Below, one piece after another: positions 1-64,000 of a stretch of 64,000 nt of DNA. The notes under the pieces are model-generated. The model did not search any database and was not told the origin of the DNA. It saw only the letters and a list, made by a program, of their open reading frames with translations. The position numbers were made by a program, and so were the translations under genes. Positions within the stretch are counted from its first letter, which is position 1, and the number at the start of each line of letters is the position of its first letter. The DNA comes from Perkinsus marinus ATCC 50983 (taxonomy: Eukaryota; Perkinsozoa; Perkinsida; Perkinsidae): the NCBI RefSeq assembly GCF_000006405.1, contig NW_003206638.1, forward strand, positions 69,413 through 133,412, in the 5' to 3' direction.

Positions 1-128
1 CCATCCCAATCTGAAATGAGAGTGCAGTACCACAGATCGTCGATAGAGACTGCCTAGAGTTGGCGGCTTAGCATTGAATGGGATCGGATAGTCAATAATT
101 CATTGCTATAGCGTATTTGCATACGATC

Positions 129-857
129 ATGTGTTCCTTCATTCTTCTGATCGCTCTGTTCACTGTCTTGGGCAGCGGATACGACATCAGCAAATTGCCT
201 GTGGGAGTTGCTGAGCAGTAGGAAGAGCTACGACTCCCCTGATTGATTTTGAAGTAATTGCTTGATTAGGTCTTATGACGAGAGCATCGGCAAGGGCTAC
301 AATATTGGTGAGGGCCCCTCACTGAGGGGATTATCCGGGATCCTGTAGTGATTACTATATATCACGTCAGATATGGATGGACTACCAGGGAACTCTAATC
401 TGCCATACTACGGCAGGCCCACGAATTGCACTTGGCGCGATGGACAAGCTGTTGGGAGCTGTGATTGCCCGAACGAGCAGAGCAATTTCCTGCTTCACGT
501 AGGCTGATCATGTGATCATCATAAGTGAAAAATGTTGAATCGCCACCATATTATGATGGCGCGCACCGAACTTTCCATGTAGAGCCCTAGCGGTAAAACT
601 GGCTACGCGATCTGCGCTAAGCCATGCGATCAAGCCTCGGAATGTCCTCCGGCTCCTGACAGTGCCAGTGTCGATGTCAAGTGTGTTCTGTTTCGCTGCC
701 TCCTTGACTGTTCAGGCTTCTTCGATGTAAGTTGTAGTCGGATTTCCTCGGATACGTAGCTTGTCTCCTTCAGCGTTGCACACAGGAGGACTATTCCGTT
801 TGTATGAACTACCACATGGGTGAGGAAACAGGCACCATGTGTCTATGGATCCTTTGA
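129..857 (+). CDS. Secreted cysteine-rich protein, copy 1 (five exons)
   Basis: Five exons join in frame into about 160 residues: 129-217, 270-307, 371-498, 583-726 and 774-857. The introns are 47-84 nt with GT-AG ends. The protein starts MCSFILLIALFTVLGSG, a signal peptide, followed by a Cys-rich body with spaced pairs such as NCTW, CDCP, AICAKPC and CLLDC. The exon set is supported by a second copy at 4037-4660, where exon lengths, intron phases and cysteines are conserved. Intron 2 carries a 14-nt fold-back insertion absent from copy 2. I do not recognise the family. It is probably exported and disulfide-bonded; function unknown. The window begins inside its upstream region, which is also shared with copy 2. 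Confidence 0.75.
309..328. repeat. 14-nt fold-back insertion (X-s-X'-t-X)
   Basis: TGAGGG-C-CCCTCA-C-TGAGGG in intron 2 of the secreted gene. The paralogue near 4167 has one TGAGGG, so 14 nt were gained (or lost there). Confidence 0.9.
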
Positions 858-906
858 GAACTACCGCGGATCATTCACCATTACTCACTGTTCGATTACT
901 CAGGAT

Positions 907-964
907 ATGCAGTGAGTATTTTCTTGAACGCTAATATGCAGTGAGTATTTTCTTGAACGCTAAT
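907..964. repeat. 29-bp tandem duplication
   Basis: Two perfect adjacent copies of a 29-nt unit beginning ATGCAGTGAGTATTTTC. The equivalent position after copy 2 (near 4727) has one unit. The rest of 858-1736 shows no supported gene. Confidence 0.9.
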
Positions 965-1736
965 TGAGCGACATAATAGTTTATCTCTTCATCCGATTAA
1001 TCTAATCATCCAATTTCGAGAGTTTTGAACCAAATGCTCATTCGATTCGATCGTTGTTCGAGTAGACGGTTTGTGTTAGTCATTCAGTGAACCGCTGTCA
1101 GTGATGATCGATTGACAATATGCGGATGATTTATGCATCGTGCCTATGACTAGCCTATTGTCTATCATCAGCTAAGCGAGAAGGTTCATTTTCCGAGTCC
1201 AATTTCTCGAAAGAGTGACTTCCTTGATCTCTGACAGTGTCCTTCGGAGTCGACACATGGGCTACGTCTAAGCAGCGCGTGCCACAAACTGTTTATCCAT
1301 CGACCTTACACAAGCAACTTGCTTGAAGCAAGGTCGCACCATCAATCGCCAAAGTAAGCTTATAATGACGAACTCAGTCGATTCACACACAGCCAATTTT
1401 GGTAGCTCCAAGTCGGAACTACAGCAGCCAAGGGACCTAGCCAACCATATTGAAACCGAGTGCAGAGACTCCCACCATAACTTATGGTCCATAAGTATCT
1501 CCATTCTGTACATGCGTCTAAGTTATTCCGTGTGATTGCGTGATTCACCGCTGGCATAGGATATATCACATACTGCTGATGTTGTGTGTCGAGCGTTACT
1601 TGCTCTTGAGTCTGCAGACATCTGGCGTGAGGTGATCGGGACTTCCTAGGGTTCGTGAGTGTGAAAACTGGATCATCCCGTCGGGATGGAGTAGTCAATG
1701 AATCATCGATATTGGTAGTTGCATTTGGTAGTTGTT

Positions 1737-1835
1737 ATGTGCTCCTTCGCTCTTCTGATCGCTTTGTTCACTGTCTTGAGCAGCGGGTATGATAACAGCA
1801 AACTGCGTCTGGAAAACCTTGACACGCGTCTATGA
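1737..1835 (+). pseudogene. Orphan signal-peptide exon of the secreted Cys-rich family
   Basis: ATG opens MCSFALLIALFTVLSSGYDN, nearly identical to exon 1 of the gene at 129. After SKL the sequence diverges and reaches TGA at 1833-1835. None of exons 2-5 is visible downstream, so only the signal-peptide exon remains. It could encode a 32-residue secreted peptide, but a truncated duplicate is more likely. Confidence 0.7.
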
Positions 1836-2634
1836 CATGCGTATAGACACATCATGTGTCGCACACGGTGCCTGTTTCATCTGCCATCTCGTATTCGCTA
1901 GCTTTGTGCCGAAAAACATCTGATGATCAGGTTATCGACAGTGGAGTTATCAAACTAGCAGATGGAGCTAATATCATCCGCCCAATATCTCGTATTGACC
2001 TATGGTGTGCCACTGCTCGGTCATGAGTCTCGCAACCATTCCTGGTGGTGGAGTCGCTCTCTTTTACGATTCGATCTTGGGCATCCCTGGCCTTTCCTCC
2101 CTTGGGCTACACATTTGCTTCTCCGGTGTCAATTCCAAGCCGATCATCAGTAGCGGCCAACGGCCGGTGCGTGCGAGACGAGTCTCGGTGCGGCTCGGCG
2201 CTCGCTCGCCGAGCGCGCGAGCGATGAGCGAGCACGGTCTCCTATATTTCTCTCGAGACGAGCGGCGAGACTCGCCGAGACTCGCTCGGAGAATTCCTCT
2301 CCAAGAAATTCTCATAAAGAGCGCTTTTCTGGCCACGTAGTTGGTTATCAACTATTTCCGAATAAGCTGATTCATTATTGAGGATAGTTTTCTCTTGGCT
2401 GATACAATCTCAGCACGAGGGATCATCTCTCAGAGATGAGAAACTTCAAATTGAAAAGGTTTCGACGGAGGCACTAGGACTCCGAATTTCTGAGATACGA
2501 TTTTATCGATTTGGTACTAGTTCTGGTCTAACACAAGTCGAACTCGCCCGATGGATAAATTAATTGCGGAGAGACTGCTCATCATGCAAAGTCTTTGAAC
2601 TGTAGATGCAGAGATGCAGAGCCCAGCACTGTGA
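1836..2634. other. Intergenic, with a GC-rich CGAG/CTCG patch
   Basis: No gene supported. Positions 2160-2300 are GC-rich and dense in short overlapping CGAG/CTCG inverted repeats. Open frames here lack any recognisable domain or codon signature. Confidence 0.6.
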
Positions 2635-2654
2635 TCTGATGATCAGATTCTGAT
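2635..2654. repeat. 14-nt fold-back insertion
   Basis: TCTGAT-G-ATCAGA-T-TCTGAT, perfect, next to the 3' end of the hAT remnant. Confidence 0.85.
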
Positions 2655-3101
2655 CACCTCCTCATAGAGCTCTTTTCGAAAGCATTGGTGGTTTGAATTA
2701 TCAACAGTGATTCAAGAGTATTTGGCTTCAGTCCTGTTCTACGCATACCAAGCTGATCTCGTGCACGACTAAAAATGCTCTCGCCCGAGCTACTAGTGAA
2801 GAGTACAGAATTGCGCACAGATAGCTGCTTCTGATGACAGCGGGAATGTACTCTTAGCTTTCTCCCAAAATCCATCATATGAGTCGTCATGACAAGACAG
2901 GGTGAGATACCGCTTAACCTCGAGTGCATTGGTTGTAGCATGATCGGTACACCAATGAGCGTATAGTTCCCCGATAATAGACCTCATATTACGTTGCGTT
3001 GTCCTGTCGACAAGCGAGCGATTATCGACACCACGTTTATCCCCGAACCGGAACGTGGGCCTTCCAGTTGAAAGTTCACATCGAATCCTCGCTCGCCACA
3101 A
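2654..3101 (-). pseudogene. hAT-type transposase C-terminal remnant
   Basis: Two overlapping minus-strand frames together resemble a hAT C-terminal dimerisation region. One carries GFWEKAKSTFP; the other carries SSSGESIFSRARDQLGMRR followed by TGLKPNTLESLLI. This matches the family pattern of an aromatic-rich WW..YP lead, then S-S..E..FS and a basic R..L.P...L block. A frameshift between about 2820 and 2880 separates them. No RNase-H-like DDE core or terminal inverted repeats were identified, so this is a fragment. An open frame up to 3199 may be more of it. Confidence 0.55.
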
Positions 3102-3969
3102 AAATCTTCAGTCATTCTGGTGAACCATTTTCTCCGCTCCCCTTCTAACCAACCCATGAATACAAATTGTAGTATACAATCATCTACTCCAAACATCATT
3201 GGCCGAGATGTCTTTCATTCTATGACTTTTCTGTAGCCATGTTCTTCTTTGAAAATTTTTGCTCTATTTGTCCGTATTTTTCCCTTTTTCCTGCTTGAAA
3301 TAATTTTCCAAATCTCCTTCATCTTTCCGAAGGAAAGGGGAGGGAATAACTTGTGCCACCCTAGTCCCCGCTGTGCGCAACGCTGTCTGCTTACAACGTG
3401 CGCGCCCGAATATTAGCCAGCCAGACGCGGGAATCGTAGGTATGAATATAATATTGATGAGGCAGCACTGCTACCGCAGCAGCGTTTCCTAGTTACTATG
3501 ATTGCGTTCAGACGGTGCCGGACTCCCAGTACTACTGGGCTAGTAGTGATAGGTATCATGTAGAACTGCTTTGAACTTCAAAGTTTGAAGTTAGGCATAC
3601 TATGAGCATGCATTAACACGTGAATTCAATGTTCTCCAAACCGATCTCAGGTCCCAGGAATGCAGTCACAACCGCACTCTAGGATCAAAGCCTTGACGTA
3701 GAACTTCACGTGTACACAGTAGATGTGGAGCGAGGCAAATGCCACCGCTCGTTCAAATTTAGCTTTTTCATTTTCTGTCCTTTCTGTAAACAAGTAGCAC
3801 CTGTGTGAATTGCGATTCACGAATTCTATGAATCGTGGAAACCTTCGAACGCGCACATCCGGGACCCTCAGCCCTAGATTGCACACATTCCATCACGGTC
3901 AATATAATTGGTCGTGTTGGAGCGACAGGAGGCAGCAAACCCCAACAATATTCTCGTTGCCATCCCCTC
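3102..3969. other. Intergenic
   Basis: No supported gene. Contains fold-backs at 3526-3545 (one mismatch) and 3570-3589 (perfect). Other open frames are short and low in support. Confidence 0.5.
3570..3589. repeat. 14-nt fold-back insertion
   Basis: TTTGAA-C-TTCAAA-G-TTTGAA, perfect. A second, decayed one (CCAGTA-C-TACTGG-G-CTAGTA) lies 25 nt upstream at 3526-3545. Confidence 0.85.
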
Positions 3970-4036
3970 CATCCCAATCTGATATGTGCTCCTCCAGTAC
4001 CGCAGATCGCTTTGATCGGGACTGTCTAGAGTTCGC

Positions 4037-4660
4037 GGATACGATATCAGCAAATTGCCTGTGGGAGTCGCTGAGCAGTGAGAAGAGCTACGACTTCCCT
4101 GATTGACTCTGTAGTAATTGTTTGATCAGGTCTTATGACGAGAGCATCGGCAAGGGCTACGATATTGGTGAGGGGATTATCTGGGATCCTGTAGTGATTA
4201 CTGTAGGCTTGTGTCAGATATTGATGGACCACTAGGGAAGACAAATTGGCCATACTACGGCAGACCCACGAATTGCACCTGTTCCGGAGGCTGTCTTACC
4301 GGAGGCTGTGAGTGTCCGAACGGGCAGCACCTATTCGTGCAATATGTAGGATGATCATGTAATTGTGCGCATCAACCTTCACATGTAGTACCCTGTTGCT
4401 TGCTATGCGATCTGCGCTGAGCTATGCAACGACGCCTCCGATTGTCCCTGGGCTCCTGCGGGTGCCCATGTCGGTATCAAGTGCGTTCTGGGACGTTGCC
4501 TTCTCGACTGTACACCCCAACTCGGATATGTAAGTTGTAGTCGGATTTCTCCGGATACGTCGCTTGTCTCCTTTAGAACTGCGTAAACGAGGACTATTCC
4601 GTTTGTATGGAGTACCAGATGGGACCGGCTAAAGGCATCATGTGTCAATGGACCTTTTGA
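4037..4660 (+). pseudogene. Secreted Cys-rich protein, copy 2, signal-peptide region deleted
   Basis: Exons equivalent to copy 1 are all present and open: rest of exon 1 to 4077, then 4130-4167, 4218-4345, 4389-4529 and 4577-4660. Splice sites and phases are conserved, and the body gains extra cysteines (CTCSGGC). However, about 110 bp upstream of GGATACGA, holding the start codon and signal peptide in copy 1, are missing. The upstream homology joins directly at 4034-4037. Either the gene is dead or it makes a non-secreted product from another start. The open frames argue that the loss is recent or that an alternative 5' exon is used. Confidence 0.7.
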
Positions 4661-5525
4661 TAACTCATGATCGGACTCTCTATTGCGGAACATTCACCAT
4701 GACTCACTCACCGATTACTCAGGATATGCAGTGAGTATTTTCTTGAACGCTAACTGAGCGTTATGATAGTTTATTCTTTTCATTCGATTATTCTGATCAT
4801 ACCGAATTTCTAGTTTTGCTTCAACGTCTTGTGTGTCACACTTGTAAGACTTCCTTTCCACTTTGGGACCATCCGGGGATGACAGTCAATGACTAGTTAG
4901 GTGCACGAGCTACCTCGACTAAGCGAGTGAACAGTACGAAGGAGCATGTCGATATATTCCTCACCATAAAATAATATATTGGGCGAGCTTCACGAGGCAC
5001 CATATTATGGTGGATATATTTCACAAATATTATTACCCACCCAATCGATAGATTTGACTCCTAGGTCCTCCCCCGCCATAGCAAGCAGTTGACCGTAACC
5101 TGCTTATGATTGCAACGTTGAGATCGATACACGATGAGTCTCGGATCACCCACTTCTGATAGGCTCGTTTGCTGCTGTTTATTCTGGTCCTAGATTGTTC
5201 TTGTTATCGTATCACTCTGTGCGAACGCTCTCATTCGGAGGCCTATGTCAGTTCGTAATGTCCGGCCCGCCTTCACCAGTGTCCTCAGGACAAGCCGACC
5301 ATCACAGAGCAGCTGATCCTGCTAGGGCGGGTGCACCTTGTCCTCATCGAACTGGTGGTTGTGCCAGTAATTGTGTATCAAATATTGAATTGCTCAACAC
5401 AAGAACCCAATTACCAGTAAGGGGTAATTAATAAATAGTAGATGGTAGAGCCAGACGCAAACTGATCCTGCTCGAATCGTTAACTCCTGCATCTCTAGCC
5501 TATCTAAGTCATCCCTAGCATCCTA
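4661..5525. other. Intergenic
   Basis: No confident gene. A short frame from 5258 (MSGPPSPVSSGQ, later APCPHRTGGCASNC) is Cys-containing and could be an upstream exon of the next gene; no splice junction could be fixed. Confidence 0.4.
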
Positions 5526-5959
5526 ATGACAGGGTTGGAGAAAATCACGATTGCAAATTGCAAAGAACCCCCCAATGGAACGGGATGCCCTGTGTGTCAG
5601 TCCAATCGACAAGACCCTGTTATGCTTACAGTATGTCTTGGCTGCTTCAGGTGGTACTGCCTACTAAGATGCTTGTCAGATTTACTCCCCGTAGAGTCAA
5701 GAAGTCTTCTCGAAGGAGAGGGATTGGAGGACGGTATTGATTGTAAGTTGAGTGTTATCCTGACATGTTATTCACATGAGGTCAGCTTCAAGTGTTAGAT
5801 GAGCCGTGGTCCATCATCAGCATGAACTGCAAATACGACGAGTTGCCTGGTATTATCCCGGTGGGCGGTGCCCTACATCCCCTATTCCGAAGCGAGAAAT
5901 CCATAATTGGCCCCAAGACGAGAACCTGTCTCAGAGCGATGGATAGTAGGGCCTCATGA
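5526..5959 (+). CDS. Small cysteine-rich protein, possible zinc-binding
   Basis: Two exons, 5526-5742 and 5781-5959, joined over a 38-nt GTAAGT...GAG intron, give 131 residues in frame. Exon 1 has a CPVCQ pair, then VCLGCFRWYCLLRC, a CxxC-x(14)-CxxC-x(4)-C-x(3)-C layout reminiscent of a treble-clef or RING-like zinc site, though no histidine is in place. Exon 2 is ordinary soluble sequence ending DSRAS. Without the splice the first frame stops at 5798. No signal peptide is seen. The intron is short for this window, so the model is provisional. Confidence 0.4.
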
Positions 5960-6219
5960 CACGAGGCCGGGCCCGTGGAGGCCCTCCTATTCATCGCTAA
6001 TAATCAGCGAGGTCATGACCAGCTACGTCATCAGGCTCGTGACTGCTATTCCTTTTCGACCCGCTGACTCTCTTGGTCGTGAGATACTCTTTTCTGCCGT
6101 CCCATTGCGGAACCGATCCGAGATGTGGGCATCCGCGCTGTATACGAGAAAGCCTCCACTGTCCCGCAGCCCCTTTCTGCGACAGTCGATGGTGCCACAC
6201 AACGAATGAGAATAACCAC

Positions 6220-6789
6220 ATGATGTGGTCCACATCATCATCATCATCATCATCATCTTCGAGTTCGCTCCCCTCTTCGTCTGACGGACCTGAACTGGCG
6301 AATGATCATGTTGGTTCAGTGCCAAGCGGTGCCGCTGTTCCTCCCATTGTGATGCCGAATCGGGTGGACCAGAAGTGGCTGCAAGCGATGATGGCGGCCT
6401 TTGATAATGCACAGCAATCTAGGATGAAGCGAAGGTTGATGGATGGGGACTCAGTGGATTTGGTGGACTCAGACGATGATGATGACATCCCTCTCCCTCC
6501 TGCTGCTGCCCGTGCTGATGACGACGAATCGTCATTGACGATGAGAGCGCTTGCTTGGATTTGTAGTGTTCCATTTGTCAGGTGGTCGTCGTGGGTGACA
6601 AAGTTATTGTATTGGCAATACAGTATTGCTCGTTCCTTTCAGTGCTACATGTACAATCCGGTACAGCTACGAATCCGGAACGGGAAGATCATATTCGCAA
6701 TTAGAACTTTCAAATTCGTCATAGCACATTCATGTTCATCTGAGGGCGATAGGAAGTTCGAGTTTGTGATAGTTGAACTTTCAAATTGA
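6220..6789 (+). CDS. Open frame with poly-Ser and acidic tract, unknown
   Basis: A 189-residue frame from ATG 6220. It begins MMWSTSSSS, where the serine run comes from a (TCA)n microsatellite. A helical stretch (QKWLQAMMAAFDNAQQSRMK), an acidic SDDDDD tract and a hydrophobic aromatic C-terminal part follow. Acidic and helical content resembles gag N-termini, but no zinc knuckle or capsid motif is visible. It may be a retroelement fragment or a chance open frame. Confidence 0.3.
   Translation: MMWSTSSSSSSSSSSSLPSSSDGPELANDHVGSVPSGAAVPPIVMPNRVDQKWLQAMMAAFDNAQQSRMKRRLMDGDSVDLVDSDDDDDIPLPPAAARADDDESSLTMRALAWICSVPFVRWSSWVTKLLYWQYSIARSFQCYMYNPVQLRIRNGKIIFAIRTFKFVIAHSCSSEGDRKFEFVIVELSN
6232..6257. 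repeat. (CAT)n microsatellite
   Basis: About eight to nine uninterrupted CAT units, read as serine codons in the plus frame. Confidence 0.9.
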
Positions 6790-6935
6790 TTGGCTATCAA
6801 TCTGAAAGTTATCAATGATAGCTATTACCTAGTGCGAATGATACTAAATATAGAAGGTTATTGATGTTGGATAGTCATTACTACTATTATCATCAATATT
6901 TGTGAGTACTTCATCCTCTGATTTAGGCTTACCCC

Positions 6936-6955
6936 GGAGTTCAACTCCGGGAGTT
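6936..6955. repeat. 14-nt fold-back insertion
   Basis: GGAGTT-C-AACTCC-G-GGAGTT, perfect, in non-coding sequence. Confidence 0.85.
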
Positions 6956-7089
6956 CAGATGTCTGCCGAGAGTGGTAAAGACTCCTTGCTATCTTGAGAT
7001 TTTTCGAGCGCTCTAGACTCTGACATGTAGTGGAATTGAGCGAGGTGAATCAAAGCTCCTCAAAGGGTAGAGGGGAATCCAGCACTATC

Positions 7090-7721
7090 TTCATCATCTT
7101 CAGTGACTCCAAAAAATTCTATCCTCGATCTTCTCACGTAGATCATCTCGGAGGGATTCACGGAACTTCGCCGCGATGACTTCATCATCGATGTACCGAT
7201 TAGCAGCAGTTCTCATTAGACGTGCTTGGATCTCCACGCGATGAGCAAACTGCGTGGGAGTTTCCCCAAGCTTTCGCCGAAGGGATTGCCAATTTTGGCA
7301 TGGTGATATCTTGCGCCAGGCCGCATTATAGGTTTCGTCTAACCTCTCCCAGACTCGATCGATAGATAAGCCGTCAATGAACTTTCCTCCACCTTCGTCT
7401 CCACAGGGTCATCGAGCCTTTCAGGAGATATAGACGGGCAGGAAGACCTTCGAGCTTGAATAGTTTCAAGCTCTTCTCCACTTTGGCCTTGAATTATTGA
7501 TAGGGAACCTCGCTAGATGGGCCAGACCATGGTTGCTTCACACATAGTCTCAATTTTTGCACGTCCATGGTGGTCTGTACCGAAGATTCGATCCCGGTAG
7601 AATGCCGTGTTGGCGTCACACGTGATGAGGCAATAGGGGTATCCACCAGTGGGGATGCAGATAATCCTTCCTGACCATCCTCATTTCCACCTTGACGAGT
7701 GCTGACACCAGCCTTGCTCAT
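7090..7721 (-). pseudogene. Retroelement gag remnant
   Basis: Minus-strand sequence starts MSKAGVSTRQGGNEDG at 7721 and runs to an in-frame TAA near 7494. The same frame continues with KVEKSLKLFKLEGLPARLYL. A frameshift follows, and then a typical retrotransposon gag helical domain (RVWERLDETYNAAW, later TPTQFAHRVEIQARL and VIAAKFRESLRDDLREKI) to a stop near 7090. The order fits the capsid-like domain of LTR retrotransposons. One stop plus at least one frameshift make it dead, and no pol follows. Confidence 0.6.
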
Positions 7722-7848
7722 TGTATTACTGATATCTGGTAACTTATATTGAGAAGGGGTTGTGATCAACAATAGACCGATGAGAGACGACCAAAGAAAA
7801 CTGAACTTGTGATCATAGCTATGAGTACCATCGGCAGTCACTGACTTT

Positions 7849-8988
7849 GGGCCTGTTTCATAGGAGCAAATTGCGCCTTAAACTTAAGTAACGCCTTAAG
7901 TATACCTTAAGTAATTAGGACATCCTATTTCACTACTTAAGTAAGCACGTTAAGGCGCCTTAAGTTTAGGAATACTTAAGGCGCCTTAAGTTTCTGTGCA
8001 TATACTCAAGTATTCACGAGAAGCATTTCACAACATGCGTACTTAAGGAGCAACTTAAGTATTTCTTAAATTTTACTAATGTATAGCCGACCCTACCTAA
8101 ATAGATACTTAAGTACCGTGTTCGAATATTGCAGCCCACAGGGGTTGAACCAGGGACCCTTCGAAGTACGATGCTTAGATATTGCATCTCGCAGGGGTCG
8201 AACCGGAGACCTTACGTATGGCAGCACGGTGCTCTCCCACTTGTCCAGAGAGGCAAAAAAATCCAACCAAGAGTTCATTTCCTTCACGCAGCAAAAGCCG
8301 AACCGAACTTCACAATATGGTCACCTTTAAGAATCAGCCACTGCAAAACGTCGAGGAGGCAATGTTTGCTGCTTGTGAGCAGGAGATGAGGATCTGGGTC
8401 AATCACAGTCATCTCGAATAACTCTGATTGACCCAGATGCTCCATTGGATGGTGTCGGGAACGCTCTTCGCAAGAGCTACGTTCGCAGATAGTTGCAGCG
8501 ACTTCGTGATATTTCAGTGATTTGCGTCACCGTTGAGTTCACATGAGTATATTTTCTACTTAGCGGACCGTTGAGTGAAAGGACGTTTATTCTAGCTAAC
8601 ATTGTAATTCGTGGGAAATCCCCTTGTAGCTCGTTACCAATGGTAACTTACCATTGATACCTTACCCATGATCGAGGAAAGTAGTTGCGAAACAGTAAAC
8701 GACCATAGAAACAGCATACCTCAGATTTGTACCTGCGCCGAACGTATGGTAAACGAACAACCTAACCACTGGAGCATTTACACCACAAAACTGAACGTGT
8801 GATTCTATTCTATACCTGTAACCATGGTTAAGTAGATACTTAAGTACGCCTTAAGTTAAGGAGCTCCTTAAGTTGCTCCTAAACGTTGTGAAATGAGTTG
8901 AGTACTTCTTAAGTATACCTTAAGTAACTCCTTAAGTTGCTCCTATATTTAAGGCGCCTTAAATTAAGTATCCTTGTGAAACAGGCCC
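7849..8988. mobile_element. TTAAG-rich non-autonomous DNA transposon (1,140 bp)
   Basis: Begins GGGCCTGTTTCATAGGAGC and ends in the inverted form TGAAACAGGCCC. Subterminal regions are dense in short CTTAAG/GCGCC repeats. The element is flanked on both sides by TTT (7846-7848 and 8989-8991), a 3-bp target duplication. A 128-bp relative with the same ends lies at 17881-18008. GGGCC ends plus a 3-bp duplication resemble Tourist/PIF-Harbinger elements, but the duplicated triplets are TTT and AGT rather than TWA, so the superfamily is uncertain. No transposase frame lies inside. Confidence 0.8.
8110..8260 (-). other. Two tandem tRNA-like modules inside the TTAAG element
   Basis: On the minus strand two related segments carry B-box-like motifs (GGTTCGACCCC and GGTTCAACCCC) followed by similar tails. 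The first also has an A-box-like TGGACAAGTGGGAGAGC and a nearly complementary acceptor pair (GCCTCTC/GAGATGC). T-stem and anticodon stem do not pair well, so these are probably tRNA-derived (SINE-like) relics, not functional tRNA genes. Confidence 0.3.
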
Positions 8989-9233
8989 TTTCTCTCATCG
9001 GATGAGAGAAATTGTCTCAGAGAATATCGACAAGAGAAGCACAAATAGTTTTTCATAGTTTTCTCGCGGAATAAAAGGAGAAGCAGACATTATTTGTAGA
9101 CAGTGTTTCGAGCCAGAGTTTGTAGGCAGATATTTCGATGACAAAAGAACCATGGAATGAGAAGGTGGAGAACATTTCGAATTATTAACTTTCTAGCCTA
9201 GAATAGAGTTCAAAAAGAGGAAGGAAGACTGGG
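8989..9233. other. Intergenic
   Basis: Nothing supported. An 11-bp inverted repeat (TTTCTCTCATC around one G) starts near 8990. Confidence 0.5.
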
Positions 9234-9253
9234 CTGAGTGACTCAGCCTGAGT
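9234..9253. repeat. 14-nt fold-back insertion
   Basis: CTGAGT-G-ACTCAG-C-CTGAGT, perfect, just after the reverse transcriptase remnant. Confidence 0.85.
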
Positions 9254-9754
9254 CGATAGTCCTTACATCTTCGCCTCCAGAAAAATCATCGATATAGCTA
9301 ACGACGATAGTGGGAAAGTATGCCCTGACAGAAAGACCAACGCTTGTGATACGCGAAGATAGTTTCAGACACTCGATCTGACCCCACAGGCCTAAGCAAA
9401 GTGTCTAAACAAATATAAATGGGCCGTAGGCGGATTACGAAGTGCGACAAGAGTAGAGGTGTGCGGAGGAAACGACGCGATTTGCCGATAAGGACTTTGG
9501 TGGTCAGCACCCCATATGCGGAGATCAAGATCATCTGGCCAGGGATCCGACAGAGTGCTGTACATCTGTGTAATCGAGTCAATGGTGGGTACTACCCACT
9601 GGGTAGAGTCATACGACGATCGAAGTATTGGCAACCATTCAGACCCGACGCATTCAGCCTCGTTTTGGAGACCTGGCGTACGGGAAATCTTCGTGGAATC
9701 AAAGTCAGTCGCATAACTGTCGCCGTCGATGGAGCCAGCCATGGTGTGGTTCAA
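9254..9754 (-). pseudogene. Reverse transcriptase remnant
   Basis: Minus-strand frame reads ...LDLRIWGADHQSPYRQI, then VALRNPPTAHLYLFRHFA and a stop. In the next frame the sequence continues LGLWGQIECLK and reaches SYIDDFSGGED. YRQI after an acidic motif-A position, followed about 90 residues later by the YIDD catalytic box, is the classic RT layout. The shift between them and missing upstream and downstream domains make it a pseudogene. The LRNP..G..YLFRH.A stretch recalls DIRS-type RTs, but clade assignment is a guess. A fold-back insertion lies inside at 9586-9605. Confidence 0.6.
9586..9605. repeat. 14-nt fold-back insertion
   Basis: TGGGTA-C-TACCCA-C-TGGGTA, perfect, within the reverse transcriptase remnant. 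Confidence 0.85.
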
Positions 9755-9796
9755 CCACAGTGGCTATCGACTCCATCAATAGCCGCCTGCCACAAA

Positions 9797-9816
9797 GTGG
9801 CAATGCCACTGTGGCA
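9797..9816. repeat. 14-nt fold-back insertion
   Basis: GTGGCA-A-TGCCAC-T-GTGGCA, perfect. A decayed neighbour (GTGGTT-C-AACCAC-A-GTGGCT) lies at 9746-9765. Confidence 0.85.
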
Positions 9817-11145
9817 TCATCAGTGCTCGGAGACTCTCGTTGCAAGCGTTGGTATGTTAGGTCGTCCTTGAGAGAGCCTGTATGTAAAATAGTGTTGGGT
9901 CAGTGTACGTCCCTTTTTGGGAGACACCCTCAGCGAAAATGTTACCCCGGGTGTAAAAATTGTCATGAAATGACAAACCATAGACCAACTCCAGTGCAAG
10001 TGACGAATCACAATAGTTGGCACGAGTTAACAGGACGGCCATGAACGGTAGATGTAAGTGAGAACAGAATTCGAGAATTTGTGGAGATATAAACATAAAT
10101 TCGAGAAATGTATTTCGGCTAACCCGAGTTATGGTCGAGAGGGTGACACGAATTGTGCAGGTGCTCGTGCGGTGAGGTAAGACTCGAGCAATTCACAGGA
10201 ATAGAAGTACGTTGTCTGAGAATCCGGGCTTCAGAAGAGGCGTGGTAGTGGATGCCACCATGGGATATAGTTATTAGAGGATCACACGTAGGCAAATTAT
10301 GGTCTGGCGGAAGGGGCAATAGCTTGATGGAGCCATCAGATGGAGCCATCAGGCAGAGTGACAGGATGCAAGACATACTTATCGGCGACTCAGTCGACGA
10401 CGCAGCTTGCGTCTGCGTTTGTCTATTGAGGAGGAAGAGACAGGCGTAAAGGAGGTAGGTAATAGCTAGGAGAATTTGCGCCTTACTGAGATAAAGAAGA
10501 GACACAAGAGCCAATGAATCATTGGCAATGATGAACAACAATGCAAAACATCAGCATATCATGCATCCCTAGGGATAGACGAGCTCATGCACTGTTATCA
10601 GGGCCACCCCTTCACTCAAGATAGCAAGTGGGAACACGGTCGCAGTCTACCCTTGAAACGCTGGGAACTACTTCTTAGCTCTGACTTAGCCTGAATATGG
10701 AGTCTGAACCCTCGCAAATGATCGTTCTTCGGGTGAGCCTTGGATACAACAGTGTGAGGAGTGATGGCCTCCGTCGAATTGAGGGGATCACGGCAGAGGG
10801 AGCATGGAGGCCGGATCGATCCAGTCGATGATCGAAGTATTGCAGTTCACGTGAATACACCTCAAACATCAGTAATGCGCGGCTGTTGGGATCCAGTGCA
10901 GAAGAGGGGCAGATAAAAAGAAGGAATCAGCAGCGAGTCGGCGGTTTGGTGGCGATCCATGGTACTTTGATGGCACGAATCCAATTAAAACCGTTTAAGA
11001 TTCTGCCTCTAAACTTGGGTAGGCCTTTTCACGCATACATAGAGATAACCCCCACAATGCCGAGATCTGAGGTATCTCCTGCAGCTGGGCTCCATATTTC
11101 TCTAGGGCACATCACTTGAAATATTCCTGTATGAGCACAATCTTC
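9817..11145. other. Intergenic, no confident gene
   Basis: Overlapping open frames on both strands lack recognisable domains. A minus frame from 10541 starts with a hydrophobic, signal-like MLFIIANDSLALVSLLYL and could be a first exon. A repeated GATGGAGCCATCA motif sits at 10326-10351. Confidence 0.35.
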
Positions 11146-11376
11146 CTACTTTTTCACATAGCGTACTACGCTAAGCGTAGGGAGTTGGAAATGTTCCACT
11201 CTTTTCCTTTTAACTGTAATTACAGTAGGTCGTCTCCCCAATGGACAATCTCCATTAGCTAAATCCTCTTGTGCGTTGCACGCAGACACACAGAGCTTTA
11301 TACATGAGGGGAAGATGCCACTTATCGCTGGCTGTGCCAGTGAGATGAGCAACACCACGATGTCGATACTCTTCAT
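11146..11376 (-). CDS. Small secreted cysteine-containing protein
   Basis: Single-exon frame of 76 residues. MKSIDIVVLLISLAQPAISG is a good signal peptide, followed by a short Cys block (SCIKLCVSACN, later GDCPLG) and a basic KRKR tail. The spacing loosely recalls the AICA..C...S.CP block of the genes at 129 and 4037, but similarity is too short to claim homology. It is transcribed away from the gene at 11559, sharing a 182-bp upstream region. A downstream exon is possible. Confidence 0.45.
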   Translation of the reverse strand: MKSIDIVVLLISLAQPAISGIFPSCIKLCVSACNAQEDLANGDCPLGRRPTVITVKRKRVEHFQLPTLSVVRYVKK

Positions 11377-11558
11377 GGACTGTGAGTCGTAATGTCTCCA
11401 TTGATATGCATACTGCGAGGAGTCAACAGCCCTATTCGCATTGAATCTCTGATTGAGTACAAGTGGCCCAGGGCCACTGGTCCTCCCTGATTAGGAATTA
11501 CACAAGACTGTCTTCAGCTTCAACTTTAATCTCTGTTCCATATAACTTTTCCCTGTAA
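11377..11558. promoter_or_regulatory. Divergent intergenic region between two secreted-protein genes
   Basis: 182 bp separating opposite start codons at 11376 (minus) and 11559 (plus). No TATA or other named motif was recognised; assignment as a shared promoter is from position only. Confidence 0.3.
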
Positions 11559-13229
11559 ATGATCCACATTATGTTCTTCTTCCTCATCCCCTTCATAGGG
11601 ATAAACTACTGCGTCGATGCCCTCAAGGCAAGTAATGCCCGTTTCACGGCTACCACCACCAAGTACTGTAACAAGGATCTCCTTGACGCGGACGGTAACC
11701 CCGCACCTTGCGGCAAGTCCATGGCTAGAGAGACTTATGGCCTCACGCTTCCCGGCATGGAAGATGGTAGCCTAACTACGAGGCAAGATGTTATCGTCAC
11801 TGAGGAGGGTCAGGTTAGAGTCGAGGCCTCCCCCAACCACCCCTATCAGTATATGATGTATGTTGAAACCCCTGAGATGCACAAGGTCGATCAAATATTC
11901 ATGAATACAGCCCGTACTGTCCTCGAGGAGACTCGTCCTTCTCATCGCATGCTCACTGCGGCGACACAGAACACCCAGAGCCTTGAGGAGAATGGGTGGA
12001 TCAAGGAGGGCATGGAATCACTCGACGGTGGCTCGTATACCAAGTGGTCTCATCATGGCCCTGAAGGAGTGGACCCAAAGGATGGCACCAACTACACTGC
12101 CATTTATCAGACTGGTCTCCAGCCCAACGTCTGGGTCCTCTATACTGACGAGTCTGCTAACAAGCCCTATAAACTATTAGCCATCAACACATATAAGAAC
12201 GGCAAAGTCTTCCAAGAGACTACCATTCATCAATGGAAAGATCTCGGTGGGAAGGCTGGTGTTCATGAGGCCACCAACGAGATGTTATCGACTTACAATG
12301 TCGACTCCTCACGTGTGCTCTCGACTGGTGATGTGCATGCGCCATTCGTTGATGCCGGTTACCTCAACGTCGACTATATCCCTGAGAAAGCTCGTGCTTT
12401 CTTTGAGGATGGTAACGACTACGACTGGATGCCGAAGCATAGCAGTCTTAGAGTGGGTACCACCGGTTTCAAGGAGATCCAATACTTCACTATTGAGAAG
12501 GGCTCTGCTGCTGATTCTTTTTTCCGGGTCAATACCAAGAGGAATCTCGTTCAGCTCCATAAGTTCGAATTCCCCAGCAGCTGCAAGGGCAAGGAAGGCA
12601 AACAGATTCCTGGCAAGTACTGCCTCTTCGTCGAAATCGATGCCACCACAGACCCTTCAATTACGATCGCAGCTGGTATGACTTTCGTTGATGTTAGCAA
12701 TCCGGATATAACTGCTCATTTGAAGTTGGGTGTAAGCCTCAAGGACACCCATGGTTCTGCAGTTCTCGACCTCTCCTTCGAGGCTGGTGGCTGTGCCGTC
12801 GTCTTCCAACTCGGCGATGGCTTCAGTCTCTCTATAAACGTGTGCATCACTGGTAAGGCATCAGGCGAAAACCTGTTGCAGCCCGACAAGCGCACGTTCT
12901 CTGGCTCGATCGAGCTGAAGGTTAGTTTCAACGTTAATGTGCCAGTCGTTGGTAGCATTATCAATTGGGCTATCACAGCTAAATTAGGCGTTACTGCTAA
13001 ACCCAAGAACGAGATTACTGCTTATGGCAGCATCGGAACCAGCGTCTCTTTGTACTTTGCTGGTGCTGGTGTGTCCATTGATATCAAGGGCCACTCCGTG
13101 GATCACTTGGCTAATAAATGGGAGTTTGTCTCTGGTGTCAACTTCAACGCCTGGGTGAAGGTCTTATTCTGGGGTAAATCTTGGAACCATCGTTGGGAGA
13201 TCTGGCACGCCGGTCCCGTAACCTTTTAA
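11559..13229 (+). CDS. Secreted protein of unknown family, 556 aa
   Basis: One uninterrupted frame of 556 residues with even codon use. MIHIMFFFLIPFIGINYCVD is a signal peptide; no further membrane span is obvious. The middle part is hydrophilic with one NYT glycosylation sequon. The C-terminal 200 residues alternate hydrophobic and polar residues (VSLKDTHGSAVLDLSFEAGG, later SFNVNVPVVGSIINWAI), suggesting a beta-rich fold, and end WEIWHAGPVTF. Cysteines are few and partly paired. I do not recognise the family; a lineage-specific secreted or surface protein is most likely. Absence of introns and fold-back insertions here fits a gene under selection. Confidence 0.8.
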   Translation: MIHIMFFFLIPFIGINYCVDALKASNARFTATTTKYCNKDLLDADGNPAPCGKSMARETYGLTLPGMEDGSLTTRQDVIVTEEGQVRVEASPNHPYQYMMYVETPEMHKVDQIFMNTARTVLEETRPSHRMLTAATQNTQSLEENGWIKEGMESLDGGSYTKWSHHGPEGVDPKDGTNYTAIYQTGLQPNVWVLYTDESANKPYKLLAINTYKNGKVFQETTIHQWKDLGGKAGVHEATNEMLSTYNVDSSRVLSTGDVHAPFVDAGYLNVDYIPEKARAFFEDGNDYDWMPKHSSLRVGTTGFKEIQYFTIEKGSAADSFFRVNTKRNLVQLHKFEFPSSCKGKEGKQIPGKYCLFVEIDATTDPSITIAAGMTFVDVSNPDITAHLKLGVSLKDTHGSAVLDLSFEAGGCAVVFQLGDGFSLSINVCITGKASGENLLQPDKRTFSGSIELKVSFNVNVPVVGSIINWAITAKLGVTAKPKNEITAYGSIGTSVSLYFAGAGVSIDIKGHSVDHLANKWEFVSGVNFNAWVKVLFWGKSWNHRWEIWHAGPVTF

Positions 13230-13390
13230 GTACATTCTGATACTGTATATTGTCCAACCTTACCGGGATCAAACCCAAGGTTGATATCGGGCCGTGCAGT
13301 CCCTCCCTATCACAGTGTAAATATTCATATTTCATTCTCTTCTACTTTCCTTTGCCTCAGTGAAGGCGTATCGCTTAATATTTAGTCACT

Positions 13391-13419
13391 AAATCGCTAC
13401 TAAATTTCAGTAGCGATTT
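13391..13419. repeat. 11-bp hairpin downstream of the secreted gene
   Basis: AAATCGCTACT and its exact complement flank a 7-nt loop. Position 160 bp past the stop could relate to 3' end formation, but this is unproven. Confidence 0.6.
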
Positions 13420-13477
13420 TGGTGACCATAATATGGTTCGGCATAATCTCTATGTCATGGAATGTCGTACCGGTGTG

Positions 13478-13729
13478 ATGGTGGTTTTCAGTGGTCTGTG
13501 TAATGGTTATGTTTTATTGTTGGTGGTTCTCAGTGGTCTGTGTAATGGTTATGTTTTATTGATGGTGGTTTTCAGTGGTCTGTGTAATGGTTATGTTTTA
13601 TTGATGGTGGTTTTCAGTGGTCTGTGTAATGGTTATGTTTCATTGATGGTGGTTTTCAGTGGTCTGTGTAATGGTTATGTTTCATTGGTGGTGGTTTTCA
13701 GTGGTCTGTGTAATGGTTATGTTTCATTC
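13478..13729 (+). repeat. 42-bp minisatellite, six units, translatable
   Basis: Six 42-nt units with few differences, each reading MVVFSGLCNGYVLL-like in one plus frame. The frame stays open from 13433 to 13993 (186 codons), because 42 is divisible by three. The flanks show no domain, so coding is not assured. Confidence 0.85.
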
Positions 13730-16283
13730 GGCGTGATACAATCCGGCAATCGCTTCTCCGGTATTGTTTTTGGCAATTTCTGGTATAGGTGTTGGCAACC
13801 AAATGTTGAAAGTAGCAAATTTAAAAGTATTTTTCTAGCAAGCCGCTCTGCTTTGATCCTTTTTTTGCTGAATTGTATATTCCCCCGGAGTGTTGTACAC
13901 GCTGGCACTTTTGCCCAAGTGTGCTTCGCCCGCACGTTTTCGTTATTCTGGCAAGTTGTGCCCATTTGCTGTTTGATATGTTTTGCGTTGTAATTATAAA
14001 GTCTGGCATTTTTCAAGGTTTGCTCTTGTGGGATGTTCCTGCATGAAATATACAACTTGGCAGTTGCCGGTATGTGACAACGCTGCGCTACTTCTATGTT
14101 TCGGCTTTTTGCTCTCTTGTAACCTACGCCCTACGGGAATATATACTAGCGTTTTGCTCATTCGCTCAAACTGCGTCTCCCTTAGCACAATTAGCAAACT
14201 TGTCATTTTGCATCATTCGTACGAGCAATATACAATCGAGCAGACATTTCTCGTTCGATTACGGTATTGCCGCAATACTATTGCGCCTTATATCTTATGC
14301 TCCAGAACATGTTTGTGCCCTGTGCTGCACAAGGCACCCATGGGTTTGACCCTGGCGCGCTCAACCACCCTACTAAGTGCGCTGCACAACAACTGTTAAG
14401 TGCACAGGCTGTGCACTTACTAAATATCTTATCTATCAGACTCTGATAATCAAAGGTGTCACACCTCGTGTCTCACTTTGAGTGAGTCACTTAGTACCGG
14501 ATCAAAGCGTGATAGCACTCTAGTGAGATATATCATTCACTCCGAAGACAGCGCGAGTTATAATCAATGCTGAATACCGAAAACATGATAACTCTTGCAC
14601 GTCGCGATTGAATCAGATGAGATAACAGTTCAAATGAGTCCCCATCTTCGAGTATCCTCTCTTTTTGCATCGTTTCAATTGTGTCCCATGGTTTAATACG
14701 ATTGTACGTATTGATGACTCAACAATATCCAGAAGTTGAACTCTAAAGTAGGCATTAGGTAAGTATTACGGGCAACTTTGACATTCTACACGAGAAACAT
14801 TCACTGATGGGCAGTGGCACTTATCGGAGTGGCTTCGTAGAGCTATCCTTATGGACTGTGCAGAGGTGTAGAAGAATTGGACAGGGGTAACGCAACACAG
14901 ACAGAATTACTACACCTTTTCAATCTCAAATTCAGCAAATGAAAGAACAAATTAGAAAAATGAAATTTGATTTTAGTCGGATGAAAGGAGTTTTTCACCG
15001 AATGAAAGTTCAAATTCGAAATGAAAGTTCTTTTCGTAGACCACTCAAAAATGAAAGTTCAAATTCGTAAATGAAAGTTATGAACTCGAAAACACAAGTT
15101 GAAATTCGTCAAACACAAGATCAATGAGTCTTGTGACGCCTTCTGGCATGTGCTTCTGGCTGCCGCCTTCCCAGCCGCCGCCGGCGGCCGCGCAGCTGAC
15201 TGCCTGTCAGCCTTTCTGTCTTGCTACTACTCGATCGATCACGATAGTGACAGTAGAACTAGAGTTAGAATGAGGTTATTCAACGGAGTATCAGATCACA
15301 CAATCAGTCCACCAGACTCTGTCCAGACTATAGACCATTTCAGAGACTCATACTTATAGAAAATCCAGAGACGGATCCAGCCGTTTCTAGAATCTGACAC
15401 CGAAGGATAGATGTAAAGATTAGAACTCATATCCGAGCAATGATAGTGATGTCACAGTTCAATAACATATTAAATTGGGCGCGCGAAATATCTTGCCGCT
15501 GTTTGTGCTTGTACAAAGCCAACTTCGATAAGAACTCAAGTAGAATGGGTTTGGGAGAACGGTTTCCGCTAAGATTAACAGTGATGCCCGAATCAACGGT
15601 AAACCACGATAACAACAACTGTATCAACGACTTTAGCTATATCAGAAAGTATAGCTAATAAGTTATAATCGACTTCCTGCAAACTGCATAACCCTAATGA
15701 GGAAACACCGCGCTGCCAAGACGAGGCAACGCATTGTATATCCTGGGCGTGCGCTCTGCTTTGTCGCACATAGAAATATCAAGTTAGCGAGATTTTTGAT
15801 CCTAGCTGGCAGGGAAATCTTAACAGCCCGTTGACCGTCCATGAATTGTTGGTAAATTGGAGATATCGGGAACGCTCCTGACATTCTCGAGACGTTTATG
15901 CTTCGAGGCTATCTCGTACGGGAGGGCAAGACTATGTGTATTATTTTCACAGTGATAATTGTGTGGTGCATTGTCGATTGAATTACCCTTTTTTTAATTA
16001 ACAATATTCATACGTAGTGTTCAACATACCTCTCCTTAGTCTCAAGAGCGATCTCAGCTCGATATGTGGAATTCAATCTCTGGAGCGCTCTCGAATCTCA
16101 GGAATAATCTACTGGATACTCTTAGAGAATCTCGACGGCGGGTTTCCGTCTTGGTTCAACACTCCCATGAAATGAGCATCCAAACTCAGTGAATTTAATA
16201 CATGAATAAAACTACCTCAACGCTGAAGTCTTGTCTACGGGATAAGACAAAGGGGAGTTGCTCTACGTGTTCGCTCGGATCTG
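13730..16283. other. Long non-coding stretch
   Basis: No supported gene. Contains two decayed fold-backs (14435-14454 and 14473-14492, one mismatch each) and a GTGCACA/TGTGCAC hairpin near 14400. Between 14935 and 15115 there is a degenerate repeat of ATGAAAGTTCAAATTCG, a motif also seen inverted near 6707. Short Ala-rich and hydrophobic frames at 15099 and 15427 are unsupported. Confidence 0.5.
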
Positions 16284-16795
16284 ATGCATCGACGATCACG
16301 GATTGCAGTGGTAGGTGTTGAGAACCTCTACTCTGCTCGTTCGCTTATATTTCCATCAGATACTACCGCATCATCAGATGCCGAAAATACCGCGCCCAAG
16401 CGTCGGTGTTTGTCAGTAACTTTTCCAGACCAACAGTCGACCTCTTCTGCGTGCTTTACACGGAGTCACTCATGCGTTGAAACGGCTAAAGTGTCCAATG
16501 GCATTCACGACTGTCTACCTACAGTCACTTTGGATGTACCACCGTATAGGAACGTAGAAGAGCCCTCGATACAATCATTGGCGACTTACCATTATGTGGA
16601 AAGTTATAAAGTAAACCCTTACGGTCATCTGAATGTTTGATTTTTCGCCTTCTTCAGGACTATAATAGGCGCAATTCGACATGGCATCCGAGTGTGTCAG
16701 CTGGTCTATCTTCTACTGAAGGGTGTATGGGTGCCATCTTGGCCTGCCTCAGTGTGCTACCATCTCAAAGACGATATCGTCTTCTCACACGATGA
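16284..16795 (+). CDS. Spliced gene of unknown function, 154 aa
   Basis: Exons 16284-16610 and 16658-16795 are joined over a 47-nt intron (GTAAAC...CTTCTTCAG) in phase 0. The unspliced frame stops soon after the donor, while the spliced one stays open for 45 more codons (DYNRRNSTWHPSVS...). The product is Ser/Thr-rich with a basic KRR patch and no signal peptide or known domain. An open block at 16904-17201 may be a further exon of the same gene, in which case the stop used here is within an intron. Confidence 0.4.
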
Positions 16796-16903
16796 TAGTG
16801 ATTATATCGTTTCTGGATGTATTCGACAATAACACCTCGCATCACGCTACTATGACTATTACTATCATTAATATTTTTATGATTCTTCCTCTCTTCTCAT
16901 AAG

Positions 16904-17201
16904 TTGGTTATCCAAGCTGTGACAACTGTACCAAACTCAGCTCGTATTATAGTGCTTCAACGTTGTTTGATGACTCCTCACAACTTGGTGCTCGGCATAA
17001 GTCGTTCAGACCCGATCGTGGACGGACTGGACAGTTCATTGAGAGTTCTTCGTCGTATCGAAGTAGCTGTACTTCCTCAGAGTTCTATACGAGAATTCTT
17101 CGTGGAGATTTCCGAAACTCAGATTCGATTTTCCTCATGCGCGGTGTCTGGAATAGCTGTAAATAACTTTTCTGTGATTTCGCACTCTACTACGCCGAAG
17201 T
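16904..17201 (+). CDS. Possible internal exon
   Basis: Open for 99 codons with no ATG at its left edge and ending exactly at a strong donor (CCGAA|GTAAGT). It follows a pyrimidine-rich run. This is the signature of an internal exon, probably linked to the gene at 16284. Sequence (LRVLRRIEVAVLPQSSIREF) shows no known domain. Confidence 0.3.
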
Positions 17202-17880
17202 AAGTTCCACTATACTGTGTCAGTTCACTGAAGAACACTGTTAAACTTGCACATTACATTGAGGTTTTGCGTTTCTGATGGTGTCTTAATCGTACAATGG
17301 CGAGAAAACACATGTTGAAATGATCATGATTGAACAGTAACCAGCATAGAGTAATATATCGATGGTAATTAGCCAACACAAATTCCTAGTCGAACAAATA
17401 TGTTGAAGGAATGATGTCATTGAGTCCATGTTGATTGTCCTCCTATTGCTGTGAGTGCGGCCTGACCTTTTCTATGAGAACGCATTTCTTCAATGAGGGT
17501 AAGGCTATGGCAATTAGCAGTAGTGCCTCTATAGGCCTAGTAATATAATATGTATTTTTTAGGTACGATATAAACAGGGGCATTAATATTATCATCCTTC
17601 AGTATTAATTAAGCAGTAGGAGTCTAGTCCGTGTCGCTAAATGTTGATCTGTGATGATACTGATGGTGATTCCCTCCAGCTTAATCAAGCGTATGACAGT
17701 GTTAGTGACATTGAGATAACACTACACTGGATATGTTTGCAGTAGAATGCCTTATAAGGCAGCCTGATTGTATTCAACCGAGGCAGACCATCTTCATCAT
17801 AAGCTCGGCCAAGGGATTTTTCCACTTGAGAGAGACATATTGTGTGCTACGGAGAATTGGGACAGCGATAGTGATGCAGT
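17202..17880. other. Intergenic
   Basis: AT-rich; nothing supported. Confidence 0.5.
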
Positions 17881-18008
17881 GGGCCTGTTTCACATGGATA
17901 CTTAATTTATTGTGCCTTAAATATAGGAGCAACTTAAGGAGTTACTCAAGGTATACTTTAAGGCGTTACTTAAGTTTAAGGCGCAATTTGTTCCTATGAA
18001 ACAGGCCC
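17881..18008. mobile_element. 128-bp MITE of the TTAAG family
   Basis: Starts GGGCCTGTTTCAC and ends TGAAACAGGCCC, flanked by AGT on both sides (17878-17880 and 18009-18011). It shares ends and TTAAG-rich interior with the 1,140-bp element at 7849. Confidence 0.85.
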
Positions 18009-18683
18009 AGTATCATCTTCCAATAACCAGGAGATTATCGAGTTTTGTAATGCCCTCCGTGTTTGTCTACTTCCATTGTGCGCTCGCGGGTAATTAATCA
18101 TCATACTGCTAACGACGACTTATTCTCAGCCTATAAACTTTTGCTTGGTATAATCGTTACTAGTAATGTCTCTATTCTCGAGGCTTGATCCTTTGATAAA
18201 TACTCGAGAGTCTAAAGCCAGTACACAGTTGACTGTACTCTCGTAAATTTAGGCCTAATCATGCGAGAGTTAATGTCTGTGGCTCACACTGGTCAAACAC
18301 AACACCTTTCGAGGGGGCATAACAGTTGGAATATATCATACGATGTGTTCCCAACTGGGAGGGCCAGGAAGTAAACTCTTTTTCGTTCGCGCATAAGAGT
18401 TTTTAAACGAGCTTGGGTAAGTGGACTCATGAAAAACTACAACTGCAAAAACAGAAGATTCCCAACTAACTCGAACCCAATACCAACCGAGATTACACTA
18501 TCAACACGCTAGCTTCAACGAGACATAGCGCTATGGGGAATGAATACGCCAGGAAATTGTTATTATGGGCACTGACGACTCGCGAACGCTGTGAAGCCAG
18601 ATAGACGTGCTAAATGCCCAATACAAGGTATATAGAGAGAAACAAGAAGTGAAATAGTGTTAGGGTGTTGTAGAGTACTACTA
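18009..18683. other. 3' flank of the ABC transporter gene
   Basis: Nothing supported besides the probable 3' untranslated region of the minus-strand gene. Confidence 0.4.
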
Positions 18684-21600
18684 CTACTTTTGACCCTTGG
18701 TATACAAGTCGTAGTATACACCACGATTAGCCATAAGAACATCATGACTGCCAGATTCAACGATTTTACCATCAGTAATGACGTAAATAACATCACAATT
18801 ACGAACAGTAGTCAATCTATGAGCAACAGTTACACTGGTACGACCAACAGAGGCGGTATCAATAGCATTCTGGACGATCTTCTCACTAGTAGAGTCCAAT
18901 GCACTCGTAGCCTCATCGAGGAAAATAATATGAGGATCTCTCACGAGAGCTCTGGCAATAGCTGCTCTCTGCTTCTGACCACCCGACAGACGACAACCTT
19001 TCGGGCCCATCGGGTCGTCCCACTTCACGCTGCCTCCCATAGAGGTAACATAATCCATATTGGACATACTAGCAACCTTCTCCAGCTCAGCCATAGACGC
19101 ATCTTCCTTACCGTAACGGACATTCTCAGCGAGTGTCATATCGAAAAGGACAGGTTCTTGACCAACATAACCGTTTTTGCTCCTCCACCACGCCACATCC
19201 AACATCCTGATATCATCGCCACCAATGCAAATACTGCCACTCTCAACATCATAGAACCTCTGCATAAGTGCCATGATAGTCGATTTGCCACTTCCTGAGG
19301 GTCCAACAAACGCCACCTGCTGACCTGGCTCAATGCGGAAGGACACCCCCTTGAGAATCGGCAATTCGGGGTTCGTCGGGTACTTGAAATGAACATCCTT
19401 GAACTCAACTACTCCATCACCCATATCACTGATCGTACCATCCGGGTGCATGGCGTTGATTACAGACTCCGTATCGAGGATCTCGAATACATCATGAGCA
19501 GAGACCTTAGCTTCAGCGACATCAGGGAGGAAGGCCATAGCCTGACCGACCGCCATAGCGGCGAACATAACAGCCATAAGCGACTGCAACATGTGGGAGT
19601 ACTCCAAACCGTTGTAGACCATAAGGTGACCTCCATACCAGAAACCCAGGGCGTATGCCAGGAAGATGATACAGTTCGAACCACCAAAGAGAACACCATG
19701 AAAGATAGCGGTAGTACCAGAAGTATCACTAGCAATACTAGCAAACTCCGCATAGCGGTCAACAGTCCACGACTCTGCCATAAACGCTCTCACTGTGCGC
19801 ATATTCTGAATGGCCTCCGACGCTATCAACTGCGACTGCTTGAGGTTATCCTGTTCCTTTTTTCCTGACATCCTCACAGACATGTTGAACTTAGCAGCCA
19901 TCATCAGTAACGGCAGCATGGCCAACATCACCAAAGTCAGCTGCCACGATCCACAGAAGCCAATGATAACACCAACGATCAAACCAGTTATCGCTTGAGA
20001 ATAGATACCCAAACTCGAACCAGTGAGAGAGTTCATCTTCACAGCATAGGTTGACAACGAGGCAGTCAACTTGCCAGAGGCGTGCTCCGGGAAATCAAAA
20101 AAGCCCATATCTTGTTCCATTATCTTGGCAAAACATTGCTTACGAACATTACATGTGAAATTTTCACCGAGGTAACCCAGCGAGCCCGACTCGATGAGCT
20201 GACCAAAGAATATCATCACTCCCAAGCCGATGTAATAGAAGCATATGTTATCAATATGTTCCATCACCAGAAATGGAGGATAATAAAATGCGAATAACGC
20301 ACGCGACAAGATCAGTGCATTTATCGGAAATGCCGATCCCGTCATAAACGACCCCAACAGGGAGGGCAGAAACCACCATTTTTGATCCTTGTTAAACGCC
20401 AGCAACCTCCTCCAGGGCGTCTTATACGTCTTAGCAATCTCAGCTTTGCGCTCCTTCTCCTTTTCCTCCTCCGTTTTCAACAAAGACTCTCCTTGGTTGT
20501 CATCATCGGCATCATCATCACCAATTGTACCACTAGTAGCCGTTCTTGCCATACCACTCTTCTTCCTATTCACAACCTCACTAGCAGTATCAACCGACGA
20601 CCCCGCGACCCCCTCAGTAGCGGCCACTTTCTCATCGTCCTTCACCGCAGCAGCAGCCTGCGCCGAAACCAAAGAGGCATAAACACCTTGCTGGGCCATG
20701 AGCTCATCATTACTGCCCTTCTCAACCAGTTCTCCCAATTTCATCACGAATATCACATCAGAATTCTTGATAGTAGACAACCTATGCGCGATCGAAATCG
20801 TCGTAATACTCACAGTAGACTGCAAGTGGTCGATCGTAGCTTGCACCATCTTCTCACTCTCGTTATCAAGCGCCGACGTAGCCTCGTCCAGCAGCAGAAT
20901 CTCAGGGTGCCGCAGCAGAGCTCTAGCAATGGCGATTCTCTGCTTCTGGCCACCGGACATTTGACTGCCACCTGGACCAGCATAAGTGTCAAACCCCTCA
21001 GGCAAGCCTTCGATGAAATCCAAAATTTGCGCATCTTTGCAGACCTTCCTCATCTCTTCCTCACTCGGTACTCTACTACCAGTAAGACCATACCGGAGAT
21101 TATTTCGAATACTATCAGCAAACAAGAACGGTTCTTGGCCGACATAACCGAACAGAGCACGATGCTTATGCACGGGCATACTTTTAATATCAACTCCATT
21201 GACAAGCACCTATGGAAAAAATCCCCGAAAAAAAACGGAAAAAATATTACTTTTCCCTCAGCAGGATCATAAAACCGTTCGATGAGCTGAACCAAAGTAG
21301 ACTTCCCCGAACCAGACTCACCGACAAAGGCCACTTTCTGGCCACGCTTAATCTCCAGAGATACACCCTTGAGCACCTGATCAATAACATTGTGAACTGT
21401 AGGTCATATCTTTATTTTTAATTGGGTAATAATTTTTATTTTTTCATTTTCAAGTAAATTTATACTATATTTATATATCATTCATACCGCAATATATACA
21501 AAATACAGAATTAATTAAATTATGGTGACAAAAAATTAAATAAAGGATTAATTTATTTTTTTCCAAAAAAATTTATTGATGCCTTTAGTGTTTAATACTA

Positions 21601-23362
21601 TTAAACACGAGACATCAATAATTTTTCTGCAAAAAATAGGAAAAAGTATAAAAAAAGACGGAAAAAACGGATAAAAAAAGCGAAAAAATATTAATATCTA
21701 TAAAAAATATCAAAAAATATTAAAACCTCTTGTCCCCACACACCTGCAGTGTTGGCCTAGCTGGGTAGTTGAACTTCACGTCATCCAACTGTAAAGATTC
21801 GAACTCAACCGGAATCATATTAGCCTCCGCTTCCCCTCCCTCGGATAGTCTTTTGACCTTAGGCTCAATCTCCGCGTTCTCGGCCATCAGCGGGAATATT
21901 TTCCCACCAGCAGCACAGCCCTCAGAAAACGCCTGAGGGGAGGAAAAATGTATGTTCGCAATACTCAGAAATTTCATCGCAATTTTCATATTGTCGTATT
22001 TTTCACGCTGGTGTTGGAGAAGTATATGTCCACTCATCTCAGCTGCTAAGGTGAGTAATTTATACACGAACTAGGGTAAGAGTGTACACAAACCATTGAG
22101 CATTCCTCAAAAAATTTTGATATTGTCACTAACACATGTAGTTGATCCTGCGCATAAGTCCACACACTGCTGAAGGATGCTCAGCTGCTGAGAAAATTGT
22201 AGAAGCTATACACCAATTATGGCAGAGCAGCAATTTCTCAAAATTTCATAACAATGTCACCAACACATGTAGTGGCATAGTTCGTATAGGAACTTACTTG
22301 GAAATGAGGGGCGATCTGAGCGATAGAGAAAGTTGCCATCATAGCAGACATAAAGACCGTCAATACATCCCCACCCTGATAAGGTCTACCAGTTGAGGGA
22401 TTTATGGTACGGTCTCGGATCAAGGTACCACCATACCAGAACGTAAGAGCATACGTCCAGAATACCACCAGCATAGTAAACCCTATTGCAAAGCCTCGAT
22501 AAACTGACACCTTTACACCAGATTTCAACGCTTTCTGAACCTTGGCGTTGTAGCGATCAATAGATCTTTGCTCGCCACCGAAAGAGGCGACCGTCTTGAT
22601 GGACGATAACACTTCCTCAGCAACAGCGCCAGCCTCAGCGTATTCATTCTGGCCCTTTGAAGCGAGAGTCGACATCACCTTTGCCATAAGGAGGCCACAC
22701 ACCATAATGAGAGGACACGTAGCGATCATAACAAGTGTTATTTGCCAACCTCTGTAGAAAGCAATAATGTAACCAACAATACACATAGAAACATTCATAC
22801 ACATCATAGAGGCTTTTTGACCAATCGCATCACGGACCTTGAGGACGTCCTCAGACATGCGAGCGGGTAGCGCCGCAGGGGTCCTAACATCAAACCAAGC
22901 AATGTCTTGGCCAACTACAGCTTGTAAGTATTTAACTCTCAACCTCGTCACTTGATTTTCAGAGAAATATGAAAAACAAGCGTTGAAAATGGAGGCAGCC
23001 ACGAAAGAAATCGCGCCCAATACGCACATTTCCCAAGCAACTTTGGATATCCTATGCATGAAACCGGCAATACCACCAGCAGCAGCATCAGCAAAGTTGC
23101 CAAACAAGAGCGAGAACAGTGGCATCAGAGCACCGTTTATCAAGGCGGCCGCGACACCTATGGCAAGGATGATCTTGTCGTGTTTATCGGCCAGAGCGAA
23201 CAGAGTGAAATAAGAAACCGACTTATTGTCTTCAACTCGAACATTGTTAGGGTCATCAACATCATCAGTAGTAGAACCGTTGTTATCAACAGCAGTAGCC
23301 TTCTTGCCGAAGAACTTCTTAGCGAAGAAACATTTATTATTGCCTTTACCGTTAGCTCCCAT
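18684..23362 (-). CDS. ABC transporter, ABCB/MDR type, full-length
   Basis: Four exons: 23362-22298, 21932-21744, 21376-21251 and 21209-18684. All introns are phase 0 and begin GTAAGT, GTGTGT and GTAATA. They give about 1,301 residues, the usual length of P-glycoproteins. Layout is TMD-NBD-TMD-NBD. NBD1 has Walker [10 protein letters not shown] (residues 437-445), MSGGQKQR and LLLDEA (564-570). NBD2 has [17 protein letters not shown] and [10 protein letters not shown]. Six-helix blocks and the [15 protein letters not shown] / [12 protein letters not shown] coupling stretches are present. An acidic linker ([10 protein letters not shown]) joins the halves. It should be an ATP-driven exporter of lipids or drugs. 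A CTAG 14 nt upstream of the ATG could be a spliced-leader acceptor. Confidence 0.93.
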
Positions 23363-24709
23363 GTTTCGGTGCTGCTGCTAGAAAGGCTTGTGAACACAAG
23401 AAACAACAAAATCTCCTAACAGGAGTGGAACTAAGATAATAATCATAACTCAAAGAGTTCGCAGTAATTCAGGCCGCCACCGACAACACTTTCCCTACGC
23501 AGTACTCAGAAACGGATGATATCCGTGCCACGCTATAAGGACAGAACACAACGGCCTGTCCCTTTATCGGGTGTGGGCACATAAGGTCGAAGAGTGAGCC
23601 GCATGGATAACGCAAGTTTTCAAGTGCAGCATTTTAGTTCCAGATGGGTCTAGAGAATAATTGGGCCTATAACTTAGGGACCTTAGTGATTTATGGACCT
23701 AAACTTTAGGGCTAGGACCTAACGCTAGGCGTATGACCTTAAAATGGCTTAATCAGGTATCACAAAGAGGAAGGGATTTTTAAGGAAGTCCTAAACTAAA
23801 GGTGAAGGGAAGAAGCTTAAGATCCTTAAGTGATCAGGACCTCTGAAAATGATCGAAAAATATAAGGTGCAGAGATAGAACCCAGGGACATGGGCATATC
23901 AGCATGTCGTCTTAGGCTAAGACTCTTAGCCTCCAGACAAACAAGCAATAAGACTGTTAGCCACACAGTTACAGGATCTGGAGACTGTGCCTTAAGAAGG
24001 AACAAGTATACTGGGAGTCGAAGGAAGCCCAGAAGAATGAGGAGCACGTGGCAAGGATGACAGCCCCTCTGCGAAAGAGGCATTTTATGATACGTAAAAG
24101 AGTCGTCTTCAGTAGCGTCGCCTTTGTGACAAAGGCTTTGTTGTAATTACGATTTGTGATGGTTTCCGATTTCCTCTTATCTTTCTTAAGCATGAAGTAG
24201 TGTACGTGATTAATCAGTTTAACTGATTAATCAGACTCTGATACGGCAATGTACCTATCATTCTGCTCCTCTTCATAACCTCTTCCTTTCTGTATAGTTT
24301 CTACTACTTCATTCCCAACTGCACTGCGATTACGCTCAAAATTTTATGATTTTGGATCTGGAATGTGTCATGCAGTTGTGCAGTTATGAGTGGTTCTAGG
24401 CGAGGGACTCTGTGAGAGAGATAACCGCACAACTTAACTCAAGGTCTCAGATAGGATAGATCTAGAGTAGTGAGCGATAGAGCAGTCCAGTGCGTGGAAC
24501 GTAGACACGCTGAAGCAACTACCCAAGCTTAGTAGCTGATCTAATTCGCGAACCGCAACCGTTACTGAAATGGCGAAACGGTGAAACGGTTAGATATGAT
24601 CTTGCTCACTTGAGTTTCCTCAATGTTATTGTCGTCACAGGACAGTTCTGGGGGCCCGGAATGAGCATACAATGGTATCACAGAATATAATCATCATCAA
24701 TAATGACGG
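23363..24709. other. Upstream flank and intergenic
   Basis: No supported gene. Contains a 13-bp inverted repeat around one T at 24210-24236 (TGATTAATCAGTT). Plus-strand TGGTATCACAG near 24673 resembles an initiator-Met primer-binding site, but no LTR or gag follows it. Confidence 0.4.
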
Positions 24710-26613
24710 TCAGCGCTTGGTCATCTTGAGGTTGTCAAGGAAACGGACGGACGCTCGAGTCAGACGGAAATCGGTCTTGTTGTCGGGGAAGTCGTCAGAG
24801 TCTCCTTGGACACGAAGTAGATAGGCAGTCGGAGAAGAGACCATATCAGAGCGAAGACATAGAGAGTTTCCGTCGGCAGAACGGTCTGCTAGTTGCAGTC
24901 GGTAAAGGCCTTGGTCAACGCTGATAACCCTTCCACATTGGAGTCCACCTCGACCAGAAGAAGTGATGTAGGCGAAGTTCTTCACTTCAGGATGGGGGTC
25001 ACCGGTACGGCGTGGAACAATAGCCCGTTTAGTCCTTGGCCGAGAGGAGGTCGAAGAAGGCTCGTGAATGACTGTGTCGTCTGCTGAAGAGCCGGTGGTT
25101 GATGTGAAGGCCTTCGAAGGTAGAGCACTTGAAGCAGTGTCGTTGACGTGAGCGTCGTCCTGAGCACTTGCTAAGGCCTTAGAAGAATCATCTTCAACTT
25201 GGGGGCTAACGGTGGCCTCGGCGCTACGAGCCTTGTCAGGAATGGACTCATCAGGAACTCCATGAGACTCTGGGGGCCCAGGCAGGGGCGTTTCAGAGTC
25301 GTGGACAGGATCAGAAACCGTCCGCACCACGTTGTCGATGGGCTGGAAAAAGACAGACCGATAACGGTTGGCGCCAGTGATGGGAGTCAGCTTGACTGAG
25401 TTGCCACAACGTTGAAGGACTCGGAAAGGACCGGTAGTGGATGAGCTGAGCTTAGTCACACGTCTGGGCAGCTTGAGATAGACAATGTCACCCGTGTTGA
25501 CAGTAGCAGCTTTATCACCAGCCCGAACTCGTCGTCCTTCACAATCCTTCTCCCAAGTAGAGAGTAGCCATTCACTAACCCGAGCAGAGGGCTCTTGAAA
25601 TGCTTTCGGGAAAGTGGGGTCGACTGGAGGAGAAAGGGTAGCACACTGTAGATAAGGATAAGTGCGAGCCAGGTCCCAAGGAGAGTTGACCAAACCGGAG
25701 TCATCCCAGCGAAACTGAGCATTGGAGCGAGCGGTGGCCTCCAGGACAGTGAGATCACATGGTTGGTCACGAGCTTGGAGGAGGCGAAGCTGCTCATTGA
25801 GCTCGGCATGGCGGCGCTCGTAGGCACCTCCACGTTGAGGAGACCGGCTATAAATGAACTGCATTTCGATAGAATAGGAGAGGCATAGACATCGGAACTC
25901 AGAGCCCCGGAAGGACTGAGAGTTGTCACACCGAAGGCCTTTAGGAACCCCTGCAAGGGCCAATATCTTCTTGAAGGCCAGCGTAATCTGCTCGAAAGAG
26001 GTGCTAGAGACCGCTACAGCGAGCTGGTGGCCCGACAGCAGACAAGTAGCCACAAGACAATAAGGGAGCCGTTGAGAGCCTTCTCTTACTGGGACATCAT
26101 AGGGGCCGGTGTGGTCGAGACCGATATACTGCCAGACAGCTGTAGGAGCCGCGAAGGTGCCAGCAGGAGCATGGAGAGGGCGCTGGGACTAAGCGGAGAG
26201 ACAGGAACCACAGTGCGCTTCATGCGGGGCCAGGCATACATGGTGCTTAGGCGCCGCAGAGTTGCATTGATACCTCCATGATGCCATCCGTGACACTTGA
26301 CAACCAGCAGTCGTTGAAGAAGAGTAGACAGCTTCGGTATGACCAACTGGTTGAAGATAGTACCATCACCCGCTTGACGTGTCGACCGATAGATAAGGCC
26401 TTCGTCAGTCTTGAAGTGAAAGGGCGACTTGTGGAAGGCCTTCAAATGGAGGCGTTGTTGATGACGTATAAGCAGACGCAAGGGGTCGGCGACCGTGCTT
26501 GTGCTGGAAGCTGGAGTGCCTGGTAGCAGCTCCGTCCTTAAGGCATGCCACGCCTTGACGAGGAGCTTGAAGCGGAACAGTCGCTCAAGAAGATGAAGCG
26601 AGTCGTCGTCCAC
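24710..26613 (-). pseudogene. Integrase of the Bel/Pao-like element
   Basis: Two frames. The upstream one (26086-26613) has the zinc-binding start CHGWHHGGINATLRRL and MYAWPRMKR. The downstream one (24710-26053) carries catalytic RCDNSQSFRG (second Asp) and SPQRGGAYERRHAEL (Glu), and then a long C-terminal tail with TGDIVYLKLPRR and Ser/Pro-rich linker. The frame change near 26060-26200 removes the first catalytic Asp region from a single frame. The enzyme would join element DNA to the genome. Confidence 0.7.
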
Positions 26614-26961
26614 TGTGAAGGCCTCCTGGACCAGGAGTCCTGGTCAGTCTTCTTACTTTCACCAGCGGGACTAGGGGTCGTCGCTGTACTAAGTGACGCC
26701 AATGTAACCTTGGGTTTTGAAGACTCCTTCTTGGACCAACGCGTGGGGAGAGCAGTAGGAACATACTCTGGGTCAAGGCGGAAAATCATAGGACTGGCTT
26801 GTAGATCACCGTCGTTGCATCGCAGAAGGTCATCATGGAAGGCTCGGATGTGGCAGAAGAGAGCGTCGGAGTCAATGAACAAAGACTTCGGCTGGCACCT
26901 TGGGGGAGCATCGGCCAGGTTAGACTTGCCGCTGAGATGCGATACCACCACACGAAGGCCT

Positions 26962-27879
26962 TCACGACGGGTCTGTGACTGGTGGATAGCGTTCTTCACC
27001 TTGAGGCACTCTCCTGATAGTCACAAGGTCGTCTACGCTGTGGGCCGTGGTCGGAGTCACTTGACGTAGCCGAGAGATAGAGATACTGCTGTCAGTGAAG
27101 ACCAGAAGATGATGGACAGGAGAGTGGTCGTTGGACTCCTGAAGCATAGCCGATGCCCACTCCAGCGATGACGCCAAGGTGTCCAGCTCAAACTTGGGGG
27201 CCGTACGACGTCCTTGGAGTTGGTGGAGATACCCTGAACCTGCAATACGCTGGCCGTGGAGGTCGTACAACAGAGCAGCGCCTGCGGTGTCACGGCTGTC
27301 TGTGAAGAGACAGACAGAGTTGCAGTGACTTTCACCTGGTCGACGTAGACGTCGGGGGACCCTTAGGTCGAAGGCCTTCAATTGATTCTCCCAGGCGACA
27401 AGAGCCTGGGTGTCCTCAGAGCGGAGGTGACCAGTGTGCGGGTCGGCGTTAGACCTGGCTTGGCGGCACAGGAGGCGGAGCTGCATAGAGAGCTCGAGAT
27501 GCCAACCGAGGGGGTCGTAGAATCCGTTGCCGTAACGCTTGAGAAGCTTGACTGTGGTCACCGTTGAGGCCTTATGACGAAGGTCTGACTTGAGAGACAG
27601 AGAGTCACACTTCGGATGCCATCGCACACCTAGACATGGTTGGGGATCACTGGGTATCTGGTCGGGAAGGTTGCTGACCTCCTTCTTGTCATTGGTCTCG
27701 AACATGCGATGTGACAACCGCTGAGTGATGCCTCGACGAAGGGCAGTAAGATGGAGAGCATCATCAGAGCCAACGCAGATGTCGTCAGCTAACACGTTAT
27801 CCCAGCTGCGTTTGGTCTTCTTTTCGGAGAAGTGTTGACCCCTAGACTTGGTGACTTCATCATCTTCGCTGAACATCAT
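26962..27879 (-). pseudogene. RT connection and RNase H of the Bel/Pao-like element
   Basis: Frame includes CLGVRWHPKCDSL, GNGFYDPLGWHLELSMQLRL and an RNase H start CLFTDSRDTAGAALLYD, with E-L-D and FTDSS further on. It is separated from RT by a 22-bp direct duplication around 27876-27919. The continuation, ending in the PADAL-like box, is in another frame at 26538-26999 (SGKSNLADAPPRC). Confidence 0.65.
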
Positions 27880-28682
27880 CTCGACCTCCGCTCAACATCA
27901 TCTCGATCTCCGCTCGGGAATCAGCTGCCACAACGTAGTCGTCCATATACCGTCCTCTGGCACCATGATTCAGATAGGCTTGAGCACCTAGTGCTAGCCT
28001 CTTCAGGATAGTGCAGTGTAGGACATCATCAGTGTCGGTCTCGGAGGCAGGTTTGCCGTCGCTTTCTGCGAGCATTCGCATGTTACTTTTCTCGACGTCA
28101 ACGATGACACGGCGTAACTGCTTTGCTGCTTCACTCGGTCTCTGCTGGTATAGTTGATGGGGATGTAGACCGTAGAGCTCTTCAGCTGTTGCTAGACATG
28201 GTCCGTCGAGAGCTAGTCTGATAGGGTGTGCCATCGGATCACCGTTCGCGCCATTCAAGCGTGCAGCTGTCCTCTCATTGGCTTCGGCAACCATGATGCT
28301 ACCGGATAGTTGTAGTATGGCTAGAGAGCCGGCAATACCCATCACTGGACCGCGAAACTTGAAGAACTTGTAGACGATGTCATCAGTGAAGTCGTCGAAG
28401 GTGGCCAGGACGAATCCCATTGAGAGCGTGGTGCGCTCTGGGACTCGACAGTTGAGAAACGCAGCCTTCAGGTCGGCCCATATGCAATATTTGTAGAGCC
28501 GAGTATAAGCGAGACATTCCCATGTCCCCCGATCGATGGTAAGAGCTGCTTGTTGTGCCCTATTACCAACCCTCCAGTCGAATACCGGCCTCACCGTGGT
28601 ACACCTGCTGGACTCGCCGTTATTCGGCCCACCCTTGATAACGGGGAAGTGTGGAGTGAAATACACTTGGTCCTTTGGTACT

Positions 28683-28702
28683 TGTAGACTCTACAATGTA
28701 GA
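28683..28702. repeat. 14-nt fold-back insertion at an RT frame break
   Basis: TGTAGA-C-TCTACA-A-TGTAGA, perfect. Fourteen is not divisible by three, and the RT reading frame changes at this site. Confidence 0.92.
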
Positions 28703-29128
28703 GGCTCGATGTATCCGCGAGACAAGTAGTCCTCGAAGGTATCGGAGTAGGAAGACAGGAGACCCTTGCGCCTCAGAGATTTAGCGAGTCTGTGAGCATG
28801 GTTCTCAGCAAATTTTCGGTTGCTCGCCGAAGGAGAAAGGCGGTCTCTATCCTCTAGCCAGTTGAAGTCATGTAAAAACCGTGTGCATGCTCGGGTCAGC
28901 GACCTACTGGTGTCCATCACTAGTTGGTCAGCATAGGTTCCTCGGAAGCTGCATAGGGGATGGTTGAGAGCCTTTTCTAAAGGTAGAGCCTCCTTGAGGT
29001 CAAGCTTGTTACCAACGAGTGACTGGTTTCCCGCAGCAGCATACAAGTCAAAGTTGAAGTCCGAGTCGATGCGACACTCAGAGGATGCAGCCAAGTGATC
29101 CTGCGTAGAATCTTCAACATAGAATGCA

Positions 29129-29189
29129 TCAGAGCCTCTGCAACTTCCTGCAAGTCGCCTCTGATTCAGAGGCGACTTGCAGGAAGTTG
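29129..29189. repeat. Extended fold-back insertion with 24-1-24 palindrome
   Basis: TCAGAG (29129-29134) recurs at 29166-29171. Between them lies an inverted copy of the adjacent flank, so 29141-29164 and 29166-29189 are perfect 24-nt complements around one T. Removing 37 nt leaves one TCAGAG and brings the protease-side and RT-side frames into register. Confidence 0.9.
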
Positions 29190-29325
29190 ATGGTGTCGAA
29201 GAGGCATATATCCGCGCCAGAGTCAACGTTGTTCACGAGAGCAGCGAGATCTTCTACGCAGCCATGTCCACCCTTTACTGCATTGCAAGGTTCGGCTGTT
29301 TTAGATTTAGAGGGCCGCACTTCGT

Positions 29326-30348
29326 CTACCCGGAGGAGGGTTTGAGCTGGATCCACACCACTATGAACACGAACACCTTGGGCGCTGAAAGACTTTCAGT
29401 GAAAGTCATCCCAATATGGAGGGACTTGAGGCCTTCCACCCCCAGGAGCATGTTAGGCAGCAGAGTATCAGGACATAGGATCCGTAGTTTGTGGACATCA
29501 TGTGGACGTCGAGGTGAGCAAACTGATACTAGTGCCACCTTGCTCGCTGGCATGACTTCGCCTGATACTCCCACAGCTCGGATAGCATGATTTCCATCCG
29601 GTTTTAGCCATTGGACAGCTGAGCCGAGAGCTTGGAGGATATCGGGTTTGGCATAGTTATAACCGGCTCCAGAATCCAGAACCGCTTTGATGGTTCTAGA
29701 GTTAGAACCACTACCGATGATAAGCTCTGTGCAGACGGGACCTGACCGATCGAACCGAAGGGTGTCCTTCGCGATCTGCTGGATGTGGAAGGTCATGTCT
29801 GATGCAGTTTTGGAGCGATTGATAGGAGTAGTTGCTTCAAGAGGTATAACCGTGAGGTCCAGCTTGAAAACTACGTTGGTAACACCCTCAACCATAGAGC
29901 GGTGAACCACATTGTTGACCTTTGGAGATGGGCACATGCCAGAACGGTGCTCCTTCGAGCCACACCTTTCACAAGAGATGGTGCCACTCTTCAGTAGCTT
30001 GCAGCGCGACGTAGAATGCCGGAAGCTCCCACATCTGCAGCGTTGGTTTTCCTTGTGGGGATGGTCCGCATCGCAGTCAATAGTCCGATGATCGCTGCTG
30101 AAGCACCGGAAGCATGTGGCCTTCTTTCGGGATTGTTGGTCGGTAGCGGGACTCCTAGACGGTTGGGTCTTCGAGCTCATCGACGGCTTATCAACTTCTT
30201 GCTTAATTGTAGGCGTTGGTGTACTTGAAGTGCCGACATGGAAGGCAGGCCACGGGGGAGGTTGTACAGACTGTTGCTCTTGTCGGGTTTGCGGTACTTG
30301 GCGACTATGACCCAGAGAGAGAGCCTTCTCTTTCACTCTTCTGATCAC
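29326..30348 (-). pseudogene. Zinc knuckles and aspartic protease of the Bel/Pao-like element
   Basis: Three knuckle-like motifs follow one another: CFRCFSSDHRTIDC, CRCGSFRHSTSRC and CERCGSKEHRSGMC. A retroviral-type protease comes next with AVLDSGAGYNYAKP and, about 85 residues later, NMLLGVEGL. A frame break near 29340 precedes the linker to RT. The upstream break at 30344-30363 is a fold-back insertion. Confidence 0.7.
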
Positions 30349-30363
30349 CAGGTGATCATCACC
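30344..30363. repeat. 14-nt fold-back insertion at the gag/protease frame break
   Basis: ATCACC-A-GGTGAT-C-ATCACC, perfect. On the coding strand the gag-side frame runs into a TGA created by the insertion; removing 14 nt connects it to the knuckle/protease frame. Confidence 0.92.
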
Positions 30364-30460
30364 TCCTGAAGGTCTTCGTAGGTAATGGTCTCGATGGTTC
30401 TAGAAGCTTCATCAAGAGTAGATTTTACCTTCTCGTACCACCAGTCATTATAGGGCTCGT

Positions 30461-31945
30461 TCAAATTGGCACGGACAGCTGAGTTGATGTGGAATGCGTG
30501 GATTTGAGCACCAGGACAGCCATCGCCTTGTGTGACTTCTCGTAGGGCTTCACGGATGCTATCAAAATAGGAAATATATCAGTGTTGCCCTGCTTTTCAC
30601 CAAGTATTTTCCGTATGAGAGCTGTAACATAAGCGGCCTTGTTGTGGTACTTGTTCAGATATACGGTAATAGCCCTCCATAGGTCTCTATGATAAGAGTA
30701 AGTATTAGTATCTCTGCTGACCGTAGAGCTCTTCAGATACGAGTCCTTGATGTCACCGGAAAGATCTCCCGTAAGAGCACTGGAGTGTAATGCTCTCACA
30801 GCTTCTGGGCTATCGATAGTTCTCCATTCTTGTTGGATATGTTTGTTCCACTCTCTCAATAAGGTTGTCAAGGCGACGCGTGGATCTTCGCCGCCCATGA
30901 ATGCTTTATAGCCTTTCCTCCTCCAGCTGTCGCCCAAATCGTTAGCGCCCTTCTTGATGGCTCGCAATTCCACTTCGGTGATCTTGTCATTCGATGCCTC
31001 CCTCGATACTAGGACTTCGCTCGGATATATCCGACGAGTATCACCCCTTGAATGAGATAGAGGGTATTGAGACCCAGAGTGGATGAACGCGTGACCATCA
31101 GAGCTGCGACCAGCTTGATAGGATAGATGCCCTGCTTGGAGAGGAGATTGACCTTGTCGTGAACCTTGTTGACCGAGATGGCGAGAGACAGAATCTTGGT
31201 AGGGGGATGCGGGACCAGTGTTAGACGGCACCTGAACTTGTTCAGGCGGTCGTTGACTAGCATGAGCGAACCCTTGTCCGTGATCGAAAGATGGATGATC
31301 AGTGTAGGACATATGATAGAATCCTTCCCGAGGCGAACGACCGGTCAACTGATAGCGAACAGGGACACATCTTGTTCCAGGATGTACAACACCTTGAAGA
31401 GGGAGATGATCTTCATCACCATAGGCATGTGCATACTGTTGGCGTGAATGAACGGAGTATGAGGGCATGAGGCCTTCGTGCGGTGGAGGTAGGCGACGGT
31501 GATGATGGTATATAGAACCTTGTTGTTGAGAAAGTAGGTGACCGGTATGAGAGAAGATAGAGCGTTCTTGTTGAAGAGGTAGATGTTCAGTATGTGAGAA
31601 TGTAGAACCTTCTTCTTGAGGCTCTAGATGACCAGTATGTGAGAATGTAGAACTCTCTTCGTGGAGAGGTAGATGACCTTCGCAGGAATGTATAGGCCTT
31701 TCATGTTGCGAATGTAGCTGTACATTGTGTAAAGGTGTGGGCTGTTCTCGTCGAGGAGAGCGATGTCCGTATGATCTGAGTTCTCGTGGAAGCCTCGAGG
31801 GTGGCGGAATCGGCAGTTGGCCAGCAAGCCTGCGAGACGCACGCCGGTCTTCACCAGGTGGCAGGGCTTCTAGCTCGGCACCGTTGTTCCTCTGTTGAGT
31901 TCTCGGATGATTGTCCTGTTCCTCGGAAGGCATAGTTGAACTCAA
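30461..31945 (-). pseudogene. Gag of the Bel/Pao-like element
   Basis: 494-residue frame from ATG. The N-terminal 250 residues are His/Gln/Ser-rich and include a degenerate repeat of about 16 residues (FSHTGHL, FSHTEHL and so on; DNA about 31500-31700). The C-terminal half is helical and gag-like (ITEVELRAIKKGANDLGDSW, later HRDLWRAITVYLNKYHNKAA). A single-nucleotide shift near 30570 leaves the true C-terminus (NEPYNDWWYEKVKS) in another frame. Confidence 0.65.
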
Positions 31946-33508
31946 ACCCTTGAAATTGGGAAAGTCTGTCTTAATTCAATCAATAGTGGCCGACTAGCAG
32001 CCGTTTCATGGCGTGCGCTATATAGATAGGCATACTCGGCACATCGTATCATCCTGGGCCGGTATGCGGATCCTGATCCACGCGTAATCCTGAGAAAAAA
32101 ATCACGTCATCAAGATCAATGTGATGATTTTATGACATGAACCTGATTTTTTTGCTCAGATCAACAAAATTGGGATCATGGGACAGGATCATAGATCATT
32201 CTTGTGATCCGTAGATCACATCACCCATGATCCTGTCAGTTTTGGATCGGGATCGTAGATCATGGATCAGTGACCTAAAATTGATAGATCACGACTCACG
32301 ATTCATCAGTGATCCGATCACGGTCGATCACTCGCACGAATCAGTATTGATGAGATGAGCGCGATCAAGAATCACCGCGGAGCGATGCTGCTTCGCTCCT
32401 TTTGTTGCGCATATTCGAAAGACAGAATTTAGTAAGTAAAAACCCTTGGTACGGGAGTGTGGGAAGGGGAAGAGCACACAACCCTTACGCTATTGGCAGC
32501 TTGGGAGTTGGTGCTCTTCCATGTCTAACGATGGCTTAGAGGATGTTGAGCAGCTAAGATGCTAACCATCGAGCCGATGGTGCGTCACCATCGTCAGACA
32601 TCTCCCGACCTAGGGAAAGAAAGAAAAAAATGATTCATGACCGCACCTCGGTGCGCCCATTCGCGCGAGGAATCGCGATGAATGTTGATGCCTATGAGGG
32701 TGTTGCGATCGATTCACCACAGCGCACGCAATATGATATCGATTAACCGGGAACACAATGCAGTGCACGCGTGCACTCCCTCCCTTCCTGTTTTTACTAT
32801 CGCTACGTTTCACTGCGCTCTCAATTGCATTGTAGATAGGTTGCCAAATGTCTAGATAAAAATATACTATTGAGTTTTTTGCTTAATCTGTAGAAATGAC
32901 TAGGTTTCTTACACGGCCATCGTGTCTATTTGAATTGCTTAGAGTTTGATATATTCCTCCATCCGCCTTCCTCCATCTAAGCCTTAGATGGACGGAGACT
33001 GCCTGCGAATATATGAATCTCCTCAGTATGCATTTACAAGTGAATCTTCGTACCACGAAGTGTGTAGTAGCATTTTGAAGGGATCAGGATCACGGATCAC
33101 GAGTAGTGTAACGTAGCAAAAAAGCCCCGTTACGGGATCACGGCATTTTAACACGCAAAGTACCACTGATCCGTAAACTGATCCTTTTGATGGATCAGAA
33201 GCTTGATCCAATATTTGATCCGGATCAGAGGGTGATCCTTCGGGACCGAATGGATCACGGATCAACGAAATTTCTCAACCCGTCTGAGAATTTCTCAACC
33301 CCTTGATCTTTGGATCACGGATCAAGTTTTTTCTCAAGAATCATAGATCAGGATCAAAAATGAGGTTCACGCGAGATCCAGATCACAGATCACGGATCAG
33401 TATCAAAGTTCAGGGATCGAGATTAACGGTCAAGGATCAGGATCAAAGATCACGGATCGAGATCAAGAATCGCAGATCTGACTCACGCATCTCGGATCAC
33501 GAAAGATC
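31946..33508. other. Non-coding, GATC-rich blocks
   Basis: No gene. 32050-32350 and 33060-33508 are dense in GATCA/GGATC words in both orientations, with degenerate spacing. The intervening 32350-33060 is ordinary. A near-direct repeat AATTTCTCAACCC occurs twice at 33268-33301. Confidence 0.6.
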
Positions 33509-34215
33509 AGTCAAGTCAATAACCCTGATCATTACGGCACGACATCTCACAATACGCAGGAATCCTGCGGCAGGATTATCACCAAAAATTACACCACACA
33601 TTAGTAAAACTTGGATCGTTTTGGCTGTGGTCAAGATAGTCAACCGTTTAACAGAATCAAATGAGAAACAACACATACTTCGACATTCCGTCCTAGGGGT
33701 CATCTGGAAAGCAGATTCCGTGAAATTCATGGAGCCACTAAAGTTGCTCCTTAACTGTGCCTTAAATCTAGGAATGCCTCGACAAGCTTCTTAATAGTGT
33801 GCTATAAACTGAATGAACGCTATATGATGTATTACGTCGAGGCTTGCTGGAGTCGAACGGAAGACCCATTTTTCTCACTGACCAAGGCATACATCATAGT
33901 GGTGGCCATTCAAGCCCTTCAATACCATAAATCCCAAGACTGCTGCTCCTTGACTGATACAACACAAGATGATCTTCTCGGGTGAGAGAAGTACAGCGTA
34001 GAGCGGCAAACTGATCGTACCAATTGTAAGGTGAGAGGACTATTATGTGCTCGTATAACATGCACGAGCAAAGATACGTCAGTATGGAACGGTCTACTGT
34101 ACGAACGAAAGATGTAGGGTGGTCATGATATCAGGACATCTCAATCAAAGCGTCCAAAAGTCAAACAGAAAGTCATGACAGGCTTCTCGCAGAAGGCAAG
34201 AGATCTAAAGTGAGA

Positions 34216-36603
34216 TCATCTACTCTTCCAATATCCACCAGTGAAGAAATTCTCGGAGATACTCTGCGCTCCACTGGGCTCATACAAGAACATCATATGA
34301 CCCGCGTCAAGCACCTGAATGAACCATTGATGATCTCTGGGTCTCGAGGGACCTCAGAGACAACCCACGAGGCTGTACTTTGATGAATGCGAGCTTCGCT
34401 CCATTTGTATACTGTGAGGCCCACATCTTGCCGAAATTCCTACCATCAACCTACGAGAGCCATAATGGGGTAACATCGTTGTGGAAGATACTAACCTTGA
34501 TATCCTTAGCAGGGGATTCCTTGAGCAACTTCCCGTAGTCTTTAACTCCTTTCAATTTCGAAACCCCTTCGAACGCACCGACAGCATTGGTCATAAAATC
34601 TTGGTCACCGTTCACGACAAGTACCTTGATGCGAATTTGTTATAGTTATATCATTCGCCGCCTGACTGAAGAGGTGCTCTTTGTTCAGCTTCATTCAGTA
34701 CTTCTTAGGTGATAGTACAGAGAACGGTACGCCATGCGGATAACTCTACGAAAGGCTTTTCGACAGCTCACTTTCAATCCTGCATCGAGGAGACTTGTGA
34801 CCTGATATGTTGTATCATAGGCAACGAATCTAACGAATTGGTCGTGGACCTAATATCAGTATCCTTCACATAGGATACCATGGAGTTAGAGTACTTACCT
34901 GATGATTATAGGGCATCCACTCTTTTGAAACGCCCAAGGCTTGCTGCACAGACTTCAGGTTCAAGAGGTCGGGCACCTTTGAGCAATACGCGGTTCATTA
35001 GGGATGAACTCCAGAGTGATAAAGGAGGCATCGACTTCAGATAAAACCATGATATCAGCAATAAAAGGCCGTAGAGAGGTTGTCACACGTTATACGGTGA
35101 AGCCTACTAGCTTACGTTCCCAGGGTGAAGTCTGTAGGAAGTGTTCTCCCCTCCAGGTGGCACGCGGATGTCGTAACTAAGTGAATTAGGAAAGCGACCT
35201 TCAAAGATAGAAAGGATCCTTTGAATGCAGACTCTGCATTGCAGAGAGTCACTACTACTCCAATGATAATATTGAAAACACCATTAAGTTATAGATTGTG
35301 TGAGAGTAAACAACCATTACGCCGTAACCCAGCGTTCAAAATGGATCACTTGGATGTCGACCCACTTACGCGCTTGTTCCTGCTGAAATAAGCCGCTGCG
35401 CGGTGTTGTTTTCACAGGTGTTCAGAGCTTGCTTGCAATAAACTAATATTACAGGGAATGCACATCATTTCGTTAGGGGAATATCTCCGTAGATGGCCCA
35501 CGTTTAAATGTCGGGAGCTAACCTCGGACGTGAAATTCATTATTTGAGCTCACCTGAGATCGGAGTCCCTCCGGGGCCATTACGATTGCACTCAGCTAGT
35601 CGATCTTTACATTGAACCAGCCCTGCTTTCATCTGGTCGATGCTGAGAGAAAGTGCAACTCCACCACTAAATCAGTGAGAAAACGACTCAACTCTGCCGA
35701 GGGTAGCAGTTTGTGGTCCTGTGCCATCTGTAAGCATCCTTGATATCTGGGATGGTCCTCATCACACATGCCACATGTCACAACAACCTTACGTAGCTAG
35801 AGGCGCTACAATTCCAGAAAGCATCATCACTCCAACCAGATTGACCTTGAAGCCGACAGACTTGACCAGCCGTGCCCCCAACGTTGCCATCATCTGGGCT
35901 GAGGGGAGGGGAGGGGGGTTTATACACTTATTGCCGGTGATGTGATCGCCTCGGAGTTTACCCGACGACGAGAAGCCGACTAGATGCACGCCATTGTTTA
36001 GGTCTTTATGTTCTTCGAAGAACTTTTTGACGAAGTCCACCCTAAAAGAAATCCGACTGGATCATCATTGCTGTTGTTGCGTGAACTCACAGGTCTAATA
36101 TTAGATTCTCCCATCCGGCACCGATAGGTCCTTGACTGAAACCTGTAGGTATCGGTGCATCGACCCAGATACCGTTAGCTTGTCTCGTCCATGAGAACCT
36201 AGGGCACCGGAAGCGTCTACGGGCTACTGAACGTGCATAACTCAACTCGTTTTCGATGAGGGAATCCTCATCCATGCGACATGGTCCGTTAGCTGTCAAC
36301 ATAATTCCAAGGCTGCTGGCACCGGGACCACCAGAGATGTATAAGAAGGTCTGTGCTGTTTTAGGATTGCCATCGGCCTGCATGATAGTGTAGAAGTACC
36401 TGGTACAGATATAGCAGCAGCACACCTGTAATGATCTGCAACGGATCCAGACTCACCAACCTATGCAAGGGGCTTGTTTGCACGTATCCATACTCCTGGT
36501 TTCCACTGCCCTTGGGGCATAATGTTTTACCTTTCTTCGATAGCTCAGACCGAAAGCTTGAGGCAGCTACGAGAGCGATAATAAATGAGAGGAATAAGAC
36601 CAT
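34216..36603 (-). CDS. Serine carboxypeptidase (S10), copy 1
   Basis: Multi-exon minus-strand gene. ATG at 36603 opens MVLFLSFIIALVAASSF, a signal peptide. Then come YISGGPGASSLG with ANGPCRM and SWTRQANGIWVDAP (the substrate-side WxGGPG and SW..AN..F.D.P blocks), VDFVKKFFEEHK with GFSSS (nucleophile Ser), SVQQALGVSKEWMPYNHQ, VLVVNGDQDF (Asp) and VLDAGHMMFLYEP (His). All three catalytic residues are present, stop at 34216-34218. Introns such as GTAAAC...CCCCTCAG join these in frame. Exons between 35000 and 35700 were not all fixed. A lysosomal or secreted peptidase is expected. Copy 2 at 48279 is near identical. Confidence 0.8.
35226..35245. repeat. 14-nt fold-back insertion present in both duplicates
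   Basis: TGCAGA-C-TCTGCA-T-TGCAGA. Copy 2 (49286-49305) has the same structure with one changed base in the last X, so this event predates the duplication. Confidence 0.88.
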
Positions 36604-37455
36604 TTTATCTGGGGTGTAGCTTTGTTGCAGGAGAAGTTACGCTACGATGCACGCGTGAGCCTTGGTGGACCTCTATAGGCCAATACCTTGTACCAAAATC
36701 GATATCTCACTGCTATAACTAGATAAGCCAACTCGACTCCAGATTCTTGTAGTATACCAGCTAACTCAGTGATATGGTAGTGGCACTAGCCAGTTGTAGG
36801 GTATTTAGTTACTGTCGATCGATACCACAAATATAAGACGGATGTAACGTCCTCTTAATCAAGACATTCACCCACGGTCAGAAACCCGACACTTTCATCT
36901 GCGCTTGATGATGAGTTTGTCAACAGAAGATGTTTTCAACTTGCTACCAAAGTTTTATCACACCCTGATGTTACCAAAGGAAAAGATCTCAGAAGTCTCC
37001 CTCATTCCGGCGCCCTTCTGCTCTACTAATACCGATCAACTCGCGTACTTCACGTAAAAAGCTACCAATGAACAAGATTCCGCACACACTTGTGCGACAT
37101 GAACTTGTAACAAACCCTACACGGATAGATTAACTGTAAAGAAATGAAGAAAGAAAGACAGACATGAATCCTGTCATAGAATCGCCGTTGGAGGCGGCTG
37201 CTCAGATCGTCGTAGTGGTACGTCCACGCGCGGCAGTGTCCCCCCAGTCACTCTTTTTCAAATAACCGCGAGCACCAGAGTCTCGCGGCCAGAGTATTCT
37301 ATATCATAGAATACGGCTTATAGAATCTATAAGCGGGTCTTGACTAAGATTGGGAAGTTTCCCTCAAATCCGGGCCAGTTTTTCAAAGACGTGAAGATGC
37401 GTTTCGGAGCTTTAGATTCTTCTTGTTCTGAAAGATCTACAATTCGTGCGGTCTG

Positions 37456-37475
37456 CTCACGGCGTGAGCCTCACG
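37456..37475. repeat. 14-nt fold-back insertion
   Basis: CTCACG-G-CGTGAG-C-CTCACG, perfect, in the 37250-37840 block found only in copy 1. Confidence 0.85.
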
Positions 37476-37940
37476 CGTGCGGACTTCGTGAATTATGAAC
37501 GCTGCACTCGTGCGCAGACCGTGCAAGCGCAGAGTATCACAATGGAACTCGGAGAATCGGGAACCATTTCCGATTATCTACACATTTTCCCCGTCGTGTT
37601 TACAATAAGTAGCGATAGAGTACGAGCGATACAGCGATATAAGTACAATAGAGTAGCGAGATATACCTTAGTTTTTTAATTCCGCACGGAGCTCGCAGAA
37701 AATTTTAATTAGTTTTGCGCCTTCAAAAGAAGTTTTTTCAATCCTTATAAAATACTCTGCTCGCGGCTATCTCCGACAACAACCTCGTCGGTGCAAGCTT
37801 TAGCGAAGCCATCACCTTGGCAAAAGTTCTCAACAGGGCCGTAGCACCTTCCGGCGCTGCGTCCGCCATGAGAGTGGTATCATCGGCATTCAAGTACACC
37901 GGAGAAAACGTCGACCGTCCTCGCTGTCTAATATGTGAAC

Positions 37941-38538
37941 GGTTCACATATTGGACAGCGAGGTGGGCACCCGGCGATTTTCCAGTCGCCCGGCCCGGCC
38001 CGGCCCGGCAGCCTTTGAACCCGCCTCCCCGGCCCCGGTGACCCGGCAGTCTTTTCTTACCCATGTTCCGGGTTTAGCGGGCCCGCCGGTTTGGCCGGGT
38101 AACCCGGCCCGGATTGCCAGGCAGGAAGGCTTTCGGACATGATCGACGATGAGAACTTCTTATCAAGAGGAACCAATATCAGGGCTGCATGGATCAAACA
38201 ATATTCCAATGTGCCAAGTCATGCGATTTAAACGCGAAGTGCGCGTTAATTTCCAGGGAACGCGGCGATTCGTGGAAATTAACGCGAAATTCCGCGCTAC
38301 GCACAATTAAGAGCACTATTAATGGCTTGAAATATCTGCGCTGCCGGGTTTCCGGGTGACCCGCAGACAGTTGCGGGTCATTTTTCGCCCGCTCACCCGC
38401 ATGAACCCGGCAAAATCGGCGGGGAAGCCGGGTTTGTGACTTTGACTCGGCCCGGCTGGTTCCGGGGCCGGGCCGGGGCGAATCGGGTCGCCGGGGCCGG
38501 GCAAGGGTGTCCATGTCAGGGTTGGGTTCACAGTGAAC
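37941..38538. mobile_element. 598-nt GC-rich insertion bounded by inverted flank copies
   Basis: GTGAAC (37935-37940) is repeated at 38533-38538, while copy 2 has it once (51473-51478). Directly inside the left end lies s=G and an inverted copy of 22 nt of the left flank. Inside the right end lies an inverted copy of 12 nt of the right flank followed by t=A. The core is rich in CCCGG/GGCCC and its two ends are loosely inverted repeats (GGGCACCCGGC and the complement of GGGCAAGGGTGTCC), suggesting a non-autonomous transposon as cargo. Confidence 0.7.
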
Positions 38539-38921
38539 CCAACCTTCAGTCTTCCGATCCTCTACAGAAGGCCCCGCATACAAGCCCAGAACATCAGCGC
38601 CCGTTACCAAACAAACCAGTACACAATCTCCTTCCTTTAGCTTGGCAGGGTCCACAGTGCCCTCAACCGCCGGAGTGGCTCGGGTACGGTCCACTTCCTC
38701 ACGCCTAACCTCCAGGTAACAAGGAAAGACGGCGATAGTTTCACAGGAAGTCGCCCCCAGAGGTCGGAGTCGAGTTGAAAACCCCGCCATGCGGCCCAAG
38801 TAGACAAAAGGATCGCTGTTGACGTTCACCGTCTGAACCTTCACCACATGATTCTCGACGTCCAGTGCACCTGGTCGACGCTATACCACCAATGTTCCGT
38901 CCTCCAGATCCGTGATATTCT

Positions 38922-38984
38922 TCTCATGTCCTCTTCCGGATGTCAGTGACATCCGGAAGAGGACATGAGAGTGACATCATGTCA
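38922..38984. repeat. Extended fold-back insertion, 24-1-24 palindrome plus 10-1-10
   Basis: X=ATGTCA at 38940-38945 and 38979-38984. Inside are an inverted copy of 24 nt of left flank (38947-38970) and an inverted copy of 10 nt of right flank, with s=G and t=C. Copy 2 has no such insertion near 51877. Confidence 0.88.
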
Positions 38985-39303
38985 CTCTTCGTGCTGAATC
39001 CTGCAAGCGAGTCTCCAGCACCGTGAGTCGTTCACGATCCAAAAGGCGAACTATTTCCTTGATGTGGACGGGGTCCGTCGTCGATGGGTCTACCTCGACC
39101 GTGGCGCCGTCCATCTCCGTCCCGAACTCCTTGGCCTGGGTCATGGAACCCAATAGTGCTGCGGAGGGGGTTAGTATTCGACTCTCCAGGGCACTCGCAC
39201 CAGAAGCACGAACAGCGGAATTAAGCGTCACTTGAGCATACCAGAGAGCCTCGTCCCAAGGGCCTTGGGCCAAGGCAGGTGCATCACCGATACGATCTGA
39301 TTG

Positions 39304-39431
39304 ATCCTCAGAGGATGATCNNNNNNNNNNNNNNNNNNNNNNNNNNNNNNNNNNNNNNNNNNNNNNNNNNNNNNNNNNNNNNNNNNNNNNNNNNNNNNNN
39401 NNNNNNNNNNNNNNNNNNNNGGATCATCCTC
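39304..39431. other. Assembly gap (100 N) inside a fold-back insertion
   Basis: N run at 39321-39420. Left edge reads ATCCTC-A-GAGGAT-GATC; right edge reads GGAT-C-ATCCTC. Both match the X-s-X' and X'-t-X ends of the signature, so the unresolved sequence is the interior of such an insertion. Copy 2 crosses this point without interruption (near 52190). Confidence 0.8.
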
Positions 39432-39548
39432 TTCATTCATACCTCCGCTAAACCATTCGAGAAGGACTCCACGCAGGCACGGGCAAGTACTGAATGGCTG
39501 TGGCAGCCAGCGAGTGGCGCATGATCTGAGAATCAGATGATGACCATC

Positions 39549-39823
39549 TTATCGTTGGGCGATGAAGCACTTGAGCTTAGGATGCAACGCTTGCCACTTC
39601 GACAATCTAGCTTCAGCCGCTTCTGATTCAGAGTCGAGTTTGCGCTTGCGGACGTTGCCTCCTTGAGGTCTGACTTCCGGTTGTGGTGAAGGTTTGACAG
39701 CATGGGGGACAGCTTGACCCTCCGCAGCATTCTCAATGATAAATGCTCCTCCCTCAACCTTCTGAGCCGCTTCCCAATGGGAAGCGGCTCAGAAGATTTG
39801 TGGGAAGTTCCCATCGGAACCAC
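39549..39823 (-). pseudogene. C-terminal frame of unknown retroelement protein, copy 1
   Basis: Minus frame with KRKLDSESEAAEARLSKWQ ending CFIAQR and stop, matching copy 2 at 52314. Charged, helical, no known domain; position beside the integrase fragment suggests retroelement origin. Confidence 0.35.
39771..39813. repeat. Extended fold-back insertion
   Basis: TTCCCA at 39771-39776 and 39808-39813, s=A, t=G, with X' at both inner edges and an inverted copy of the left flank between them. Copy 2 (near 57573) has one TTCCCA. The inverted arm keeps AGATTTGTG, complement of flank now preserved only in copy 2. Confidence 0.88.
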
Positions 39824-40024
39824 GCCAGAAGCAATGCCGGAGCTATCGCTTAGTTATATTTAGTCTGAATGACCGACACAGCGCGTGTCGGTACCGACAG
39901 TGATGGGTGAAGAGCTCTCCGAGAACAGCCTTCACTTAGATAATAGTTCAGGTTAGTTACACATTGTAGGAAGTTCTCACTAGGAGCTCTTGAAGAGTTA
40001 CTCTTCCTTCAGTCACAAAAATTG

Positions 40025-40059
40025 GCGTGACGCTCACTGTAGTTCAGTGAGCGTCACGC
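40025..40059. repeat. 15-bp hairpin, shared by both duplicates
   Basis: GCGTGACGCTCACTG and its complement flank a 5-nt loop; also at 57803-57837 in copy 2. Older than the duplication. Confidence 0.85.
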
Positions 40060-40081
40060 AATTTTTTGTCTATCTTGAGAA

Positions 40082-40101
40082 GCGACAGTGTCGCTGCGAC
40101 A
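40082..40101. repeat. 14-nt fold-back insertion private to copy 1
   Basis: GCGACA-G-TGTCGC-T-GCGACA; copy 2 (near 57858) has a single GCGACA. Confidence 0.93.
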
Positions 40102-40304
40102 CGCCTACAGCGTTCCCGCTTGCTCTTGATTGTTGGAGGAATATACGTTCGCTCTCCTCAGCTGAGCTCAGGAGTCCCCTCAGGGAACTCCACCAAATTA
40201 TTCAGGCTGAATAATTATAGTAGTCTATATACAAATTCGGGTAGAGCCAACCAAAGTTTCCCGAGATTTCCTCAAAATTTGCATACCGACATATGTATTT
40301 GACC

Positions 40305-40324
40305 ATGAGCCGCTCATGATGAGC
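40305..40324. repeat. 14-nt fold-back insertion
   Basis: ATGAGC-C-GCTCAT-G-ATGAGC. Copy 2 (58082-58114) has the same core with a further 15-nt nested palindromic gain. Confidence 0.85.
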
Positions 40325-41004
40325 GTATTTCCCCGTATTGCTCTTGAGGCTAGCCATATTGGAACGATTTTCGTCCTTAGGTACTTTACTCACCGATTTA
40401 TCATTGTGAGCGTTGTGCGTGGTGCTCTTAGTCGAAGTCACCAATTCTTGGAGTCAGAACTGTACCAGACTTGAAATTTGAGTTCATATCCAAGTAGGCT
40501 CAACTTGAACGCATGATGAAGTAGGATGATGCAGTATGAAGTAGGCTCCATCGTGCAGGTTATTGAAGATTCAGACGGTATCGGAGGTCCTTCTACCGGT
40601 CCTTTCATCGACCCGAACCAGAGAGTAGTGCAACCGATCGTGGCTGAAGTGACAGCGATCCTGCTGTGGTAAAGTCTCAAGTCGGTTCCAGCCTGGAATT
40701 TTTCTTATACCTTAGCTAGTTGTTTGGGAGACGGCACCTATCTGCCTGCGTGTTAGGCAATGTGACTAGGGTGTTGCGCCAATGGACGGCGTGTTAGAAG
40801 CAGACAGTGTTATCACTAACTGCTCCCCAGTCGACTTTCACCAAGCCTCAAAGAGGCTGCCTCATCGAGAATCTAGATTCCATATAACTATTGCGATGCG
40901 GTGAAGCATGCCTTGACCAAGGATCGTAACAACTTTCTGAAGTTCCGATTTGAAACTCTCGACAAATCCTGCTCTATTGCGTCGAAGTGGTGCGCCATCG
41001 ATTT

Positions 41005-42283
41005 TTTATAGATTCTTCAATAAAGAACTCTGACGAACGGGTAGCGTGAAGAGTGGCAGGATTGGATGGGAAAGTTTGAGACGAATCGGGGTGTGACAGA
41101 CCCCTATCTGTCATGATCGAGGCCTGTCAGGGTTCGACGTGATAGATTGCTACATGTCCGAATCATTCACGGATACGGTCTGTGAGTGATTCTTTAGTAT
41201 TGATGATGTATTTTGCTCTCATTTTCTCTTGAATATATCCACAATGATAATTGTCCCTAGCAGCAACACAAAGCTGTTTCAACCAGTGCTAATGACACCA
41301 AATACGTGAGGTTATTGATTCTGGAAAAACTACTTTTATCATCATTATTCATGACTACTTCATTCTCTAATCCTGGATTGGACAGTGGGAGGCAACGAAC
41401 TGATCACAGGAGTCTAAGCCTTAGTAGCCACACATATAGCCACACATCACATGCTCTCTTCGCGACAGGAAGAGGGATAACATACCAACCCAGCCCTCAA
41501 TTTGTCGAGAATCGTGACCGGACCGCGGCTTTTTGACACTCCCGCCTGCCGATGCCCCACAAGAACTAATTCCTCATGATCTCTGTACCCGAAATCAGCT
41601 TGTCCTTGCGCAGAGGTACGATGAGGTAACGTTATATATCCGCCACTTGATACATTTGACAAGAAAAACGCTACGAAGTCGAAACTGGTACAGCTCCTTC
41701 CTATATAGCTGATTTTACGTGTGAAGATACCTCAGTACTCAATACAGATATTAGAACCGTTGGTACAGCGTTGGAAAGAGCCCAACAAGGGCTTTCAAGT
41801 GGTATCTTTGCTCGCGAACTGTCACTTGCCGCGAAATTACGGGGGGTGAGCCATGTTTTTTGCACTACCCTGTGAAGTCATATGACATCGACACCAGATA
41901 TTATCCCACTCATTTCCTAATGAATAACTCCGAGCCCTTTAATGATCCTAAGTTGTCACTGGGGAGAAACGCACTTGATCCTCACGACGCTACAACGAAG
42001 AGAACAACGCAACCGTAGTATAGTAGCTGATCGAAGGATCTATACTGGGCGCGTGGACACGCCGAGTCTTCTCGACTTGACGCGCTGCGTTGCGCATCTT
42101 CAAAAACTATTACTACTAGAGAAAACCTCTTTGTTGAGCAAAATCGAAAACTCATGTCTTAGACATGATGTCTAGCCAGTAAGGCAAAGACGACCATATA
42201 TGCGAGATTTGAGATGAGTATTCTTTCTCATCGATGAAGCAGGGTTATAAGAAATACGGCGAAGTACATCATTCAACGGGCAA
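41005..42283. other. Intergenic
   Basis: No supported gene; contains the fold-back at 42154-42173 and a 10-bp tandem repeat (AGCCACACAT) near 41430. Confidence 0.45.
42154..42173. repeat. 14-nt fold-back insertion
   Basis: ATGTCT-T-AGACAT-G-ATGTCT, perfect. Confidence 0.85.
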
Positions 42284-43772
42284 CTATGATTTACTGATAG
42301 GATAGACGGGCTCGCGAAGGAGACCACATACACCTGAGGTAACATACACATCACCATGGATTGGGAGGAAAGTTTCCTCATACTCTCTCAGAGAGTTGAA
42401 CTCACCATATTCCGTATCGTCAATAACGATTCTTGCATAGCCATGCTCTCCCCATTTGGTGCCCCATGAGTTCTTTATACGATAATATCTGAGGGGAACA
42501 ACAGTAGAGCCGCGCGGCTAGCGTCACGGCCTAGTAACTAGGCCCTAGCTCTTACGGGTCATGGCCTCTATCATAACCAACTACAAGGACAGCATGAGTT
42601 GGGAAGTTGCCACATACATCTAAAAAGATTGTCGTCGCGCTCAAGCAGCTACTTTGATGACGGGTCATACCTCCCTTGATGATACCACTCTTATAGTTTT
42701 GGAAGACCCCAGACATCCCACAGATGAGTGTACTGACAGGCCCACCAAAGGCAACGGCTGCGAGCATCGAAGATGAGGAATTGCTTTTCACATTTACATG
42801 ACTTATGGTTCTAGCCTGGAAGTAGTTGATTAGGATCTGCTGTTTCCTACGGCCTTAAACTCACCTTAACGGCGTCTTTACTAACATTGCGACGACACTG
42901 ACCATCTTTTCCTACATATTTATAAGCTCTTTCAGTTTCCAAACCATGATCCGCAACATACTCGTAGGAATCGTTCAAATGACGTGTACCATTGCATCCT
43001 CTGACAACAATCAATGGTCATGCCAACTAGAAATTGCAATACTGATTGCCGTAGGCTGTACTGCAGTCGATAAGTTCCTGCTCCGAGAGAGAGACAAGCT
43101 GACCAGTAACATTCTTGTGGAGGCCTTCCAATGCACCTAGTAAGGCACCTTTACGTGAGTAGCAACGATGAGGATCTCACCAGCAACGCCAAAAGCCCAG
43201 CAGCTGCCGCATACAGTTCCTTGGGACTTCACATCAGTAACCCAACCTTTTTCGACATAGTCGACCCTCATCGGCAGATCATCATCGACCGAGCCCTCAA
43301 ATCCGAATGTTTGGGCCTCGGAGTCTGACACGTGGCTGCGTCAGGTAATTCGTACTCTTTCGAGCGCCTACCGATTCCTCGCAACATCGTTTGCTGCCAG
43401 TCACCAAGGGAGTATCCTCTTGTGACGAACTCTCTGAATTCATCGTTTGTAAGATGAGTGAAAGGAGTGATACCCAGCTTGTAGGAAAGGTCTGAGAACC
43501 ACAACCATAACCAGGCAGTACTGCAGATAATTACATCTTACTCCTTGAATTTACTTCATCTATGAACTTGAGGTTGTCGTGAAAGATGGCAAGTCTCTTG
43601 ACATCCTCTTCGCCAAAGTCATGATCGTATCTGCAACAAAGCTGTGTCCAATAGCTACCAGAAACATTGCGCACTACTCATTCTTGTACGCTTCGAATAA
43701 GTTCTGCACCTCAAGAGGCGTTCGTTTACTGAAAACACCTAGAATTGAAGATAGTAGGATAGGAGTGAGCAT
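42284..43772 (-). CDS. Papain-family (C1A) cysteine protease, cathepsin L-like
   Basis: Multi-exon gene from ATG 43772 to TAG 42284-42286. Exon 1 (43772-43678) gives signal peptide [15 protein letters not shown] and [13 protein letters not shown]. Exon 2 (43630-43542) and exon 3 (from 43491) complete an I29 inhibitor prodomain ([15 protein letters not shown], later [14 protein letters not shown]). The mature part shows [10 protein letters not shown] (nucleophile Cys), [51 protein letters not shown] (His) and [16 protein letters not shown] (Asn), ending [14 protein letters not shown]. All junctions checked are in phase. It should be a lysosomal or secreted protease. A decayed fold-back (42530-42549) sits in an intron. 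Confidence 0.88.
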
Positions 43773-44257
43773 TAGTCACACAAGAAAGCCTGGATCCAGA
43801 AGGCTGTCGGGAGAGAAAACTCTCAGAGCAACCGAATAGCCGTGAAGAGAGAGACCGAATCCCCCGGTACGTGGAACCTTGGAAACCGCCACGGCGTTGT
43901 CTTACACTTATGTGACCTGTTACTGTGCGTGAGTTCTCCTTATTACAGCATTTCGTTTCCGGCTTCTGGGGAAGGTCTCTGTGCTGAGTCTGCTCTCGCG
44001 TGCGTACGACTGCTTAGGTCGTCGCCACCCGAATACAATCGATCAGGCTATGTTTGCGTGCCCCAGCACTCATTGCTAGTGCTTTGGGAGCCTACGAATT
44101 GCCCATTATTCTTTCCGGTCGAATTTATTGGCTTATAGTAGGAATATGAGTTTCACATGACATCTGTGTCAGATATTATCAACTTCATTTCCTGATGAAT
44201 GACTCCGAGCCCTCAAATGATCCTCAGTCGTCACTGGGAAGAACCATGCGTGAGCGG

Positions 44258-44277
44258 CTCACGACGTGAGCCTCACG
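44258..44277. repeat. 14-nt fold-back insertion
   Basis: CTCACG-A-CGTGAG-C-CTCACG, perfect. Confidence 0.85.
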
Positions 44278-44682
44278 TTGAGCCCCAGGACGCTACATTG
44301 TACAAATGCATGAAAATTTGATTTCTCGGCTAGTACGGGGAGTACTCATACATTCTCTCAGCACTCTGAATGTATCCATATAACAAGTAAACACTAGGAG
44401 TTCGGTTGGCTGAATCAAACGCCGCGTGACGCGGCGTGACTCGCCGCGCGTGCCAAAAACGATCGTGCGCAGGCGTGCAAATTCCTAAGCAGCACAACAT
44501 CACTGGAGCATGGAGAATCAAATGGCATGGGAATTCACATTTCTTGCTTTGATGTGAGCACCACCACATGTGAGAAGTTCTTACTGAGAACACGTTTCAG
44601 GCGGTTGTCAACAGATTCTGATAGCGACAGTATTTCGCAGAAGGACCAGAGGATGATCACGGCTTCAATTGAGCAGTCCTAG

Positions 44683-44713
44683 ATGTTCGGAACATGTTTG
44701 GAACATCATGTTC
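44683..44713. repeat. Extended fold-back insertion with 5-nt filler
   Basis: ATGTTC-G-GAACAT, then GTTTG, then GAACAT-C-ATGTTC. This is the simplest two-X' form of the signature. Confidence 0.85.
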
Positions 44714-45276
44714 CAACGACACTATAGACTCACCAGACTCTCTGGTTACACCACGTGTGATTATCATCCCAGACTCAGCGCGACAAGGATCAACTTTAGC
44801 TTGAACAATGAGGACAACAGAGTGGCCAGAGCCTGTGTGACTCACAGGGCATAAGTCCCAGTGTAGGAAAACAGTCGCTCAGCAACACAACTGTGGCACG
44901 AAGGCTCGAAGGAAGAGATCTCGCGTCGTTGGTCACACAATTCCGTGTCTCTCCAGGAGACTCTCCTGAGAAAAAAAGCTATTGTGTCCTTCTCGTCCCT
45001 TTCCCTCTCTCGCTTCTTTACCACTATACCACCACTTCTACGGTGGAAGTTCCACCACAATGTCGTGTCTGGTATTCAGCCGTCAATTAACGGGGAAGGA
45101 GCTGCGACTATTACACTTTTAGTTTCACACCACACTGGCTATTCCGAGATAACCCGAGACCATAATGTGAGCTTAGGGGAAGTGCCAGGATAAATATATT
45201 TCCTTCCCATTACACTCATTCAATATTCGTCTGTTACAGATGCTCTTAACGCAACGCCCTGAACTGCAGACTAAGA

Positions 45277-45296
45277 GTTAATCATTAACTGTTAAT
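45277..45296. repeat. 14-nt fold-back insertion
   Basis: GTTAAT-C-ATTAAC-T-GTTAAT, perfect. Confidence 0.85.
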
Positions 45297-45380
45297 GGAG
45301 AGAACAGCCCAACAGTAGAACTGGTCAATTTGATGATGGTGAAGGCAAGTTTGCAGGGGAGTGGGCTCACTCTTTGAGAG

Positions 45381-45400
45381 TCACAATTTGTGACTCACAA
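45381..45400. repeat. 14-nt fold-back insertion
   Basis: TCACAA-T-TTGTGA-C-TCACAA, perfect. Confidence 0.85.
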
Positions 45401-45506
45401 ACGGCTCGACAAATTCAGGGATCACTTGATTTTATACAACCACCAACTTATATAGTACTCCCACACTAGACCGACCAACAACTTATGTAGTAGTCCCACA
45501 CTATAC

Positions 45507-45544
45507 CGACCAGTGATCGGTATAGTGTTGGTGGTCGGCGACCA
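45507..45544. repeat. Extended fold-back insertion
   Basis: X=CGACCA at both ends, s=G, t=G. The left X' has one mismatch and is followed by an inverted copy of the left flank (TATAGTG); the right side has an inverted copy of 10 nt of the right flank. Confidence 0.75.
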
Positions 45545-45675
45545 CCAACGAGTGTGACGATAGCATCACACAACACCGCATAACTGTATTAAAAACCATC
45601 GCTCTCTCAGTAACATATGTCTCCTACGTTAGAACACCAACGCCTCGTCATCTATGTTCGTGAATAATAACAAGG

Positions 45676-45695
45676 TCCCAACTTGGGACTCCCAA
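45676..45695. repeat. 14-nt fold-back insertion
   Basis: TCCCAA-C-TTGGGA-C-TCCCAA, perfect. Confidence 0.85.
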
Positions 45696-45930
45696 GTAAA
45701 CCAGATCACTTCTTCTCAAAATTTTTACTCTTAACTTCTATAGGTGATCTACCCCGCGATATGATGGTCCTTTTTCCAAACGCACCCAAATAGGAATTTT
45801 GTCCATAGTATCCTTCCGACTTGGAAGGGTACTATGGAAGGGTACTTCGGAAGAATACTGTCGGAGTACGCCGTACTCCGACAGAGGGTGAGTTGTAGTT
45901 CTTTCATTGGTGATAGATAGATGATGATGA

Positions 45931-47175
45931 AATGATTTCAGATACATTCCGGTTAGATCAAATGTGTCCGAGGTCGTATCGAGAATCTTTAATTTCGCCG
46001 AGGCCGACTCTGTGATTGCAGCCGCAGCGTCCAAACTAGGACACTATTTTGATGCTGGTATCCTCTATAGCAGAGCTCAGAATGCCCTGGAGAAGTCCTT
46101 CAACACTGAGAGCAAATTGTTCGGGCCGCTCGAAGTTAGCGGGAACTGGATCTCTCCGTTTGACCCGTCAACGCGGTCAGTTGAGTTCTTCACTCGGGCT
46201 TTGGCAAGTCAGTATCGCTTTTATGCGCCCTTCAATGTGGACTTCCTCATCACGAAGTATGGTGACCGAAAAGTGCTCGTGAGCACTTTGAAAAGCTTTT
46301 TAGTGAACAAGTGTGTCCAGTTTACACGAGTGATAACCGTCACGGTTATCACTCGTGGTGTGATTCACGAAGAGACCGAGTTAGAAGTCCTAACTTAGGA
46401 CTCACGAGTGAATACTTTGGTCAATACGGTCACAATAACCAGCCGTCTCATCACGTTCTCGGGTTTTGCAGTCGTCCCTCAGTGGTTCCTCGACAGGAAG
46501 AGGCTCCTCATAGAGGCTGGTTAAAAATTGTTCAGAATCCGTACAGGTTGGAGATCCAAGGGCGTCATTTAGACGTCCATAGAGCCGCTCGCCATACAGC
46601 CCTCGCTTGGTTCACTTTCAAAGAGCGTTGTGACAGGCCATTGGGAGCAGCAGGCTACCTTCCTATTGGTGAGATATTATTATAATCCATCACCAGGGCG
46701 AGCGCTACACGTGCATTCGTTTGTAGGCAAGCATTATCATACGATTTTCGTTGAAAATATTCCCGTTCTCACAATCCATGAGCGAGATCAGGTGGGTTCG
46801 GGGACTGTTTGCAGCTTTTCAAAGTCGTTTATCGGAGTAATTTGGGGAAATTCCGTAAGTTTATGAAACGGGATAGTGACAAGATCATCTTGTCAAGATG
46901 TGGTTATTCATGATAATCGTGGACGTTTTACTGACTGGACTCGTGGACTGCGTGAGAAATCCCAAAACTATCGTTCGTTGTTGATAAGGTACGTCGATTT
47001 ATCACGCTCATTGACGGGTTATATGAAGCTGGCATCAAATTTACTTGACGGAGCATGTGGAGGGTCGTCGGAATGTACCGAAGTGGTGATCACCTCGATG
47101 GATTTTCTGGATCTCGACAAGAATGGAGTTATCGACAGAAACGAATTCGAGCAATACTGTCAGAGATACGGTTAA
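45931..47175 (+). CDS. EF-hand protein gene, spliced or degenerate
   Basis: The first open block (45931-46398) has no ATG at its edge and follows a TTTCAG acceptor, so it is an internal exon (NFAEADSVIAAAASKLGHYF, later YRFYAPFNVDFLITKYGDRK). Further blocks lie at 46311-46685 (RGWLKIVQNPYRLEIQGR), 46630-46858 (KHYHTIFVENIPVLTIHERD, ending near a GTAAGT) and 46876-47175. The last contains a canonical calcium loop DLDKNGVIDRNE at 47110-47145 and ends QRYG. Junctions between blocks are unclear and coincide with palindromes at 46320-46350, 46381-46400 and 46880-46899, so some breaks may be insertions and not introns. Family unknown. Confidence 0.4.
46880..46899. repeat. 14-nt fold-back insertion
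   Basis: CAAGAT-C-ATCTTG-T-CAAGAT, perfect, between two coding blocks of the EF-hand gene and just after a candidate splice donor. Confidence 0.88.
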
Positions 47176-47726
47176 GCATTCACCGGTCATATAACCGTAG
47201 TTAATGCTGAAGCGTGATACGTCGCAGTGGTCGCTACAGTTGCACATTACTGTTCATATGACGTCTTGTCTCTCACTTCCTTTTCACTCCTGTAGTCCGA
47301 CGTTTTCTCTTTGATTCTTTCACATTCTTGTAAGACTGGTTTGATTGGAGCGTTGAGTTTGTGAGTGATTGATTGGTGAGCTCATCGAAACTGTTTATCA
47401 TCCATTACTGAGTTGATAACACTGCCTGACCAGTCAGTGCAATATATCCAGTGTTATGTTATAACACAGCTGCGAAGTCTGAGTTCCTCTTTTTTCCCGA
47501 CTCGTATCATCCTGATCAGCATTCCTGATCGCACCATCGCTCCCCCCAATGGTTGATAGTCAAGTCAATAACCCTGATCATTACGGTCCGACATCTCACA
47601 ATACGCAGGAATCCTGCGGCAGGATTATCACCAAAAATTACACCACACATAAGTAAAACTTGGATCGTTTTGGCTGTGGTCAAGATAGTCAACCGTTTAA
47701 CAGAATCAAATGAGAAACAACACATA

Positions 47727-47746
47727 CTTCGAGTCGAAGTCTTCGA
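47727..47746. repeat. 14-nt fold-back insertion private to copy 2
   Basis: CTTCGA-G-TCGAAG-T-CTTCGA; copy 1 (near 33678) has a single CTTCGA. Confidence 0.93.
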
Positions 47747-48278
47747 CATTCCGTCCTAGGGGTCATCTGGAGAGCAGATTCCGTGAAATTCATGGAGCCA
47801 CTAAAGTTGCTCCTTAACTGTGCCTTAAATCTAGGAATGCCTCGACAAGCTTCTTAATAGTGTGCTATAAACTGAATGAACGCTATATGATGTATTACGT
47901 CGAGGCTTGCTGGAGTCGAACGGAAGACCCATTTTTCTCACTGACCAAGGCATACATCATAGTGGTGGCCATTCAAGCCCTTCAATACCATAAATCCCAT
48001 GACTGCTGCTCCTTGACTGATACAACACAAGATGATCTTCTCGGGTGAGAGAAGTACAGCGTAGAGCGGCAAACTGATCGTACCAATTGTAAGGTGAGAG
48101 GACTATTATGTGCTCGTATAACATGCACGAGCAAAGATACGTCAGTATGGAACGGTCTACTGTACGAACGAAAGATGTAGGGTGGTCATGATATCAGGAC
48201 ATCTCAATCAAAGCGTCCAAAAGTCAAACAGAAAGTCATGACAGGCTTCTCGCAGAAGGCAAGAGATCTAAAGTGAGA

Positions 48279-50664
48279 TCATCTACTCTTCCAATATCCA
48301 CCAGTGAAGAAATTCTCGGAGATACTCTGCGCTCCACTGGGCTCATACAAGAACATCATATGACCCGCGTCAAGCACCTGAATGAACCATTGATGATCTC
48401 TGGGTCTCGAGGGACCTCAGAGACAACCCACGAGGCTGTACTTTGATGAATGCGAGCTTCGCTCCATTTGTATACTGTGAGGCCCACATCTTGCCGAAAT
48501 TCCTACCATCAACCTACGAGAGCCATAATGGGGTAACATCGTTGTGGAAGATACTAACCTTGATATCCTTAGCAGGGGATTCCTTGAGCAACTTCCCGTA
48601 GTCTTTAACTCCTTTCAATTTCGAAACCCCTTCGAACGCACCGACAGCATTGGTCATAAAATCTTGGTCACCGTTCACGACAAGTACCTTGATGCGAATT
48701 TGTTATAGTTATATCATTCGCCGCCTGATTGAAGAGGTGCTCTTTGTTCAGCTTCATTCAGTACGTCTTAGGTAATAGTACAGAGAACGGTACGCCATGC
48801 GGATAACTCTGCGAGAGGCTTTTCGACAGCTCACTTTCAATCCTGCATCGAGGAGACTTGTGACCTGATATGTTGTATCATAGGCAACGAATCTAACGAA
48901 TTGGTCGTGGACCTAATATCAGTATCCTTCACATAGAATATCACGGAGGTAGAGTACTTACCTGATGATTATAGGGCATCCACTCTTTTGAAACGCCCAA
49001 GGCTTGCTGCACAGACTTCAGGTTCAAGAGGTCGGGCACCTTTGAGTAATACGCGGTTCATTCGGGATGAACTCCAGAGTGATAAGATATGCATCGACTT
49101 CAGATAGAACCATGACAGCAATAAAAGGCCGTAGAAAGGTTGTCACACGTTATACGGGGAAGTCTACTAGCTTACGTCCCCAGGGTGAAGTCTGTAGAAA
49201 GTGTTCTCCTTTCCAGGTGGCACGCGGATGTCGTAACTAAGTGAATTAGGAAAGCGACCTTCAAAGATAGAAAGGATCCTCTGAATGCAGACTCTGCATT
49301 GGAGAGAGTCACTACTACTCCAATGACAATATTGGAAACATCATTTAGTTATAGATTGTGTGAGAGTAAACAACCATTACGCCGTAACCCAGCGTTCAAA
49401 ATGGATCTTTTGGATGTCGACCCACTTACGCGCTTGTTCCTGCTGAAATAAGCCGCTGCGCGGTGTTCTTTTCACAGGTGTTCAGAGCTTGCTTGCAGTA
49501 AACTAATATTGCAGGGAATGCACATCGTTTTGTTGGGGGAATATCTCCGTAGATGGCCCACGTTTGAATGTCGGAAGCAAACCTCGGACGTGAAATTCAT
49601 TATTTGAGCTCACCTGAGATCGGAGTCCCTCCGGGGCCATTACGATTGCACTCATCTAGTTGTTCTTTACATTGGACCAGCCTTGCTTTCATCTGGTCGA
49701 TGCTGAGAGGAAGTGCAACTCCACGACTAAATCAGTGAGAAAACGACTCAACTCTGCTGAGGGTAGCAGTTTGTGGTCCTGCGCCATCTGTAAGCATCCT
49801 TGATATCTGGGATGGTCCTCATCACACATGCCACATGTCACAACAACCTTACGTAGCTAGAGGCGCTGCAATTCCAGAAAGCATCATCACTCCAACCAGA
49901 TTGACCTTGAAGCCGACAGACTTGACCAGCCGTGCCCCCAACGTTGCCATCATCTGGGCTGAGGGGAGGGGAGGGGGGTTTATACACTTATTGCCGGTGA
50001 TGTGATCGCCTCGGAGTTTACCCGACGACGAGAAGCCGACTAGATGCACGTCATTGTTTAGGCCTTTATGTTGTTCGAAGAACTTTTTGACGAAGTCCAC
50101 CCTGAAAGAAATCCGACTGGATCATCATTGCTGTTGTTGCGTCAACTCACAGGTCTAATATTAGATTCTCCCATCCGGCACCGATAGGTCCTTGACTGAA
50201 ACCTGTAGGTATCGGTGCATCGACCCAGATACCGTTAGCTTGTCTCGTCCATGAGAACCTAGGGCACCGGAAGCTTCTAGTGGATACTGAACGTGCATAA
50301 ACCCAACTTGTTTTCGATGAGCCAATTCCCATCCATGCGACATGGTCCGTTAGCTGTCAACATAATTCCAAGGCTGCTGGCACCGGGACCACCAGAGATG
50401 TATAAGAAGGTCTGTGCCGTTTTAGGATTGCCATCGGCCTGTATGATAGTGTAGAAGTACCTGGTACAGATATAGCAGCAGCACACCTGTAATGATCTGC
50501 AACGGATTCAGACTCACCAACCTATGCAAGGGGCTTGTTTGCACGTATCCATACTCCTGGTTTCCACTGCCCTTGGGGCATAATGTTTTACCTTTCTTCA
50601 ATAGCTCAGACGGAAAGCTTGAGGCAGCTACGAAAGCGATAATAAATGGGAGGAATAAGACCAT
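48279..50664 (-). CDS. Serine carboxypeptidase (S10), copy 2
   Basis: Near-identical to the gene at 34216-36603, with the same signal peptide, GGPGASS, GFSSS, NGDQDF and AGHMM blocks and splice sites. Coding differences are scattered single bases, for example around the exon ending near 50330 (WLIENKLG in place of SLIENEL). Both copies may be active; which is expressed cannot be told here. Confidence 0.78.
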
Positions 50665-50770
50665 TTTATCGGGGGTGTAGCTTTGTTGCGGGAGAAGTTA
50701 CGCTACGATGCACGCATGAGCCTTGGTGGACCTCTATAGGCCAATACCTTGTACCAAAATCGATATCTCA

Positions 50771-50790
50771 CTGCTAATAGCAGTCTGCTA
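50771..50790. repeat. 14-nt fold-back insertion private to copy 2
   Basis: CTGCTA-A-TAGCAG-T-CTGCTA; copy 1 (near 36711) has a single CTGCTA. Confidence 0.93.
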
Positions 50791-51373
50791 TAACTAGATA
50801 AGCCAACTCGACTCCAGATTCTTGTAGTATACCAGCTAACTCAGTGATATGGTAGTGGCACTAGCCAGTTGTAGGGTATTTAGTTACTGTCGATCGATAC
50901 CACAAATATAAGACGGATGTAACGTCCTCTTAGTCAAGACATTCACCCACGGTGAGAAACCCAACACTTTCATCTGCGCTTCATGATGAGTTTGTCAACA
51001 GAAGATGTTTTCAACTTGCTACCAAAGTCTTATCACACCCTGATGTTACCAAAGGAAGAGATCTCAGAAGTCTCCCTCATTCCGGCGCCCTTCTGCTCTA
51101 CTAATATCGATCACCTGCGTACTTCACGTAAAAAGCTATCAATGAACAAGATTCCGCACACACTTGTGCGACATGAACTTGTAACAAACCCTACACGGAT
51201 AGATTAACTGTAAAGAAATGAAGAAAGAAAGACAGACATAAATCCTGTCATAGAATCACCGTTGGATGCGGCTGCTCAGATCGTCGTAGTGGTACGTCCA
51301 CGCGCGGCAGTCTTCCCCCCCCCCCCCAGTCGGCGACAACGTCGTTGTCACTTTCAATGAGTGACTCACTCAT

Positions 51374-52237
51374 TCAAGTAGCACCTTCCGGCGCTGCGTC
51401 CGCCATGAGAGTGGTACCATCGGCATTCAAGTCCACCCGAAAAAAACGTCGACCGTCCTCGCTGTCCAATATGTGAACCCAACCTTCAGTCTTCTGCTCC
51501 TCTACACTAGGCCCCGCATACAAGCCCAGAACATCCGCACCCGTTACCAAACGAACCAGTACACAATCTCCTTCCTTTAGCTTGGCAGGGTCCACAGTGC
51601 CCTCAACCGCCGGAGTGGCTCGGGTACGGTCCACTTCCTCACGCCTCACCTCCAGGTGACAGGGAGAGACGGCGATAGTTTCACAGGAAGTCACCCCCAG
51701 AGGTCGGAGTCGTATTGAAAACCCCGCCATGCGGCCCAAGTAGACAAAAGGACCGCTGTTGACGTTCACCGTCTGAACCTTCACCACATGATTCACGACG
51801 TCCAGTGCACCTGGTCGACGCCATATCACCAATGTTCCGCCCTCAAGATCCGTGATATTCTTCGTAGGTCCTCTTCCGGATGCCACTCTTCGTGCTGAAT
51901 CTTGCAAGCGAGTCTCCAGCACCGTGAGTCGTTCACGATCCAAAAGGCGAACTCTTTCCTTGATGTGGACGGGGTCCGTCGTCGATGGGTCTACATCGAC
52001 CGTGGCGCCGTCCATCTCCGTCCCGAACTCCTTGGCCTGGGTCATGGAACCCAATAGTGCTGCGGAGGGGGCTAGTATTCGACTCTCCAGGGCACTCGCA
52101 CCAGAAGCACGAACAGCGGAATTAAGCGTCACTTGAGCATACCAGAGAGCCTCGTCCCAAGCAGATGCATCACCGATACGATCTGATTGATCTTCTTCAT
52201 TCATACCTCCGCTAAACCATTCGAGAAGGGACTCCAT
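51374..52237 (-). pseudogene. Retroelement integrase C-terminal fragment, copy 2
   Basis: Open for 287 codons: MESLLEWFSGGMNEED, ALWYAQVTLNSAVRASG, LTVLETRLQDSARRV, LGRMAGFS and KLKEGDCVLVRLV. The helix-rich start and the later beta-rich segment fit the C-terminal part of an LTR-element integrase. The catalytic core and other pol domains are absent. It is the uninterrupted version of 37841-39273. Confidence 0.55.
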
Positions 52238-52313
52238 GCAAGCACGGGCAAGTACTGAATGGCTGTGGCAGCCAGCGAGTGGCGCATGATCTGAGAATCA
52301 GATGATGACCATC

Positions 52314-52505
52314 TTACCGTTGGGCGATGAAGCACTTGAGCTTAGGATGCAACGCTTGCCACTTCGACAATCTAGCTTCAGCCGCTTCTGATTCAGAGTC
52401 GAGTTTGCGCTTGCGGACGTTGCCTCTTTGAGGTCTGACTTCCGGTTGTGGTGAAGGTTTGACAGCACGGGGGACAGTTTGACTGTAGTAAACCGCCTCT
52501 CTCAT
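52314..52505 (-). pseudogene. C-terminal frame of unknown retroelement protein, copy 2
   Basis: Same product end as 39549-39823 (KRKLDSESEAAEARLSKWQ, CFIAQR). Its upstream part is cut off by the LTR retrotransposon inserted at 52484. Confidence 0.4.
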
Positions 52506-52765
52506 TTGCTAGGATACATCATTGTGTTCGTATGTCTCTGTGGCGTGTGCAAGTCAATGATACTATAGCCGCTATAGTATAGCGCCCTTGTGTATTGTCC
52601 CCTAGCGTAAAGCTAGTCGTTATTGCGGAAGTTTTATTGTAATGTATGAACAAGTTATAAGCTCAATTTTAATTACCTTCTATGTCACAGTATCCGTCGA
52701 GTTCTAAGGGTGGGGATAATCCTGCTGATTCTAGTAAACGGTCTACACAGGCCGGGAACACTTCA
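52484..52765 (+). repeat. 5' LTR (282 bp)
   Basis: Contains the first 28 codons of gag, whose ATG is at 52682, and the 14-nt fold-back at 52564-52583. Confidence 0.92.
52564..52583. repeat. 14-nt fold-back insertion in the 5' LTR only
   Basis: TATAGC-C-GCTATA-G-TATAGC; the 3' LTR (near 57294) has one TATAGC. LTRs are made identical, so the change followed integration. Confidence 0.95.
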
Positions 52766-54475
52766 TTGGTACCCGATGCAGGATATCTTGCTCTTACTGG
52801 CCCCGGACATCGATCAGAAGGTGGTGTTTCTTCGGCTCGGAGTGAGTTTGCTAAGGCTGTTGGCCTCGATGCTAGACTCATTCATCTGCTCAAATCTGAA
52901 GAGGTTGAAGCTCTTGTGACTAAAACTTCTGGTGAGGATCTGGACAAACGTTTGCAACTTCGATTTCTATATCAGTCGGTTTTGGCTGAAGTCCCTAATG
53001 TTGCTGCTGCCCAGGTCAATGTTCCTCATGTACCTTCTCGGTTGGACTATGCTCGATATCATAGGCCTCTTCCTACGCCTGGGTTAGGTGGACGAAGTGA
53101 TAATGGATGTGGTTCTAGCATTCATGACCTATGTATGGAGCAAGGTGATGCTGATGATTCTCTCAATATCAAATCGGTAGGTATGGTCTCTTCTTTACCT
53201 ATACCTGGTGGTGGTCAATTTTTTAATGGCCGTAGTGATACAAGATCTATATCTTATTTTGTGCGAGAATGGCTCCAAATGTGTCGTATTTATGGTTTAT
53301 CGACGGCTAATTGTTGGAGGTATCTTCTGAGATGTATCAATGCTAGTGTACGATCAGAGCTGATGGATAGCTTGGAAGAAAAGGGTCTTTTAGTTTCTGC
53401 TTCGGTTGAGCAGCGACTGCAACATGCTGAGATGTTTTTGAGAGGTGCTTACAGTATCACGGATGATACTGTGAAGTATCGTCAACGACTTGCTCAAGTT
53501 AAGCAGAAGACCAATGAACTTATTGGTGAATATATTGGTCGCCTGAGGGAATCTCTAGCGGAAGGTCGATGCTTAGGTATTAGTATTGCCAATGATGAAT
53601 TGCTGGATAAGTTTGTTCGTGGATTACGACCAAATTATCAGAAAGCGGTGAAGACTATTTATGCTCATATTCGTGATACTAATGAACTATGTAGTGTCTT
53701 AACTCTTTGGGAAGCCTCTAATAGTGAGTCTGGTGCTACTGTAAATGTTGTTAGTACTGGTGAAGACTCGGTTAATGTTGAAGGTTCTCAGATGGGCCAA
53801 GGACCTCAGAGTCAAGGAAGTGCTCAAGTTAGAGTTAAGGTCCCTATTAAGTGTTGGTACTGTAATGGTGCTGGTCATATGAAGCGAGATTGTGATCTTT
53901 GGAAGGCTAAAGTGAGATCTCAGCCGACTCAGATAGTTAATGCTGATGTTCCAAAATCTATGGATCCTTCATCTGTAGTTGCTTCCCAGCAATTGAGTCC
54001 GGGTTCTGTGAGTGTAGCGCCAGCAGTTGCTGTACCAGCAACTACCAAACCTATCGGTAATAAAAGTTCTGATCAAGACCCTGCTAATGTTGCTACTCGA
54101 GGCTTTGAGAAAGTATCGGTTATCTCAGCTATAGTGAGTGGTAAGAGACATTGTATGGTTGACCTGATTATTCGTCAGGAACCTCGGTGTTCTCAGTGGG
54201 GTGCTAAGGTTGCTGCATTGTTGGATACAGGTGGTCAAGGTACAGCATATATTAATGCTGATCTGTATCGTGCTATTAGAAGTGAGGGTTTATTCGATGA
54301 TTCCTTGAGTACTTGTCAAGGAGTTACTTTTGGTAACGGTGAACGTGTAGCTGCTTTAGGTGGCTTCTTTGCTTCTCTAGAGGATGGTGACAAGAAGGAG
54401 TTGGTGGAATCGGTTCAATTCAAGGTGATCGAGGGATTAACTCCCCTTGTCATTGTTGGTATTGAGACTATATAA
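52682..54475 (+). CDS. Gag-protease polyprotein
   Basis: 597 residues starting MSQYPSSSKGGDNPADS inside the LTR and reading through the primer-binding site. The middle is helical gag (KYRQRLAQVKQKTNELIGEY, LLDKFVRGLRPNYQKAV). One zinc knuckle CWYCNGAGHMKRDC lies at residues 391-404. An aspartic protease follows with LLDTGGQGTAYI (D515) and LTPLVIVGIETI at the end. The next frame is the same frame after one TAA (54473-54475), which suggests stop-codon read-through or re-initiation to make pol. Confidence 0.88.
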   Translation: MSQYPSSSKGGDNPADSSKRSTQAGNTSLVPDAGYLALTGPGHRSEGGVSSARSEFAKAVGLDARLIHLLKSEEVEALVTKTSGEDLDKRLQLRFLYQSVLAEVPNVAAAQVNVPHVPSRLDYARYHRPLPTPGLGGRSDNGCGSSIHDLCMEQGDADDSLNIKSVGMVSSLPIPGGGQFFNGRSDTRSISYFVREWLQMCRIYGLSTANCWRYLLRCINASVRSELMDSLEEKGLLVSASVEQRLQHAEMFLRGAYSITDDTVKYRQRLAQVKQKTNELIGEYIGRLRESLAEGRCLGISIANDELLDKFVRGLRPNYQKAVKTIYAHIRDTNELCSVLTLWEASNSESGATVNVVSTGEDSVNVEGSQMGQGPQSQGSAQVRVKVPIKCWYCNGAGHMKRDCDLWKAKVRSQPTQIVNADVPKSMDPSSVVASQQLSPGSVSVAPAVAVPATTKPIGNKSSDQDPANVATRGFEKVSVISAIVSGKRHCMVDLIIRQEPRCSQWGAKVAALLDTGGQGTAYINADLYRAIRSEGLFDDSLSTCQGVTFGNGERVAALGGFFASLEDGDKKELVESVQFKVIEGLTPLVIVGIETI

Positions 54476-54496
54476 CGTTCTACTCTACTTCAGTCA

Positions 54497-55969
54497 ATGC
54501 TACTTGCTAGCATATCGAGCATAGCTATTGATGGTGCGACTTCTGATACCATTGATGTGAATGACCATATTGCAGTAGTTCAACCGGATGAGGTCAGAGC
54601 TGCGACTAATATGACTCTGGATGACCATGGTTATACTGTAGATTGTCCTCTAATGAGTGCTCGTTCGGTAATGCCTCATGCTGAGCCTCGGAGAAGGAGG
54701 AGTCGGAGTAAGGAAATTGCTATTCATAGGAGGATTCTTATTGCTGCTCGTGAAGGAAAGTTTGCTCCTATTGATGTTGCCTCAGCGACCATTATAAATG
54801 AGGTTGTTCTGGTTGATAAGGGTTCTTCAAGTGGAGATGGTTCGTCTGTGATTCCTTTTTATGATATGACTGACGAGGAGATTAAGAAGAGGTTTCGAGT
54901 GACTCTTGACTGCCGAGGATTGAATTGTATGAGGCTTGTTAAGAAACCTGATTCCCCTGGTGAGTATATGTGGGTTTTGCCGACAGAGATGGCCGAAACA
55001 TGGAAGTTGGAATCTTCTGTTACTCAGAGTCAGACTAATGCCTTCCTTACTCTTCGTGAATGGCCAGGTCATTTACGACGGTTTTATTTCAAATTGGATC
55101 TGTCGGATGCATTTTCGGCAGTAAGAACCGCTAAGGATCCTTGGCCGTTATTCTGTTGTAAGACCTATGATGAATTTGGTCAGGAACATGTTTGGTGCTG
55201 TACCGTTATTGTTCAAGGATTTCGGTACTCTCCGATTTTATTCTCGAGAGTGGTCTCGGATGTATTAGAAGCAGCTAGAGCTGAATGTAAGCGTCTTGGT
55301 TATGATGCTGAGCTTACTCATTTCCAAGATGATGTATTGGATGGGGGCTCCTTATCTAATAATGATATGAAGAAGTCCTCTACTTTTAGGGAATGTAAAG
55401 CTCAGCTAATGTCGCTTCATCGGTTCTTACCACTGTGTATGGAGCCAGTTATTATGGTTGGTGATAATATGAATTCTGTTGGTGACCGACATTGGCATTC
55501 ACTGGAAACTAATCATTGTGCCGATGAGCATGAGATGAATATAGTTATGGAATACCAACGGTCTGTGGTTGGTACGTTATGGGTGAATCGATCATCTTGT
55601 ATATCTCTGGTGGACGCTATGGCTAGGATTTCCAAGGAGGAAGCTGACACTTTGGAATGTGATCGTCAAGACGGTTTGGTGGTTACTTTGAACCCTCTGT
55701 CATGTATGCTAGCTACCATTAATGATCTCGATGATGAGAGTATCTGTGTTATTGATGATGATGTAGAGTCGTGGAATGATATTGTGGTGGAACCTTTCGT
55801 TTGCCCCAAATTCTGTGATCTTGATGAGGTAAGAAGACAACAGTTGACGTGTCCAGAGGTTGTGGCTTTGAAAGAGCAGTCTGGTTTCATCTCTGACCCT
55901 GATGGGACGGTGTATCGTGTGCAACGGTTCAGTGACTGTGAACTTCAGTCCTACTGGTACTCTTGTTAA
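54497..55969 (+). CDS. Reverse transcriptase / RNase H polyprotein part
   Basis: 490 residues in the gag frame. RT motifs are FRVTLDCRGLN, YFKLDLSDAFSAV (motif A), VQGFRYSPILFS (motif B) and HFQDDVLDGG (catalytic QDD). Soon after come RNase H-like VIMVGDNMNSVGDRH and SSCISLVDAMARI. The distance from the QDD box to RNase H is short, so thumb and connection sequence are probably deleted. It overlaps the integrase frame by 68 nt with a +1 shift, which may be programmed or a mutation. Confidence 0.8.
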   Translation: MLLASISSIAIDGATSDTIDVNDHIAVVQPDEVRAATNMTLDDHGYTVDCPLMSARSVMPHAEPRRRRSRSKEIAIHRRILIAAREGKFAPIDVASATIINEVVLVDKGSSSGDGSSVIPFYDMTDEEIKKRFRVTLDCRGLNCMRLVKKPDSPGEYMWVLPTEMAETWKLESSVTQSQTNAFLTLREWPGHLRRFYFKLDLSDAFSAVRTAKDPWPLFCCKTYDEFGQEHVWCCTVIVQGFRYSPILFSRVVSDVLEAARAECKRLGYDAELTHFQDDVLDGGSLSNNDMKKSSTFRECKAQLMSLHRFLPLCMEPVIMVGDNMNSVGDRHWHSLETNHCADEHEMNIVMEYQRSVVGTLWVNRSSCISLVDAMARISKEEADTLECDRQDGLVVTLNPLSCMLATINDLDDESICVIDDDVESWNDIVVEPFVCPKFCDLDEVRRQQLTCPEVVALKEQSGFISDPDGTVYRVQRFSDCELQSYWYSC

Positions 55970-57191
55970 GCAACTATTACTGCCTAAATCTTGTCGTAGA
56001 CATCTTGTTGAGCAAGCTCATGCGGATACTCATGCTAATGGACGACAGTTGAAGTTCTTCCTCCAGTCTTGGGCGTGGTTTCCCAAGCTTGGTAATTTAT
56101 GTCGTGCTGTGGCTCAGGCTTGTCCAACTTGTCAGTTGACAGCTAGTCAAGCTGGTAGGGAGTTTGCACCTCATGGTACTAGGAGACCTACTTCGGATAC
56201 TCCGACGGCTTGGTTGAGAGTCGGGGTAGATGTGGTTCACATGGGTGGTGGTGGTAAGCTTTTGACAGCTACATGTTGGTATACTTCATTCTGTGATTTC
56301 GAGCCTATTCCTGATACGAAGGCGAGCTCTTTCATCCGTGGATTGTTTATATTATTCATGCGATGTGGATGGCCACGATGTGTATTCTCTGATGGTGAGT
56401 TTAATTCTCAAGAAGTTCAGTCATGGAGTAAAGAGGTTGGTATTTCTTGGACCATCCATGCTGCGAATCATCCACAGAGTGGAGGATTTTATGAGAGACG
56501 GCATCGAATGATCGTTGAGGCTATGAGGAAGTTTACTCTAGCAAGTGGATCGTTGTGGTCTGATGAGCTGATCCTTGCCCAGGTTAAATGGTTGATTAAT
56601 CATTCTGAGATTGGTGAGAGTGGAATCTGTCCGGCACTGCTCTTTTATGGTCGTGTGCTTCCTGTTCCTTGTATGAGGGGCGTTGATGATGACATCACGA
56701 TCGAGCAGCCACAGTCTTTATGTGATCTCCTTAAGATTGTCGGTCGGGTTGGTAGTCAGCGGCAGAAGATGTTGGCTATGTTTCTTAATGAATGGCTTGA
56801 TCAACGAGAACGGTCTCGTCCGACTATTCGATACGAGTCGAACTTGAAGCCTGGTGTATTGGTTTATGTCTTCACAGAACGTGTGAATAAGCTTTCTCCT
56901 ACGTTCCGTGGTCCTTTTCCAGTGCTTTCAGTTCGTGGTCGTCATGTTTTGGTTACTACTTCTTCTGGTGTTGAGATGCACTGGCTTGGTAACGTTAAAC
57001 GTTATAAGACTCTTGACCCAGATGGACGTCGCCAAGCAGCAGTAGCTTCTGAAGAACGTACTCAACAAGCTTTACGAGAAGAGAATCGAGTTAAGGATGT
57101 TTTGCCTGTGCGTTCTTCGAAACGTCTACGTGGTGAGTCTCCTGGTCTGATGGAGACTGTTGAACGAGCTAAGAAGGTTGCTAGATCGTGA
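55902..57191 (+). CDS. Integrase
   Basis: 429 residues. The zinc-binding start has HADTHANG and CPTCQ. The catalytic core has GVDVVHMG (D110), VFSDGEFNS (D164) and HPQSGGFYERRHRM (E198). The C-terminal part (PGVLVYVFTERVNKLSPTFRGP) is the beta-rich DNA-binding domain, followed by a basic tail (RSSKRLRGES, RAKKVARS). It ends 22 nt before the 3' LTR. The ATG is the first in frame, but translation probably arrives by +1 frameshift from the RT frame. Confidence 0.85.
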   Translation: MGRCIVCNGSVTVNFSPTGTLVKQLLLPKSCRRHLVEQAHADTHANGRQLKFFLQSWAWFPKLGNLCRAVAQACPTCQLTASQAGREFAPHGTRRPTSDTPTAWLRVGVDVVHMGGGGKLLTATCWYTSFCDFEPIPDTKASSFIRGLFILFMRCGWPRCVFSDGEFNSQEVQSWSKEVGISWTIHAANHPQSGGFYERRHRMIVEAMRKFTLASGSLWSDELILAQVKWLINHSEIGESGICPALLFYGRVLPVPCMRGVDDDITIEQPQSLCDLLKIVGRVGSQRQKMLAMFLNEWLDQRERSRPTIRYESNLKPGVLVYVFTERVNKLSPTFRGPFPVLSVRGRHVLVTTSSGVEMHWLGNVKRYKTLDPDGRRQAAVASEERTQQALREENRVKDVLPVRSSKRLRGESPGLMETVERAKKVARS

Positions 57192-57213
57192 TGGTTATTT
57201 AGGGGGGCTGTAA

Positions 57214-57481
57214 TGTAGTAAACCGCCTCTCTCATTTGCTAGGATACATCATTGTGTTCGTATGTCTCTGTGGCGTGTGCAAGTCAATGATACTATAGCG
57301 CCCTTGTGTATTGTCCCCTAGCGTAAAGCTAGTCGTTATTGCGGAAGTTTTATTGTAATGTATGAACAAGTTATAAGCTCAATTTTAATTACCTTCTATG
57401 TCACAGTATCCGTCGAGTTCTAAGGGTGGGGATAATCCTGCTGATTCCAGTAAACGGTCTACACAGGCCGGGAACACTACA
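57214..57481 (+). repeat. 3' LTR (268 bp)
   Basis: Matches the 5' LTR except for two substitutions and absence of the 14-nt insertion. Ends CACTACA before GAC. Confidence 0.92.
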
Positions 57482-57683
57482 GACCCTCCGCAGCATTCTC
57501 AATGATGAATGCTCCTCCCTTAGGATAAACTACAATCCCTGACTTCTCCCGCCACAAATCTTCTGAGCCGCTTCCCATCGGAACCACGCCAGAAGCAATG
57601 CCGGAGCTATCGCTTAGTTATATTTAGTCTGAATGACCGACACAGCGCGTGTCGGTACCGACGGTGATGAGTGAAGAGCTCTC

Positions 57684-57703
57684 CGAGAAGTTCTCGGCGA
57701 GAA
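57684..57703. repeat. 14-nt fold-back insertion private to copy 2
   Basis: CGAGAA-G-TTCTCG-G-CGAGAA; copy 1 (near 39920) has a single CGAGAA. Confidence 0.93.
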
Positions 57704-57866
57704 CAGCCTTCACTTAGATAATAGTTCAGGTCAGTTACACATTGTAGGAAGTTCTCACTAGGAGCTCTTGAAGAGTTACTCTTCCTTCAGTCACAAAAAT
57801 TGCGTGACGCTCACTGGAGTTCAGTGAGCGTCACGCAATTTTCGTCTATCTTGAGAAGCGACACGC

Positions 57867-57886
57867 CCACAGGCTGTGGGCCACAG
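57867..57886. repeat. 14-nt fold-back insertion private to copy 2
   Basis: CCACAG-G-CTGTGG-G-CCACAG; copy 1 (near 40105) has a single CTACAG. Only 9 nt separate this from the homologous point where copy 1 gained its own insertion (40082-40101). Confidence 0.92.
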
Positions 57887-59040
57887 CGTTCCCGCTTGCT
57901 CTTGATTGTTGGAGGAATATACGTTCGCTCTCCTCAGCTGAGCTCAGGAGTCCCCTCAGGGAACTCCACCAAATTATTCAGGCTGAATAATTATAGTAGT
58001 CTATATACAAATTCGGGTAGAGCCAACCAAAGTTTCCCAAGATTTCCTCAAAATTTGCATACCGACGTATGTATTTGACCATGAGCCGCTCAATGAGCAT
58101 CATGACATGATGAGCGTATTTCCCCATATTGACCTTGAGGCTAGCCATATTGGAACGATTTTCGTCCTTAGGTACTTTACTCACCGATTTATCATTGTGA
58201 GCGTTGTGTGTGGTGCTTTTAGCATTGGAGAATACTCTCCGTCGAAGTCACCAATTCTTGGAGTCAGAACTGTACCAGACTTGAAATTTGAATTCATATC
58301 CAAGTAGGCTCAACTTGAACGCATGATGAAGTAGGATGATGCAGTATGAAGTAGGCTCCATCGTGCAGGGTGTTGAAGATTCGGACGGTATCGGAGGTCC
58401 TTCTACCGGTCCTTTGATCGACCCGAACCAGAGATTAGCGCAACCGATCGTGGCTGAAGTGACAGCGATCCTGCTGTGGTAAAGTCTCAAGTCGGTTCCA
58501 GCCCGGAATTTTTCTTATACATTAGCTAGTTGTTTGGGAGACAGCACCCATGTGCCTGCGTGTTAGGCAATGTGACTAGGGGGTTGCCCCAATGCACGGC
58601 GTGTTGGGAGCAGACAGTGTTATCACTAACTGCTCCCCAGTCGACTATCACCAAGCCTTAATGAGGCTGCCTCATCGAGAATCTAGATTCCAGATAACTA
58701 TTGCGATGCGGTGAAGCATGCCTTGACCAAGGATCGTGACAACTTTCTGAAGTTCCGATCTGAAACTTTCGACAAATCCTGCTGTATTGCGTCGAAGTGG
58801 TGCGCCATCGATTTCTACCTGATGGGCTAATATGAAAGTGTTGTTGTGACCCTAGGGAAGGTGAACTCGACATAGCAATAAAGGAGTTGATAAGAGATTT
58901 AATAATGATCCATCTATGATTGCAAACACGGAAATATCTAGCTTAGCTTATCACAATCTGAATGGATTACATATCTTAGGGCGATCGCACAAAATGGGAC
59001 ATAACAACCTGCCCCCCTGCGATCAAACCACAAAAAAAAT

Positions 59041-59586
59041 TTAACGGTAATACAAACGAACATTACGGATATGTTCTCGAACTTCAGTCTGAGGATCAGA
59101 TTGACAGTCTTCTGGACGGAGATACAAAACGTAGTCGAGAACCCTCATAACTACATAAACTTTATCACTGTAAGACCCAGCAGCACCTGCTCTGCCAGGC
59201 TTCATAGATGGGCGAAAGATTAGAACCCTATCACCAGGCTTGAGCTTCGGCAATCGGCGCCTGACGGTCACATCACGATCGAAGAGGCTATGTCGAACCT
59301 GCTCCCGAACAGCTTCTCTGGCCTTATCAAGCTGTTCGGCACCGTCTTGGTTTACAATCTCTTCGTCAGACTCCAATCTTTTAGAGGATAACAACGACAT
59401 CTCCTCTTCTTCCAGAGCTCGGCGTCCAAACATAATATCAAATGGAGTAAGACTAGGGACACCTAACATCGTTAAAGGTCTCGAATTCAGCCTTTGTACA
59501 GCCAAGCCGATAAAGCGTTCCCATGACTTAGAACCTTCGCAAGATCGAGCAACCAATCGACTAACCTTATATAATAATACCGCCAA
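59041..59586 (-). pseudogene. Integrase C-terminal part
   Basis: Reads WERFIGLAVQRLNSRPL, TPFDIMFGRRALEEEE and KLKPGDRVLIFRPSMK, ending NVRLYYR. This is the end of the integrase whose core is in the frame at 59567-60712; a one-base shift separates them. Confidence 0.75.
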
Positions 59587-60712
59587 CAGATTTCTCCGCT
59601 AGACCATTAGCCCAAGGAGAAAACCTAGAGCTATAGACAACCACAGTACCAACCTCACGCATCTCCTTCTTGAAGAAAGCTGCTCGGAAAGCCGGACCCT
59701 GGTCACATCTTAGCTTAGCAATTAGGCCATACTCCATCATAATACCCAGAGTGGTGAAGGTAACCAAACGGCTCGTCTGGTCGGGCATCCCATGAGCAAG
59801 AGCAAAGCGGGGATATGAATCCACACAGACGAGAACATAGCTGTTTCCCCTTGATTGGGAGATTTCAAACGGTCCACAAACGTCAACGCTCACCACAGCA
59901 AATACACGAAGAGCAACAGGGTCTAAACGTGCATAATCATCTCCTTTGACAAAACGCTTGGTAGCAGACCGTTGACAAAGCGGACATGTCTTACAACACC
60001 AGGAAACCAACTTATTCAAGCCCTTAATTGAAAATACCTTCGTGATACGCTGCTTGGTATACCTTGGGCACAAATGACTATACCTCTCGTGAAAGGCACG
60101 AGTGATACGCTTTGCCTCTTGAAGACCTCGATCAGTGTCCACTGGGATAACATAAACTTCGATAGGCTCTCGCAGTGTATCACCGTAAGGATAATGTAGT
60201 CGACAAAGGATCCCGTCAGACAACAAACGAAGATTCCGAGTAGCTTCACTCAAGAGTACTCTATCCTTATTAGAGTACTTCTCGACATCATTCGCCGCCT
60301 CTGCTTCTAACCATTCACAATAGGTCTTCAACACCGGAGATTCTCGTTGCAAGCTACGAAGTCGCTGGCGAGGATCTTCTTGCCCACTCAAAACACTCAA
60401 ATAATCTTCTTGGTGTATCAAAGGAAACTTCAAAGAGGACCCCAAATCACCATCACTGGCTTCGTCCGTGTCCAATACAGCTTGTGAAAGGAGACTCTCT
60501 GGCTCCACATCATCAAGACCCAAAGAAGCAGTAAGACCCCACTTCTCAACCAATCTACTGAGGCGATCAGCAGGGTTCAGAGCACCCTCAACTTTACCAT
60601 AGGTAACAGTTATACCACTGGCACGAATATCCGAGACCAACTCATTTATACAACATACTAACCTTTGTACAGCAACCTTCTCAATAGACTTAGCACCAAC
60701 ACGATTTTCCAT
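59567..60712 (-). pseudogene. RNase H end and integrase core
   Basis: Begins with the RNase H tail (NPADRLSRLV), then an integrase zinc domain (HERYSHLCPRYTKQRI ... CCKTCPLCQ) and core: VSVDVCGPF, KLRCDQGPAFRA and SPWANGLAEKSVGG. All three acidic residues are present. It overlaps the preceding frame by 55 nt, consistent with a one-base indel. Confidence 0.78.
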
Positions 60713-63700
60713 CCACCGTAGAGCTGTTGAGAATCCGTATATACGAAGATTGATGAAATCGGGGGCCCAATCGTCCTATGGCTACACAACATCCCATGCA
60801 AATACAACATGAGCTTCCCAATAGCAGCAAGCTCCTTCCTGTTGATATGCCAACTCCGTTGTGCTTTAGTACTCAGCCATATGCCAGCCTGCTCTGCCAA
60901 ATCCCACACCTCTGTATTTGGCTTAGAGAGTTCCGGAATAATATCAGATATAGGGACCGTACCATTCACAACCTTGATACACCACCCGTAACCAACTGGG
61001 GAAGCATCTACAAAGCACACCAAACTAGAGCCACCATAACACCAGTGTTCGCACCGTTGGGCAGAATATTCCTCAAGAGTCGTAAAACACGAGGAAATGA
61101 TGTTGAAGTCAGCAGAGCCATTCTCAATCGCGAGCAACTGATCTGCCTCCTTCATCCCCTTCCCACCGATGGACCGGAGTAAATCTCCTGCTAGTCGTGC
61201 TTCACAATGCAATCGACAGGGATCCACACCAGTACCACCACAACCGGCAATACCAAGAAGTAGACGAGCAGTCCATTTCATATTGAAAGAACCATCAGGA
61301 AATCTAAGACCCGAAGGAATCGACTTTCTGCAGGACAGCATGAGATTTCCTTCACGAAAGCACCAGTTCAAACCCAAATGCTTGAACTGCATCTCTTTAT
61401 CAGAATTATGTTGCTTAGATGCAGGCAACTCGAAGCCTGCTTGAAGGAAAACACTCTCCATCATATTCACAAACCGGTCTGCAGCATCAACAGCTTCTCG
61501 ATCACAGTAGATGGTAATATCACCGAGGTAGATGTAGAAGCTCGCAGTTTGTAGAAGAAGTTGATCCTCGGCACTCAGCTGAGAATAAGCAACATTCATC
61601 AAATGTAGCAACACCGTATAAAGGCCTGATGGGCCTACTCCTAGGCCAAAGACCATTCTCGAGCTCGCATAGAAGGCACTATGGACCCGTAAACTCACCG
61701 GCTTCCTTATATGGATCCGGTAAAAGGCTTGAGCACAGTCCAGAGTACGAATCCTACCACCCGGCCGCCACCTCAGTCTCAAATCATTCAATATTTGAGT
61801 GATACTCGGACCATTATAACCACATCTCGGTAATCTTTCATTATAACTTCGAGCATCGATAATTGGCCTACAAGAAGTACTCCGACCAGGACTGGGGAGA
61901 GGGAAGACCAAAAGCGATGGACCTTCCCCCTCCTCACCTTTAGATAGCCGCCACCATCCCTTCTTCAGATATCTACCAAGCTCTTCCTGGAATGCAACAG
62001 ACTCATCATTCTTCAACTTGGCGAACAAACCCCATGTATAGTCCCTCCGTGGTCTTGACGATACCTTATCATCACACTTCAAAGGAAGATCATTTTCAGC
62101 ACAACAAACCTGCTCTGGTGTGTCTTTCTGCTCAGAAGGACGTAAACGTCTCATACGCCATCGGTATTTCTCAGTACCGATCACAGGATACCAACCATCG
62201 GTTTCTAGCCTAGCATTAGGCAGACCAATCTTAGAGGGATGACTCAGCGTACCACCAGATACGATAAGACCAGGACCATCAGAGATCTGATTAACTAAGG
62301 AAATAGGGTCATCTTCAGCTTCGACCTGGTAGAGATCACTGAGACCATCATCAAAGTCTTCGTTGACGATATTCACTGGATCACTACCCGCTTCACTATT
62401 TGTCATTAATGGCTTCAACTCACCTTTTACGGTGACCGACCGCTCGGACTCACTGTTCACACCAAAAGACAACGTGACTCCACAATCACACATACTCCTG
62501 ACGCCCAAGATGGCATTCTTATTTCGACCACCTTGAAGAACCCTAAATTGGATTTTGGCAACATCGACCACAGCCACCACCTGTCGAACAGAACCGTCGG
62601 CCAGAGTAACCCGTAATGACTCAGACACTCCTCGACTAGATGTAGCCAAGCCAAGCTTTTCTACAAGCGATGCAGAAATATAATTATAGTAAGCTCCCGT
62701 ATCCAGGAGAGCAGACAATATCTTACCCTGACCAAGGGGAATACTGATAGTAGGGCCAGCTAATTTCTCCTTAGTCTTGAAAACAGCACATACAGCACAG
62801 GGATCATCATCCACAATATTCAATAAACGCTGAGTAATCTCCACGGTCTCTTCAGACTGACTAACCTCAGGCTGCTTAAGGGATACTTCAACAGAACTAA
62901 CGGTGACGGAGGACTTCTCAATAGGAGGCTTAGGAGGACCACTGGCTGTACCATCTTTGGAGTCGGTATGAGCAACCTTATAAGACTTACCAAACCGACA
63001 TTTCCCAGATCGTCGCCAATTATAGCATATCTTCTTTTTTACCACTTCTTTAAAAGTACCATTACCAGCCTCAGTCACAGAGTTAACCTTTCCCAAGCTC
63101 CCACGAGACCCCTCCTTTACCCCAGTGATCATACGCTCACGCATTACCAGTGCAGTTGCCAGTTGGCTATAGGTAAGACGGCCACCGGCATTTGCCATAC
63201 GATCAACAGCAATCTCTTTTACATCTTGTCGGAGAGAGCTTAGAAGGGCAGCAACCAAACGACCATTATCCAAGACTATACTATGAGAGGCCAAATCCGC
63301 TATAGTAGTCCCAAATCGGTTGAGAAAATTTGCCGTGGCCTCTGACTTAGTCTGTCGTAGTGCCAACAGCTCTCGCTCGGCCTTCCAGGAACCAGTATCA
63401 CCGTCCACATCCGATGTTAACACCTCCAACTCCTTCATAAGACGGTTATACTCCTCCTTCCACTTCTGTGCCGAAGCATTTGGTGGAGGAGCTGTAGGCC
63501 TGAGTCGTAGTTGAACATTATCAGCAAGATTCCTCATCAGAGCATAATACCTCAACACGTAGTCATTATAACCACGGGAATCACAGAGGGCATAAAACTT
63601 CCGACGCCACGATGGGAAACTACGGATATCAGTAAAGCCGGAATAACACGAACCGTCGATGATCTTAACGGATTCTACCTCCTTTCGGGCTTCTCGGATA

Positions 63701-64000
63701 GTCTTCGAACCCACGTCATTTTCCAGTACAATAACATCATCCATTGGTGTAGGAGCAATACCACTACCAACATGCTGATCACCTTCAGATTTAACACCTG
63801 CCAGGCGGACACTGAAGTCATCAAGAACTGGATACTCAGCCTTCACAGAATTATACACAGGACGATTTCTTATATCGTCCACCTTAAGAGATGCAGAAAA
63901 ATCAGTATCAAGTCGTTGTTGAAGAGAACCATGATCGCGAAAGAAAGGAGAATACCAATCAGAGAGTAGAGCCTTACGGGCTGGACTCGTATTATTCCTT
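60658..64000 (-). CDS. Gag-protease-RT-RNase H polyprotein (partial at 5' end)
   Basis: Open from the window edge; upstream codons (SPARKALLSDWYSPFFRDHG) continue the frame, so no start is seen. Gag (SFPSWRRKFYALCDSRGYND) leads to a finger CYNWRRSGKCRFG..YKVAH that resembles CCCH but with Tyr at the third Cys. The protease is LLDTGAYYNYISA. RT has CRPIIDARSYNERLP and TLDCAQAFYRIHI. Its catalytic box reads YIYLGDITIY, with Gly where the first Asp of YxDD is expected. RNase H begins CFVDASPVGYGW. The Gly suggests an inactive RT even though the frame is long. Confidence 0.82.
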   Translation of the reverse strand, partial: RNNTSPARKALLSDWYSPFFRDHGSLQQRLDTDFSASLKVDDIRNRPVYNSVKAEYPVLDDFSVRLAGVKSEGDQHVGSGIAPTPMDDVIVLENDVGSKTIREARKEVESVKIIDGSCYSGFTDIRSFPSWRRKFYALCDSRGYNDYVLRYYALMRNLADNVQLRLRPTAPPPNASAQKWKEEYNRLMKELEVLTSDVDGDTGSWKAERELLALRQTKSEATANFLNRFGTTIADLASHSIVLDNGRLVAALLSSLRQDVKEIAVDRMANAGGRLTYSQLATALVMRERMITGVKEGSRGSLGKVNSVTEAGNGTFKEVVKKKICYNWRRSGKCRFGKSYKVAHTDSKDGTASGPPKPPIEKSSVTVSSVEVSLKQPEVSQSEETVEITQRLLNIVDDDPCAVCAVFKTKEKLAGPTISIPLGQGKILSALLDTGAYYNYISASLVEKLGLATSSRGVSESLRVTLADGSVRQVVAVVDVAKIQFRVLQGGRNKNAILGVRSMCDCGVTLSFGVNSESERSVTVKGELKPLMTNSEAGSDPVNIVNEDFDDGLSDLYQVEAEDDPISLVNQISDGPGLIVSGGTLSHPSKIGLPNARLETDGWYPVIGTEKYRWRMRRLRPSEQKDTPEQVCCAENDLPLKCDDKVSSRPRRDYTWGLFAKLKNDESVAFQEELGRYLKKGWWRLSKGEEGEGPSLLVFPLPSPGRSTSCRPIIDARSYNERLPRCGYNGPSITQILNDLRLRWRPGGRIRTLDCAQAFYRIHIRKPVSLRVHSAFYASSRMVFGLGVGPSGLYTVLLHLMNVAYSQLSAEDQLLLQTASFYIYLGDITIYCDREAVDAADRFVNMMESVFLQAGFELPASKQHNSDKEMQFKHLGLNWCFREGNLMLSCRKSIPSGLRFPDGSFNMKWTARLLLGIAGCGGTGVDPCRLHCEARLAGDLLRSIGGKGMKEADQLLAIENGSADFNIISSCFTTLEEYSAQRCEHWCYGGSSLVCFVDASPVGYGWCIKVVNGTVPISDIIPELSKPNTEVWDLAEQAGIWLSTKAQRSWHINRKELAAIGKLMLYLHGMLCSHRTIGPPISSIFVYTDSQQLYGGWKIVLVLSLLRRLLYKG

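Follow-up and report, generated by a model that had tools for sequence, protein, structure and literature searches.

Fold-back sites in the window

The stretch of Perkinsus marinus DNA analyzed here (64,000 nt; hereafter, the window) contains an ABC transporter gene, a 556-aa gene, recent pol frames, a hAT-like MITE, and dispersed short fold-back sites, in which a 6-nt word (X) is followed by a single base (s), the reverse complement of the word (X'), another single base (t), and the same word again. A pattern scan found this arrangement, X-s-X'-t-X, in exact form at 39 sites (|X| = 6; s and t of one base each); the pattern reported in a preliminary description, which had counted 24 exact sites, is confirmed and is stronger than it then appeared. 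The other spacer combinations at |X| = 6 yielded 0 to 2 sites each in the window (6 × 6 table, spacers of 0 to 5 by 0 to 5 nt), |X| = 7 with single-base spacers yielded one, and |X| = 8 to 12 yielded none in any spacer cell.

The bases s and t had been described as variable. Instead, both are fixed by the flanking sequence: t is complementary to the base preceding X at all 39 sites, and s to the base following the last X at 37 of them (the exceptions are at 6936 and 24122). Because s and t are set by the flanks, the underlying unit is 8 nt long (A = yXs'), and a site has the structure A[1-7] + rc(A) + A[2-8] (22 nt, i.e., A plus 14 nt; hereafter, the canonical footprint or scar). The stagger is therefore 8 nt rather than the 6 nt first assumed. 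Scanning the window with this unit led to the identification of 37 exact sites and of 16, 16, and 24 sites with one, two, and three mismatches, respectively, whereas five Markov shuffles, a control also suggested at the outset, gave none with zero to two mismatches and 10 in total with three. This decay series bears out the earlier reading of single-mismatch sites as aging events, and the view that the sites represent one process and no single repeat family stands. Among inverted repeats with arms of at least 9 nt, 28 in the window have a 1-nt spacer, compared with 2, 1, and 2 at spacers of 0, 2, and 4 nt, and shuffled sequences contain almost none. Spacers of 3, 5, and 7 nt are raised as well, and nearly all of the spacer-3 cases are 1-nt-spacer palindromes with an unpaired tip.

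The ABC gene, the 556-aa gene, and the recent pol frames (14,148 nt together) include none of the 37 exact sites (P about 1e-4), so the reported absence from live coding frames holds for exact sites. The pol region does contain one longer variant (55930..55947, centers 55934/55943, 9 nt apart; arms 4 + 4; A = GTTCAGTC), which lies at the overlap of two frames. A 238-aa frame carrying two scars had no homologue in a protein-level search at an E value of 0.001.

Exact canonical footprints are located at 1311..1332, 1474..1495, 2634..2655, 3569..3590, 6215..6236, 6608..6629, 14264..14285, 23909..23930, 26623..26644, 28682..28703, 29385..29406, 30343..30364, 42153..42174, 44257..44278, and 45276..45297; the others, also exact, are described with their related copies below.

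Comparison with copies lacking the event

In paralogues that lack the event, A is found in its place, either intact or one base off. The copy near 4169 has the A of 308..329 (GTGAGGGG) without the 14 nt, and the scars at 47726..47747 (A = ACTTCGAC), 50770..50791 (A = ACTGCTAT), 52563..52584, and 57683..57704 are missing in paralogues near 33678 (96.6% identical), 36710, 57294, and 39920, respectively. Copies at other loci (L numbers) likewise lack the 14 nt of 9233..9254 (L049-L052), 9585..9606 and 9796..9817 (both L048-L052), 10511..10532 (L049/L050), and 46879..46900 (L053). The diverged copy L057 is without the insert of 35225..35246 (a 13- or 14-nt gap, depending on the alignment), L059 is 14 nt shorter at 45675..45696 with the gap split 5 + 9, and the paralogue of 39255..39276 near 52161 has A minus one base, giving a 15-nt gap. 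At 45380..45401, L058 is 14 nt shorter but has its own near-palindrome, which makes the unscarred state ambiguous. Paralogues can also carry events of their own: that of 40081..40102 lacks the scar and has an event a few bases off, that of 57866..57887 has A with one base changed and an event similarly displaced, and that of 40304..40325 has a longer complex form.

Other scars are shared. The footprint at 8633..8654, in a repeated 1.14-kb element, is common to three of the five fetched copies (L061, L062, and L063); that at 11159..11180 is also present in L048; those at 33555..33576 and 47604..47625 are the same scar in two paralogues that align there without gaps; and that at 37455..37476, within a CAGAGTATT MITE, is found in L042 alone of the eight spanning family copies (L035-L042).

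We identified 66 insertion differences of 5 to 60 nt between copies, for which the commonest length was 14 nt. The 14-nt insertions occupy 25 rows of a list de-duplicated by script, and all 25 fit the footprint form; they correspond to 23 distinct events after two pairs were merged by eye (37462 with L042:275, and L044:157 with L044:166). Of the 41 differences of other lengths, only two of 15 nt and one of 7 nt fit within three mismatches. One pair of 3.8-kb copies differs by two 14-nt events against about 94 substitutions. Density was sampled: 20 stretches of 10 kb, each taken from 10 to 20 kb past a contig start, contained 4 exact sites, compared with 37 in the 64-kb window, and two hAT loci (L012 and L014) had 4 exact sites each in 3.1 kb, whereas four other hAT loci had none.

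Target length and hairpin offset

To characterize target length (n) and the number of bases lost per hairpin (m), we scanned for pairs of hairpin scars, with arms of at least 4 nt, that imply one target. In the window, n = 8 gave 43 cases and n = 7, 9, 10, and 11 gave none each; three shuffles gave none at n = 8. The scan was extended to the window plus 68 loci (338,941 nt, partly overlapping or paralogous), where n = 8 with m = 1 accounted for 76 canonical and 16 longer cases, and every other combination of n (6 to 11) and m (0 to 3) for at most 9. At n = 8, m = 0, 2, and 3 gave 0, 1, and 0 cases. Thus, n = 8 alone gives matches in number with a 1-nt loop, as expected for an 8-bp target-site duplication, and the dominance of m = 1 is that expected if the initial nick falls in the flank, one base away from the element.

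The longer cases still imply an 8-bp target and have a 1-nt loop, with arms that range from 4 to 24 nt (16 noncanonical cases in the 338,941 nt). Those detected in the window by the two-hairpin scan include 38922..38988 (a pair of hairpin scars with 1-nt loops and arms of 24 and 10 nt, each pointing to A = GATGTCAC), which is a 39-nt insertion relative to its paralogue; 39759..39813 (arms 18 + 6, both implying CTTCCCAT), also recognized by paralogue comparison; 29130..29189 (arms 5 + 24; ATCAGAGG); and 44683..44716 (arms 6 + 9; GATGTTCC). A possible further case at 14321..14419 (arms 5 + 11, centers 82 nt apart; CCTGTGCA) is the weakest of the six long variants in the window.

Transib/RAG and Mutator elements duplicate targets of 5 and 9 bp, respectively. 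These lengths differ from that of the scars, and neither group fits as the source: n = 9 gave no case for m = 0 to 3 in the 338,941 nt, and 37 sites have an 8-mer unit instead of a 5-bp one. In the window, n = 5 with a 1-nt loop gave one two-hairpin case, which is not above shuffles. For single sites, most other n and m values were at the level of five shuffles. The form n = 5, m = 0 is a separate minor class, with three exact sites (two of them paralogues) versus none in five shuffles. Counts for n = 6, m = 3 were also above shuffles, at 38 versus 15.2; of these 38, only 4 coincide with canonical sites, and some are paralogue pairs; those for n = 5, m = 1, n = 8, m = 4, and n = 4, m = 1 were 1 versus 0, 4 versus 0.8, and 23 versus 16, respectively. 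Classical short plant-type footprints, which would represent partial hairpin openings, are essentially absent (0 or 1 per opening-position cell versus 37, leaving aside cells that yield an identical product).

hAT elements and target preference

The genome carries hAT transposases and elements with 8-bp target-site duplications (TSDs). There are 14 Dimer_Tnp_hAT matches, including three in frames checked with Pfam, and a 3,051-bp hAT element has a 12/12 TIR match and an 8-bp TSD; hAT loci on C254 and C25 had no TIR/TSD ends in the stretches examined. The hAT-like MITE in the window (37290..37759; TIRs CAGAGTATTCTA/CAGAGTATTTTA) is flanked by the 8-bp TSD CTCGCGGC at 37282-37289 and 37760-37767; it sits where two large duplicates cease to align and thus provides no empty site. 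The CAGAGTATT MITE family has 8-bp TSDs at four insertions, while copies L035, L036, L038, and L039 have both ends and no clean 8-bp TSD. No further families could be added from a relaxed TIR/TSD scan because of its noise. None of the copies compared had an element still occupying a footprint site, and searches with the joined flanks of four hAT/MITE insertions returned no empty or scarred copy.

The targets are biased in base composition: T is avoided at A1 (5/72, P 4e-5), and pyrimidines (T and C) are favored at A2 (52/72, P 2e-4) and A3 (49/72, P 3e-3). Hermes, a hAT element, prefers nTnnnnAn (PMC10368747, PMC8721813); the bias of the scar targets is weak and resembles this only in part, with no strong T2/A7.

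Probable origin by hAT excision

These observations indicate that each site is very probably the footprint of the excision of a hAT-type element. The preliminary description knew of no element or footprint of this form; however, hAT excision predicts an 8-bp duplication, a nick offset by one base, and hairpins on the flanks, and the reported hAT chemistry includes flank hairpins with a 1-nt offset (PMC8151067). The pattern is best read as a kind already known, the unusual feature being that most scars have one identical geometry. The hairpin-ended breaks and P-nucleotide-like complements first put forward are retained as probable, with the stagger corrected to 8 nt; the excess of 1-nt-loop palindromes is an indirect pointer to hairpins on the flanking DNA.

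A superfamily of DNA transposons other than hAT that likewise forms flank hairpins and duplicates 8 bp of target is an improbable source. In its favor, the responsible element was not caught at a site and the target bias is only partly Hermes-like; against it, hAT domains and 8-bp-TSD elements are found in this genome, and it is hAT elements for which 1-nt-offset flank hairpins are already described (PMC8151067).

Palindromes produced by replication fold-back or template switching without a transposon, the alternative raised in the preliminary description, are very improbable. Template switching does generate inverted repeats, and some long fold-backs exist here, but it predicts neither a fixed 8-mer unit and fixed 1-nt loop with arms varying from 4 to 24 nt, nor two palindromes that agree on one 8-mer, nor the base bias inside A. 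Inverted chimeras can arise in whole-genome amplification, but an amplification or assembly artifact is scarcely credible for scars that recur in dispersed copies (that at 8633 in L061-L063; that at 37455 in L042), decay through one to three mismatches, keep out of coding frames, and show target bias.

A possible route to uniform scars

Under hAT excision, the insertion of an element or MITE of some hAT family would have duplicated an 8-bp target, A. The transposase would nick the flank at each element end, at a distance of one base, and the freed 3' end would attack the opposite strand, converting both chromosome ends into hairpins with a one-base loop complementary to the outermost base of the target. 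Long 3' tails would result from hairpin opening at, or farther out than, the outer boundary of the 8-bp duplication. Since both tails would derive from one target sequence, their 8 target-derived bases would be perfectly complementary and could anneal; tidying of flaps and gaps followed by ligation would give A[1-7] + rc(A) + A[2-8]. Where annealing failed, the tails might join elsewhere, producing longer fold-backs in which target length (8 bp) and loop (1 nt) are unchanged. Deep hairpin opening followed by annealing of the two target-derived tails would account for the uniformity of the scars. We lean, by a modest degree, toward the proposal that Perkinsus mends transposon hairpin ends almost deterministically, the long 3' tails of duplicated targets annealing over the full 8 bases to leave one 14-nt insertion at unrelated targets.

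If hAT excision is accepted, it is rather unlikely that a specific nuclease instead opens hairpins exactly at the outer TSD edge, with no role for annealing in selecting the product. The full product alone is seen (37 sites against 0 or 1 per other opening-position cell), as such a nuclease would predict; however, annealing of any sufficiently long tails yields the identical product, and the arms of 4 to 24 nt in the 16 noncanonical cases indicate that the opening position is not fixed.

Loss of end joining is unsupported as the cause of the uniformity. The genome has two short Ku matches, one over the cutoff with two internal stops, as well as an SNM1/Pso2-type DRMBL domain, so annealing cannot simply be ascribed to loss of the classical pathway. 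A ligase IV search gave no match, but its controls were likewise unmatched, so this result is uninformative.

Relation to known systems

The footprints of the hAT elements Ac/Ds and Tam3 in plants and yeast resemble the Perkinsus scars in their complemented terminal bases beside the element, their P-nucleotide palindromes, the center of which is complementary to the neighboring base, and their microhomology at the joint (PMC5873905, PMC1978519). Published hAT footprints, as these sources present them, are mostly mixtures, whereas among the Perkinsus scars one full-length product dominates across unrelated targets. Mixed excision products are reported for Candida, yeast, and human cells (PMC5873905, PMC3499496), with 128 Candida footprints falling into 28 different forms (PMC5873905) and, in yeast, arms of up to 20 nt and of at least 3 nt in 66 of 140 footprints (PMC5873905, citing Lazarow 2012). 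For one Ds in Arabidopsis, the same footprint recurred in 11 of 17 cases but was other than the 22-nt form (PMC1978519).

Hermes shares the 8-bp TSD (PMC10368747), and its flank hairpins (PMC6900584) are of the type proposed for Perkinsus; its nTnnnnAn preference (PMC10368747) is matched in part. It is known from biochemistry, whereas the Perkinsus events are known from genomic scars, and the Perkinsus bias is weaker and reaches position 3. Introner elements of the parasitic dinoflagellate Amoebophrya, also an alveolate, are introns with 8- to 20-nt inverted and 3- to 5-nt direct repeats (PMC7789003); they resemble the scars in these short repeats, the scars being 22 nt overall.

V(D)J coding joints formed by RAG and Artemis involve flank hairpins and short P nucleotides and are not known to have a fixed 8-bp duplication. 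The Perkinsus scars would share the hairpins and P nucleotides but differ in their full 8-nt inverted insertions.

If the proposed origin is correct, a plain sequence scan would count past hAT excisions with no need for strain comparison, each scar would report its target and hairpin offset, and scar decay would order excisions roughly. The repair of hairpin ends in vivo would become testable in an alveolate, including the reason why one product prevails in Perkinsus and mixtures form in Candida, yeast, and human cells. Excision scars would also rank among the main sources of small insertions in the DNA that was compared.

Eight-base unit of the scars

A script scan of the window identified 39 exact sites of the form X-s-X'-t-X (X, a 6-nt word; X', its reverse complement; s and t, single bases); the pattern itself agrees with the preliminary description, but the number given there was 24. 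Other spacer combinations with 6-nt words produced 0 to 2 sites per cell of a 6-by-6 table, and single-base spacers yielded 1 site with 7-nt words and 0 with words of 8 to 12 nt. The base t complements the base preceding the first X at all 39 sites, and s complements the base following the last X at 37 of the 39, so that each site can be written as an 8-nt unit (A) minus its last base, followed by the reverse complement of A and by A minus its first base. The scar is 22 nt long, a net gain of 14 nt over A, and the 6-nt unit and stagger originally proposed give way to an 8-nt unit in which s and t are set by the flanking bases.

Under this stricter 8-mer rule, the window contains 37 exact sites and a further 16, 16, and 24 sites at 1, 2, and 3 mismatches, respectively; five Markov shuffles contained none at 0 to 2 mismatches and a total of 10 at 3. 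The single-site form was recounted for A lengths (n) of 4 to 9 and overlaps (m, bases lost per hairpin) of 0 to 4, with five shuffles each, and n=8 with one base lost gave 37 sites versus 0 in shuffles. Settings constraining just six bases were near or above chance (observed/shuffles: n=4, 23/16; n=5, 18/16.4; n=7, 19/17.8). Among these, n=6,m=3, a 12-nt form consisting of two interleaved 3-mer inverted repeats, gave 38 matches in the window versus 15.2 in shuffles; just 4 of the 38 overlap canonical sites, and several are paralogue pairs. The n=5 setting without loss gave 3 sites, two of them paralogous, versus 0 in five shuffles. These spacerless X-X'-X sites (window positions 25106, 40157, and 57933; 5-mers GAAGG and CTCAG) are possibly scars of a hairpin transposon with 5-bp target site duplications (TSDs), e.g., Transib.

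Scarred and unscarred copies

The window contains diverged duplicates that can be aligned scar by scar. At 308, 39255, 47726, 50770, 52563, and 57683, the 14 nt are present in just one duplicate and its counterpart has A, intact or one base off (the gap between 39255 and its paralogue is 15 nt), and at 40081 and 57866, two adjacent events are each confined to one copy. Copies elsewhere in the genome likewise lack the 14 nt of 9233, 9585, 9796, 10511, and 46879, among others. A list of 5- to 60-nt insertion differences between copies, chosen blind to the pattern and with well-aligned 15-nt flanks demanded, comprised 66 entries, of which the most frequent length was 14 nt (25 rows; 23 distinct events by our count). 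All 25 of these fit the 22-nt pattern within 3 mismatches, as did 3 of the 41 insertions of other lengths (15 nt in two cases, 7 nt in the third).

A 13-nt tandem duplication (10326-10352), missing in three paralogues (L048, L049, and L050), does not have the footprint form. At 58223, a 19-nt insertion between copies includes AGAATACTCT, which matches, in reverse complement, a segment of the CAGAGTATTCT terminal inverted repeat (TIR) of a MITE at 37290, and is possibly the leftover of an imprecise excision.

Probable excision geometry and long variants

The geometry of the scars is that of hAT excision. hAT elements generate 8-bp target duplications (PMC4763223, PMC10368747), and their transposase nicks the DNA, after which the flanking 3' end attacks the opposite strand to form a flank hairpin (PMC6900584, PMC8151067). 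For an offset of one nucleotide, the left hairpin would be yXsX'y' and the right hairpin, after fill-in, would be sX'y'Xs'. If opening occurred at the outer edge of the duplication or farther out, the resulting 3' tails would have eight complementary bases in common, and annealing of these tails would give exactly the 22-nt sequence observed. Openings past the duplication would produce flaps to be trimmed or, where the tails failed to anneal, the long forms. Non-overlapping shorter openings would give shorter scars, a class with essentially no members (0 or 1 in each cell versus 37 canonical). We infer the hairpin formation and annealing steps; the hairpin-ended breaks with P-nucleotide-like complements envisaged earlier are retained on these terms, with an 8-bp target replacing the 6-nt stagger. 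A 395-aa open frame with an SNM1/Pso2/Artemis-type DRMBL domain (G000:C122:824619-824825, on genomic contig C122) is a candidate hairpin-opening nuclease.

A more general, two-hairpin scan looked for pairs of palindromes, each with a set loop size and arms no shorter than 4 nt, that imply the same target. For a target of 8 and a 1-nt loop, the window contained 43 such pairs; 37 of these were spaced at the canonical distance and the other 6 were spaced differently (distances of 9, 18, 30, 30, 32, and 82), and three shuffles contained no pairs of target length 8. With the same loop, targets of 7, 9, 10, and 11 gave 0 pairs, and targets of 5 and 6 gave 1 each. Across the window and 68 loci (338,941 nt), which are not all independent because some overlap or are paralogues, this combination accounted for 76 canonical and 16 other pairs, the latter with arms of 4 to 24 nt, and every other combination of length 6 to 11 and loop 0 to 3 gave at most 9. 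Perfect palindromes with arms of at least 9 nt numbered 28 at a 1-nt spacer in the window, part of them canonical sites with the arm extended by chance, versus 2, 1, and 2 at spacers of 0, 2, and 4; nearly all spacer-3 palindromes are 1-nt-spacer palindromes with unpaired tips. The long forms lose the 22-nt shape, but their target length (8 bp) and loop size (1 nt) are unchanged, and these two numbers are therefore what stays constant in the process. A 16-nt arm at 46325 is seemingly joined, by eye, at a CGT(G) match; its unscarred copy lies at another genomic locus (L056).

Candidate agents and distribution

The 54.5-Mb genome, in which the window is C285:69413-133412, contains 14 Dimer_Tnp_hAT matches, three of which were checked with Pfam in frames of 529 to 583 aa. 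A 3,051-bp hAT element on contig C172 has TIRs matching at 12/12 positions (CAGGGGTTTATC) and an 8-bp TSD (GTCGTGGT), and a 1,716-bp hAT-domain element on C108 (L003:258-1989) has TIRs matching at 11/12 and the 8-bp TSD GTGTTGAA; by eye, the latter appears inserted in a RING-finger-like reading frame. A MITE family with CAGAGTATT ends occupies at least about 20 genomic places (at least 30 matches), with 8-bp TSDs in the window (CTCGCGGC) and at loci L043 (ATCTCAGC), L037 (CCCCACTC), and L040 (GCGTTGGA/GTGTTGGA, one mismatch). A clean TSD was absent from four two-ended copies (L035, L036, L038, and L039), and the remaining copies examined had one end missing or were second copies. Fold-back insertions occur in this family: one of 25 nt (L037:187), for which an attempted resolution into an 8-bp target failed, and one of 18 nt (L039:164), which counts as one of the non-canonical n=8 cases (CTCCGTGC). 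Position 1 of the A sequences tends not to be T, and pyrimidines are favoured at positions 2 and 3. This is a partial match to the target preference of Hermes, nTnnnnAn (PMC10368747), in which the second base is T and the seventh is A (PMC8721813). Among the copies compared, no element was seen still seated at a scar, and a search with the joined flanking sequences of four hAT or MITE insertions revealed neither an empty nor a scarred copy.

Twenty 10-kb stretches sampled near contig starts contained 4 exact sites, versus 37 in the window, and hAT loci contained 0 to 4 per 3 kb. Live frames had been described as scar-free, and none of the 37 exact sites falls in the 14,148 nt of frames taken (P about 1e-4), as expected because a 14-nt insertion shifts the frame; one variant scar does fall within a pol region. 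The 556-aa gene product of the window shares 95% identity with a protein of Perkinsus marinus ATCC 50983. A DUF6740 protein (11559-13229) has 28 listed homologues, 25 named Perkinsus, 1 Oxyrrhis marina, and two (P0009 and P0013) listed with no organism, and a 42-bp tandem repeat (six copies, 97% matches) lies at 13476-13728.

A 1.14-kb element (7849-8988, and at L048) has inverted ends of the GGGCCTGTTTCA type, which resemble those of PIF/Harbinger. Its right part occurs in several copies (93 to 95% identity), and a paralogous region on C124 has a clean empty site. The scar at 8633 is common to three of the five copies examined and is therefore older than part of the element's spread.

Comparison with known footprints

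Footprints of hAT elements with P nucleotides and microhomology are already well known, and the scars are therefore of a known kind. The preliminary description knew of no such footprint; neither the 22-nt form nor Perkinsus footprints were indicated among the titles and abstract openings listed in literature searches that covered few subscription journals. Both pattern scans miss scars without a palindrome and thus give no more than an upper bound on the proportion of canonical repair; even so, the indel list ranks 14 nt first. Ds in Candida left 28 different footprints from 128 excisions, palindromes of up to 20 nt in yeast formed a broad mixture (PMC5873905), and TcBuster in human cells left small, varied insertions and deletions (PMC3499496), whereas here one product predominates. 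The distinguishing feature of the Perkinsus marinus scars is this uniformity, with a single full-length product dominant across unrelated targets.
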